Source: Dysgonamonadaceae bacterium
GTDB lineage: Bacteria > Bacteroidota > Bacteroidia > Bacteroidales > Azobacteroidaceae
Assembly: GCA_031256775.1 (NCBI GenBank)
Contig: JAIRPX010000072.1
Coordinates: 1 to 47,415, forward strand
Length of the DNA: 47,415 nucleotides
Direction of reading: 5' to 3'
Every line of letters begins with the position of its first letter. Positions within the stretch are counted from its first letter, which is position 1. Positions 1 through 47,415 of the stretch are shown here, one piece after another. The notes beneath the pieces are model-generated. The model saw nothing but the letters and a program-made list of their open reading frames with translations, made no database searches and was not told where the DNA came from. The translations under genes were made by a program, and so were the position numbers.

Positions 1-308
1 TTCGTAAAACGGCTACTCTGCAAATTCTTTTAAACCGTGCTGAACAAAAGCAGCTTAGCTGCAACATCTTAGTAGCCGTGTGCGTAAGCGCACGGTTGGA
101 AAACACAGACCTTTCCCTGAGCAGCGTAGCTGCGACATCTTTTTTAACAGCAAATTAATTCATAAACATGAAATGAATAAAAATTGAGGTATCGCAGCTA
201 CGCTGCTCTGTTTATATTCCGTACATCCTTTACCGTGCGCTTACGCACACAGCTACAAAGATACTGGCGCTACGCGCCTTCTCGCAAAACACAAGGTTTT
301 GCAGATGA
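1..308. repeat. Multi-hairpin repeat element, copy 1 (cut by window edge)
   Basis: This stretch is nearly identical, in the same orientation, to 10523-10829. It is a chain of short hairpins nested in longer inverted arms. The outer arms are 66-96 and 232-262, with 29 of 31 positions complementary. The inner arms are 119-135 and 192-208, a perfect 17 bp. Each arm contains its own small palindrome, such as gcagc-gta-gctgc. Two further hairpins follow: ggcgc-tac-gcgcc near 266-278 and gcaaaac/gttttgc at 283-301. It has no coding capacity. The left end may lie outside the window. The structure is seen directly; function is unknown. Confidence 0.9.
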
Positions 309-461
309 GCCATTACTTCGCTAACGCTCGCAATAACGACACGCTTTCCGCCAGCAAAAAATAGTAGAGACGCGATTAATCGCGTCTCTATTGCGTTTAT
401 TATAATTACCATAAATATTATGTAATCTATTTAGATAGGTAAATATTCAAATTTAAGGTAA
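309..461. other. Non-coding gap with REP-like fragment
   Basis: Between the hairpin element and the stop codon of the CDF gene I see no gene. The gap holds a partial REP-like unit (ttcgctaacgctcgcaa, about 317-333), the perfect palindrome at 365-390, and AT-rich sequence. Confidence 0.6.
365..390 (-). terminator. Perfect 26-bp palindrome, likely terminator of the minus-strand exporter operon
   Basis: Half-site tagagacgcgatt is followed directly by its exact reverse complement. Read on the minus strand, the stem is followed by tactatttttt, which gives the layout of an intrinsic terminator about 70 bp past the CDF stop codon. The same 26 bp occur at 35941-35966, also downstream of an operon. 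A perfect palindrome has no separate loop, so it may act as a repeat or protein site as well. Confidence 0.55.
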
Positions 462-1382
462 TTATTGTTGTAACGAATTGCAGTTCAGCATACATTTTTC
501 ATCTGAAGTTTCAAACTCAATGGTGGCGTGCTGGATATTTTCACTGGCGAGCAATATGCGGATTTTATGCTTCAATTGGGCAAGTTCTTCCATTGACAGA
601 GAAGTTTTTAATACAATGTGAATCGAAGAAATATTATATTCTTCATCTAACGACCACAAGTGAAAATCATGTACTTCCGTTACTTCTTCTATCTGCAAAA
701 TTTTTTCAATAATATGCTGTTGCTCAACATAGCGGGGCGTTCCCTGCAATATAATACGGAACGCGCTTCTCATATTCCTGAAAACATTAAAAATTACAAA
801 AGCAGAAATTGCAACAGACAGAACAGGGTCGATTATTGGCAAATCAAAAAAATACATGATTATCGCGCCAAGAAGTACGGCAACCCAGCCAAGCACATCT
901 TCAAGCAAATGCAACGAGACTACACGCTCGTTTATTGATTTGCCTTTTTTAGTTTTTAAAACAGCAGCTCCATTTGCCAGAATACCAAGTATTGCAAGCC
1001 AGAACATACCTGTTGCATCAGGTTGCTGCGGATTGAAAAGTCGCGGGATGGCTTCCGAAAGAATAAAAATACTGCCAACAATAAGAACTGTGGCATTTAC
1101 GATTGCGCCAAGAAGCGAAAATCGTTTATAACCATAGGAGTATTTTGCATTGCTTCTTTTTTTTGACAGGCGTTGAAAATACCACGCCATTGCAAGCGAG
1201 ATGCTGTCGCCAAAATCGTGTACAGCATCTGAAATTATTGCAATACTGTTAGTGAACAAACCGCCGACAAGCTCAATAATGGTAAATGCCAAATTTAGTC
1301 CAAAGGCTGTTTTTATGTTTTTTACATCTTCATGCGAATGATTGTGAGAATGAGAATGATGATGAGAATGATTATGCGACAT
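462..1382 (-). CDS. CDF-family zinc/divalent cation exporter (CzcD/ZitB type)
   Basis: This is a 306-residue inner-membrane cation diffusion facilitator, expected to exchange cytoplasmic Zn2+ or similar ions for protons. The N-terminus is a metal-binding tail with nine His in the first 17 residues. Two HxxxD motifs give the expected transport-site ligands: H55/D59, with D52 nearby, in TM2, and H158/D162 in TM5. A short cytoplasmic domain with several His follows. Length is normal for the family. It starts 14 bp after the TolC-like gene and is the last gene of the minus-strand operon. Metal specificity cannot be read from sequence. Zn2+ is the family default, and Cd2+ or Co2+ are possible. Confidence 0.93.
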   Translation of the reverse strand: MSHNHSHHHSHSHNHSHEDVKNIKTAFGLNLAFTIIELVGGLFTNSIAIISDAVHDFGDSISLAMAWYFQRLSKKRSNAKYSYGYKRFSLLGAIVNATVLIVGSIFILSEAIPRLFNPQQPDATGMFWLAILGILANGAAVLKTKKGKSINERVVSLHLLEDVLGWVAVLLGAIIMYFFDLPIIDPVLSVAISAFVIFNVFRNMRSAFRIILQGTPRYVEQQHIIEKILQIEEVTEVHDFHLWSLDEEYNISSIHIVLKTSLSMEELAQLKHKIRILLASENIQHATIEFETSDEKCMLNCNSLQQ

Positions 1383-1396
1383 AGTTTGGTGTTTTT

Positions 1397-2731
1397 TTAC
1401 AATTTTATTGGAACGCCATTATAAAAATCCAATATTTTTGCCCTGAAAATATAATCGTATTTTGATTGTGCTTCTTCCAACTGGCTTCGCACCAACTTGG
1501 TTTTAGCTTCGTTAAATTCAAAAACCGACGATTTGCCGATTTCATAACGTTCCTGCGCATATTTGAACGATTCCGAAGTTGAAATGACTGCTTCCTGCGA
1601 TGCTTTATATTTTTCCTGAGAAGATACGGCATTCAGGTAAGCCGTTTGAATTTCTTTGTACAAGTCTTTTTTTACATTTTCCAAAACCAATTTCTGATTT
1701 TCTATATTGAAACGGGCGTTACGAACCTGATTCCGCACCGAAAAACGGTTGAATATGGGAATATTCAAATTTAAACCGATATATTCCTCTGCATTATTCT
1801 TAAATTGATTTGAAAACGAAGTATTATTAAAATTTTTGTCGTATAAATGATAATAACTCGTACCGTATCTAAAATTGAGACTCAGAGTGGGCAAATAACC
1901 TGATTTGGCTATTTGAAGCGTTTTTTCAGCGCTTTCAACAACGTATTCCTGCGCCCTGACAACAGGTTTTACCTGTAATGCGTTGTCAAAAACGATGCTT
2001 ACGGGCTGAACGCTACTGATATTTTCCTCAACAACATTGTTTATTTCCGGAACGAAAATATCAAATTCACTATTACCTTCCAATTCAAGGCTTTGTCTCA
2101 AATCCAAAAGCGCTAAGTTCAAATTGTTTTCCGCCTGTATTACCGAAACTTTGTCGTTAGCAACCTGAGCCTTAATATCATACAACTGCGATGCAGGAAC
2201 TTTTCCCGCATCAACCAGTACCTCAGTTCGCTGAACCTGCGATTCGCTTAACTCCAGCTGGCTTTTATTTATTTTCACAAGTTCTTTATTAAACAGGGCT
2301 TGTAAAAATAAAGAGGCGATATTTAACGATAAGTCTTCTTTCGCTTTTGCCAGATTTTCCGTAGCAGTCTGCAATTCCAGTTTGTTTTTCGCAATCTCAT
2401 TGGGAATACGAAAACCTGTGAAGATTGGTACTGAACTTGATATTGAAAAACTGCTACTACCTTGATTTTTAACCTCATACAAGCCGCTTGACGTCTGTGT
2501 GCGTCCAAAATTCCAGTTTTGTCCAGCGTTGGCGCTCAAATCAGGTAAACGACTCATCTGCGCCGTATTCAAATCGACTTCAGCCACATTTTTTTGAATC
2601 TCCATCCGTTTGATTGTGATATTATGCTCAACTGCATATTGAATACATTCTTCCAATGTCCACAGTTTAACCTGTGCATGGACAGAAAATATGCACAGAC
2701 CGATAATAAGCGATATTACTGTTTTTTTCAT
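1397..2731 (-). CDS. TolC-family outer membrane efflux channel
   Basis: This 444-residue protein has a Sec signal peptide (MKKTVISLIIGLCIFSVHAQ). Two tandem OEP-type halves follow, each a long helical coiled coil with short strand segments (for example SSFSISSSVPIFTGF and YIGLNLNIPIFNRFSVRNQV). This is the TolC fold: a trimeric outer-membrane barrel with a periplasmic tunnel. Its start codon overlaps the stop of the adaptor gene by four bases (ATGA), so the two are probably translationally coupled. It should form the exit duct for the ABC exporter encoded upstream. The substrate is unknown. Confidence 0.93.
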   Translation of the reverse strand: MKKTVISLIIGLCIFSVHAQVKLWTLEECIQYAVEHNITIKRMEIQKNVAEVDLNTAQMSRLPDLSANAGQNWNFGRTQTSSGLYEVKNQGSSSFSISSSVPIFTGFRIPNEIAKNKLELQTATENLAKAKEDLSLNIASLFLQALFNKELVKINKSQLELSESQVQRTEVLVDAGKVPASQLYDIKAQVANDKVSVIQAENNLNLALLDLRQSLELEGNSEFDIFVPEINNVVEENISSVQPVSIVFDNALQVKPVVRAQEYVVESAEKTLQIAKSGYLPTLSLNFRYGTSYYHLYDKNFNNTSFSNQFKNNAEEYIGLNLNIPIFNRFSVRNQVRNARFNIENQKLVLENVKKDLYKEIQTAYLNAVSSQEKYKASQEAVISTSESFKYAQERYEIGKSSVFEFNEAKTKLVRSQLEEAQSKYDYIFRAKILDFYNGVPIKL

Positions 2732-3855
2732 TTTTTCTGTTTATCTTTCTCTTTATGATTAGAATCCTTTTCATTTCCCCTTATCCTGTCGTCCGATGTT
2801 AATCCTGTCTTTATTTCGGTATTAACCCCATCCGACAGTCCGATAGTCACCGGTTTACGTTCAAACACCTGTTCGGGACTTTCAGATTTTACCACATAAA
2901 CGAAAGCCGAATCGTTACTAAATTCGACAGAGCTTTCGGGAATTGTCAGCACACCGGAAGCCCGCGCCAGAACAATTTCGGCATTGGCGCTGTATCCTGC
3001 GCGGATAAAAATTGAATCAGGAACTTTCACGGCAGCTTTTATTTCAAATAAAACAGCTCCATTCTGTTCCATTCCTTTCGGGGATATATATTCCAGAACC
3101 GCGTCGAATTTTTCGCTGTTCAAAGCTCCTATTGTTAACACAATAGGCATTCCTTCCCTGATTTTGCCAACTTCCGTTTCATCAATATTTCCTTTAAAAA
3201 TCAAATCGTTCATATTGGCAACAGAAGCAATAGTAGTTCCATCGTTGAATGTATTTGCTTGAATAACAGAATTTCCAGCTTTAACAGGAACATCCAGAAT
3301 CATTCCTGAAATTGTGGAACGAATTTGCGTATTGCTCAGTTTGGCATACTTTTTAGAAACGCCTTCGCGTACAATATCCAAAGCGTCCTGAGCATTATTT
3401 TTTTCTTCTTTTGCCTTTTGGTAGTCTGATTCGGCTTTATCAAATTCTTCTTTTGAGATAGCCCCTTTTTTAAATAACTGAGACTGACGGGCATATTCCG
3501 TTTCGATTTGCTGGAGATTTATTTCCGCTACCTTCAAACGCGATTCCGCAGAATTTAACTGTCCCATTTCAGGGATAACTTTCACAACGGCAATCACATC
3601 GCCTATAGTTATTTTTTCTCCGGCTTCTTTCATCACTTCCGAAATAATACCGGAAATTTGCGGTTTAATCAGGATTTCATCACGCGGTTCGACTTTTCCC
3701 GTCGCTATCGTTTTGTTCTCAACAGTTCCAATAACAGGCGATACAATTTCATATAACGTAATTTTCGGACGCGATTTATTCCAGAGGAAAAAGAATGTCC
3801 ATATTACGATTAAACTCAAAATGACAATTAAAATAATTCCTTTAATTTTTTTCAT
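2728..3855 (-). CDS. HlyD/MacA-type periplasmic adaptor (membrane fusion protein)
   Basis: This 375-residue protein has one N-terminal membrane anchor (about residues 5-25). A split biotinyl-lipoyl-like domain follows (GKVEPRDEILIKPQISGII before the hairpin and SGMILDVPVKAGNSV after it), with a helical hairpin of about 80 residues inserted between them. Next come the beta-barrel and membrane-proximal domains and a Lys-rich tail. This order is that of MacA-like adaptors, which bridge an ABC permease to TolC. It lies 33 bp after the second permease gene and overlaps the channel gene. The neighbouring ABC genes make this an ABC-linked rather than RND-linked adaptor. Confidence 0.93.
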   Translation of the reverse strand: MKKIKGIILIVILSLIVIWTFFFLWNKSRPKITLYEIVSPVIGTVENKTIATGKVEPRDEILIKPQISGIISEVMKEAGEKITIGDVIAVVKVIPEMGQLNSAESRLKVAEINLQQIETEYARQSQLFKKGAISKEEFDKAESDYQKAKEEKNNAQDALDIVREGVSKKYAKLSNTQIRSTISGMILDVPVKAGNSVIQANTFNDGTTIASVANMNDLIFKGNIDETEVGKIREGMPIVLTIGALNSEKFDAVLEYISPKGMEQNGAVLFEIKAAVKVPDSIFIRAGYSANAEIVLARASGVLTIPESSVEFSNDSAFVYVVKSESPEQVFERKPVTIGLSDGVNTEIKTGLTSDDRIRGNEKDSNHKEKDKQKK

Positions 3856-3888
3856 ATACTATAATAATTCTAAATTTCTTAATTCCCT

Positions 3889-5148
3889 TCACTCTTCCCT
3901 GATTGCCTCAATAGCTTTGATTCTCAAAGCCCGTCTTGCCGGAAGCGACCCTGCTATCAGACCGAAACCCATCAGTATGATTAACGATGCAATTGCCGCT
4001 CCAAAAGATATCATCGGATCTGATAAAAACACATCTTCCGCATTTTCAAGCCAGTATGTATTTGCCAGGTTCAGGCATAACACGCCAAAACACAATCCCG
4101 ACAAACCGGAAATAGAAGTTAAAACCAAGCCTTCCCAAATGATTTGTCCCATAATAGTTCGCGGCTTGGCGCCCAAAGCTCTGCGGATACCGATTTCCTT
4201 AGTGCGTTCCTTGATTGTCACCGTTAGAATATTGCTGACGCCGACAATACCGGCAATTAATGTTCCCGAACCGACAATCCACATAACAATAGAAATTCCA
4301 AGAAATAAATATTTGAACATATTAAATTGCTCCTCAAGATTGAAGCTCCAGATAGCCTGTTTATCATCAGGTGAAATAATGTTATGCGACTTCAAAACTG
4401 TTTCCATTTTTTCCTGCACTTCCTTTACAGGTATATTCGGCAAAGCGCTCGCCGCCAGCATGTGAATAATATCACCTTGATTATTAACCTGTTGCATTGT
4501 TGTGAACGGGATAATAACCGATTCTTCCGATCTACCGCTGATACTTATTTGGGCAACGCCTGAAGAAACTCCAATAACCTGGTAATAAATACCATTTACA
4601 CGGATATATTGTCCAAGCGGATTCCCTTTTGTAGGAAATAATTCTTCATAAACGGTTGTTCCGATAAGGCAAACTTTGCGCGCCTGAACAATATCTATAT
4701 CATTGATAAACCGCCCGTACATCATTCTTTGCTGTTCGATTTTGACATAATTCGGATGTAATCCCCTTATATTGTATGAGCCTGAATTTTCTTTGTAAAC
4801 AACATTATTAGTAGAACGATGCCCCCACAATATAGGCGACAAACATTCAATTTCAGGAATTGATTTTGAAAGAATATCCAGGTCCCTGTTATGAATATTC
4901 CATGACCTTCCCTTTTGAAAGCCTTTGTAGGGCAAACTCGTTATAGATGAACCCATAAAACAGGAGTTGGTTGCAAAGCCATCAATTCCTTTCATCATTC
5001 CGCGTTCCAGTCCATGTCCGGCGCCCATCATGATTACCAGCATGAAAATGCCCCAGAACACCCCGAAACCCGTAAGCAAACTCCGCGCCTTATTGCGGGT
5101 AATCGTTTGCCAAATCTCCTGAAATCTATCTAAATCAAATAATTGCAT
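3889..5148 (-). CDS. MacB-like ABC transporter permease (second of a pair)
   Basis: This 419-residue protein has the MacB_PCD plus FtsX architecture. One TM lies near residues 28-48, a periplasmic domain runs to about 270, and three C-terminal TM segments follow. The EIGIRRALGAKPRTIM motif between TM2 and TM3 is typical of the coupling region. There is no fused ATPase domain, unlike MacB; the ATPase is the separate gene at 6438-7109. It is a paralogue of the permease at 5172-6428, and the two probably form a heterodimer. It lies 23 bp downstream of that gene. Confidence 0.93.
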   Translation of the reverse strand: MQLFDLDRFQEIWQTITRNKARSLLTGFGVFWGIFMLVIMMGAGHGLERGMMKGIDGFATNSCFMGSSITSLPYKGFQKGRSWNIHNRDLDILSKSIPEIECLSPILWGHRSTNNVVYKENSGSYNIRGLHPNYVKIEQQRMMYGRFINDIDIVQARKVCLIGTTVYEELFPTKGNPLGQYIRVNGIYYQVIGVSSGVAQISISGRSEESVIIPFTTMQQVNNQGDIIHMLAASALPNIPVKEVQEKMETVLKSHNIISPDDKQAIWSFNLEEQFNMFKYLFLGISIVMWIVGSGTLIAGIVGVSNILTVTIKERTKEIGIRRALGAKPRTIMGQIIWEGLVLTSISGLSGLCFGVLCLNLANTYWLENAEDVFLSDPMISFGAAIASLIILMGFGLIAGSLPARRALRIKAIEAIREE

Positions 5149-5171
5149 ACTAATTCCTAATTCTTAATTGA

Positions 5172-6428
5172 TTACTCCTCCCTCATCGCAATCACCGGCG
5201 ATATTCGCGAAGCTTTCCAGGCAGGATAAGCTCCAGCCAAAATGCCGGATACGATTAAAACCAGCATAGCGCCGATAGCCACATTGACTTCTATTGTTGG
5301 ATTCCGGAATATATGCGATACCTGTTCAGCTTCCGGCGGCAAATTCAACAATATCGAATTAACCAGTTCCCCTATGCCCACGCCCAAAAACATTCCTAAA
5401 TAACCAAAAACGAAAGTCATCAATGCCGATTCCATCAAAATACTTCCCATGATAGACGACGGTTTTGCGCCGATTGCCTTTCGGATACCAAATTCCCGCG
5501 TGCGCTCGCGAACAGTTATCAACATAATGTTGCTGATACTGATAATGCCAGCAATCAAAGTGCCGATTCCTATCACCCAGATAAAAGCCGAGATACCATT
5601 AAAAATACCCTGAGTCTGTAAATAATTCTCCAGCATATTCCACATACCTATTGCGCGTTTATCTTCAGTATCAAAAACATGCAAAGCGGCAAGTTTTTCT
5701 CTCAAATGTTCTTCAAAAATATTGTTTTTTTCCTTTGTTTCAAGTCCATCTACCGTAAAATAAATTTGATTGATGTCCCTGTTTTTGTTGTATAACATCA
5801 TAGCCGTTGAAAACGGAATATATGCTTTTGCCTCATCGCCCCATGAATTTTCCGTAAAAACGCCAATTACCGTATATCCCAAACCTCCGGCAATAACCTG
5901 TTTTCCAACAGCTTCGCCATCCTGAAACAATACGTCTTTCAGTCGTTTATTAATCACTGCTACTTTACGTATTTCCTTAATATCCATGTCATTAATAAAA
6001 CGTCCCTGTCCGTCTAAAATTTTTACGCCTTGAATATGACTGTATTCAGGCTCTATTCCTGAAAAAGAAGCGGAGATGTTAAAATTTTTGTAACTGACTT
6101 CAAGAGAAGCATATATTTCGCCGGAAACATTAATTGTTTGTGGTAGCTGTTCTTTAATCAGCCGTAAATCATTTTCGTCGAGATTTATGGGGCGGTTGTC
6201 GGGAAATCCTTTATAAGGCTTGGAAGTTTGTCGTCCCCAGAAATTATACATGTTTTTCGACTGGGATTCAAAAATGGAAGTTACGCCGTTTTTCAGACCG
6301 TTTCCTGCACAAAGCAGGAAGCAAAACATAAAAATTCCCCACGAAATGGAGAGACCAGTCAAAAAGGTACGAAGTTTGTTTTTCCGGATTGTATCTAATA
6401 TTTCCGTCCACTTGTCTAAATCAAACAT
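5172..6428 (-). CDS. MacB-like ABC transporter permease (first of a pair)
   Basis: This 418-residue paralogue of the next gene in the operon has the same N-terminal TM, MacB-type periplasmic domain and three C-terminal TMs. Its coupling motif is REFGIRKAIGAKPSSIM. It starts 9 bp after the ATPase gene, so the two are almost certainly co-transcribed. Such tripartite systems use ATP hydrolysis in the cytoplasm to push a periplasmic substrate (peptide, antibiotic, lipid or lipoprotein) through the outer-membrane channel. Nothing in the sequence identifies the substrate. Confidence 0.93.
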   Translation of the reverse strand: MFDLDKWTEILDTIRKNKLRTFLTGLSISWGIFMFCFLLCAGNGLKNGVTSIFESQSKNMYNFWGRQTSKPYKGFPDNRPINLDENDLRLIKEQLPQTINVSGEIYASLEVSYKNFNISASFSGIEPEYSHIQGVKILDGQGRFINDMDIKEIRKVAVINKRLKDVLFQDGEAVGKQVIAGGLGYTVIGVFTENSWGDEAKAYIPFSTAMMLYNKNRDINQIYFTVDGLETKEKNNIFEEHLREKLAALHVFDTEDKRAIGMWNMLENYLQTQGIFNGISAFIWVIGIGTLIAGIISISNIMLITVRERTREFGIRKAIGAKPSSIMGSILMESALMTFVFGYLGMFLGVGIGELVNSILLNLPPEAEQVSHIFRNPTIEVNVAIGAMLVLIVSGILAGAYPAWKASRISPVIAMREE

Positions 6429-6437
6429 GCCTTTGAG

Positions 6438-7109
6438 TTATAAGTTATTAATAGAATCAATTATTCCGTCTTTAAGACGAATGATTTTATCTGTCGCTTC
6501 CGCAACGCTTTGTTCGTGCGTTACGATAATCATTGTCATGCCCTCTTTGTTGACTTCCCTGAGAAGATTAATTACTTCTTCGGAAGTTTTACTGTCTAAA
6601 GCACCGGTAGGTTCGTCTGCCAAAATGACTTGCGGTTTAGAAATCAAAGCGCGGGCAATAGCGACACGCTGTTTTTGTCCGCCCGACAATTCGTTAGGAT
6701 AATGTTCAGCCCAATCTTTCAGTCCCATTTTATCTAAATATTCCAAAGCAATGCGGTTACGTTTTTTCCGGCTTATGCCTTGATAATAAAGCGGAAGCGC
6801 GACATTTTCCATCGCATTCTTGAAATTAATCAGGTTAAAAGATTGAAATACAAAGCCAATCATTGTATTTCGTAATTCTGCTGCCTGCGATTCGCTCAGT
6901 CCTTTTATCAAAATACCGTTCAGGTAATAATTACCTTCATCATAAGTGTCAAGAATACCTAAAATGTTGAGTAATGTCGATTTACCTGAACCGGACGCAC
7001 CCATGATTGAAATCATTTCTCCGCGTTTGATTTCCAGATTGATTCCTTTCAAAACATGAAGTGGAGCGCCATTATAATAAGTTTTATTAATTCGCTGCAA
7101 TTTTATCAT
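6438..7109 (-). CDS. ABC transporter ATP-binding protein (MacB/LolD type)
   Basis: This is the 223-residue nucleotide-binding subunit. The Walker A is GASGSGKST, the Q-loop lies in FVFQSFNLI, the signature is LSGGQKQR and the Walker B is [13 protein letters not shown] start it at the ATG at 7109 (MIKLQRINKTYY). A longer reading frame reaches 7160, but it would run upstream through the likely promoter and lacks family similarity there. It is the first gene of the six-gene exporter operon. Confidence 0.95.
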   Translation of the reverse strand: MIKLQRINKTYYNGAPLHVLKGINLEIKRGEMISIMGASGSGKSTLLNILGILDTYDEGNYYLNGILIKGLSESQAAELRNTMIGFVFQSFNLINFKNAMENVALPLYYQGISRKKRNRIALEYLDKMGLKDWAEHYPNELSGGQKQRVAIARALISKPQVILADEPTGALDSKTSEEVINLLREVNKEGMTMIIVTHEQSVAEATDKIIRLKDGIIDSINNL

Positions 7110-7130
7110 TGTAATATTTAAAATAAAGCA

Positions 7131-7160
7131 CAAAGGTACACATTTCTTAGTACTTTGCAA
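7131..7160 (-). promoter_or_regulatory. Bacteroidota-type promoter of the exporter operon
   Basis: On the minus strand, TTG (7160-7158) is followed after 19 bp by TACCTTTG (7138-7131), matching the TTTG/TAnnTTTG consensus. It lies 21 bp upstream of the ATP-binding protein start at 7109, which supports that start. Confidence 0.7.
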
Positions 7161-7576
7161 TACCTAATACTAATTTTTTGTTTCTTATACTCAAAAAAAT
7201 GGCAAATAATGATAATACGATGAACGAGACACGATAAACGAAGGTGCGAAAGCGCGAAAGCATGAAGGCTCGAATCGTCATTGCGAAGGCGAAGCCTGAA
7301 GCAATCCAGTAAAAAACTAAAAGATAAAAACTGAAAACTGAAGACTAATTCTGTCTCGTAATTGCGAGCGTTAGCGAAGCAATCCAGAACTGAAAACTGA
7401 AAACTGAAAACTGAAAACTAAATTACTGGATTGCTTCGCAAACGCTCGCAAAGAACGTCATAAAAGCGTCACGGTGTGCAAATCCGCGCCAGCAAATTCC
7501 TAATTCTTAATTCCTGTCAGTTTTTCGTTATTACAAAAAACAACTTTGGTAGGTTTTTTATGTATTTTCAACCAAC
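7161..7576. repeat. Repeat-filled divergent intergenic region
   Basis: There is no gene here. REP-like units lie at about 7277-7310 (gaaggcgaagcctgaagcaa form), 7361-7388 (gagcgttagcgaagcaa form) and 7425-7460 (inverse orientation). Between the last two is a 7-bp tandem run of ctgaaaa, about four copies at 7390-7420. Sequence near 7215-7265 resembles, inverted, 10470-10500. The region separates the divergent exporter operon and sensor kinase. Confidence 0.75.
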
Positions 7577-7601
7577 TATCTTTGCATTCGTATTATCTTT
7601 G
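7577..7601 (+). promoter_or_regulatory. Two candidate -7 boxes for the sensor kinase gene
   Basis: TATCTTTG occurs at 7577-7584 and again at 7594-7601, 43-60 bp before the kinase ATG. Neither has a convincing TTTG at the expected spacing, so which one is used is unclear. Confidence 0.45.
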
Positions 7602-7643
7602 TAATATGAAATAAAAAGAATAAAAACACTTATACATAAATAT

Positions 7644-9602
7644 ATGAAACAAACAATCTTAAATGTCATATTGACGCTTCTTTGCACTGCGCGTCTATAT
7701 ACGCAAAATATCGAATACTCCGATCTTCATAATCGTAAAGTGGATTCGCTACAACAGATTTTGAAGGCTAATCCAACTGAAAAAACTAAATTACTGGATG
7801 TTTACTGGAATTTGAGCTGGTGTTATTTAAAAGTCGATGACTACGAAAACATGAAAGAATATGCCAGCAAAGGAGTTGCCCTTGCCGAAAAAACAGGAAA
7901 CCTATATATCCTTGCAGATCTGTATAATAATATAGGAGTGGCATACGATTATGTCAGTAAGATTGATTCCGCCATGCTGTATTTTGATAAAGCGCAAGAA
8001 ACAGTTGTGAGGTTGGAAAAATCGGCTGTTGAAAAACCTGAAAAGATAGCCAACATAAAAGGCTTTATTTATGGAAGCATAGCAAATCTTTACAGCGTGC
8101 AGGGCAAATCGCAGGAGGCGCTTCGCTATTATTTCAAAGCGCTTGATTTATTTGAAAAATATCATATTGATAATGAAATGGCTAATGTGTTAGGAAATAT
8201 TGGAGCTACATATTTGGATATAGATAATTATGAGCAGGCAGAAATATATTTTTTGATAAAAGAAAAATTATGCCGTAAAACAGGCAATCAACCTAATCTG
8301 GCACATTCGCTTGCAGGTTTAGGCTATGTATATCTGTATAAGAAAGACTATACGAAAGCACGTCTTGCCGTAGAAGAAGCGATTGGCATCTATAAATCTG
8401 ATCCTCAGCCTGCTAACCTGTTGTCTTGCCATCAATGCCTGTCGTCGGTTTGGTTGATGGAAAGTGGCAACGACGTAAAGGCTATGGAATATGCCAGTCT
8501 CGCTTTGCAGGAAGCCAAAGAGTTGGATATTCCGCTTGAAGTGAGCCGCTCTCTGTTGCTGAAATCGGAAATCTATCTGTTTCGTAAAAATTATGCAATA
8601 GCTGAAAAAACGGCGCTTGAGGCTTTGCAAACGGATTCTACACATTTGCCAAGCAATCAGATTTTGTACGAATGTCTTGCAAAAGCAAATATTGGCATGG
8701 GGAATGTTGACATGGCAAACTTCTGGTTCGACCGTCACAAGCAGTCTCAGATAACCTACTCCAACATGAATTTCCAGTTGCAACTTTCAGAAATGGAAGT
8801 GAAATACGAAACAGAAAAGAAGGAAACGCAAATAGCTATGCTCGAAAATGAAAAGCGGCTGATTATTTTGTTAAGCATTGCAATTGGCGCTGTATTAATG
8901 CTGGCATTGGCGGCGTTCTTTTTCTTATGGCGCTGGACAGTACAGAAAAAACGTCTTGACGAACATCGTATAGCTACGCAAGCCGTACTCGACGGCGAAG
9001 TGCAGGAGCGTACACGCCTTGCCCGCGATTTGCACGACGGATTAGGCAGTATGCTTGCCTCCATAAAGGTGAATCTGCAAAACGCCAAACGGGAAATATT
9101 GGGCGAATCAAAACATTACAGTCTGGCTATCAACATCCTCGACGATTCAATGAAAGAACTTCGCCGAATAGCGCATCATCTAATGCCTGAACTGCTGATG
9201 CGCTGCGGTTTAAAAACTTCGCTGGAAACTTTTTGCCAGTCGATACCCAACACGGAATTTTATTATTTTGGCGAAGATACGCGATTCGACAGCAAGCTGG
9301 AAACCCTGATTTACCGTTCTGCTCACGAGCTGATATACAATGCGTTGAAACATGCGGAAGCCAGCCAAACCAATGTGCAACTGATTCAGGAATCGGAACG
9401 CATCTCCCTTACGGTGCAGGACAATGGCAAAGGCTTCGATCCTTCCAGGAAAACAGTCGGCATGGGACTGAACAACATCCGGCAACGGGTAGCCGTCTTC
9501 AACGGAGAGTTCTGTATCAGTTCCGAGTTGGGCAATGGAACAGAAATCAACATGGAATTTCATTTAAATCCGGACAGTAATGATAAAAGTAATAATCATT
9601 GA
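7644..9602 (+). CDS. TPR-containing sensor histidine kinase (HisKA_3/NarX-DesK class)
   Basis: This 652-residue protein has a signal peptide and then roughly 350 residues of tetratricopeptide repeats placed in the periplasm. A single TM spans about residues 406-430. The cytoplasmic HisKA_3 domain has phospho-acceptor H464 in RDLHDGLG. The HATPase domain has an N-box (ELIYNALKHAE) and G-boxes DNGKGF and GMGLNNIRQRV. It should autophosphorylate and pass phosphate to the response regulator whose start overlaps its last 23 bases. It is divergent from the exporter operon and may control it, but that is only inferred from position. Periplasmic TPRs usually sense through protein contact, and no ligand is evident. 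Confidence 0.93.
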   Translation: MKQTILNVILTLLCTARLYTQNIEYSDLHNRKVDSLQQILKANPTEKTKLLDVYWNLSWCYLKVDDYENMKEYASKGVALAEKTGNLYILADLYNNIGVAYDYVSKIDSAMLYFDKAQETVVRLEKSAVEKPEKIANIKGFIYGSIANLYSVQGKSQEALRYYFKALDLFEKYHIDNEMANVLGNIGATYLDIDNYEQAEIYFLIKEKLCRKTGNQPNLAHSLAGLGYVYLYKKDYTKARLAVEEAIGIYKSDPQPANLLSCHQCLSSVWLMESGNDVKAMEYASLALQEAKELDIPLEVSRSLLLKSEIYLFRKNYAIAEKTALEALQTDSTHLPSNQILYECLAKANIGMGNVDMANFWFDRHKQSQITYSNMNFQLQLSEMEVKYETEKKETQIAMLENEKRLIILLSIAIGAVLMLALAAFFFLWRWTVQKKRLDEHRIATQAVLDGEVQERTRLARDLHDGLGSMLASIKVNLQNAKREILGESKHYSLAINILDDSMKELRRIAHHLMPELLMRCGLKTSLETFCQSIPNTEFYYFGEDTRFDSKLETLIYRSAHELIYNALKHAEASQTNVQLIQESERISLTVQDNGKGFDPSRKTVGMGLNNIRQRVAVFNGEFCISSELGNGTEINMEFHLNPDSNDKSNNH

Positions 9603-10191
9603 CGACCATAAAATACTGGTCGAAGGTTTGAGCAAACTGATAAACGATTCGGGCATTGCTCAAGTCTCCCGTGTGGGCTACAGCGCACAGGACTGTCGCA
9701 ACCTGCTAAAATGGGAACTGCCAGACGTGCTTATGCTTGACGTTGAACTGCCTGACGGTAATGGCGTGGATTTGTGCGCCGAATTGAAAAAGACCTACCC
9801 CACCCTCAAAGTTTTAGCCCTGACCAGCTTTGGCGAGTATCCTGTTGTCCGCCGGATGCTCGAAAGCGGCGCTATGGGTTATATACTGAAAAATGCAATG
9901 GCAGAGGAAATATACGAAGGCATAGATACGGTAGCTGCCGGAAATACCTTTCTGTGTCATGAAGTAGAGATTATGCTCAAACGTAAAAACTCCGATGCGG
10001 TGTGGTTGTCGCCAAGCGAGCAACGTTTGCTCAGACTGATAGTGGATGGCTATACCAATCCCGAAATTGCAGACAAACTTTGCCTTAGTCCCAAAACAAT
10101 TAAAGGCTATCGTCAGAACCTGCTTTTTAAACTCGGCGCAAAAAATACATCCATACTTGTGGGAATGGCAATAAATCAGAAACTGGTGTAA
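9580..10191 (+). CDS. NarL/LuxR-family response regulator
   Basis: This 203-residue protein has an N-terminal receiver domain. The acidic patch is IIDDHK, the phosphorylation site is D54 (MLDVELPDGNG), and a Thr/Ser position (LALTSFGE) and conserved Lys (ILKNA) follow. The C-terminal LuxR-type helix-turn-helix is PEIADKLCLSPKTIKGYRQN. It overlaps the kinase gene, so the two form a coupled pair. Phosphorylation should promote dimerisation and DNA binding. Targets are unknown; the divergent exporter is the closest candidate. Confidence 0.95.
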   Translation: MIKVIIIDDHKILVEGLSKLINDSGIAQVSRVGYSAQDCRNLLKWELPDVLMLDVELPDGNGVDLCAELKKTYPTLKVLALTSFGEYPVVRRMLESGAMGYILKNAMAEEIYEGIDTVAAGNTFLCHEVEIMLKRKNSDAVWLSPSEQRLLRLIVDGYTNPEIADKLCLSPKTIKGYRQNLLFKLGAKNTSILVGMAINQKLV

Positions 10192-10522
10192 TTGGAAAAT
10201 TTCATGTATCTTTGCAAACCCACCTCAAAAAACATTCCAAAGAAACATTAGGTCAAATGGCGGGACATGGTTTTATGCAACATCATTGCGAAGGCGAAGC
10301 CTGAAGCAATCCAGTAAAAACTAAAAACTAAAAACTAATCCTGGATTGCTTCGCTAACGCTCGCAATGACGATGCCGTGCATAGTATAATAGTATAATTG
10401 GTTTTTTTATTGGTATGAAGCTCTGACGAGTAAATTTGTGCTTTCCTGCTGACGCGGCTTTATAAGCTGTGCCTTCATGCTTTGCACCACGTGTCTCGTT
10501 TAAAAAACTTTTCTTGCATTAC
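10192..10522. repeat. Non-coding region with REP-like inverted pair and an orphan -7 box
   Basis: A TATCTTTG box (10207-10214) lies just after the response regulator and has no ORF behind it. At about 10271-10382 two REP-like units face each other (10283-10314 and 10341-10372) around an aaaact-rich spacer. Sequence at 10470-10500 resembles, inverted, 7215-7265. No convincing gene is seen. Confidence 0.7.
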
Positions 10523-10829
10523 TTCGTAAAACAGCTGCTCTGCAAATTCTTTAAAACCGTGCTGAACAAAAGCAGCGTAGCTGCAACATCTTTGTAGACG
10601 TGTGCGTAAGCGCACGGTTGGAAAATACAGACCTTTCCCTGAGCAGCGTAGCTGCGACATCTTTTTTAACAGCAAATTAATTCATAAACATGAAATGAAT
10701 AAAAATTAAGGTATCGCAGCTACGCTGCTCTGTTTAAATTCCGCACATCTTTACCGTGCGCTTACGCACACGGCTACAAAGATACTGGCGCTACGCGCCT
10801 TCTCGCAAAACACAAGGTTTTGCAGATGA
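10523..10829. repeat. Multi-hairpin repeat element, copy 2
   Basis: This second copy of the element at 1-308 is in direct orientation and differs at only a few scattered positions. Differences in the outer arms preserve or improve pairing: here about 30 of 31 positions match, against 29 of 31 in copy 1. The inner 17-bp arms and the terminal gcaaaac/gttttgc hairpin are unchanged. A short ORF read here on the minus strand is an artefact of the palindromes. Confidence 0.9.
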
Positions 10830-11030
10830 TCCGCAAAACCCTATATGCAGCGTAAAGCTTCAATTTAAAGATACATTTTTTTTACGATTAAAAACAAAAA
10901 GATAATAATAAACTGTCAATTAACTCTCAAATTTCTTATTTTATAAATTTATTTGCAGATTTAATGTATTCCATTTGGAGGGAAGTTCTCCTTAAAATCT
11001 GTTGCTAAAATAATTATTTTAGTCATTTTT
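10830..11030. other. AT-rich upstream region of the zap genes
   Basis: No ORF is visible. It contains a perfect 18-bp palindrome at 11005-11022 (ctaaaataattattttag), which ends 8 bp before the -33 box of the next promoter. A small ggag/ctcc hairpin lies near 10978-10991. Either could be an operator or the end of an upstream transcript. Confidence 0.5.
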
Positions 11031-11061
11031 TTTGCATACTCGCAACTTATTCTTATTTTTG
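11031..11061 (+). promoter_or_regulatory. Bacteroidota-type promoter of the zap operon
   Basis: TTTG (11031-11034), a 19-bp spacer, and TATTTTTG (11054-11061) form a near-ideal match. The predicted transcription start is around 11066-11068, only about 11 bp before the ATG at 11079. This argues against the alternative TTG start at 11070. Confidence 0.78.
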
Positions 11062-11078
11062 TCCTGAATTTGGTTAAG

Positions 11079-11372
11079 ATGACAACAGATCAAGCTGCGC
11101 TTTTAGGGTTATTTGAATCAAGAGTTCATCAATTAATGAAATTGTGCGATGAGCTTAGAGAAAAAATTAGCCGTATGGAAACGCAACACGAAGAACTGGA
11201 AAAGTCGTATGATGCCTTATTAGAAGAAAATAAAGTTTTAAAATATAAATATGACAATCTGAAAATGGTGAAAATAATCTCTGTGAAACAGGACGATTTT
11301 AAAGCGGCTAAAAACAGGTTGTCGAAATTAGTGCGGGAAGTTGACAAATGCATTGCATTATTGAACGAATAA
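11079..11372 (+). CDS. Small coiled-coil protein, ZapB-like by position
   Basis: This 97-residue protein is a single long heptad-rich coiled coil over roughly residues 10-60, followed by a basic C-terminal segment ending in a second short helix. There is no signal peptide. It sits 15 bp upstream of zapA, where Bacteroidota often encode a small coiled-coil partner. A role at the division ring is inferred from context and shape, not from a recognised domain. ATG at 11079 is preferred over TTG at 11070 because of promoter spacing. Confidence 0.8.
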   Translation: MTTDQAALLGLFESRVHQLMKLCDELREKISRMETQHEELEKSYDALLEENKVLKYKYDNLKMVKIISVKQDDFKAAKNRLSKLVREVDKCIALLNE

Positions 11373-11387
11373 AATTCAGATATATCT

Positions 11388-11681
11388 ATGGTTGAATTTC
11401 AAATACAGTTGAAAATTGCCGATAAATATTATCCTATGATCTGTAAACGTTCAGAAGAAGAAATAATAAGGAAAGCGGCATCAAATGTTAATAACAAATT
11501 ACTTAAATATAGCTCGGCTTATTCAAACGCTAAATTTGAGATAAAAGATTTGTTGGCTATGGTTGCGTTCCATTATTCAAAGGATAATTTACTGGTTCAA
11601 AAAAACGAAGATATGTCCCCTTTATTTGATAAGATAAAACAATTGAATAAAGAATTAGAAGATTATTTATCAATGAATTAA
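11388..11681 (+). CDS. zapA: Cell division protein ZapA
   Basis: This 97-residue protein has the ZapA layout: an N-terminal strand-rich head (VEFQIQLKIADKYYPMIC) that follows the family's ICKRSEEE-type turn, then a C-terminal helix for dimer and tetramer formation. ZapA cross-links FtsZ filaments at midcell. It is preceded by the coiled-coil gene and followed by a terminator-like hairpin before rny, the usual order in this phylum. Confidence 0.88.
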   Translation: MVEFQIQLKIADKYYPMICKRSEEEIIRKAASNVNNKLLKYSSAYSNAKFEIKDLLAMVAFHYSKDNLLVQKNEDMSPLFDKIKQLNKELEDYLSMN

Positions 11682-11743
11682 TGCTTATGATTAATAAATT
11701 ATAATTAAATTTGATTCTTGAATTTAAATTTTCAATCTTACTG

Positions 11744-11793
11744 CACTACTATACTTTTAAGTTTTATTCTTGGAAGTTAAAGTAGTGTTTTTT
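11744..11793 (+). terminator. Terminator-like hairpin after zapA
   Basis: Arms cactact (11744-11750) and agtagtg (11781-11787) pair, with an additional ttaa/ttaa pairing inside, and are followed immediately by six T. This fits an intrinsic terminator between zapA and rny, although the stem is weak. No clear TAnnTTTG box for rny was found in the gap. Confidence 0.55.
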
Positions 11794-11821
11794 ATTTAAT
11801 ACAATATATAATATAAACAAT

Positions 11822-13354
11822 ATGAATCAAATAGTCATCGGAATTATTGGCATAATATTGGGAGCAGGTATCTCTTGGCTGATAATGAACTACTTAGTGA
11901 AATCTAACAGTAAAAAAATCATTGAAGACGCTCAAAAAGAGGCTGAAACAATAAAAAAGAACAAACTTTTGGAAGTAAAGGAGAAGTTTATTTCCATGAA
12001 AGCAGATTTGGAAAAACAGGTCAGCGCCCGCAATTCCAAAATCCAGTCGCAGGAAGCTAAATTGAAACAGAGAGAGTTGAGTATCAACCAGAGATACGAA
12101 GATGTACAGAAAAAAAAGGGAGAAATAGACATTATCCGCGAAAATCTGGAAAATCAACTGAAAGTGATTGAAAAGAAAAAGCAGGAAATGGATAATGTTC
12201 ACAAAATTGAAATCGAACGACTGGAAGCGCTTTCTGGACTTTCAGCAGATGAAGCAAAGGAACGTCTTGCGCAATCGCTAAAAGAAGAAGCTCAAACGTC
12301 TGCAGCGGCTTACATCAACGAAGTGATGGAAGAAGCAAAAATGACGGCAAACAAAGAAGCAAAAAAGATTGTAGTTCAGTCTATTCAACGTATTGCTACT
12401 GAAACGGCTATCGAAAATGCCATCACAGTTTTCCACATCGAATCAGACGAAATAAAAGGAAGAATTATTGGACGCGAAGGCAGGAATATTCGCGCCCTGG
12501 AAGCTGCCACAGGCATTGAAATCATTGTTGACGACACGCCGGAAGCAATTATCCTGTCGGGGTTCGATCCCGTGAGGAGAGAAGTTGCACGACTTGCCTT
12601 GCATCAGCTCGTTCAGGACGGTCGCATCCATCCTGCCAGAATTGAAGAAATTGTAAATAAAGTGCGCAAACAGGTTGAAGAAGAAATTATCGAAACAGGC
12701 AAACGCACCACAATTGATCTGGGCATACACGGGTTGCATCCCGACCTTATCCGAATGATAGGACGAATGAAATATCGCTCCTCATACGGGCAAAACCTGC
12801 TGCAACACTCACGCGAAACGGCTAACCTTTGCGCTATTATGGCTGCCGAATTAGGATTGAATCCCAAAAAAGCCAAACGCGCCGGATTATTGCACGATAT
12901 TGGTAAGGTTCCGGATGACGAACCAGAACTGCCACATGCAATTTTCGGAATGAAACTTGCAGAAAAGTACAAAGAAAAACCTGATATTGTCAATGCTATT
13001 GGCGCTCACCACGACGAAATAGAAATGACAAGCCTGCTGGCTCCGATAGTTCAGGTTTGCGACGCTATCTCAGGCGCTCGACCGGGCGCTCGGCGCGAGA
13101 TTGTAGAAGCCTATATAAAACGTTTGAACGACCTGGAACAGTTGGCATTATCGTATCCTGGCGTAGTGAAAACATACGCCATACAAGCCGGACGGGAATT
13201 GCGTGTAATCGTAGGCGCCGACCGCATCAATGATATTGAAACAGAAAGCCTTTCAAACGAAATAGCAAAGAAAATCCAGGACGAAATGACATATCCCGGA
13301 CAGGTGAAAATAACAGTTATTCGCGAAACTCGCGCTGTTGCATTTGCTAAATAA
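11822..13354 (+). CDS. rny: Ribonuclease Y
   Basis: This 510-residue membrane-anchored endoribonuclease initiates mRNA decay. An N-terminal TM (about residues 3-24) is followed by a long charged coiled coil to about 190. A KH domain has [15 protein letters not shown], and an HD domain carries the metal-binding pair H358/D359 in LLHDIGKV, followed by HAIFG and GAHHDE. Length and order match the family. The FtsE-like gene starts 10 bp downstream. Confidence 0.97.
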
Positions 13355-13364
13355 TAAGGAAAAA

Positions 13365-14048
13365 ATGGAAAACGAGATACTGATTGCTTACGAAAATGTA
13401 GAAATACGTCATTATGAGAATGTTATTCTCCGTGATGTCTCTTTTGAACAGAAAAAAAGCGAATTTCTATACATTATCGGGAAAGTTGGATCGGGAAAAA
13501 GTTCATTATTAAAAACATTATACTGCGACATGTCGTTAGAAAGCGGCTCCGCCCGAATTTTCAACTACGATTTAAGGAAAATAAAACGCAGGGAAATTCC
13601 TTATTTACGCAGAAAAATAGGCATCGTTTTTCAGGATTTCCAGTTACTTATGGATCGCTCGGTGGAAAAAAACCTGCAATTTGTGTTGAAAGCCACCGGC
13701 TGGAAAGACCGCCACGCAATCGAAGAACGCATCAATAACGTACTTACGCAGGTAGGAATGTCAAACAAAGGGTATAAAATGCCTCACGAACTGTCGGGTG
13801 GAGAACAGCAGCGAATCGTAATCGCTCGATCGCTGCTGAATTTTCCCGAATTAATTCTGGCAGATGAGCCTACCGGAAATTTAGACATCGAAACAGGAAG
13901 TAAAATTGTTCAGTTGTTGCAAGATATTTGTACCGGCGGCACTTCAGTCATTATGACTACTCATAATTATCAGTTGCTGCAAAGTTTTCCAGGCAAAATA
14001 AAAAAATGCGAAGACGGTAAACTTTTCGATTTTGACTTAAATTTTTAA
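13365..14048 (+). CDS. ftsE: FtsE-like ABC ATPase
   Basis: This 227-residue ATP-binding subunit has Walker [10 protein letters not shown], signature LSGGEQQR and Walker [13 protein letters not shown]. The VGSGKSS form of Walker A and a total length near 225 are typical of Bacteroidota FtsE, which with FtsX regulates cell-wall hydrolases at division. No ftsX lies beside it, so the partner must be elsewhere. I start at ATG 13365 with an aagga motif upstream; a longer frame from 13338 would overlap rny. A different FtsX-type transporter remains possible. Confidence 0.82.
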
Positions 14049-14057
14049 ATTATTTTT

Positions 14058-15203
14058 ATGTTTCCATTAGATAAATTCAAAGAATTAAAAACGCCATTTT
14101 ATTTTTACGATACAGATTTACTGCAAAAAACTGTAGAAACGGCTTTAAATGCCGCTAACAGATATGGTTATAATATCCATTATGCTGTCAAAGCAAATGC
14201 TAATCCGCGAATACTTTCCATCATAAGCAAAAACGGTCTGGGAGCCGACTGCGTTAGCGGCGGAGAAATCAAAGCAGCATTGAACGCTGGTTTCCCTGCC
14301 GACAAAATTGTTTTTGCAGGCGTTGGTAAAGCCGACTGGGAAATTAATATAGGATTAGACGCCGGTATTTTCTGCTTTAATGTCGAATCTGTTCAGGAAC
14401 TGGAAGTTATAAATGAACTTGCTTATGCAAAAAATAAAATAGCTTCTGTCGCCCTGCGCATAAATCCCGAAGTGGATGCCTGTACGCATCATCATATTAC
14501 AACAGGAAAGCAGGAAAATAAATTCGGTATCAACCTCGACCAAATCAGTCATGTATTGGATAAATTGAAACAGCTGTCTTCCGTAAAACTGATCGGACTG
14601 CATTTTCATATAGGCTCGCAATTGACAGATTTAGATCCTTTCAGAATTTTATGTTCCCAAGCAGTCAATATTCAGAAACAGCTGGAAGAACATAAAATAA
14701 CTGTCGAACATATTAATTTTGGAGGCGGTCTGGGCATTAATTACGAAAATCCCGAACAAAATCCTATTCCTGATTTTAACGGATATTTTGAAATTTTTCA
14801 CCGTCATTTTCCGCTTAAAGTGTCGCAGCAGATTCATTTTGAGCCTGGACGCTCTATCATAGGACAGTCTGGTACGCTGATTTCCAGAGTTTTATATGTG
14901 AAGGAAGGAACATCGAAAAAATTTGCCGTTTTAGACGCAGGCTTCACCGATTTAATTCGTCCGGCTTTTTATGGGGCATATCACAAAATAGAAAATATTT
15001 CGTCAGAAGAACCGGTAGAAATCTACGATGTAGTAGGTCCAATTTGTGAATCGTCCGACTGTTTTGGCAAACAGATTGCCTTGAATAAATGTCGTCGCGG
15101 CGATTTTATAGCCCTCCGTTCTGCCGGAGCTTACGGCGAAATTATGGCTTCGCAATACAATTGCAGGCAGTTGCCGGATAGTTATTTTTATGATTCACTG
15201 TAA
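14058..15203 (+). CDS. lysA: Diaminopimelate decarboxylase
   Basis: This 381-residue PLP enzyme, of alanine-racemase-type fold III, makes L-lysine from meso-diaminopimelate. The Schiff-base lysine is K45 in HYAVKANANP. The glycine-rich phosphate-binding loop (NFGGGLGINY), the substrate and phosphate motif EPGRSII, and the catalytic CESSDCFG segment near the C-terminus are all present. It is a little shorter than many homologues. It follows ftsE by 9 bp, and the glycosyltransferase gene follows by 3 bp. Confidence 0.96.
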   Translation: MFPLDKFKELKTPFYFYDTDLLQKTVETALNAANRYGYNIHYAVKANANPRILSIISKNGLGADCVSGGEIKAALNAGFPADKIVFAGVGKADWEINIGLDAGIFCFNVESVQELEVINELAYAKNKIASVALRINPEVDACTHHHITTGKQENKFGINLDQISHVLDKLKQLSSVKLIGLHFHIGSQLTDLDPFRILCSQAVNIQKQLEEHKITVEHINFGGGLGINYENPEQNPIPDFNGYFEIFHRHFPLKVSQQIHFEPGRSIIGQSGTLISRVLYVKEGTSKKFAVLDAGFTDLIRPAFYGAYHKIENISSEEPVEIYDVVGPICESSDCFGKQIALNKCRRGDFIALRSAGAYGEIMASQYNCRQLPDSYFYDSL

Positions 15204-15206
15204 ATT

Positions 15207-16367
15207 ATGGTCTTAGATACTATTGAAATAATATTACTGTCGGCGTTGCTTCTGTTACTGATAATTCAACTGACATATTATTGGTTTTTTCTGTCGCGCC
15301 CGTATTTTCACCTGCGAAAATTGAAAAAAGGAAAGGTTTTGTTTTCAAATTCGCAACCGCCTGTTTCGGTCATAATATATGCTAAAAGCGAATCGGTAAA
15401 TTTGCAAAATTTCCTTCCGTCTGTTCTGGAACAGGATTATCCCGAATATGAGGTAATTGTTGTTAACGACGATTCTACCGACTACAGCGAAAATGTTCTA
15501 AGAGGTATGCAAAACCAGTACAAGCATTTGTATTACACGTACATACCGCAGGGAACAAAAAATCTGAGCCGTAAAAAACTTGGACTTACGCTCGGAATAA
15601 AAGCGGCAAGATACGGCGTTTTACTGTTTATCGACGCAGATACGCATCCCGTAAGCGAAAAATGGATAAGTTGCATGGCACGCCATTTCAACAACAAAAA
15701 TGCTGTCGTTCTTGGATTTAGCGCTCTGGAAAAACATCAGGGGATAAAGTATAAATATGCAGCTTTCGATTACTTTACCACTAACTTACAGATGATTTCA
15801 ATGGCTATGTTTAAAATTCCCTACGGAGCCGACGGCAAAAATCTTGCTTACAGTAAGGAATATTTCGACGCCAACAAAGGCTATTCCAGACACCGCCACC
15901 TTCAGGCTGGTGAAGATGATCTGTTTATCAACGAAATTGCAACAAAGGAAAATCTTGTTACAGAAATGTCGCCTGAAAGTATAACAATTACAAGCTGGGA
16001 GGAAATGTTCGACTGGAAACATTCCAAAATCAATAGAGCAATGACCAGCAATTATTATAAAATTGCGCCACGCCGGTTCTGCCGGATAGAATTATGGAGT
16101 CGGATCTTTTTCGTTTTTTCAGTTTTCGCTTGTATTTTCTATAATTTTTGTAATATATTATTGCCGATTGTGGCGATAATTGCATCTATTGTTTGGCTTT
16201 TTTCTCAATTATTTGTTATAAATAAAACAGCAGGCTATTTAAAATTGGAGAAGTTTTACTTTTTATTCCCTTTTTTCAACGTATTACAATCTGTTATAAA
16301 TATTTATTTTTACATTTACAGGTTTTTTGGAGGGAAAAATTATTATATTTGGAAATATGAAAATTGA
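15207..16367 (+). CDS. Membrane glycosyltransferase family 2
   Basis: This 386-residue protein has one N-terminal TM (about 5-30) and a GT-A catalytic domain with VVNDDSTDYSENV and the metal-binding FIDADTHP. An acidic acceptor motif, AGEDDLFI, follows, then two or three C-terminal TM segments. The Q/RxxRW-like element of processive synthases is not obvious; WKHSKINRAM occupies that place. It probably transfers a sugar to a lipid or surface glycan at the inner membrane. Its last 11 bases overlap the next gene. Donor and acceptor are unknown. Confidence 0.9.
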   Translation: MVLDTIEIILLSALLLLLIIQLTYYWFFLSRPYFHLRKLKKGKVLFSNSQPPVSVIIYAKSESVNLQNFLPSVLEQDYPEYEVIVVNDDSTDYSENVLRGMQNQYKHLYYTYIPQGTKNLSRKKLGLTLGIKAARYGVLLFIDADTHPVSEKWISCMARHFNNKNAVVLGFSALEKHQGIKYKYAAFDYFTTNLQMISMAMFKIPYGADGKNLAYSKEYFDANKGYSRHRHLQAGEDDLFINEIATKENLVTEMSPESITITSWEEMFDWKHSKINRAMTSNYYKIAPRRFCRIELWSRIFFVFSVFACIFYNFCNILLPIVAIIASIVWLFSQLFVINKTAGYLKLEKFYFLFPFFNVLQSVINIYFYIYRFFGGKNYYIWKYEN

Positions 16368-17091
16368 AGATCATGTATTCAAAGAACTTAGGGACTCGTT
16401 GGCGGCAGGCAAGGAAAGTAATTTGCATGTTTTAGAAATAAATGTTCCTATAGATAAGCAACTCGAATATTTTCGTTATGCGGACGGAATGAGGAATCAT
16501 TGTGATGTAGATGAAGATATTGATGAGCATATAGATATTATAAACTCGCCAAACACCAATAAAGAAGATATGAAATTTTCAATGGTTATTTTGGCTATTT
16601 CAGGCGACGTCAAAGCTTTCCGTGCTTTGGAAGATTACAACAAAAACTGCAATAATAGCCTTTTAAAAGATTGGGCTGCCATGTCATTGTTGCAGGCTAA
16701 AATAATTTTGGAATCCGAACTGTCGGACAACAAGCAAATATTTATTTCAACAGGATTAGGCGGCGAAGGGCGGCGCATCCGTTTTTTTGCTTTTTTCAAA
16801 TCTTCCACCCTGGAACCTTTTTCGGATTATCAACGAAAATTGATAGAAAAGGAAATGTCTTTTTATATCAATAAATATGATGGAATATTGGAGGAGCAAA
16901 AAATTGAAGACAACTATTTCACCATGCTTTTCCTGCTCGACATTATATATAATGTCGGATGTTTATTGTCGCAAGCAGTTGAGGAATGTAATCAATTTGG
17001 CGATTTTATATCCAATAATTTTATAATCTCCAATGTAAAACTACTGGATGAAAAAGATATAGCAAAAGAATTAGAAAAATTAGATGAATAG
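16357..17091 (+). CDS. Conserved protein of unknown function
   Basis: This 244-residue soluble, acidic protein has no signal peptide or TM. I place the start at ATG 16357 inside the end of the glycosyltransferase gene; a longer TTG-initiated frame from 16327 overlaps more. It has helix-rich N- and C-terminal parts. The central segment IFISTGLGGEGRRIRFFAFF looks like the conserved core of a Bacteroidota family I cannot name. Its overlap with both neighbours suggests tight co-expression with the envelope-glycan genes. No function is assigned. Confidence 0.8.
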   Translation: MKIEDHVFKELRDSLAAGKESNLHVLEINVPIDKQLEYFRYADGMRNHCDVDEDIDEHIDIINSPNTNKEDMKFSMVILAISGDVKAFRALEDYNKNCNNSLLKDWAAMSLLQAKIILESELSDNKQIFISTGLGGEGRRIRFFAFFKSSTLEPFSDYQRKLIEKEMSFYINKYDGILEEQKIEDNYFTMLFLLDIIYNVGCLLSQAVEECNQFGDFISNNFIISNVKLLDEKDIAKELEKLDE

Positions 17092-17551
17092 AAAATTTTT
17101 TTTTGAAGCTTTGAAATATGGGATTATAGGCGTGTTTAATACATTATTAACAGCTATAATAATCTGGTTAATGATGCACTTAGTTTTTCGCCAGCAACAA
17201 GGCAACGATGCTTCTGCAGAAGTCGTTTCCATTTCCAATATAGTTGGATATGTTGCCGGACTGATTAACAGTTTTATATGGAATCGTAAATGGACATTCA
17301 AAAGTAAATCTGCATGGAAAAGGGATTTTATGAGGTTTATTTTTGCTTTCTTAATTTGCTATATTCCTCAGTTACTTCTTGTTAATGTCTTGAATAATTA
17401 TGCAGATATAAAGGATTTAGAAATAAATTTTCTTGAAAGAAGCTACTGTATTACTTCGGCATATCTTTGCCAATTGGCAGGTATTGTATTTTTTACGGTT
17501 ATGAATTTTTTGTGTAATAAATATTTTACGTTTAGACGAGGAGACGAGTAA
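17084..17551 (+). CDS. GtrA-family membrane protein
   Basis: This 155-residue protein has four predicted TM helices and the GtrA signature near the N-terminus (FEALKYGIIGVFNTLL). GtrA-like proteins are thought to flip polyprenyl-phosphate sugars across the inner membrane. It overlaps the upstream unknown gene by 8 bp. The last codons (FRRGDE) and the TAA stop are already part of a purine-rich 8-bp repeat array, so the C-terminus may vary with the repeat. Its natural partner is the DPM1/GtrB-like transferase at 18015. Confidence 0.92.
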   Translation: MNRKFFFEALKYGIIGVFNTLLTAIIIWLMMHLVFRQQQGNDASAEVVSISNIVGYVAGLINSFIWNRKWTFKSKSAWKRDFMRFIFAFLICYIPQLLLVNVLNNYADIKDLEINFLERSYCITSAYLCQLAGIVFFTVMNFLCNKYFTFRRGDE

Positions 17552-17660
17552 ACAAGGAGAAAAGTAAACAAGTAGACGAGTAGACGAGTAAACAAGTAAA
17601 CAAGTAGAAAAGTAAACGAGTAAACAAGGAAGGAGGGAACAAGTTATGAGTAAACAAGTT
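17532..17660. repeat. Purine-rich degenerate 8-bp array overlapping the gtrA stop codon
   Basis: Alternating variants of agtaaaca and agtagacg run from the last six codons of the GtrA gene to about 17660. The stop codon comes from the unit gagtaaac. The array is the reverse-complement type of the pyrimidine-rich array at 17800-18000, so the two could pair as long arms. Confidence 0.85.
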
Positions 17661-17691
17661 ATGATACTCTGTGAAGTATGTTTTTATGCAA

Positions 17692-17757
17692 CGTCATTGC
17701 GAGCGTTAGCGAAACAATCCAGTTTTTAGTTCTCAGTTTTAAGTTTTCAGTTTTTAT
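17692..17757. repeat. REP-like unit with agttttca-type spacer repeats
   Basis: A gtcattgcgagcgttagcg type unit occupies 17692-17722 and is followed by short tandem runs related to agttttcag. It lies between the two complementary 8-bp arrays. No facing second unit is present. Confidence 0.75.
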
Positions 17758-17799
17758 AAAGTATATAATACGATGAACAAAAATGATTATTACCACAAC

Positions 17800-18000
17800 T
17801 ACTCGCCTACTCACATCTCGTTCACTTGTCTCCTCACTCCTTGTTTACTCGCCTACTCACAACTCGTCTACTCGTCTACTCACATCTCGTCTACTCGTCT
17901 ACTCACATCTCGTTTACTCGTCTACTCACATCTCGTTTACTCGTCTACTCATATCTCGTTTACTCGTCTACTCATATCTCGTTTACTCGTCTACTCATTT
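17800..18000. repeat. Pyrimidine-rich tandem array with six 23-bp units
   Basis: Degenerate ctcgtctа-like octamers become an ordered array at 17863-18000 of six 23-bp units. Each unit consists of two octamers (ctcgttta or ctcgtcta, then ctcgtcta) and a heptamer (ctcacat, ctcatat or ctcattt). Units differ at only one to three positions. The array ends 14 bp before the ATG of the next glycosyltransferase. Overlapping ORFs predicted here only reflect the repeat. Confidence 0.92.
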
Positions 18001-18014
18001 CCTAATCAACAAAT

Positions 18015-18956
18015 ATGCAAACACTTAGTATTATAGTTCCCTGTTACAATGAAGAATCAGTCATAGAAGCTTGTTATGCGCGGATAAAGTCAGCGATTAA
18101 CAAACTGGATATGAAGTCGCAAATTATCTTTATCAACGATGGAAGTTATGACAGGACAGATTCGATTTTATCATCCATAGCAGATGCTGATTCTCAGGTT
18201 ACGGTGATTGGTTTCTCGCGAAATTTTGGACATCAAGCAGCTGTGTGTGCGGGAATTAATCATTGCCGTTCTGATATTGCCATCATTATCGACGCCGATT
18301 TGCAAGATCCGCCCGAATTGATACCTGATTTGATTCGTCACAAGGAAGAAACTCAGGCAAATGTTGTTTATTGCGTAAGAAAAACGCGCACAGGCGAAAA
18401 TCGTTTCAAATTGTGGTCGGCTAAATTTTTTTACAGGACACTAAACCGTTTGTCGGAAGTGAAATTTCCTTTGGACACAGGCGATTTCCGCTTGATTGAT
18501 TCCAAAGTTATACACGAATTTAACAGTTTGAAAGAGAGAGGAAAATATATACGTGGACTGATTTCGTGGGTGGGCTTCAAACAGGTGCCTTTTTACTATG
18601 AGCGGGAAATACGTTATGCCGGAAAAACTAAATATCCATTGCGGAAAATGATTTTTTTCGGCTCAAACGCTTTACTTTATTTTTCAAAAAAACCATTGCA
18701 AATAGCAATAAGTCTCGGATTTACAGTAATGTTAATCGGCGTATTGATGGCTATCTGGTATATCTTCGGCAGAATATTCGGTTATACGAATGCCGAATCA
18801 GGCTGGACTTCTATCATGATTGCAATAATCTTTTTTGGAGGCATTCAACTACTGACTATCGGCGTTTTAGGACAATATATCGGCATACTGTTTGACGAGG
18901 TGAAAGAACGCCCCGAATATATTATCGAAAAAATCCAAAATGAGAATAACGGTTAA
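18015..18956 (+). CDS. DPM1/GtrB-like polyprenyl-phosphate glycosyltransferase (GT2)
   Basis: This 313-residue protein has a GT2 domain: the N-terminus is IIVPCYNEE, and metal and nucleotide motifs follow in INDGSYDRT and IIIDADLQDPPEL. Two C-terminal TM helices (about 230-260 and 270-300) complete the layout typical of polyprenyl-phosphate glucosyl or mannosyl transferases. With the GtrA-like protein upstream it could form a sugar-flipping module for envelope glycan decoration. Its start sits 14 bp after a 23-bp tandem array, so expression may depend on repeat number. The hybrid sensor gene follows 8 bp later. Confidence 0.92.
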   Translation: MQTLSIIVPCYNEESVIEACYARIKSAINKLDMKSQIIFINDGSYDRTDSILSSIADADSQVTVIGFSRNFGHQAAVCAGINHCRSDIAIIIDADLQDPPELIPDLIRHKEETQANVVYCVRKTRTGENRFKLWSAKFFYRTLNRLSEVKFPLDTGDFRLIDSKVIHEFNSLKERGKYIRGLISWVGFKQVPFYYEREIRYAGKTKYPLRKMIFFGSNALLYFSKKPLQIAISLGFTVMLIGVLMAIWYIFGRIFGYTNAESGWTSIMIAIIFFGGIQLLTIGVLGQYIGILFDEVKERPEYIIEKIQNENNG

Positions 18957-18964
18957 TATCTGAA

Positions 18965-21727
18965 ATGCTTAAATATTGCCCTCGCCTTTGTGTAATAGTT
19001 CTGATTTTCATTCTGTTAGCCTGTACTGAAAAGCAAAAAATTTATACCGTTGGCGTTTCCCAGTGCAGCAACGATGAATGGCGTAAGAAAATGTGTGTCG
19101 AAATGCAGCAAGAAGCGATGCTCCATCCCGATATGCGTTTGGAAATCAGATTAGTAGCCGACGACACCGAGAAACAAATAGCTGATATTCAAAGTTTTAT
19201 CGACAGAAAAATTGATTTGATTATCGTTGCTCCAAACAAAGCCGCACCTGTTACGCCAGTTGTGGAAAGGGCTTATAACGCCGGTATTCCCGTGATTCTG
19301 GTAGATAGAAAAGTGCTTTCCGACAAATACACGGCTTTCATCGGCGCTGACAATTACCAAATCGGTGAAGATGTTGGTAATTATATAGCCAAATTGCTCA
19401 ATGGGAAAGGTAATGTCCTGGAAATATGCGGTTTGGAAGGTTCGTCGCCTGCTTCAGAACGCCATCAGGGTTTTATCAGCGCAATAATTAAGCACGAGAA
19501 TATCAATTTACTGCAATCGGTTGATGGGGCATGGCTCAAAGATATAGCCGAAAATAAAATGGAAGATGCAATGCGCATATTTCCGGAAATTGACGTGGTT
19601 TATTCTCACAACGATCGTATGGCAATGGGCGCATACAGCGCTGCTGTAAGGGAAAATAGAGCAAGCAATATCGCTTTTGTAGGCATCGACGCCTTGCCTG
19701 GAACTGATGGCGGAATAGAACAGGTGCTGGAAGGCAAACTCAAAGCAACATTTATTTATCCTACCAACGGCGAAAAAATCGTACAGCTGGCTGCCGATAT
19801 TTTACACAATCGCCCGTTTGAAAAAACTAATGGACTGTATTCCAGCATTGTGGACGAAACAAATGCCCGTGTGCTGAAACTTCAAACAGACATTATAATT
19901 GAGCAGGACAATAAAATAGGTTTTTTGAATGGAAAAATTGATTCGTATCTTACGCAGTACACAACTCAACGATATTTATTACTTGTCGCGATAATTGTCG
20001 TTGCATTGTTTGTCTTGTTTTTTATATTGATTTTCAGAGTATTAAACTCTAAAAACAGGTTAAACAGGGAAATGGCAAAACGCAACGCAGAAATAAATCG
20101 CCAAAAAGAACTGACCGAACAGCAACGCGACCAATTAATTGAGCTTTCAAAACAATTGGAAGAGGCTACTCAGGCTAAACTCGTCTTTTTTACAAATATA
20201 TCGCATGAATTTCGCACTCCGCTTACTTTGATTTCGGGACCGATTAATTCCCTTTTGGCTGATAAAAATATTTCGCGCGAAAATATCCGCTTATTGTCGC
20301 TGGCAAAGAAAAATGCCAATATCCTTCTCGAATTAATCGACCAGATAATTGATTTCCGAAAATACGAAAACGGTAAAATGAAACTCCATCTTTCATCGCA
20401 TAATCTTTATAATCAATTAAACGAATTAAACGAATCTTTTTATGAATTAGCCAAACATAAACATCTAAATTTCAACTTTTTAGCCACAGGAAATGATTAT
20501 GAGATGATTTACGATATGGAAAAAATGGAACGTATTTATTTCAATCTGTTGTCTAACGCTTTCAAATTTACGCCGGAAAAAGGCTTTATCTCTGTTGATT
20601 TAAACAAACTTTACAGCGAAAAAGGCAATTTTGCCATGCTGAAGATTTCAAATTCAGGGAGAGGAATTTCAAAAAACGACCTTAAACACATTTTTGAACG
20701 CTTTTATCAAGTTAATTCGCAGGCTGGAGGCTCTGGCATCGGCTTGGCTCTTGTCAAAGCTTTGGTTGAATTGCACGGCGGCAAAATTTCAGCCGATTAC
20801 GATGAAACTGCTGCTGTGAACACGTTTTATGTTGCTATTCCCATTCTTTCAGATAAAAATGCAGAAAATGCAATTCAAAATCAATATAAAAAATTGACAG
20901 GAAATACGGAATTTCTAAAAGAAACGAAAGATGATTATATATTTGATAATGAAATAGATAAAGAAAACGAACTTATACTTGTTATTGATGACAATCCGGA
21001 TATTCGCTCATATATTAAGACCGTTTTGCAAAATCAATATTCCATAATCGAAGCAAAAGACGGCGCAGAAGGACTGCGAAAAGCTTTCAAATATATACCC
21101 GACCTCATTGTGAGCGACGTAATGATGCCGCCGCCCGACGGTATAGAACTTTGCCGCCGCCTGAAATCTGAACTTTCAACTAACCATATTCCTGTTATCC
21201 TGCTGACAGCCTATTCGTTAGATGAACAAAAAATTACCGGTTTCGAAAGCGGAGCAGACGATTTCATCGCCAAACCATTTAATTCGGACATATTGGAAGT
21301 GCGGATTAAAAACTTGATTGAGAATCGTAAAAATTTGAAAAATGCTTTCCAGAAACATTTTCCTGTTGCAGAAAACAAAGAAATTTTGAATGATACAGAC
21401 AAAAATTTCATTGAAAAACTGAAAACGCTGATAGAGAAAAATATTTCCAATACAGATTTAAATGTGGAAGATTTGGGACAAAACATAGGGCTTTCGCGTA
21501 CGCAGCTGTATCGCAAAGTAAAGAACATAACAGGTTATTCGCCGGTGGAATTACTAAAAATCATTCGTTTGAAGAAAGCATTTAAATTATTGACTTCCTC
21601 TGAATTAAGTATCTCTGAAACAGCCTACGAAACGGGATTTACATCGCCTTCATATTTTGCAAAATGTTTTAAGGAGCATTATAACGAAAGCCCTACGGAC
21701 TATTTAAAGAGGCTAAAAAATTTATAG
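18965..21727 (+). CDS. Hybrid two-component regulator with periplasmic sugar-binding sensor
   Basis: This 920-residue protein is a complete signalling chain. An N-terminal signal or lipobox-like segment (ILLACTEK) leads into a LacI/ribose-binding-type periplasmic domain (about 28-310: YTVGVSQC, IIVAPNKAAP, FIGADNY). TM about 336-360. HisKA H414 is in ISHEFRTPLT, and HATPase has NLLSNAFKFTPE and GSGIGLALVK. A receiver domain has D718 in VSDVMMPPPDG, and an AraC helix-turn-helix pair ends the protein. In the HATPase G1 box the usual Asp is Asn (SNSGRGIS). Sensors with this fold bind monosaccharides or short sugars directly. It should activate the susC promoter just downstream. Confidence 0.95.
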   Translation: MLKYCPRLCVIVLIFILLACTEKQKIYTVGVSQCSNDEWRKKMCVEMQQEAMLHPDMRLEIRLVADDTEKQIADIQSFIDRKIDLIIVAPNKAAPVTPVVERAYNAGIPVILVDRKVLSDKYTAFIGADNYQIGEDVGNYIAKLLNGKGNVLEICGLEGSSPASERHQGFISAIIKHENINLLQSVDGAWLKDIAENKMEDAMRIFPEIDVVYSHNDRMAMGAYSAAVRENRASNIAFVGIDALPGTDGGIEQVLEGKLKATFIYPTNGEKIVQLAADILHNRPFEKTNGLYSSIVDETNARVLKLQTDIIIEQDNKIGFLNGKIDSYLTQYTTQRYLLLVAIIVVALFVLFFILIFRVLNSKNRLNREMAKRNAEINRQKELTEQQRDQLIELSKQLEEATQAKLVFFTNISHEFRTPLTLISGPINSLLADKNISRENIRLLSLAKKNANILLELIDQIIDFRKYENGKMKLHLSSHNLYNQLNELNESFYELAKHKHLNFNFLATGNDYEMIYDMEKMERIYFNLLSNAFKFTPEKGFISVDLNKLYSEKGNFAMLKISNSGRGISKNDLKHIFERFYQVNSQAGGSGIGLALVKALVELHGGKISADYDETAAVNTFYVAIPILSDKNAENAIQNQYKKLTGNTEFLKETKDDYIFDNEIDKENELILVIDDNPDIRSYIKTVLQNQYSIIEAKDGAEGLRKAFKYIPDLIVSDVMMPPPDGIELCRRLKSELSTNHIPVILLTAYSLDEQKITGFESGADDFIAKPFNSDILEVRIKNLIENRKNLKNAFQKHFPVAENKEILNDTDKNFIEKLKTLIEKNISNTDLNVEDLGQNIGLSRTQLYRKVKNITGYSPVELLKIIRLKKAFKLLTSSELSISETAYETGFTSPSYFAKCFKEHYNESPTDYLKRLKNL

Positions 21728-21732
21728 TCAGG

Positions 21733-21768
21733 AGTAGCTATACTTTACACGATGCCGTTTTGTCAATG
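21733..21768. repeat. Solo fragment of the REP-like repeat flank
   Basis: Sequence starting gctatactttacacg right after the hybrid sensor stop codon matches the left flank of the repeat pair at 28441-28565, including a ttttgt then caa segment. The palindromic core is absent, so this is a decayed or partial copy. Confidence 0.6.
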
Positions 21769-21918
21769 CAATTTTATCCATAATAACACTAACATTATAA
21801 CGCCCGCAATTACAGGTATTTAATTATGATCTTTTATTACTTTGGTTTATTAACAATATCGCTTGGAGATATATTTTTAAAATATAATGTACCATTCATT
21901 AAAATATTTGCTAATATA

Positions 21919-21950
21919 TTTGGTATTAATAAAATTATCTATTACTTTTG
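21919..21950 (+). promoter_or_regulatory. Bacteroidota-type promoter of the susC operon
   Basis: TTTG (21919-21922), a 20-bp spacer and TACTTTTG (21943-21950) match the phylum consensus. The box lies 47 bp before the ATG of SusC. A site for the AraC domain of the hybrid sensor would be expected upstream, in the AT-rich 21780-21915 stretch, but I could not identify a clear direct repeat. Confidence 0.7.
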
Positions 21951-21997
21951 GATGATTTTTTAATATTGCAATACCATTGACATTATATATTTATTTT

Positions 21998-24900
21998 ATG
22001 GAAGATTTATATAAACGGACAAATCAAAACAGGCTAAACCTGTTTGTTTTAAGGAAAAGACGTTTGCTTCTGTTTCTGCTTCTGTTAGCGGGTTCGGTCG
22101 CCGCCAGGGCGCAACAGTCAAAACGTGTGGAGGGTACTGTTACCGACGGGCAAAATGTTTCCATACCGGGAGTATCCGTGTTAGTCGAAAAATCGACGCG
22201 CGGAGTGACGACCGACTTAGATGGAAGCTATTCTATTGATGTGAAACCGACAGACAGACTGACTTTTTCATATCTTGGCTTTGAAAGTCAAACTGTTGAG
22301 GTGGGCGCAAAAACCCGAATCAACATAGTGTTGAAAGAAAAAGGCAATCTTCTGGACGAAGTTACTGTGGTTGCATACGGACACCAGAAGAAAGCAAGCG
22401 TTATCGGCGCTGTTACTACGGTTAACACAGGCGATTTAAATGTTCCTTTCGGTCATCTGAGCCATTCTTTTGCAGGACAGATTCCGGGAGTGATAGCTAT
22501 CCAGCGTTCGGGAGAACCGGGAAGCAGCGCGGAATTTTGGATTCGTGGGCTGGCTACGTTTAACTCCAACGCTCCGCTGGTCCTGGTAGATGGGATAGAG
22601 CGTTTGCCCGACCTTGTTGACGTGGAAGATATTGCCAGCCTCACCGTTCTGAAAGACGCCACAGCAACGGCGCTGTATGGAGTGCGGGGAGCTAACGGGG
22701 TTATGCTGATTACAACTAAAAAAGGAAAGGAGGGCAAAACTCAAATCAGTTTTAAAGCAGAATATGGTTTGATGGCTCCAACTTACGTTCCGGAAATGGC
22801 GAATGCGGAAGAATGGATAAATGCCTACAACCTCGTTTTTGCAGAAAACAACAATGGGCGTGTGGCATATACTCAGGAAGACATTCAAAAGTACGTGAGC
22901 GGCAACGATCCCGATTTGTATCCCAATATTAACTGGATGAAAGAAATATACAAGGATTTTACCGACAGTCACCGGTTTGCCGCCAACGTGAGTGGCGGAA
23001 ACAAGACTGTTCGCTTTTATGCTTCCGGTTCATACTACAACGAAGACGGTATTTATAATGTGGCAAGAAACAGGGACTACGATGCGACGCTGAATTATTC
23101 CCGCTACTCATTCCGTTCCAACGTGGATATTAACCTGCACAGGGATCTGGTTTTAAACCTGAATATTGCCGACTCATACGAAGTTAAAAACAATCCCTAT
23201 GCCAACGGGCTGTCAATCTGGATACAAACATATATGGCTGTGCCGATTTCAACTCCTAAAATATTTTCCAACGGGATGCTGGCTCAGCCCAAAAACGGAC
23301 ACAATCCGTATTATTTGCTTAACAGTACGGGATATACCCAATATTTTAAAAATACTGCGCAGTCGCTTGCCGGATTAACCTACGATTTTTCAAATACCCT
23401 TCTGAAAGGATTAAGCGGAAACATTAAATTTTCGTGGGACGTGATTAACGAATCAAGTACTACACGACAGAAAAGACCTAATACTTATTATGTTATGGAT
23501 CCTGCTAATGGAAGAGACGAAGAAGGAAACCTCCTCTTGACCCAAAACGTACAGGGTTTCAATTATATGGTAAGCAGTAACTGGGGAGCCGGCACGCGAA
23601 TAATGTATCTCGAATCGTCGCTTACATACGATCGCCTTTTTTCGGACAAACACAGGGTAGGCGGACTGCTCATGTACAATATGCGCGATCTTTCAAATAA
23701 CATGCCCGGCAGTTACCTGCAATCTTTGCCTTATCGTTATCTTGGTGTGGCAGGACGTGTAACCTATTCTTTTAAGGATACTTATTTCATTGAAAGCAAT
23801 TTTGGGTACAACGGTTCCGAAAACTTTGCGCCCGGAAAACGTTTTGGATTCTTTCCTTCGCTGGCGCTTGGATATATCGTTAGCAACGAACCGTATTTCC
23901 ATCATTTACTTCCTGTTATCAATTCGCTGAAAATAAGAGGCTCAAATGGAAAGGCTGGAAACGACCAGATAGGAGGAGGCAGAAGATTTGCATACAATCC
24001 TGAAATGCTGGTGGGCAGCAATTCATATTCATGGGGAAGTACCGGACAAACATACCGGTCGGGAATTTCAACCGGATATCCAGGAAGTCCGGGCGTTTCG
24101 TGGGAAGTGGCAAACAAATCGGATATAGGCATTGAAATGGGGCTATTTCGCAAACTGACGCTCCAAATGGATTATTTTTACGAACACCGGACAGGTATTT
24201 TTATTGAACAGCAAAGTTATGCCTCCATCGTAGGCAAGCCTTTACGCCCTTATGTAAATCTGGGTGAAATGAAAAACCAGGGTATGGACGCATCTCTTGT
24301 TTTTGAAACAAATATAGATCAGGTGAAAATCAGAACGCGCGGGAATTTCACATACGCGCGTAATCAAAACCTGTATGACGATGCTCCTGCGCCGCGAATG
24401 CCCTATCTCGACAAGGTTGGCAAACCATGGTATCAGCAGTTTGGACTTGTAGCAATCGGACTTTTTGAATCGGAAGAAGATATTGCCAACAGTCCCGAAC
24501 AGAAATTTGGAAAAGTAAGGGTGGGCGATATTAAATTCAAAGACGTAAATGGCGACGGAGTAATTGATTCCGACGACCGTATTGCAATGGGATACACGCA
24601 TGTGCCTGAAATCAATTATGGATTTGGAATATCCGGCGAATGGAAATCTTTTCGTCTTTCAGCTTTCATGCAGGGAGTGGCTCACGTGACAAACTGGGTG
24701 GATGGAGTGCCTCTCAACGGTTTTGAACAGTCTAATATTCCCAATATGGGGCTTTACAGAGACGTAGCCCTGAATAGCTGGACGCCCGACAATCCTAATC
24801 CAAACGCTAAATATCCGCGCCTGGCAATGCCTACAAGCGAAAACAACAAACAACTCTCTTCATGGCGACAGGATACGAGGGCGTTTATGCGATTGAGCGA

Positions 24901-25096
24901 AATACAGTTGAATTACGATTTTCCTAAAAAGCTGGTTAACAAAGCGGGAATGGAAGCTGCATATATCAGGCTGTCAGGTGTAAACCTGTTTACTTTTTCT
25001 AAATTCAAACTCTGGGATCCTGCATTCACAAATTCGCAGGGCGACTCTTATCCAAATAACAAGAGTATTACGGCAACATTAGGTCTTAACTTTTAA
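21998..25096 (+). CDS. SusC/RagA-family TonB-dependent outer membrane transporter
   Basis: This 1032-residue protein begins at ATG 21998; a TTG-initiated frame from 21977 is less likely. The signal peptide ends near VAARAQ. It is followed by the carboxypeptidase-regulatory-like domain (VEGTVTDGQNVSIPGVSV), a TonB-box region (LDEVTVVAYG), a plug (GVRGANGVMLITTKKG) and a 22-strand barrel. Typical SusC motifs such as GDIKFKDVNGDGVID are present. It imports oligosaccharides through the outer membrane with its SusD lid, driven by TonB. Substrate cannot be read from sequence. Confidence 0.97.
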   Translation: MEDLYKRTNQNRLNLFVLRKRRLLLFLLLLAGSVAARAQQSKRVEGTVTDGQNVSIPGVSVLVEKSTRGVTTDLDGSYSIDVKPTDRLTFSYLGFESQTVEVGAKTRINIVLKEKGNLLDEVTVVAYGHQKKASVIGAVTTVNTGDLNVPFGHLSHSFAGQIPGVIAIQRSGEPGSSAEFWIRGLATFNSNAPLVLVDGIERLPDLVDVEDIASLTVLKDATATALYGVRGANGVMLITTKKGKEGKTQISFKAEYGLMAPTYVPEMANAEEWINAYNLVFAENNNGRVAYTQEDIQKYVSGNDPDLYPNINWMKEIYKDFTDSHRFAANVSGGNKTVRFYASGSYYNEDGIYNVARNRDYDATLNYSRYSFRSNVDINLHRDLVLNLNIADSYEVKNNPYANGLSIWIQTYMAVPISTPKIFSNGMLAQPKNGHNPYYLLNSTGYTQYFKNTAQSLAGLTYDFSNTLLKGLSGNIKFSWDVINESSTTRQKRPNTYYVMDPANGRDEEGNLLLTQNVQGFNYMVSSNWGAGTRIMYLESSLTYDRLFSDKHRVGGLLMYNMRDLSNNMPGSYLQSLPYRYLGVAGRVTYSFKDTYFIESNFGYNGSENFAPGKRFGFFPSLALGYIVSNEPYFHHLLPVINSLKIRGSNGKAGNDQIGGGRRFAYNPEMLVGSNSYSWGSTGQTYRSGISTGYPGSPGVSWEVANKSDIGIEMGLFRKLTLQMDYFYEHRTGIFIEQQSYASIVGKPLRPYVNLGEMKNQGMDASLVFETNIDQVKIRTRGNFTYARNQNLYDDAPAPRMPYLDKVGKPWYQQFGLVAIGLFESEEDIANSPEQKFGKVRVGDIKFKDVNGDGVIDSDDRIAMGYTHVPEINYGFGISGEWKSFRLSAFMQGVAHVTNWVDGVPLNGFEQSNIPNMGLYRDVALNSWTPDNPNPNAKYPRLAMPTSENNKQLSSWRQDTRAFMRLSEIQLNYDFPKKLVNKAGMEAAYIRLSGVNLFTFSKFKLWDPAFTNSQGDSYPNNKSITATLGLNF

Positions 25097-25108
25097 TAAT
25101 TAACAACA

Positions 25109-27049
25109 ATGAAAAATCAATTCAAATACTGGATTTTATTCCTTATACCGCTTGCTTTTGCTTCTTGCGAAGATTATCTGAATCACTACCTGAAAGATCA
25201 AATATCGCTGGAAGAAACATTTGCAACAAGAGAGGGAGTTGAAAGATATTTGGCGAATGTTTATTCTTTCCTTCCAAACGATTACGAACAGGTTGACGCC
25301 AATACTTCCACAACAAGCCGCTCGGACGAAGCTTATTTTTCGTGGACAACATGGGTCAACTATCTGAAATTCAACAACGGTTCATGGACGCCTGAAACGC
25401 CAAACTATCACAATTGGGAAAGATATTACAAGGGCATCAATCAGGCTTCCATCTTTATGGAAAACATAGATTTATGTTTGGAAATATCGTCAACCGCAAG
25501 GGAGCAAATGAAATCTGAAGCGCGTTTTTTACGGGCATATTACTATCTTATGCTGGTACAGCAGTATGGTCCTGTTTTTGTCTGGGGCGACCGCTTATCG
25601 GATGAAAACATCGACTGCAACACGGTTGACCGTCATCCTATGGATTCATGCATCAATTTTATTGACGGCGAAATGCAAAAAGCCGCTCTTTCCCTTTCAT
25701 TAACAACCAACGGTAGCGAATGGATGGGACAGGCGACAAAAGGTATTGCACTGGCTGCCCGCGCACGACTATGGCTGTATGCTGCACGTCCCCTGTATAA
25801 TGGCTGTACATGGTATGTGGGAATGAAAAATTATTATGGCGATTTCCTTTTTCCTCAAACGCCTAATCCCGTGAAATGGCGAAAAGCGGCAGAAGCAGCA
25901 TGGGAAGTTATAAACCTCTCATCAGACGGCATTAATCCTCTGTATAAACTGTATGCGACTTCCGACGCCGATTCTATTACAAGAGCAAACCGCTCATATT
26001 CGGGAGTTTATTTTACGCCATGGAATACGGAAATTATTTTCGGACGCTGGGAAGGCGACGGAGCTTCCTGGAATAGAAGGGCTTTGCCGCCTGAAATAGG
26101 TCTGAACTACGCTTATGGAGGATATTCGCCTTCGATGAAACTTGTGGATACATATCCCATGCAGGCTACTGGAAGATTTCCTGTTACAGGATATGAACGC
26201 GACGGCTATCCTGTTATTGATCCTTTGTCGGGATACAGGGAAGAAGGTTTTACGGAAAACTACGTTCATCCTTTCGACGGCGACGATAACGGTAGCTTGA
26301 AGATAAAGGCGCACAACAGTTGCGTAGGACGCGACGCACGTTTCTATACTTCCGTGTTTTTTAGCGGCATGTATTGGATTAACAAGAAATTCGTCAGGGA
26401 AAGAAAGGCTGCCGGAGCTATTGGCGGACAACCGGTAACTTTCCATATTACAGGAACTTCGCCTTTTTCAAATAAAACGGGAGACTACGTGAAAAACGGC
26501 TATCTTTTTCGACGTCTAACCAATCCAAATTCTGATACGCAGTCGGGGGCATGGGGAAACTATTCATGGGCTTATATACGCCTGGCGGAAATTTTCCTCA
26601 GTTATGCCGAAGCGTGGATAATGATGGACGAATCGGATCGCGACGCACTTAAAACAGCCGGTTATGCTTCAGGAATCGAATACTGGAACAAGATAAGGGA
26701 ACGGGTCAGCCTGAACAAGATAGAGAACGCATATCCCGAAATAAATTTCAATGATTATTCTTCGGTCAATCAGAAAAAAATGATTGATCTCTTGCTGAAA
26801 GAAAGAATGGTGGAAATGGCTTATGAAAATCTCCGCTATTACGACATTCGCCAGTGGATGATGGGCGAAAAGGAAAGTAACGGTCCCAGATATGGAAGGA
26901 ATTTACTGGCAAACAGTTATGAAGATTCGTGGACGCGAACTTCTAAAATATGTTTCCCCATTGTATGCCTGAAAAAGCATCACCTTTTCCCGATATATCA
27001 GGGACAGATAAATGAAATGAGAAACATAACTCAAAATTACGGATGGTAA
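25109..27049 (+). CDS. SusD/RagB-family glycan-binding lipoprotein
   Basis: This 646-residue surface lipoprotein has lipobox FASC, with the acylated Cys at residue 20. The SusD core is clear: an N-terminal TPR-like helical region with SEARFLRAYYYLMLVQQYG, aromatic-rich loops, and a C-terminal segment with RLAEIFLSYAEAW and ERMVEMAYENLRYYDIRQW. It caps SusC and captures glycan. It is 12 bp downstream of susC and longer than classic SusD (about 550), consistent with extra binding loops. Confidence 0.96.
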   Translation: MKNQFKYWILFLIPLAFASCEDYLNHYLKDQISLEETFATREGVERYLANVYSFLPNDYEQVDANTSTTSRSDEAYFSWTTWVNYLKFNNGSWTPETPNYHNWERYYKGINQASIFMENIDLCLEISSTAREQMKSEARFLRAYYYLMLVQQYGPVFVWGDRLSDENIDCNTVDRHPMDSCINFIDGEMQKAALSLSLTTNGSEWMGQATKGIALAARARLWLYAARPLYNGCTWYVGMKNYYGDFLFPQTPNPVKWRKAAEAAWEVINLSSDGINPLYKLYATSDADSITRANRSYSGVYFTPWNTEIIFGRWEGDGASWNRRALPPEIGLNYAYGGYSPSMKLVDTYPMQATGRFPVTGYERDGYPVIDPLSGYREEGFTENYVHPFDGDDNGSLKIKAHNSCVGRDARFYTSVFFSGMYWINKKFVRERKAAGAIGGQPVTFHITGTSPFSNKTGDYVKNGYLFRRLTNPNSDTQSGAWGNYSWAYIRLAEIFLSYAEAWIMMDESDRDALKTAGYASGIEYWNKIRERVSLNKIENAYPEINFNDYSSVNQKKMIDLLLKERMVEMAYENLRYYDIRQWMMGEKESNGPRYGRNLLANSYEDSWTRTSKICFPIVCLKKHHLFPIYQGQINEMRNITQNYGW

Positions 27050-27076
27050 ATACAATTATTTTAAAACTGAAAAATC

Positions 27077-28438
27077 ATGAAACGAACAGTGTTTTACTTA
27101 TGCGCTCTTTTACCGGCGCTTGCTTTTCTTGGATGCGAAGATAACCGGATGCAGGGAATGATTGATGACAGGGTGTGCCTGCTGAAATCTGATTATTTGC
27201 AGGTTCCGGTCATCAATTTTGGCGTTTACGAATATCCTGTCGTCGTATCGAAGGGAGGCATAAAAGATCAGGAAGCAGTGGTATCTTTCAAGGTCAACAA
27301 AAATTACCTTGACGAATATAATGATTTGTACGATGCTTCCCTGGAACTGCTTCCGGAAGACTGTTACAAAATGCCCCCTACCCTGACTATTAAGGGCGAG
27401 GAACTTACAGGAACGGTAAAAATAATTTTTAACACGCAAAAAATATATGATTTGCAACAGTCGAAAGAACATTATGTTTTGCCGTTAGAAATCGTTTCTG
27501 AAAATGGAATAGCAATTTATTCCGGTAAAAACTATGTAATTCTGTCTGTTATAGTGGAAGAAGCGACTATTGGATTTTACAAGTCCGGATTTACCACAGC
27601 GATGAATTTCACGCCTGGAGATCCGGATGAAATAGAAGGATATACGGAAATCGACCTGAATTATACTGTCGATCATAACGTTATGTTCCAGTTGCAGGTT
27701 GCAGCCGACAGCCTGGAGCGCTACAATCAAATGAATGTTTCGAACTACAAACTCCTGCCTGCCGACGCTTATGTCCTGAATCAGGAAGAATGGCGTGTGG
27801 AAGCCGGTGAAAAAACGGCGAAAATATCTTACAGGATACTGCGGAATAAATTGGTGAACAGCATGGGCGCGCCCAATCTTGACGAATATGTTTTGCCGTT
27901 ACGCATTTCCGAAGTATCTGCATACAAAATTCATCCGCTGACGGCTGTTCAGATGCTCCATTTTTCATATACCGTGAAAGAATTTGAGAAAACAGGATGG
28001 AATATAACCGGCTACAATTCATGCGATAACACGTATCTCCCCGAAAATATTATTGATGGAAATACCGCCACCTTCTGGCGATCGCAAACTGATGCTGCTT
28101 TAATGAAACCGCTGGCGGAAGAGCCTTATTTTATCAGTTTCGACATGTTAAGCAACAAATCAATTTGCCAGATTAAAATAAACCAGAGAACGGGAAATTC
28201 CGGCAACAGGAATCTTAAAGTCGGCTATTTTGAATACAGCACGGAAGAAACTGACTGGACAAAATTGCAGGGTTCCGATTTTGTGTGGAGCAACCGCGCC
28301 GATACTGTTCAGTACGTGAACATAGCGCCAACCGTAGCCCGCAACTTAAAGATAGTCATGACCGAAGGGTTCAGCGAACTTGTTCAGGGAAAATATGTAA
28401 TCACTCTCAGCGAACTAACCGTATCGGGATATGAATAA
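27077..28438 (+). CDS. Surface glycan-binding lipoprotein with DUF1735 and F5/8 type C domains
   Basis: This 453-residue lipoprotein has lipobox FLGC. Two DUF1735 (BT_3987-like) immunoglobulin-like modules occupy roughly residues 35-300. A discoidin-type carbohydrate-binding domain (F5/8C or CBM32-like) starts near 307 with GYNSC and IDGNTATFWRSQ. Proteins of this layout commonly follow SusD and help hold glycans on the cell surface. It is 27 bp after the susD gene. No catalytic residues are apparent, so it is read as a binding protein. Confidence 0.88.
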   Translation: MKRTVFYLCALLPALAFLGCEDNRMQGMIDDRVCLLKSDYLQVPVINFGVYEYPVVVSKGGIKDQEAVVSFKVNKNYLDEYNDLYDASLELLPEDCYKMPPTLTIKGEELTGTVKIIFNTQKIYDLQQSKEHYVLPLEIVSENGIAIYSGKNYVILSVIVEEATIGFYKSGFTTAMNFTPGDPDEIEGYTEIDLNYTVDHNVMFQLQVAADSLERYNQMNVSNYKLLPADAYVLNQEEWRVEAGEKTAKISYRILRNKLVNSMGAPNLDEYVLPLRISEVSAYKIHPLTAVQMLHFSYTVKEFEKTGWNITGYNSCDNTYLPENIIDGNTATFWRSQTDAALMKPLAEEPYFISFDMLSNKSICQIKINQRTGNSGNRNLKVGYFEYSTEETDWTKLQGSDFVWSNRADTVQYVNIAPTVARNLKIVMTEGFSELVQGKYVITLSELTVSGYE

Positions 28439-28461
28439 TAGCTATACTTTACACGGTTTAA

Positions 28462-28565
28462 TTTTGTGCAACGTCATTGCGAGCGTTAGCGAAGCAATCC
28501 TGTTGTAAATAAATAAATTGCAGGATTGCTTCAGGCTTCGCCTGAAGCAATGACGATGCACAAAA
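28462..28565. repeat. REP-like inverted repeat pair
   Basis: Outer arms 28462-28480 and 28547-28565 are complementary at 18 of 19 positions. The right half carries a perfect 12-bp hairpin, 28525-28536 with 28540-28551, closed by a ttc loop. It sits in a 200-bp gap inside the glycan operon and could trim or attenuate the transcript between its two halves. Confidence 0.85.
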
Positions 28566-28638
28566 CCATGCCGTGCAGAGTGTACAACTGAAAACTAACA
28601 GCTAAATAGTATTATTGATAATTTAATATTTAAATTTT

Positions 28639-31158
28639 ATGAAACGTTTATCTTTTTTTGTAACATTCTTTGTACTTCTTTCAGTAACCATGCTGGCAGA
28701 GCCTGGATTTTTCGGAGCAAAACCCGTTTGGGAAAAGAAGGAAGCTCAAAATTTCCCTTTCATGGGGCAACATGTAACCCGGAATATTACATTCGGTATT
28801 CGGGGCGGGCAGAAAAAATTATATGCAGTATCTCGGCTGGATGCGCCGAATATTCATGTAATCAATGCAGAAACAGGAGATTATAATCCTGATGATGTTC
28901 TACTTTATGATGAGCTTGTGGTTCAGGGCGGTCATTTCGTTTTGAGCGCGGCAGGCATTACCGACGACAATATCCTGATTGCATGTTCGATGTCTTCCAA
29001 CCTGTCGGGCGATGTGCAGAGAATATTCAGGGTATATACCTGGGATACAGACGAAAGCGAAGCGCGGCTACTGATCAATGTTGATAATATTGTCGTAATG
29101 TCGGATAACCTTACTCAGGCGACAAATACCAATACCCGCATAGGCGACAAGATGACCGTGACGGGAAGCATGTCTGATGGAACAGCCAAACTGTATTTTC
29201 CTAATTTTGACCTGCAAACATCGGCAAACAATCCAGGTTTGCATCCTACCATTTATGTATTTTCCATGATTCCCGACGGAAACGGAGGATTCAAATTCAA
29301 CGAAACGCCGACTTTAATCGACGTGCCGATCAATAATCTTGCGGGATGCCGCTACGCATCAGTATCCGTGCTTGCCGACGGCTCATATTTCTGGTCGTCG
29401 CAAGGTAATCTGATTTACTATATCAATGCAAACGGTGAAATACAGGCTTATACTTCCGGAGGAATTGTTGGCGCAGAGGATGCTTCTGTCAAATACATCT
29501 GCAAAACAGGAAATGTGGAATATCTTGCCTATTGCAGATCAGATCATCAACGCGCTGAGATTATCAAGGTTATAAACGGCAACGTTTTTGATTGCGTGAG
29601 AATAGGATACAGCGCAAGAATGGCTGATAATAGCAGCTATCCAAATGATAACGGCACCGGCGACCTGGCTCTGGATCTATCTACGCCTGTTCCTACTTTG
29701 TTTGTACTTTGCACTAATCAAGGCATTGGAGCTTATAAATTGATGCCCGTTACGCAGTATGACATGAGCAATAATATTGAAATTGTATGGGAACAGCCCA
29801 CTATTGATTCCGAATATGCACGGTTGCACGATTTTTTGTGGTCGGGAGCTTACAGTGATAATAAGCCTCCTTATGTGACGCGCGATATTGCCCTGGCAAA
29901 TCACGATGGAAAAAAGATTTTGTATGTGATTAATGCCCTGACCTCTGAATATTCCGGACAATTCGGTATTTACGCCATTGACGCACTTACAGGCGAAGTC
30001 ATCAAAAATTCAAATGATGAAAACCTGAAATTGAAATTGCCCGAAGATGCAATTCTGGATCAGGGAAGCCAGCGTATATGGTCGGCAGCAACTACGGAAG
30101 ATGACGTACTGTTGGTTGCCAATGCAGCTTCGGAGGGGAAAAAGTTCAATATTTATGCTTATGAATCATCAACGGCAGATCCGATTCTGGCGCTTTCCTA
30201 CACAGTTCCCGCAGGAGTAAATCTGGGCGATTACGGAAAAATAAGCGTCATCGGCAAATTCAGGGACGGAACAGCTCGCCTTTATGTAACGGATAATACA
30301 TTCACAGGCGATGATGCTGCCGGAACCGTGCAGGCGAAAGTATATGTTTTCTCCATGAAACAGGAGGGCGATCTTATATTTGACGATAGCGATCCTTTGG
30401 TTGTTGCTTTCAATGCGGGCAGCAGCAAATCGGGAAACAGAACATGGTTTCAGAATCTTTGCGTTTCGGCGCTGAAAAACGGTACTTTCCTTTGGGACGA
30501 TACATTCTTCCCCTTGCGTCATGTTGATTTACAGGGAAATGTGAAATCTGAAGTTAATAAAGATCTGCTTCCCGAAAGAGCTAACAACGGAAGATACATC
30601 GGTATTGATGCACAGTCTAACAGGTATGCCGCCTATTTTGAATATCAGTCGGGGAAAGCGGAAATATACAAAAGTCCGGTTGATAATCTTTCCGGCAATG
30701 GCTGCGAAATAATTGCCAATACAAACAGCTATGCCTATAAATCCTATTTCTTTTTTAATGACGGCGACAACTATTATTATGACGTACCGGAAAGCATTGA
30801 AGCTGCCGGAGGAATTGTAATAGACAAGGAAGAAGATGGAAAACCGGTAGTATATCTGATGGCTCAAAACAGGGGGATAGGCGCTTACCGTTTGAAAGAT
30901 ATAACGATAATAGAAGACCCCGTTTTAATAAAGAATCCTGACAGCTCAAACAGGCAAGCAGTTGTTTCTCAATGGGGTGATGTTCTTAAAGTAACAGGCG
31001 TTGACGTTGCATCTATGGAAATATATTCTGCAACAGGTCAGAGGCTGGCAGTTTCAAAACGGGCGGAAATATCCGTAGCCGGACTGCACGGCGTTCTGCT
31101 TGTTAAAGTAAAAACTGTTGCAGGAAATACGGAAGTTTGCAAATGGATTGTAAAATAA
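28639..31158 (+). CDS. Secreted duplicated repeat protein (DUF4623-like) with type IX sorting tail
   Basis: This 839-residue protein has a Sec signal peptide ending near LAEP. Two copies of a module of about 360-380 residues follow. Paired landmarks are VTRNITFGIRGGQKKLYAV with VTRDIALANHDGKKILYVI, YVFSM twice, and GIGAYKL with GIGAYRL. Blade-like repeats suggest a beta-propeller. The last 70 or so residues (MEIYSATGQRLAVS ... VCKWIVK) resemble a type A T9SS C-terminal sorting domain. The DUF4623 name is from memory and tentative. A cell-surface glycan-processing or binding role is inferred from the locus. Confidence 0.8.
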   Translation: MKRLSFFVTFFVLLSVTMLAEPGFFGAKPVWEKKEAQNFPFMGQHVTRNITFGIRGGQKKLYAVSRLDAPNIHVINAETGDYNPDDVLLYDELVVQGGHFVLSAAGITDDNILIACSMSSNLSGDVQRIFRVYTWDTDESEARLLINVDNIVVMSDNLTQATNTNTRIGDKMTVTGSMSDGTAKLYFPNFDLQTSANNPGLHPTIYVFSMIPDGNGGFKFNETPTLIDVPINNLAGCRYASVSVLADGSYFWSSQGNLIYYINANGEIQAYTSGGIVGAEDASVKYICKTGNVEYLAYCRSDHQRAEIIKVINGNVFDCVRIGYSARMADNSSYPNDNGTGDLALDLSTPVPTLFVLCTNQGIGAYKLMPVTQYDMSNNIEIVWEQPTIDSEYARLHDFLWSGAYSDNKPPYVTRDIALANHDGKKILYVINALTSEYSGQFGIYAIDALTGEVIKNSNDENLKLKLPEDAILDQGSQRIWSAATTEDDVLLVANAASEGKKFNIYAYESSTADPILALSYTVPAGVNLGDYGKISVIGKFRDGTARLYVTDNTFTGDDAAGTVQAKVYVFSMKQEGDLIFDDSDPLVVAFNAGSSKSGNRTWFQNLCVSALKNGTFLWDDTFFPLRHVDLQGNVKSEVNKDLLPERANNGRYIGIDAQSNRYAAYFEYQSGKAEIYKSPVDNLSGNGCEIIANTNSYAYKSYFFFNDGDNYYYDVPESIEAAGGIVIDKEEDGKPVVYLMAQNRGIGAYRLKDITIIEDPVLIKNPDSSNRQAVVSQWGDVLKVTGVDVASMEIYSATGQRLAVSKRAEISVAGLHGVLLVKVKTVAGNTEVCKWIVK

Positions 31159-31179
31159 TAATAATTAAATTGTAAAAGT

Positions 31180-32436
31180 ATGCATACAAACCGAAGAGAA
31201 TTTTTAAAAACATTGGGATGTGTTGCAGCTCTGACGATTATTCCCCGTCATGTGCTTGGTAAAGGCTATATTGCCCCAAGCGATCAGTTGACGAAAGGAA
31301 TTATCGGAGTGGGGAATATGGGGCGTGGTCATGTTGACTACGCCTCAACCCGCCTTGTGGCTGTTTGTGATGTTGACAAAAATCACTTGGAGTTAGGGAA
31401 AAAATTAGTTTCCGACAAAATTGCGGCTTATCATGATTTCCGCGATTTGATTTTAGACAAAAACGTTGATATTGTGCATATTGCCACTCCACCTCACTGG
31501 CACGGGATTATGTCGGTAGAAGCGGCTAAAGCAGGCAAAGATGTCTGGTGTGAAAAACCTATGACGCGCACCATCGGCGAGGGTAAACGTGTGATGGAAG
31601 CCATAAAACAAAACGGACGTATGTTCCGCCTGAATACATGGTTTCGCTTTAAGGATAATTTTTACGGTCTCGGAAGTCCGGTTAAACCTTTGAAAAAACT
31701 GGTACAGAGCGGATTGCTTGGCTCGCCGTTAAAAGTAACCATCAGCAAACACACAGGATTCGACTGGAAATTCTACTGGATTGGCAAAGAACACCTTGAT
31801 CCTGAACCTGTTCCAGCAGAATTAGATTATGATTTCTGGTTAGGACCTGCGCCTTATAAACCCTACAATTCACATCGCGTGCATAGCACTTTTCGCGGAT
31901 ACTGGGATTACGACGGTGGCGGCTTGGGCGATATGGGACAGCATTATATTGATCCGGTACAGTATATTCTGGGCAAGGATCATACCAGTCCTGTAAAAGT
32001 GGAAGTTGACGCACCTCAGCAGCATCCTGATGCTATCGGCGTCTGGCGCTCAATTACTTATACCTACGACGACGGTTGCCAGATCGTTCTCTGGGGTGGC
32101 GATTACGGAACTCCCAATACTCCATATATTGCAGGAAGTAAGGGGAATGTGTATAAGAATTTTGTATGCGATATTCCAGACTGGGAAAAGAAACTTGCCG
32201 ATTTTCCCGAACCTGAACCTCAAATCGGTGACTTCCTGGAAAGCGTGAAAACCAGAAAACCGTTTGCTTTGAACGAACAGAACGGATTTCGTTCAGCTAC
32301 TATCGTTAATATGGGGGTTGTGGCGCTACGCTTGAACCGTACTTTGCATTTTGATCCTGTTAAATTAGAATTTATTAACGATGACGCGGCAAATCGTTTG
32401 CTGGATCAGCCGATGCGTTCTCCCTGGATTATTTAA
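31180..32436 (+). CDS. Tat-exported Gfo/Idh/MocA-family oxidoreductase
   Basis: This 418-residue NAD(P)-dependent sugar oxidoreductase begins with a Tat signal (NRREFLKTLG, then a hydrophobic stretch), so it acts in the periplasm with a pre-bound cofactor, as glucose-fructose oxidoreductase does. The Rossmann motif is GIIGVGNMGRGH, and the EKP catalytic motif is at residues 125-127. The C-terminal substrate domain has GGGLGDMGQHYIDP. Family members oxidise sugar hydroxyls, often at C3. Located directly before the DUF1080 protein, it probably makes or uses 3-keto-sugars. Confidence 0.92.
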   Translation: MHTNRREFLKTLGCVAALTIIPRHVLGKGYIAPSDQLTKGIIGVGNMGRGHVDYASTRLVAVCDVDKNHLELGKKLVSDKIAAYHDFRDLILDKNVDIVHIATPPHWHGIMSVEAAKAGKDVWCEKPMTRTIGEGKRVMEAIKQNGRMFRLNTWFRFKDNFYGLGSPVKPLKKLVQSGLLGSPLKVTISKHTGFDWKFYWIGKEHLDPEPVPAELDYDFWLGPAPYKPYNSHRVHSTFRGYWDYDGGGLGDMGQHYIDPVQYILGKDHTSPVKVEVDAPQQHPDAIGVWRSITYTYDDGCQIVLWGGDYGTPNTPYIAGSKGNVYKNFVCDIPDWEKKLADFPEPEPQIGDFLESVKTRKPFALNEQNGFRSATIVNMGVVALRLNRTLHFDPVKLEFINDDAANRLLDQPMRSPWII

Positions 32437-32457
32437 ACACTTAATACAGAATAAAAA

Positions 32458-35400
32458 ATGAAGAAAATTTTTTCAATATTATATATTGCACTACTCTCAA
32501 CAGGAATAATCCTTGCCCAACAGCCGGACAATCGTACTGCAAAAACGATTATTGCAGATGTGCTGGCTCAAATCCCTGCTCAAAATGAACAACAATTTAT
32601 TCAGCAACAGAAAGAACTGATTTCTACTGGAGAAACGGGATTTATTCAGTTGACAAAAATGTTGGAAAGTCCTGATGAAGGGAATAAAGTCAAAATTGAG
32701 TATGTTTTGAGCGGTTTAACTCATTATGTTTCTGCTCAAGGATTGGAAAAAGAGCGTGTTATTATTGTTAATGCTTTTTTGAATTTATTAGACATAATAA
32801 AAGACGTAAATACAAAAGCATTTGTTATCAGTCAGTTAGGAATAGCCGGAAAAGACGAAGCTGTAGCCAAACTGTCTTCTTACCTGAATGACGATTTTTT
32901 ATGCAAGCCTGCTGCTGCAGCTTTGACTTCCATAAACAGTCCCAAGTCGGGAAAGGCACTATTGGATGCGTTAAATACATTGAAATCCAATCGTTTGAAG
33001 GAAAATGTCGTTTTGTCTATTGCCGAAATGCAGTTTACAGAGGCTGAAAAACCTCTGAAAGAACTGTTGAAAACCGACGACGAAAACCTTAAATCTGCAA
33101 TAATAAATGCTTTAAGTCGCGTTGGTTCGAAAGCGTCTTTGCCGGAGCTGGCAAATGCCGCCGAAAAAGTGCATTATACGCCGGAAAAAACAGGAGCTGT
33201 GAACGCTTATGTTTCTCTTATTAAACGTGTTGTAGAACAGGGTGATAGCGACGTAGCAGAAAAGGCGGCGATTGCCCTGTCGAAAAATGCGGAAAAGAAT
33301 AATCAGATTCAAATAAGGGAAGCGGCTCTGCAAATACAGATGGCGGCAAATCCGTCCAAAGTTCCCGCTCTATTGCGTAATGCCTTGAAAGACAAAAGCA
33401 AAGATTACAGAAATGCTGCACTAAATTATGCGTTAGATTATCTTAATGAACCTCTGTGCAGGGAAATAGCCGGTTACCTGAAAAAAGCGGATAAAGAATT
33501 GAAGTTGGATATACTAAACTGGTTTGTAAGTATTTATGATAATCCAAACACAAAAGGCAATCTTGATTCTTCTTATGGGAAAATATTTGCCGAACAACTG
33601 GCTGATAAACAGTTAGACGTAAAAACACTTGCAGCTGCATTACTGGCAAAATCAGGAAACGAAAAAGATATTGCCGCTTTAGCCAAGCTTTTAATTTCTC
33701 AAGACGAACAGGATATTGCGTTAGCAAAAAAAACTCTGCTTTTTACGAAGGGAAATATTGCTCCCGCTATTGCGCCTCTAATGGATACTGCTTCGGATAA
33801 AGGAAAAATAGCCATACTGGAATTGCTGGCAAGCAGGAAATCGGACAAGCAGGCTTCCATCGCTTTCAAATATATAGACAGCTCTTCTCCCGAAGTTAAG
33901 TCGGCTGCTTATGTTGCTTTGAAAGATGTTGTTGGCGAAAAAGATACGGAGTTTTTGTATAAACTTTTATTGCAGGCTAAACCTGAAAATGTTCTTCCGG
34001 TTCAGAAAGCTCTGATTGCCGCCCTGAAAAATATTCCCGTAGAAAAACAGTCAGAAATAGTTCTGAATCAAATAAATAAAACCCCAAAGGATAAATGGAA
34101 ACTTTTCTATAATGTTTTAGCTTCGCAGGACAACAGTAAAACGCTTAATTTTCTTGTTGAACGTTTTAAAACAGGAGATGCAACAGATAAGGAAGCTGCT
34201 TTTCAGGCATTGTTGAGCTTGCAGGGGTTTGAAATTGCTGGCGAATTGCTGGAAATAAGCAAAGACGGCAATGCTTCCGCCTATTCTAAGCGCGCTTTGG
34301 AACGTTATGTTCAGTTAGTTTCAAACCCTGAAATATCCGGGGAAAATCGTCGGCTGTTTTTAACAAATGCGCTCGAATTGGCTAAAACAGACGAATTAAA
34401 GAATGAAATATTGAAACATATCGGGCAAACCGGCTCATTAATAGGACTTTTGCTGGCTGGCGAATATTTGAATCAGCCTGCGTTGCAACAGTCTGCAGCC
34501 AATGCCGTGATGAATATTGCATTAAATAATGCAAACTGCAAAGGAAAAAATGTTAGAGATCTTCTCGTAAAAACAGCTAAAATATTGAATAATCCTGATG
34601 CAGAATACCAGCGCGAAGCTATTCGTAAACATTTGGACAAAATGCCTCAGGAAGAAGGTTTTATATCTGTCTTCAATGGAAAGGATTTGACAGGATGGAA
34701 AGGTCTGGTGAAAAATCCGCTCGTCCGTGCGAAAATGAAACCGGAGGAATTGGCTAAAGAACAAACGAAAGCCGACGAACAAATGCGCAAGGACTGGAAA
34801 GTTGAAAACGGATTGCTGATATTTGACGGGACAGGATACGACAATATCTGTACGGATAAACAATACGGCGATTTTGAAATGTATATCGACTGGAAATTAG
34901 AACCGAGTGCGGAAGCCGACGCCGGCATTTATTTGCGAGGAACGCCTCAGGTGCAGATTTGGAATACGGCACGAACAGACGTTGGCGCACAAGTTGGCTC
35001 AGGAGGTTTATATAACAACAAAAAAAATCCTTCCATACCGCTCAAAGTTGCTGATAATCAGCTTGGAGAATGGAATAATTTTTATATAAAAATGACAGGC
35101 GACAGGGTAACGGTTATTTTTAACGGTCAATTAGTAGTAGATAACATTATCCTTGAAAACTACTGGGACGCATCGCAACCTGTATCTCCTTTTGAACAGA
35201 TTGAACTTCAAGCACATGGAAGTAAAGTTTATTACAGAAACATTTACGTGAAAGCGCTGGAACGTCCAAAAACTTTTGAATTATCGGCAGAAGAAAAAAA
35301 GGAAGGCTACAAAATCTTGTTTGACGGAACTAACATGCACGAGTGGACGGGAAATACGGTCGATTATATTCTGGAAGACGGATGTATTTCCATGCACCCA

Positions 35401-35880
35401 AGCGAAAGTCATGGAGGCAATTTATATACGGTAAGCGAATATGATAATTTTGTATTCCGCTTTGAGTTCAAGCTGACTCCCGAAGCCAATAATGGCTTAG
35501 GTATCAGAACGCCGCTGGAAGGCGACGCCGCCTATATGGGAATGGAATTGCAGATATTAGACAGCGAAGCTCCTGTATATAAAGATCTTGCACCATATCA
35601 GTATCACGGTTCCGTATATGGAATTATTCCAGCTAAGCGCGGCTTTTTAAAACCAACCGGCGAATGGAATTATCAGGAAGTGATTGCCAATGGCGACAAT
35701 ATCAAGATTACATTGAACGGAACGGTTATTCTAAACGGCAACATCCGGGACGCTGTTAAAAACGGGACGCCCGACAAGCAAAAACATCCTGGACTATTTA
35801 ATAAGAAAGGACATATAGGCTTTCTTGGACACGGGTCGCACGTGATGTTCAAAAACATCAGAATCAAAGAACTGAAATAA
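32458..35880 (+). CDS. HEAT-repeat protein with two DUF1080 (3-keto-glycoside-acting) domains
   Basis: This 1140-residue protein has a signal peptide (IALLSTGIILAQ). Residues about 30-720 are a long alpha-solenoid of HEAT-like repeats. Two DUF1080/PF06439 jelly-roll domains follow, at about 734-945 (FISVFNGKDLTGWKG) and 950-1140 (YKILFDGTNMHEWTG). This family includes enzymes that cleave or hydrate 3-keto-glycosides made by Gfo/Idh/MocA partners. The two domains differ strongly, so they may perform different steps or one may only bind. The solenoid may be a scaffold. It follows the oxidoreductase by 21 bp. Confidence 0.9.
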   Translation: MKKIFSILYIALLSTGIILAQQPDNRTAKTIIADVLAQIPAQNEQQFIQQQKELISTGETGFIQLTKMLESPDEGNKVKIEYVLSGLTHYVSAQGLEKERVIIVNAFLNLLDIIKDVNTKAFVISQLGIAGKDEAVAKLSSYLNDDFLCKPAAAALTSINSPKSGKALLDALNTLKSNRLKENVVLSIAEMQFTEAEKPLKELLKTDDENLKSAIINALSRVGSKASLPELANAAEKVHYTPEKTGAVNAYVSLIKRVVEQGDSDVAEKAAIALSKNAEKNNQIQIREAALQIQMAANPSKVPALLRNALKDKSKDYRNAALNYALDYLNEPLCREIAGYLKKADKELKLDILNWFVSIYDNPNTKGNLDSSYGKIFAEQLADKQLDVKTLAAALLAKSGNEKDIAALAKLLISQDEQDIALAKKTLLFTKGNIAPAIAPLMDTASDKGKIAILELLASRKSDKQASIAFKYIDSSSPEVKSAAYVALKDVVGEKDTEFLYKLLLQAKPENVLPVQKALIAALKNIPVEKQSEIVLNQINKTPKDKWKLFYNVLASQDNSKTLNFLVERFKTGDATDKEAAFQALLSLQGFEIAGELLEISKDGNASAYSKRALERYVQLVSNPEISGENRRLFLTNALELAKTDELKNEILKHIGQTGSLIGLLLAGEYLNQPALQQSAANAVMNIALNNANCKGKNVRDLLVKTAKILNNPDAEYQREAIRKHLDKMPQEEGFISVFNGKDLTGWKGLVKNPLVRAKMKPEELAKEQTKADEQMRKDWKVENGLLIFDGTGYDNICTDKQYGDFEMYIDWKLEPSAEADAGIYLRGTPQVQIWNTARTDVGAQVGSGGLYNNKKNPSIPLKVADNQLGEWNNFYIKMTGDRVTVIFNGQLVVDNIILENYWDASQPVSPFEQIELQAHGSKVYYRNIYVKALERPKTFELSAEEKKEGYKILFDGTNMHEWTGNTVDYILEDGCISMHPSESHGGNLYTVSEYDNFVFRFEFKLTPEANNGLGIRTPLEGDAAYMGMELQILDSEAPVYKDLAPYQYHGSVYGIIPAKRGFLKPTGEWNYQEVIANGDNIKITLNGTVILNGNIRDAVKNGTPDKQKHPGLFNKKGHIGFLGHGSHVMFKNIRIKELK

Positions 35881-36200
35881 AATCAAAGACCACCTGCGTA
35901 TCGTCCAGTAAGCAAATAGATGCAATATGGGTTAAATTAGTAGAGACGCGATTAATCGCGTCTCTATTCGTTTACTCCTCTACTCTCAACTCGTTTACTT
36001 GTCTACTCGCCCTCTTGTCTACTCGTTTACTTGTCTACTCGTCCTCTCATTTACTTGTCTACTAGTTTACTCGTATAATAACTTAAAAACAAGCGCAAAA
36101 GCTGCGCCAGCTAATTCATAATTCATAATTCATAATTTTATAAAAAAGCATGATATACATATTTTTTATACAAATATATTTTATGCAGGATAAATATTGT
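35881..36200. repeat. Repeat-rich intergenic region: palindrome plus tandem arrays
   Basis: No gene is present. It holds the 26-bp palindrome (35941-35966), a pyrimidine-rich octamer array related to that at 17800-18000 (about 35969-36075, degenerate ctcgttta, cttgtcta and ctcctcta units), and three copies of aattcat at 36113-36133. The region separates the glycan operon from panB. Confidence 0.85.
35941..35966 (+). terminator. Perfect 26-bp palindrome, second copy, after the glycan operon
   Basis: The sequence is identical to 365-390 and lies 60 bp past the stop codon of the DUF1080 protein. Downstream sequence is attcgttt, a poor T-tract, so terminator action on the plus strand is less convincing than at the first copy. 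Confidence 0.5.
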
Positions 36201-36208
36201 TATCTTTG
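36201..36208 (+). promoter_or_regulatory. -7 box for panB
   Basis: TATCTTTG lies 17 bp before the panB ATG. The expected upstream TTTG is only weakly matched (ttta near 36179). Confidence 0.55.
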
Positions 36209-36225
36209 CAGGCTAATAAAAAGTT

Positions 36226-37044
36226 ATGTCAACTTACACAGAAGATAATCGCAAAGTAACAACTCAGCGCCTGATTGAAATGAAGCGTCGTGGCGAAAAA
36301 ATCTCCATGCTTACAGCTTATGATTATTCAATGGCTTCGATTTTCGATAAGGCGGGAATTGATGTGATATTAGTCGGCGATTCTGCCTCCAATGTAATGG
36401 CAGGATATACGACAACTCTTCCAATTACACTGGATCAGATGATTTGGTATGCCCAATCGGTAAGGAAAGCTGTTAAAAGAGCTTTGCTTTGTGCAGATTT
36501 ACCTTTTGGCTCTTATCAAGGAAATTCAAAAGAAGCATTATGTTCGGCTATTCGGATGATGAAGGAAACCGGCGCCGACGCTATTAAGGTTGAAGGCGGT
36601 AGAGAAATAAGTGAATCTGTCGAACGTATTCTTTCCGCAGGCATCCCCATCATGGGACATTTAGGTCTTACTCCTCAGTCAATCAACAAGTTTGGAACTT
36701 ATGCAGTTAGGGCAAGAGAAGAATCCGAAGCCCAAAAACTTATTGAAGACGCCTGTCTGCTGGAAAAATTAGGCTGTTTCGGAATCGTTCTGGAAAAGAT
36801 TCCTGCTTCGTTAGCCAAAGAAGTTTCCGAAAAATTAACGATACCGACAATCAGTATTGGAGCCGGTCCTTATGCCGATGGGCAGGTGCTTGTTATGCAC
36901 GACATGCTTGGTATTAACAAAAATTTTTCACCAAGATTTCTTCGCCGCTATGCCGATTTATACTCAGTCATAATGGATGCAGTTGAACATTATATAAAAG
37001 ATGTAAAAAACGGTGACTTCCCAAGCGAAAAGGAATCCTATTGA
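36226..37044 (+). CDS. panB: 3-methyl-2-oxobutanoate hydroxymethyltransferase
   Basis: This 272-residue TIM-barrel enzyme is the first committed step to pantothenate: it transfers a hydroxymethyl group from 5,10-methylene-tetrahydrofolate to 2-oxoisovalerate. Metal ligands D52 (VGDSAS), D91 (CADLPFGSY) and E123 (IKVEGG), with K121 and the catalytic E190 (IVLEKIP), are all in place. It overlaps the YgiQ-type gene by 32 bp. No other pantothenate gene is near. Confidence 0.97.
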
Positions 37045-38869
37045 ACTCGCGTGGCTGCCAACTACTCGAAAAGAGGTTGAAATGCGCGGATGGGAATATG
37101 TAGATGTTATCCTTTTTTCAGGCGACGCATACGTTGATCATCCGGCTTTCGGAGCTGCCGTAATTGGCAGGACTATGGAAGCTATGGGATTAAGAGTTGC
37201 TATTGTTCCCCAACCTAACTGGCGCGACGATTTGCGCGATTTCAAAAAATTGGGCAAACCGCGACTTTTTTTTGCTGTTTCGGCGGGAGCAATGGATTCG
37301 ATGGTTAACAAATATACGGCTAACTTGCGTCTCCGCTCAGAAGACGCCTATACGCCTGACGCTCGCGTAGATATGCGTCCGGACTATCCAACCGTTGTTT
37401 ATTCTCAGATTCTGAAAAAGCTTTTTCCCGACGTTCCTGTTATTATTGGCGGAATTGAAGCTTCCTTGCGAAGGCTTTCGCACTACGATTACTGGCAAGA
37501 TAAGTTGCTGCCCTGCATTTTAATTCCTTCCGAAGCCGATCTTCTGGTTTACGGTCAGGGCGAAAAGCCTTTGTCTGCAATTGTTTCCGCAATGCGGGAT
37601 GAAACATGTTCTCCGCTTTCCGTTCTTCGTTCTATGGATTTTCCTCAAACTGTTTCTCTAAAAAAGGAATACGGAAAAGAAAGCGGCGACATCGTTCTGA
37701 ACGACTATGAATCCTGTTTAAAGGATAAACGCAAACAGGCTGAAAATTTCAGGCATATAGAAGAAGAATCCAATAAGATGAAAGCCAACCGTTTGATACA
37801 GAAAACAGACAGTCTTTATGTTGTCGTTAATCCTGCTTATCCTCCAATGACAACTGAAGAAATTGATGCTTTCTGCGATTTACCATATACGCGGACGCCG
37901 CATCCCAAATACAGGGACAAAAGGATTCCTGCTTATGAAATGATTCGCCATTCTGTGAATATTCATCGGGGATGTTTCGGCGGATGCGCTTTCTGTACTA
38001 TTTCGGCGCATCAGGGAAAATTTATTGCTTCACGATCGAAAGAATCTATACTGAAAGAAGTTAAAGCTATTACAAAAATGCCTGATTTCAAAGGGTATAT
38101 AAGCGATTTGGGAGGACCATCGGCAAATATGTACGGTATGGCTGGAAAAAACAGGAGTATTTGTGAAAAATGTAAAACGCCGTCCTGTATTTTCCCTGTC
38201 ATCTGTAAAAATCTGAATGTAGATCACCGTCCGCTACTGGAACTGTACAGGGAGGTGGATCGGATTCCCGGAATAAAAAAATCGTTTATCGGTAGCGGCG
38301 TCCGTTACGATTTGCTGGTATCTTCCTTTGAAAATGAGGAATATAGCAAAGCTGCTCGCGATTATACTCAAGAGTTGATAAGAAATCATGTTTCGGGTAG
38401 ATTGAAAGTTGCGCCGGAACACGTTTCTCGACAGACGCTTGACTGTATCCGCAAGCCTGATTTTTCCGCTTTTTACCATTTCAAAAAAATATTCGATAAA
38501 ATTAATCGTAAAGAAAATTTAAAACAGCAGCTGATTCCATATTTTATCAGCTCGCATCCGGCTTGTACAGAATTGGATATGGCAGAACTTGCCATTGTAT
38601 CCAAAGAACTGGATTTTCACCTGGAACAGATACAGGACTTCACGCCAACGCCAATGACCCTATCAACAGAAATATACTATTCCGGCATACATCCCTATAC
38701 TCTTAAACCTGTTTTTACGGCTAAAAACCGGCAGGAAAAATTAAGGCAGCGTCAGTATTTTTTCTGGTACGATAAAAACTACAAACAGGGAATTATCAGC
38801 TCTCTTAATCGGCTGAACCGCCAGGATTTAATAAGGAAACTGTATCCAAATAATTACAAAACAAAATAA
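37013..38869 (+). CDS. YgiQ-family radical SAM protein
   Basis: This 618-residue protein has the N-terminal YgiQ domain ([27 protein letters not shown]). The radical SAM core has its 4Fe-4S cysteines at C321, C325 and C328 (GCFGGCAFC), and the C-terminal region is the DUF3362 type. The start is a GTG at 37013, the only usual start codon upstream of the conserved LPTT motif, so the gene must overlap panB. The reaction catalysed by YgiQ proteins is not established. Length is near the family norm. Confidence 0.93.
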
Positions 38870-38899
38870 TTCCAGAACAAACAGAATATATCTTAACAG

Positions 38900-39469
38900 A
38901 TGGCAAATCCATGCAATAAATTGTTTGATCCGATGTTAGGCGATATTTTTTTCAGGAAAAACATTCGCGCTCGAAAATATATCATTCGCATCAAAACAGA
39001 AGCAATAACAGTAACTATCCCAAACAGGGGCAGTTATAAGGAAGCTGAATCTTTTTTCAGAAAAAACAGAGACTTAATAATAAAAAAAAAGGAAGAAATA
39101 AGAACGAAAAGCGAATCTTTCAGTCGTGAAAAAAATGTGCAGTACAACGAACCGGAATTGCGAAAACAGGCACAGGCAATCCTTCCCGACGAGCTGGCTC
39201 GACTGGCTAAAAAACATGGTTTTCACTACAATTCTGTTAAAATAAGAAAAAGCAAAACCCGATGGGGATCATGCTCTTCCAAAAAAGTTATTAATCTTTC
39301 CCTGTTTCTGGCGCTTTTACCTGCGCATTTGATAGAATATGTTCTTCTGCATGAACTTTGTCATACTGTTCAGATGAATCACAGTCCAGCTTTCTGGAAT
39401 CTCCTGAATAGCTGTACGGATGGAAAATCTAAGGAACTGAGGAAAGAATTAAAAAACTATCATATATGA
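38900..39469 (+). CDS. YgjP-like (DUF45/SprT-like) zinc metallopeptidase
   Basis: This 189-residue protein has a KSKTRWGSCSSK motif, then the zinc site HELCH (H151, E152, H155) with a third candidate ligand at H161 and the HSPAFW motif. This is the YgjP/WLM-like family M48-related fold. It has no signal peptide, so it is cytoplasmic. Substrate is unknown. It begins 30 bp after the YgiQ gene and ends 1 bp from the convergent lipoprotein gene. Confidence 0.92.
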   Translation: MANPCNKLFDPMLGDIFFRKNIRARKYIIRIKTEAITVTIPNRGSYKEAESFFRKNRDLIIKKKEEIRTKSESFSREKNVQYNEPELRKQAQAILPDELARLAKKHGFHYNSVKIRKSKTRWGSCSSKKVINLSLFLALLPAHLIEYVLLHELCHTVQMNHSPAFWNLLNSCTDGKSKELRKELKNYHI

Positions 39470-39470
39470 T

Positions 39471-40208
39471 TTATTCTGCTTTTTTATACAGGATATTTAA
39501 ATTTATATCTTTGATAATCATCTCAATACACTCTTGCGTAGTTATTGATAGAGATTCTGCCATATTTTCCATGAAATTATAGCGCAAACCGTCGATATCG
39601 TGATAATTATTTCCATATAAGGGCATTTCCTTTTCAAGCATGTAAGTTTTTTCCCATCGTCCTGATTCCCCGATAAGTCTGAGCTGAATTTCCATGCTTG
39701 TATTTGCCTTTGATCCGGATTCCCGATGATTTGTTAAATAATAACATCCAAGAAAAATAACCAGATCGTGTATTTTATAAACAGATTCGGTTTTAACATC
39801 TTTGAGAATAAAATCAACTACATAGTCTGCATCTTTCGGATTATCAACAATTTCATAACATCCGGTACGTCTGCTCTCTCTAAAAAAAGAAGTTACAAAA
39901 AAATCGGAAAACGATTCTTCCAATGAACTTTGACCAAGATTTATCCAAAATTCTTCCGAAAACGTATTAATAAAAATAAATGGATAAGCCGACCTTTTAA
40001 CTTTACTTACGTTAGTAAGCGCGCTGAATGAATCAAATTTGGCTGCCCCGATAGCGATTTTAACTTTCTGGTCGCAATCAATAATCTCGCTGTTATATGG
40101 ATAATCAAGTGAGAACCTGTGATTTGACAAACTTTTCAAAAGATTTTTGGGAGATGAACACGAACATAAAATAATGCCCGACGTCAACATTAATAAAAAT
40201 TTCTTCAT
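39471..40208 (-). CDS. Lipoprotein of unknown function
   Basis: This 245-residue protein has a signal peptide with lipobox LCSC (C17), so it is a lipoprotein. The body alternates strands and helices: KVKIAIGAAKFDSF, then a helix, then DADYVVDFILKDVKTES. This is reminiscent of the CsgG/LpoB-type periplasmic fold, but I cannot assign a family. It stands alone on the minus strand between convergent and divergent neighbours, with its own promoter. Confidence 0.8.
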   Translation of the reverse strand: MKKFLLMLTSGIILCSCSSPKNLLKSLSNHRFSLDYPYNSEIIDCDQKVKIAIGAAKFDSFSALTNVSKVKRSAYPFIFINTFSEEFWINLGQSSLEESFSDFFVTSFFRESRRTGCYEIVDNPKDADYVVDFILKDVKTESVYKIHDLVIFLGCYYLTNHRESGSKANTSMEIQLRLIGESGRWEKTYMLEKEMPLYGNNYHDIDGLRYNFMENMAESLSITTQECIEMIIKDINLNILYKKAE

Positions 40209-40245
40209 ATAAATTGTACAATAGTTTTTTTTATTTATTGCGGCA

Positions 40246-40276
40246 CAAAGATAATACGATTATTCAATTTTCACAA
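40246..40276 (-). promoter_or_regulatory. Bacteroidota-type promoter of the lipoprotein gene
   Basis: On the minus strand, TTG (40276-40274) and TATCTTTG (40253-40246) are 20 bp apart. The box lies 37 bp before the lipoprotein ATG at 40208. Confidence 0.65.
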
Positions 40277-40353
40277 GCAGCATCAGGAATACTCCATATT
40301 TGGTTATTATGAAAAATAAAACTATTATTTAATGTCGTTTCAAAAAAATACCC

Positions 40354-40361
40354 TACCTTTG
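40354..40361 (+). promoter_or_regulatory. -7 box for mfd
   Basis: TACCTTTG lies 48 bp before the mfd TTG start and 9 bp before the ATG of a nine-codon upstream ORF. No good TTTG was found 19-20 bp upstream. Confidence 0.55.
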
Positions 40362-40370
40362 TACCTGATA

Positions 40371-40400
40371 ATGAATAATAAAAAGATACAGCTACAGTAA
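40371..40400 (+). CDS. Nine-codon upstream ORF before mfd (possible leader peptide)
   Basis: ATG at 40371 opens MNNKKIQLQ and closes with TAA at 40398-40400, one base before the TTG of mfd. It lies a few bases after the likely transcription start. Stop-start spacing of one base would allow reinitiation. Such a short ORF can arise by chance, so coding is unproven. Confidence 0.3.
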   Translation: MNNKKIQLQ

Positions 40401-40401
40401 C

Positions 40402-43400
40402 TTGAAAAATTCTGTTTTACTTAATTTATATGCTGCGCATCCCTGCGTAAAAGCAACTTTAACTTTGTTGAAACAACCCAAAGTGAACCTTTTCCTGGAA
40501 GGGTTAACCGGTTCGGCAAAAAGCATTGCGTGTTCTGCAATTTTTGCGGAATCGCAAAGAGGTCATTTTCTTTGTGTTATGAACGATTTGGAGGAGGCTG
40601 GATATTTTTACCACGATTGCTGCCAGGTATTGGGGGAAGAGCGTACACTGTTTTTCCCTTCCGGTTTCAGGCGAAATATTCGTTACGGGCAAAAAGATCC
40701 CGCCAACGAGATTTTGCGTACAGAAACACTTGGCTGTCTGAATATTAACAGCAATCCTTATTTGATAATAACTTATCCCGAAGCATTAGCTGAAAAGGTG
40801 ATTTCCGGACGCTCTCTTCAAAATAATACGCTGATTATTAACCAGTCTGAAAAAATAGACCATTTATTTGTTGAAGAAATCCTGGAATCCTACGGATTTA
40901 AACGAACCGATTATGTCTACGAACCTGGACAATATGCTGTTCGCGGTTCTATTGTGGATATTTTTTCTTTTTCAAGCGAATATCCTTTTCGCATTGATTT
41001 TTTCGGCGACGAGGTAGACAGTTTGCGCATTTTCGACGTGGAATCACAGTTGTCGATAGAGAAATTGCAGTCAATCTCCATTGTATCAGGGAAATCCGGT
41101 GATTGCGATACCACACTTTTTTCATATCTTGATGAAAATACCACGCTGGTTTTTCAGAATGAAAAGTGGTTATACGAAAGGATTGCAGGCATTTGGGAAG
41201 AAGAACCTGTAATTACAAATGAGGAAACGTTTCAATCTATTGATGAAATACGACTCTTATTAACTAATGCGTCTGTAATCAGAGAATTAACAGGCAATTA
41301 CGGTAAAATTTTGCTTTCGTCGCCATACACAGACAGCATTATCGGAGAGAAGATTGTTTTTTCTACCGAGCGACAAATTTCATACCACAAAAACTTCGAT
41401 CTTGTTGCCAGTTCTTTGAAAGCAATACAGGATGAGGGTTATCAGATTCATATTCTGAGTGATAACGAGAAACAAATCACTCGGATTCGTTCTATTTTTG
41501 AAGAACGGAACGACAATATCGCTTTTACGCCGCTTCTTCAAACTATTCATGAAGGATTTATTGATAAAACCATACATGTATGCCTGTTTACGGATCACCA
41601 GCTGTTTGACCGTTTCCACAAATACAGCCTGAAATCGGAACTTGCACGTTCCGGAAAAGTTGCATTTTCGCTGAAAGAATTGCAGCAGTTTCAGCAGGGC
41701 GATTATGTTGTACATATCGATCATGGCGTAGGAAAATTCGGCGGATTATTTCGCGTCGAAATCAATGGAAAAATGCAGGAAGTCGTTAAATTAACTTTCC
41801 TGAACGAAGATATTATTTTTGTAAGTATTCATTCACTTCATAAAATATCGAAATACAAGGGGAAAGACAACGAGCCTCCACGCCTGAACAAACTGGGATC
41901 TGGCGCTTGGGAAAATCTGAAAGAAAAGACCAAGAAGAAAGTCAAAGATATTGCTAAAGAGCTGATTATACTTTATTCCAAGCGCAGGGATGAGAAAGGA
42001 TTTGCTTTTTCGCCCGACACGTATCTGCAAAAAGAGCTGGAAGCCTCGTTTATCTACGAAGATACACCCGATCAGCAGAAAGCCACAAACGACGTAAAGC
42101 AGGATATGGAAAGCTCCCGCCCAATGGATCGCTTAGTTTGCGGCGACGTTGGCTTTGGAAAAACGGAAGTTGCTATCAGAGCTGCCTTTAAAGCTGCTGT
42201 TGACGGAAAACAGACTGCTGTGCTTGTTCCCACGACTTTATTGGCTTACCAGCATTTCCAAACATTTAAGGAACGTCTGGCAGATCTGCCTGTTACGGTA
42301 AATTATCTTTCGAGAGCGCGAACTGCCAAACAGGTCAAGGAGATCCTCGAAAATCTTAAAAACGGTAAAATAGATATTATCATCGGTACGCACAGGCTTA
42401 TAGCCAAAGATGTATTATTCAAAGATTTAGGACTACTGATTATTGACGAGGAACAAAAATTCGGCGTGAGCGTGAAAGAAAAATTGAAGCAGTTGAAAAT
42501 TAATGTCGATACGCTTACGCTTACGGCAACGCCTATCCCGCGCACATTGCAGTTCAGTTTGATGGGCGCTCGCGATCTGTCGAATATTTCAACGCCTCCA
42601 CCCAATCGCTATCCTATTCAAACAGAGGTACATCAATTTGGAAACGACATTATTCGCGAAGCTGTTAACTTTGAAATGAGCAGGAATGGTCAGATTTTCA
42701 TTATCAACAATCGCGTTTCCAGCCTGAAAGAACTTGAAGGCATAATTAGTCGTGAAATACCTGACGCAAGAATTGCTGTCGGTCACGGGCAAATGGAGCC
42801 AACCAAACTGGAAGAAATCATAACAGGTTTTGCCAATTACGAATACGATGTGCTGATTGCCACAACTATTGTCGAAAATGGAATTGATATACCAAATGCA
42901 AATACGATTATAGTTAACAACGCTCATAACTTCGGATTGAGCGACTTGCATCAATTGCGCGGACGTGTCGGACGCAGTAACCGCAAGGCTTTCTGCTATT
43001 TGCTTGCGCCGCCGCTTCACTTGTTGAGTCCCGAATCGCGTCGCCGGTTGCAGGCAATAGAAAACTTTTCCGAGCTGGGAAGCGGTATTCATGTGGCAAT
43101 GCAGGATTTGGATATTCGCGGAGCCGGTAATATGCTGGGCGCTGAACAGAGCGGATTTATTGCCGATTTGGGATACGAGACTTATCAAAAAATCCTTAAC
43201 GAAGCAATCCTCGAATTAAAAAATGAAGAATTTTCAGATCTGTATAAAAATGAAAACGACATAGATACCGGCGAAAAATATGTTAATGAAACAAATGTTG
43301 AAAGCGATTTGGAAGTTCATTTTCCAGCGTCGTACATTCCAAACGATTCTGAACGAATCCTGCTTTATCGCGAACTGGATGCTATGGAAGATGAACGCGA

Positions 43401-43737
43401 TATTGAAAAGTTCCGCGTGAAATTAAAGGACAGGTTTGGAATGATTCCCGAAAAAGGTGAGGAACTGATACGGATTGTACATTTGCGACGTTTGTCGCGG
43501 AAACTTGGAATTGAAAAAATCGTACTGAAAGTCGGTAAAATGACAATTTTCCTGATTTCGCAGTCCGATTCAGCATATTATCAAAGCGAGGCATTTGATA
43601 AGCTATTGAAGTTTGTCCAAAAAAATTATAAGCGTACACAATTAGCTGAGAAAAATAACCGGCGTCTGGTGACTGTACAGGGAATTGATTCTGTAGAAAA
43701 AGCAGTGAAAATTCTGGAAGAAGTCAACGCCTGCTAA
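40402..43737 (+). CDS. mfd: Transcription-repair coupling factor Mfd
   Basis: This 1111-residue ATP-driven translocase removes RNA polymerase stalled at DNA lesions and recruits UvrA. The N-terminal UvrB-like region keeps a degenerate P-loop (EGLTGSAKS). The RNA-polymerase interaction domain starts near 430 (GDYVVHIDHGVGKFGG). The RecG-like motor has Walker A GDVGFGKT at 581, the DEEQ box from D682 and TATPIPRTLQFS. The TRCF domain ends the protein. The start is TTG at 40402: conserved sequence begins at once (LLNLYAAHP), and no ATG lies in frame upstream. Confidence 0.97.
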   Translation: MKNSVLLNLYAAHPCVKATLTLLKQPKVNLFLEGLTGSAKSIACSAIFAESQRGHFLCVMNDLEEAGYFYHDCCQVLGEERTLFFPSGFRRNIRYGQKDPANEILRTETLGCLNINSNPYLIITYPEALAEKVISGRSLQNNTLIINQSEKIDHLFVEEILESYGFKRTDYVYEPGQYAVRGSIVDIFSFSSEYPFRIDFFGDEVDSLRIFDVESQLSIEKLQSISIVSGKSGDCDTTLFSYLDENTTLVFQNEKWLYERIAGIWEEEPVITNEETFQSIDEIRLLLTNASVIRELTGNYGKILLSSPYTDSIIGEKIVFSTERQISYHKNFDLVASSLKAIQDEGYQIHILSDNEKQITRIRSIFEERNDNIAFTPLLQTIHEGFIDKTIHVCLFTDHQLFDRFHKYSLKSELARSGKVAFSLKELQQFQQGDYVVHIDHGVGKFGGLFRVEINGKMQEVVKLTFLNEDIIFVSIHSLHKISKYKGKDNEPPRLNKLGSGAWENLKEKTKKKVKDIAKELIILYSKRRDEKGFAFSPDTYLQKELEASFIYEDTPDQQKATNDVKQDMESSRPMDRLVCGDVGFGKTEVAIRAAFKAAVDGKQTAVLVPTTLLAYQHFQTFKERLADLPVTVNYLSRARTAKQVKEILENLKNGKIDIIIGTHRLIAKDVLFKDLGLLIIDEEQKFGVSVKEKLKQLKINVDTLTLTATPIPRTLQFSLMGARDLSNISTPPPNRYPIQTEVHQFGNDIIREAVNFEMSRNGQIFIINNRVSSLKELEGIISREIPDARIAVGHGQMEPTKLEEIITGFANYEYDVLIATTIVENGIDIPNANTIIVNNAHNFGLSDLHQLRGRVGRSNRKAFCYLLAPPLHLLSPESRRRLQAIENFSELGSGIHVAMQDLDIRGAGNMLGAEQSGFIADLGYETYQKILNEAILELKNEEFSDLYKNENDIDTGEKYVNETNVESDLEVHFPASYIPNDSERILLYRELDAMEDERDIEKFRVKLKDRFGMIPEKGEELIRIVHLRRLSRKLGIEKIVLKVGKMTIFLISQSDSAYYQSEAFDKLLKFVQKNYKRTQLAEKNNRRLVTVQGIDSVEKAVKILEEVNAC

Positions 43738-43779
43738 GTTTTTTGGAAATCTGTTTTGCCATCGAAGGAAATATGCGGT

Positions 43780-44268
43780 TTATGCCAATTCAATAACGTC
43801 CATATTTTTAATATCTTTTCCATCAATTGCAAAGCGCATAATTGTCCGTACACTCTGAAATCCGGACATTCCCGCCGCGCCCGGATTTAGACACAACATT
43901 TGTAAGTTCTTGTCGTACTGGACTTTCAGGATATGAGAATGACCACAAACAAAAAGTTTGGGCGTATCATTGTATATTTCCTGACGTATTTCCGGCTTGT
44001 AGTTGCCTGGATAGCCACCTATATGTGTCAACAACACAGTTACTTCTTCTATCGTAAACCTTAACACTCGCGAACATCTCATGCGTATAAGATGATCATC
44101 AATATTGCCGTGAACGGCTCTAACAGGTTTCAGGGCTTCCAGTTTATTCAGCACATCTTCACTGCCAATGTCTCCTGCGTGCCATATTTCATCGCAGGAA
44201 GCAAAATAGTTAGCGAATTTTTCGTCCCAGAAAGCATGAGTGTCGGATAGTAAGCCAATTCTTTTCAT
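43780..44268 (-). CDS. YfcE/MJ0936-type metallophosphoesterase
   Basis: This 162-residue calcineurin-like phosphodiesterase has the full dinuclear metal set: D9 and H11 (LLSDTH), D33 (HAGDIG), N55 (VHGNID), H82 (LLTHIGG) and GHSH at 109-112. Length is normal for the family. It has no signal peptide. It is the last gene of the minus-strand operon and starts 32 bp after thiH. Physiological substrate is unknown; family members act on phosphodiesters in vitro. Confidence 0.93.
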   Translation of the reverse strand: MKRIGLLSDTHAFWDEKFANYFASCDEIWHAGDIGSEDVLNKLEALKPVRAVHGNIDDHLIRMRCSRVLRFTIEEVTVLLTHIGGYPGNYKPEIRQEIYNDTPKLFVCGHSHILKVQYDKNLQMLCLNPGAAGMSGFQSVRTIMRFAIDGKDIKNMDVIELA

Positions 44269-44300
44269 ATTATTTTATTAACTTGATATACAGTTTATTA

Positions 44301-45416
44301 TTATTGCAAGCATAAATCCCAATCTTTCCAAACGGCTTCATATCCCTGTTTTCTCACGGCAAACAATACTTCGTCCGGCGAGCGCCCGTCATTAACAGCG
44401 AACTGTTCCAGCTCGTTGCGATAAACGGCATAACCGCCAGGATCTGTTTTAGAACCTGCGCTCAAAGACGTTACTCCCAAACTAATCATATTATCGCGAA
44501 AGACGGTATCTTCGCGGGTTGATAAAGCAATTTCAATATCATGATCGAAAATGCGGCAGGCAAAAATCAGTTGCGCCAAATCTTTATCGCTCATCACAAC
44601 ATTAGGTTGAAAAAATTTGCCCTCGTGTGGGCGCATACGTGGAAATGAAATTGAATATTTGGTCTGCCAATACGTTTTTTGCAAATAACGAAGGTGCATA
44701 GCCATCATCGTTGCATCAGTACGCCAGTCTTCCAAACCGATAAGTATGCCCAATCCTATTTTATGCACTCCAGCCTTTCCCATGCGATCGAATCCGTCCA
44801 AACGCCAGTCGAATTTCGATTTCATTCCCTTAGGATGATAGATCTTATATCGTTCTTTCCGATACGTTTCCTGGTAACAGTACACTGCGTTTAATCCTGC
44901 TTCCGTCAATTGCTTGTATTCCAATTCTCCCAACGGTTGCACCTCTATTGAGATAGACGAAAAATACGGTTTCACCAGTCGGATTGCATTTTCAATGTAG
45001 TCAATTCCGGCATCTTTCGGATTTTCGCCGGTAACAAGTAGAATATGCTGGAAATCACCGGTTTTCTTTATGGCTTCAACTTCCCGTAAAATCTGCTCAT
45101 CGTTCAATATAATACGCCTTATATTATTGTTATGATTAAATCCACAATAGATACAATGATTTATACATGAATTAGTTAAATAAAGCGGAATATAAAGCTG
45201 GACAGTATTACCAAAACGCTGCTGCGTATATTTTTGGCTCAAAGCAGCCATCGTTTCGAGATAATTTTGGGCGGCAGGCGATACCAATGCTATAAAATCG
45301 TCGATATTACGCCGTTCCTTAGTCAAAGCAACCTCAACATTTTCAGCTGTTTGAGTATAAATGCGGGATTGAAGTTCCTGCCAGTCCCATTTATCAATTT
45401 GCTCTATAAATTTCAT
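44301..45416 (-). CDS. thiH: 2-iminoacetate synthase ThiH
   Basis: This 371-residue radical SAM tyrosine lyase makes dehydroglycine (2-iminoacetate) for the thiazole of thiamine. The iron-sulphur cysteines are C84, C88 and C91 (NSCINHCIYCGF). The IEVQPL, CYQETY and GIGLGILIGLEDWR-type segments and the C-terminal Cys region match ThiH. It is shorter than HydG (about 470 residues), which lowers that alternative. Unusually, no other thi gene is near; it follows an outer-membrane protein gene by 15 bp. No thiamine riboswitch was seen, but the operon's upstream end is outside the window. Confidence 0.92.
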   Translation of the reverse strand: MKFIEQIDKWDWQELQSRIYTQTAENVEVALTKERRNIDDFIALVSPAAQNYLETMAALSQKYTQQRFGNTVQLYIPLYLTNSCINHCIYCGFNHNNNIRRIILNDEQILREVEAIKKTGDFQHILLVTGENPKDAGIDYIENAIRLVKPYFSSISIEVQPLGELEYKQLTEAGLNAVYCYQETYRKERYKIYHPKGMKSKFDWRLDGFDRMGKAGVHKIGLGILIGLEDWRTDATMMAMHLRYLQKTYWQTKYSISFPRMRPHEGKFFQPNVVMSDKDLAQLIFACRIFDHDIEIALSTREDTVFRDNMISLGVTSLSAGSKTDPGGYAVYRNELEQFAVNDGRSPDEVLFAVRKQGYEAVWKDWDLCLQ

Positions 45417-45431
45417 TAAAATAATTTTTTA

Positions 45432-46106
45432 TTACTGGATGCTGAACGCAATTTTTATGCCTGTCGATAAATATATTCCGCTATAGCCATATCCAAACAT
45501 GGATTCATTATATTTTTTCTTATTGATGTCATAAATACTGTGCGCCAAGCCAATACCTGCATAATACTCTACAAAAAAAGCGTGGCGGTAAGAACTTCTG
45601 CCTCCAAGTGTCATGCAAACGGTAAATTTGTCGAAAGGTTGCTTAATCAGCGTTTGTTCATAACTGTAATACGTCAGACCGTCTTCTTTAAATTGCTTAA
45701 ATTCCCATCCTTCATATTTAACATTATACCGTGTATAAGAAATGTTTGGATTTATAAAAAAAAGTGAAGCAAAATAATACTTGTATCCTAACCCTGTTCC
45801 AAGACCTGATAATGAATTAAACTCCCTGAAACCGCTGTTTACATTTACATGATGAATTGTGAGATCATCATGAGTATCTTCATCAATTTCCTTAGCATAA
45901 TAAGGAATAAGACTTAATTCAAATGCGTGTTCTGCTGTCGAACGGTATTCGAAATTCACTCGCAATCCGCTGTTTAGAAGATACAGAGGCTCAAAAGAAA
46001 CGGCGCATCTGGGCAAATGAATTTCAGGATTTTGCGCATTCATAGAAAGGAATATGCCGGATAATAACAGCTGGCATATTAAAACAATCCGTTTCGCATT
46101 TTTCAT
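45432..46106 (-). CDS. Small outer-membrane beta-barrel protein of unknown function
   Basis: This 224-residue protein has a signal peptide (IVLICQLLLSGIFLSMNAQ). Alternating amphipathic strands and aromatic girdles follow (FEYRSTAEHAFELSLIPYY, GLGYKYYFASLFF), and it ends in a strand closing with hydrophobic residues. This fits an eight- to ten-strand barrel like many unnamed Bacteroidota OMPs. It starts 4 bp after the lipoprotein gene at 46111. I do not recognise the family. Confidence 0.75.
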   Translation of the reverse strand: MKNAKRIVLICQLLLSGIFLSMNAQNPEIHLPRCAVSFEPLYLLNSGLRVNFEYRSTAEHAFELSLIPYYAKEIDEDTHDDLTIHHVNVNSGFREFNSLSGLGTGLGYKYYFASLFFINPNISYTRYNVKYEGWEFKQFKEDGLTYYSYEQTLIKQPFDKFTVCMTLGGRSSYRHAFFVEYYAGIGLAHSIYDINKKKYNESMFGYGYSGIYLSTGIKIAFSIQ

Positions 46107-46110
46107 GGCG

Positions 46111-46890
46111 TCATTTATTTAAGGTTATCTTACTTACAAACTTCAATTTATCTCCTTTATAATCAAACTGATAGAGTCCTTTATCGGTAGCTGTTAAAAG
46201 CAGTCCGCTTGCAGGAATCACATCGTAGGTTTTCATGCCGTTGGCTTCGCTAATATGAGTTAAATCGTCAATCCAGACAGGATGATACGGATCGGCAACA
46301 TTAAACACTTTTATTCCCTGAATAGCGTCGCATACAAATAAGCGATTGCCGTCGATACCCAAGCCTTTGGGATAGTTAAGGATTTCAGAACTAATCAATT
46401 GCGGACTGCGCAAATTGGATATGTCGTAAATTTCCAGAACATTTGAGATATTGCCGCACCACGAACTTTCGGAATTTAAAGTCACATACGCATACTTTCC
46501 TGAAGCTACTACCGGATCGCAACTGCGAATATGAGAAATCTGCGATAACTGTTGTGGAAATTCGGGGCGGGTAATATCATATATATACATACCGTCCTGA
46601 GAACCAATGAACAGCAGAGTATCCATACTGAAAATTGTTTCAATATTAAAGCCTAATGGCTGAGTTTTACGGTCAAGATATTCAGGTTGTGATGGATTTG
46701 ACAGGTCAAACAGCTTTAAGTTTTTATTATCAACAGAATACATATAATTACCTGCTATTGTAAAACGCGCCATAGAACCGCCCTGTCCGGAATTACTTCC
46801 ATCGGATGATGAAGAATCGCCGTCGAAGCATGAAAAAAGTAATAAAGTTCCGGCGAATGTAGTAAAAAACATAATAATCAATCGTTTCAT
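46111..46890 (-). CDS. LVIVD-repeat lipoprotein (C-terminal half of a propeller-like protein)
   Basis: This 259-residue lipoprotein has lipobox LFSC (C21), a Ser/Gly/Asp-rich linker, then GGSMARFTIAGNYMYSVDNKN. Repeats of the LVIVD type follow (LKLFDLSNPSQPEYL, LEIYDISNLRSPQL, IKVFNVADPYHPVW), which form propeller blades. Together with the protein encoded 4 bp upstream it resembles the two halves of one longer Bacteroidota LVIVD protein. It probably acts on the outer membrane; its role is unknown. Confidence 0.85.
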   Translation of the reverse strand: MKRLIIMFFTTFAGTLLLFSCFDGDSSSSDGSNSGQGGSMARFTIAGNYMYSVDNKNLKLFDLSNPSQPEYLDRKTQPLGFNIETIFSMDTLLFIGSQDGMYIYDITRPEFPQQLSQISHIRSCDPVVASGKYAYVTLNSESSWCGNISNVLEIYDISNLRSPQLISSEILNYPKGLGIDGNRLFVCDAIQGIKVFNVADPYHPVWIDDLTHISEANGMKTYDVIPASGLLLTATDKGLYQFDYKGDKLKFVSKITLNK

Positions 46891-46894
46891 AATC

Positions 46895-47401
46895 TTACTT
46901 TTTATTCAAATTTTCAGTCCATCCCACAATAACATACTCATCGCTGTTATGTCCATAATACGCTTTATTGCTCGGAGAAACAGATTCGGGAAAAACATTC
47001 TTAATCCGTTTAGTTACCTGCTTTGAATCCAGATCAATTGCCACTAAATCCACAGCATTATCCAAATACATAATTGAACCTTTTACTGCCATGTCGATAC
47101 AACCCGGAGCAGTGATAAACCCTTCATTCACCGGATGATATGGATCTGAATTGTTAATAATATGAACGCCTTTATATCTTTCATTCATAAAAATATAAGG
47201 CGGCTTGTAATAGATTTTACCCGAATTTTCAATTTCACGGGCGGTTTGCCGGTAAGATACTGAGTTTTCCAAATCGGCGCGCTTCATAAATACGGGAATA
47301 TAATCCCAATCCATAAAATCGGAATCAGAAAAAGAGCCTGTCAACAGCAGCAGGCTGACTAATAGAAAAAACATTCCTGTTTGCATGAATTTTTTTTTCA
47401 T
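46895..47401 (-). CDS. LVIVD-like exported protein (N-terminal half)
   Basis: This 168-residue protein has a signal peptide whose end, LLTGSFSDSD, sits where related lipoproteins carry a Cys; here there is none. One LVIVD-type blade follows (YKGVHIINNSDPYHPVNEG), then AVDLVAIDLDSKQ. The stop lies 4 bp before the start of the lipoprotein half, in another frame. It is the first gene of the minus-strand operon visible here. Function is unknown. Confidence 0.8.
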   Translation of the reverse strand: MKKKFMQTGMFFLLVSLLLLTGSFSDSDFMDWDYIPVFMKRADLENSVSYRQTAREIENSGKIYYKPPYIFMNERYKGVHIINNSDPYHPVNEGFITAPGCIDMAVKGSIMYLDNAVDLVAIDLDSKQVTKRIKNVFPESVSPSNKAYYGHNSDEYVIVGWTENLNKK

Positions 47402-47415
47402 AGATTTTATAATTT

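Follow-up and report, generated by a model that had tools for sequence, protein, structure and literature searches.

Glycoside breakdown by oxidation and elimination is known from few studied systems so far. The 3-keto-glycoside pathway of Bacteroides thetaiotaomicron (BT2156-BT2160) comprises the glycoside 3-dehydrogenase BT2158 and the DUF1080 enzyme BT2157. In the lactose route of C. crescentus, as given in the accessible part of the source, periplasmic C3 oxidation by LacABC precedes a proposed hydrolysis by a DUF1080 protein (PMC9007349). The β-eliminases OGE of A. tumefaciens and CGE of strain PUE follow a logic of oxidation, elimination, hydration and reduction, according to the available parts of two reports (PMC10628242; PMC13273386).

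The locus studied here lies on a 47,415-nucleotide contig of a Dysgonamonadaceae bacterium, the whole of which we call the window. Open reading frame and profile checks place all its seven genes on the + strand between positions 18965 and 35880. A hybrid two-component sensor/regulator of the BT1754-like kind (18965-21727; Peripla_BP_4 periplasmic sugar-binding sensor domain, HisKA, HATPase_c, response regulator and HTH_18) is followed by a SusC/RagA outer-membrane transporter (22001-25096; TIGR04056, 915.9 bits), a SusD/RagB lipoprotein (25109-27049; PF07980, 145 bits) and a surface lipoprotein with a BT_3987-like N-terminal domain (DUF1735) and an F5/8 type C domain (27077-28438). For SusC, the ATG at 22001 is a more likely start than the listed TTG at 21977. 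Pfam and NCBIfam bear out each of these four assignments of the preliminary description. After a gap of 200 bp (28439-28638) come a duplicated secreted protein without a family above cut-off, here DUP839 (28639-31158), a Gfo/Idh/MocA oxidoreductase (31180-32436) and a HEAT-repeat protein with two DUF1080 domains (32458-35880). The last three genes are separated by 21 bp each, and the locus may consist of two transcription units with the 200-bp gap between them.

A polysaccharide utilization locus is recognised by a SusC-SusD pair with a sensor, which is present, and by a glycoside hydrolase or polysaccharide lyase. In agreement with the preliminary description, none of the seven proteins reached a Pfam or NCBIfam cut-off for such an enzyme, the NCBIfam search of the sensor covering the best 25 of 202 families. 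A classical hydrolase or lyase hidden in the locus is thus ruled out at the level of these models.

The oxidoreductase and the double-DUF1080 protein

The oxidoreductase matches PF19051 (GFO_IDH_MocA_C2) with 463 bits against a curated Pfam cut-off of 23.3. Its closest solved structures by sequence are the dehydrogenases 8tdf (E = 3.6e-27) and 8tdh (E = 9.4e-25), which we take to be of B. thetaiotaomicron origin. The top NCBIfam match is the glycoside 3-dehydrogenase family BT_2158_fam (NF058561), but the score of 144.9 bits is far below the cut-off of 750, so that the protein cannot be called a BT_2158 equivalog. Another gene of the same genome does reach this family (862 bits against 750) and adjoins a DUF1080 gene. 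Residues K126, D251 and H255 are each kept in 91 of 92 oxidoreductases, including that of the window (the set of 92 is defined below). The proposed export by the Tat route is supported by a Tat-type signal, the motif recurring in 89/92 and the remaining three retaining RR. The sequence predicts a glycoside C3 dehydrogenase. GH109 enzymes are NAD-dependent members of the Gfo/Idh/MocA group; their motif, to judge from the title of a reference cited in PMC10628242, is GGHGG. This acid-base loop was found in none of the 92 PF19051-type oxidoreductases, the window's included, which rejects a GH109 identity.

In the product of the neighbouring gene, Pfam and NCBIfam find HEAT repeats and two stretches of PF06439 (3-keto-disaccharide hydrolase, DUF1080); scored one by one, these reach 139.7 and 138.6 bits (cut-off, 26.8). 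The reported pairing of a Gfo/Idh/MocA and a DUF1080 protein stands. Domain 1 (34657-35253, + strand) keeps His920 but has Gln831 in place of Glu, a replacement seen in 87/87 aligned copies, close relatives being favoured. Domain 2 (35308-35868, + strand) keeps Glu1030, Gln1032, Asp1035, His1050, His1110 and His1125; the first five are present in 93/93 copies and His1125 in 92/93. These counts include the window and lean to close relatives, as domain copies below 48% identity, alignments of at most 170 columns and proteins of at most 480 residues were dropped. By sequence, the nearest solved structures to domain 2 are DUF1080 structures (best, 4jqt, E = 9.1e-23; 8tda and 8rr2, 7e-10), and domain 1 alone matches such structures weakly (best E, 2.8e-07).

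The available part of one report describes an H275N variant of a B. theta 3-keto-O-glycoside lyase as hydration-deficient (PMC13273386). This lyase is presumably BT2157, and H275 would then correspond to H1125 of domain 2: H1125 is the 16th residue from the C-terminus, as H275 would be in a 290-residue protein such as BT2157. On this putative mapping, domain 2 has both the conserved Glu and the candidate catalytic His, and domain 1 has His920 and Gln831. The preliminary description had named loss of the catalytic residues in both domains as evidence against its proposal; the candidate catalytic residues of domain 2 are intact. We predict a 3-keto-glycoside lyase/hydrolase. At least one DUF1080 domain is present in 91/92 partners of the oxidoreductase. 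Domain 2 can nevertheless disappear: of the two copies in a relative genome, G041, L056 retains domain 1 alone, altered at the His position, and L057 lacks both DUF1080 domains.

The oxidoreductase and the HEAT/DUF1080 protein form a bicistron in its own right across Bacteroidota. By a strict criterion, the two-gene cassette is present in 75 of 80 fetched named loci (the best 80 of 586 relatives, from genomes sampled within the window's class), L070, L080, L110, L118 and L123 failing because of contig ends or an opposite-strand open reading frame. Together with 16 of 19 stretches from the window's own family (L050, L053 and L054 fail; L059 is outside that set) and the window itself, this gives 92 pairs, on the same strand with a median gap of 24 bp. 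An unbroken SusC-SusD run lies upstream in 8/92, or in 8/72 when only pairs whose known upstream sequence reaches 5 kb are counted, and these cases are scattered over the tree; the other 64 of these 72 have none, and in the 20 pairs with less than 5 kb such a run could escape detection. The gene-order comparison suggested earlier thus shows a pair that recurs widely, but rarely behind SusC-SusD, and the notion that the entire locus is dedicated to glycan breakdown by C3 oxidation is not supported in that form. In some relatives a TIM-barrel gene (PF01261) adjoins the pair (L083, tested with Pfam; L076, by cluster only). A DUF1080-TIM-barrel fusion is found elsewhere in the window's own genome.

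The pair resembles BT2156-BT2160 in its Gfo/Idh/MocA and DUF1080 partners, in export signals on both, in the kept residues and in having 8tdf and 8tdh as nearest solved relatives. Unlike that system, it has an oxidoreductase of another subfamily (PF19051) and two DUF1080 domains plus HEAT repeats in a single protein, and its locus lacks a TIM-barrel hydratase and a second dehydrogenase and places the enzymes behind SusC/SusD. With the C. crescentus route it would share the order of periplasmic C3 oxidation and DUF1080 step; the dehydrogenase there is the membrane-bound LacABC rather than a Gfo/Idh/MocA protein, and the cluster described has no SusC/SusD. OGE and CGE are TIM-barrel, not DUF1080, proteins. 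We met no description of the PF19051 and HEAT/double-DUF1080 pair in the accessible parts of the literature searched. The results point to a separate enzyme pair that is wide in Bacteroidota and, in eight cases scattered over the tree, follows SusC/SusD. Should the pair be active, counts of glycoside hydrolases would underestimate the glycan-degrading capacity of this phylum.

Uptake genes, DUP839 and candidate control sites

The sensor domain (19013-19960) matches PDB entry 2x7x with E = 7.9e-109 over 305 residues. We take this entry to be BT1754 with fructose. Genes resembling GH32 lie near related sensors in 12 of 15 fetched loci. Because of these two observations, a fructose-containing substrate is our bold guess, the BT1754-like sensor offering a direct first guess at substrate class. 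To this extent the locus looks like the fructan utilization locus with its fructose-sensing hybrid regulator (BT1754, HTCS_Fru); unlike it, the window's locus has no GH32, fructokinase or MFS transporter, and its SusC/SusD are of a different type.

DUF1080 was not matched in any of the 16 fetched loci with a related SusC/SusD/lipoprotein front end. Two related front-end loci that we examined carry other enzymes: GHL10, a phosphodiester glycosidase and DUF4855 in one, and melibiase, GH97 and GH3 in the other. In a Parabacteroides locus (L075), a related front end (SusC 49% and SusD 47% identical) is followed by an additional Gfo accompanied by one DUF1080, after which comes the cassette. The cassette looks native in the window's genome and the uptake genes look imported.

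An alignment of the two halves of DUP839 confirms the duplication: it spans 383 columns with 24% identity and scores 75.9 bits, whereas the highest score in 60 shuffles is 25.8. No Pfam or NCBIfam family is reached, and a PDB search to E = 1 finds nothing. A T9SS-like tail scores 14.7 bits against TIGR04183 (T9SS cargo; cut-off, 23), a 441-residue relative reaching 27.6; with its signal-like start, DUP839 is therefore probably secreted. Relatives occur in 4 of 45 genomes of the same family, its own included, and among 295 genomes of the order in its own only. Similarity to DUF5018 is weak (E = 0.0021, under cut-off). The closest related front end (L207) has a DUF5018 protein gene at the position of DUP839, but direct comparison of the two is not significant, and we do not regard them as relatives.

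A 17-bp sequence, TAGCTATACTTTACACG, occurs on the + strand at 21735-21751 and 28439-28455 and is a candidate shared control site. Across the 3.93-Mb assembly its 16-bp core is found exactly two times, once ahead of SusC and once ahead of the module genes. The 15 related-sensor loci contain no close copy, those with at most four mismatches being confined to L260 (four) and L266 (three and four), which argues against a conserved operator of the BT1754-like sensor type. A weak Bacteroides-type promoter-like site, TTTG-N20-TANNTTTG, lies upstream of SusC (21919-21950, + strand); the pattern occurs four times in the window against 1.89 expected, a number equalled by 13 of 100 shuffles. Scans of the window for sigma-70 promoters and terminators gave counts no different from shuffles. 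The repeat CGTCATTGCGAGC was discarded as a control site, its occurrences being spread throughout the window.

Proposed mechanism and alternatives

From the gene content, the families, the residues, the wide pairing and the scattered SusC/SusD neighbourhood we infer, with a probability of about 0.6, that a native periplasmic module for C3 oxidation and cleavage has been combined with imported uptake genes, the sensor-SusC-SusD-lipoprotein front end, which would bring in sugar for it. The oxidoreductase would be exported folded, with its nicotinamide cofactor bound, by the Tat route, and would oxidise C3 of a glycosyl unit in the periplasm. The DUF1080 protein would then break the 3-keto-glycoside bond, probably by elimination followed by addition of water; domain 2 is more likely to be the main catalytic domain, and the altered domain 1 may serve binding or one half-step. 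The 3-keto sugar may be re-reduced by the same oxidoreductase, which would complete a redox cycle in a periplasm that lacks free NAD. Weighing against this explanation are the BT_2158_fam shortfall, the weak structure matches of domain 1, the domain losses in G041 and the lack of conservation of TAGCTATACTTTACACG in related-sensor loci. So does the finding, in the accessible part of PMC11501099, that deletion of BT2157 or BT2158 leaves growth on raffinose-family sugars unimpaired. A screen in which a BT2158 deletion was complemented from libraries, Parabacteroides johnsonii among them, may also weigh against the explanation; as the expected hits the available text gives BT2158, BT4448 and a homologue from B. 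uniformis (PMC11300592).

A more specific version, which we consider doubtful, makes this a fructose-sensing uptake locus in which a 3-keto route acting on glucosyl-fructosides (sucrose or its isomers) has replaced GH32. SusC/SusD would take in these sugars, the glucosyl C3 would be oxidised, one DUF1080 domain would carry out the elimination with the other aiding hydration, and the freed fructose would be the inducing signal.

A link between front end and module within this genome is plausible because of the 21-bp spacings and the 17-bp sequence common to both intergenic regions. It could also be chance, given the 64/72 pairs without a SusC-SusD run and the 0/16 related front-end loci with DUF1080. 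The uptake locus would then end with the lipoprotein gene at 28438 and have its own enzymes elsewhere, the cassette doing an unrelated periplasmic job, for instance the general scavenging of glycosides. The 200-bp gap, the other enzymes behind the two related front ends, and the GH32 and GH43 genes of this genome, which are on a different contig, fit such mere neighbourhood. We nevertheless hold it possible rather than probable, as the spacings tie DUP839 to both enzyme genes, TAGCTATACTTTACACG precedes both units and the related front end of L075 is likewise accompanied by Gfo and DUF1080.

The remaining alternatives concern the enzymes. DUP839, put forward earlier as a possible enzyme, might be an unrecognised hydrolase or lyase that makes the first cut, being probably secreted and without family or PDB match. 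Its rarity, which we judge unlike most catalytic families, and its faint DUF5018 similarity, with a DUF5018 gene at the equivalent position of L207, make this very improbable; a putative binding function is more likely. Slightly less improbable, but still unlikely, are DUF1080 domains that act as CBM66-like binding modules, leaving the oxidoreductase to act without a partner enzyme, perhaps as a redox isomerase or a GH109-kind NAD-dependent glycosidase. The available part of PMC5673643 reports overlapping DUF1080 and CBM66 models, and the invariant Gln of domain 1 and the G041 losses (both domains in L057, domain 2 in L056) point the same way. Against this alternative stand the absence of GGHGG, the domain 2 residues kept in 93/93 or 92/93 copies and the presence of at least one DUF1080 domain in 91/92 partners.

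Gene content of the locus

Pfam and NCBIfam searches confirmed the gene list of the preliminary description, with all genes present on the plus strand: a hybrid two-component sensor (18965-21727), SusC (22001-25096), SusD (25109-27049), a lipoprotein with DUF1735 (BT_3987-like_N) and F5/8C domains (27077-28438), the 839-residue duplicated secreted protein DUP839 (28639-31158), a Gfo/Idh/MocA oxidoreductase (31180-32436), and, last, a HEAT-repeat protein (32458-35880) whose two PF06439 (DUF1080) domains score separately at 139.7 and 138.6 bits. The next genes are panB and a radical-SAM gene. The claim that no glycoside hydrolase (GH) or polysaccharide lyase (PL) is recognisable in the locus also held, as no GH or PL model of Pfam or NCBIfam matched any of its proteins above the cut-off (for the sensor, among the best 25 of 202 NCBIfam families). 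The window is one entire contig of a 3.93 Mb assembly that is 89.6% complete with 6.3% contamination; assemblies of the same genus measure 1.0-1.2 Mb.

The genes from DUP839 through the oxidoreductase to the DUF1080 protein follow each other at 21-bp spacings. The regions upstream of SusC (21735-21751) and DUP839 (28439-28455) have a 17-bp sequence in common; the longest chance match in 200 mononucleotide shuffles was 11 bp. Its 16-bp core has exactly two copies in the 3.93 Mb assembly, the ones before SusC and DUP839. Given that the loci of related sensors hold no close copy of the 17-bp sequence, its role as a candidate operator is a guess. Upstream of SusC there is a promoter pattern of the Bacteroides type (four in the window versus 1.89 expected). 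Other intergenic pairs in the window have longer common stretches, which look like a dispersed repeat around CGTCATTGCGAGC (window positions 7276, 7357, 10359, 17692 and 28472; eight matches at two or fewer mismatches, versus one expected).

The oxidoreductase-DUF1080 cassette

The oxidoreductase and the HEAT/DUF1080 protein are a cassette in their own right. Of 45 same-family genomes, 19 (our own counted) hold the HEAT/DUF1080 protein; the oxidoreductase mostly adjoins it and the flanks mostly differ. Named genomes were scanned with an oxidoreductase alignment, retaining the best 80 of at least 586 relatives. In these 80 stretches, tblastn with the window proteins found the second DUF1080 domain (domain 2) in 76, the first (domain 1) in 74, the HEAT part in 70, SusC in 13, SusD in six and DUP839 in none. 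An immediately adjacent partner on the same strand of at least 480 aa was present in 75 of the 80 and in 16 of 19 own-family stretches, which with the window makes 92 pairs; the median gap is 24 bp. Hosts among these best 80 include Parabacteroides, Dysgonomonas, Dyadobacter, Chitinophaga, Pedobacter, Sphingobacterium, Larkinella and Sediminicola, and metagenome-assembled genomes (MAGs) labelled Prevotellaceae and Tannerella are among the close matches. Sampling across the class gave a close oxidoreductase (E 1e-100 or better) in 12 of 395 genomes (our own counted). Polysaccharide utilisation loci (PULs) and 3-keto chemistry are already known; we found no description of the enzyme pair and its joining to SusC/SusD in the open-licence papers searched.

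Among the 92 partners, the named ones again from the best 80 of at least 586, both DUF1080 domains are present in 82, domain 2 alone in five (L055 in G040:C102, L058 in G042:C150, L114, L135 and L136), domain 1 alone in four (two at contig ends, the split ORF L073, and L056) and neither in one (L057). Domain 2 is the better kept of the two, though sometimes absent. The HEAT part is short or absent in nine partners, whose first DUF1080 domain begins before residue 350. The own-family genome G041 carries the cassette twice, as L056 and L057; the His position is altered in L056, which also has the longest oxidoreductase branch in the tree, so decay is possible.

In the same 92 pairs, Lys126, Asp251 and His255 of the oxidoreductase, which we take to be catalytic as in the superfamily, are conserved in 91, and the Tat motif in 89, the other three retaining RR. 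With low-identity rows left out, Glu1030, Gln1032, Asp1035, His1050, Asn1071, Asn1087 and His1110 of domain 2 are present in 93/93 sequences and His1125 in 92/93, while His920 of domain 1 is present in 86/87. At the position of domain 2's Glu, which four single or BT2157-like DUF1080s also have, domain 1 has Gln in 87/87. Domain 1 alone matched solved DUF1080 structures weakly (best, 2.8e-07).

Redox recycling may fall to the oxidoreductase itself, since the periplasm is not known to contain free NAD. The window proteins are relatives, not equivalogs: the oxidoreductase scored 144.9 bits against BT_2158_fam (cut-off, 750). Among the B. theta enzymes, BT2158 is described as a periplasmic glycoside 3-dehydrogenase, without which the bacterium fails to grow on trehalose, leucrose or palatinose (PMC11300592), and BT2157 has been named a 3-ketotrehalose hydrolase (PMC9007349). 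The general logic is given as elimination, then hydration (PMC10628242), and an H275N variant of a B. theta 3-keto-O-glycoside lyase is reported to be hydration-deficient (PMC13273386). The window's own genome has such genes in more than one place: a true BT_2158_fam member of 862 bits adjoins a DUF1080 gene (L165:266-2688, contig C209), and a gene that joins DUF1080 with a xylose-isomerase-like TIM barrel (PF01261), a candidate natural lyase-hydratase fusion, lies beside a Gfo/Idh/MocA gene (L164:2007-3533, contig C317). Elsewhere in this genome, a GH43 protein with a DUF1080-like domain is next to a GH32 protein, both with T9SS tails (L167:2886-9760, contig C216).

Possible link to the SusC/SusD front end

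The PUL link of the cassette is secondary. An unbroken same-strand SusC and SusD run lies upstream of eight of the 92 pairs (named ones from the best 80 of at least 586). All eight are among the 72 pairs with at least 5 kb known upstream, and in ten of those 72 SusC and SusD occur together on the same strand within 8 kb. On the maximum-likelihood tree this label requires eight changes for eight rows, also when only well-supported branches are counted, and clusters no better than shuffled labels. Eight separate joinings are the simplest reading; fewer gains with more losses could also account for the pattern.

The window oxidoreductase clusters with same-genus rows, so the cassette looks native; the oxidoreductase is 89% identical to L042, and its nearest neighbour by branch, among rows that include the best 80 of at least 586, is L077, from a Prevotellaceae-labelled MAG. 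The front end (sensor, SusC, SusD and lipoprotein) looks imported by its sequence relationships, as SusD shares 37% identity with its best full-length relative from the family, against 43-54% for genomes of other families. DUF1080 had no matches in 16 fetched loci of related front ends; the two checked have other enzymes, L207 GHL10, a phosphodiester glycosidase and DUF4855, and L209 a melibiase, GH97 and GH3. The Parabacteroides locus L075 has a similar front end, next a second Gfo with one DUF1080 domain, and after these the cassette. L083 has the order SusC, SusD, TIM barrel (PF01261), oxidoreductase, HEAT/DUF1080.

The sensor signal and DUP839

The sensor domain matched PDB 2x7x, which we take to be the fructose sensor BT1754, with E 7.9e-109 over 305 residues (runner-up, 9.8e-31). 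Among the 38 further matches listed, the loci of 15, mostly the best ones, were fetched, and 12 of these 15 have a GH32-like gene, confirmed by Pfam in three. Fructose is therefore a likely, but not certain, signal. L257 has a PL8-type lyase, L260 a BNR-repeat (sialidase-like) fragment, and L267 neither a GH32-like gene nor one of the lyase or BNR type. BT1754 is described as the sole HTCS known to sense monomers (PMC3878776). Deletions of BT2157 and BT2158 in B. theta are reported to have no effect on raffinose sugars (PMC11501099), which counts against a simple reading.

DUP839 is more likely a binding protein than an enzyme, a prediction. Its relatives are rare: four of 45 same-family genomes (our own counted) have one, and among 295 genomes of the order only our own, which has two paralogues. 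G041 holds a partial relative followed by SusC and SusD (L168). G022 and G044 have half-size relatives of 441-444 aa; those in G022 lie near SusC/SusD genes, and in G044 SusC/SusD were not found in the 14 kb fetched. The one half-size relative checked matched the T9SS model. These half-size relatives lie inside large loci (L169-L170, G022 contig C69; L171, G044 contig C124) that also encode several secreted proteins of a single kind, Tat-type in appearance.
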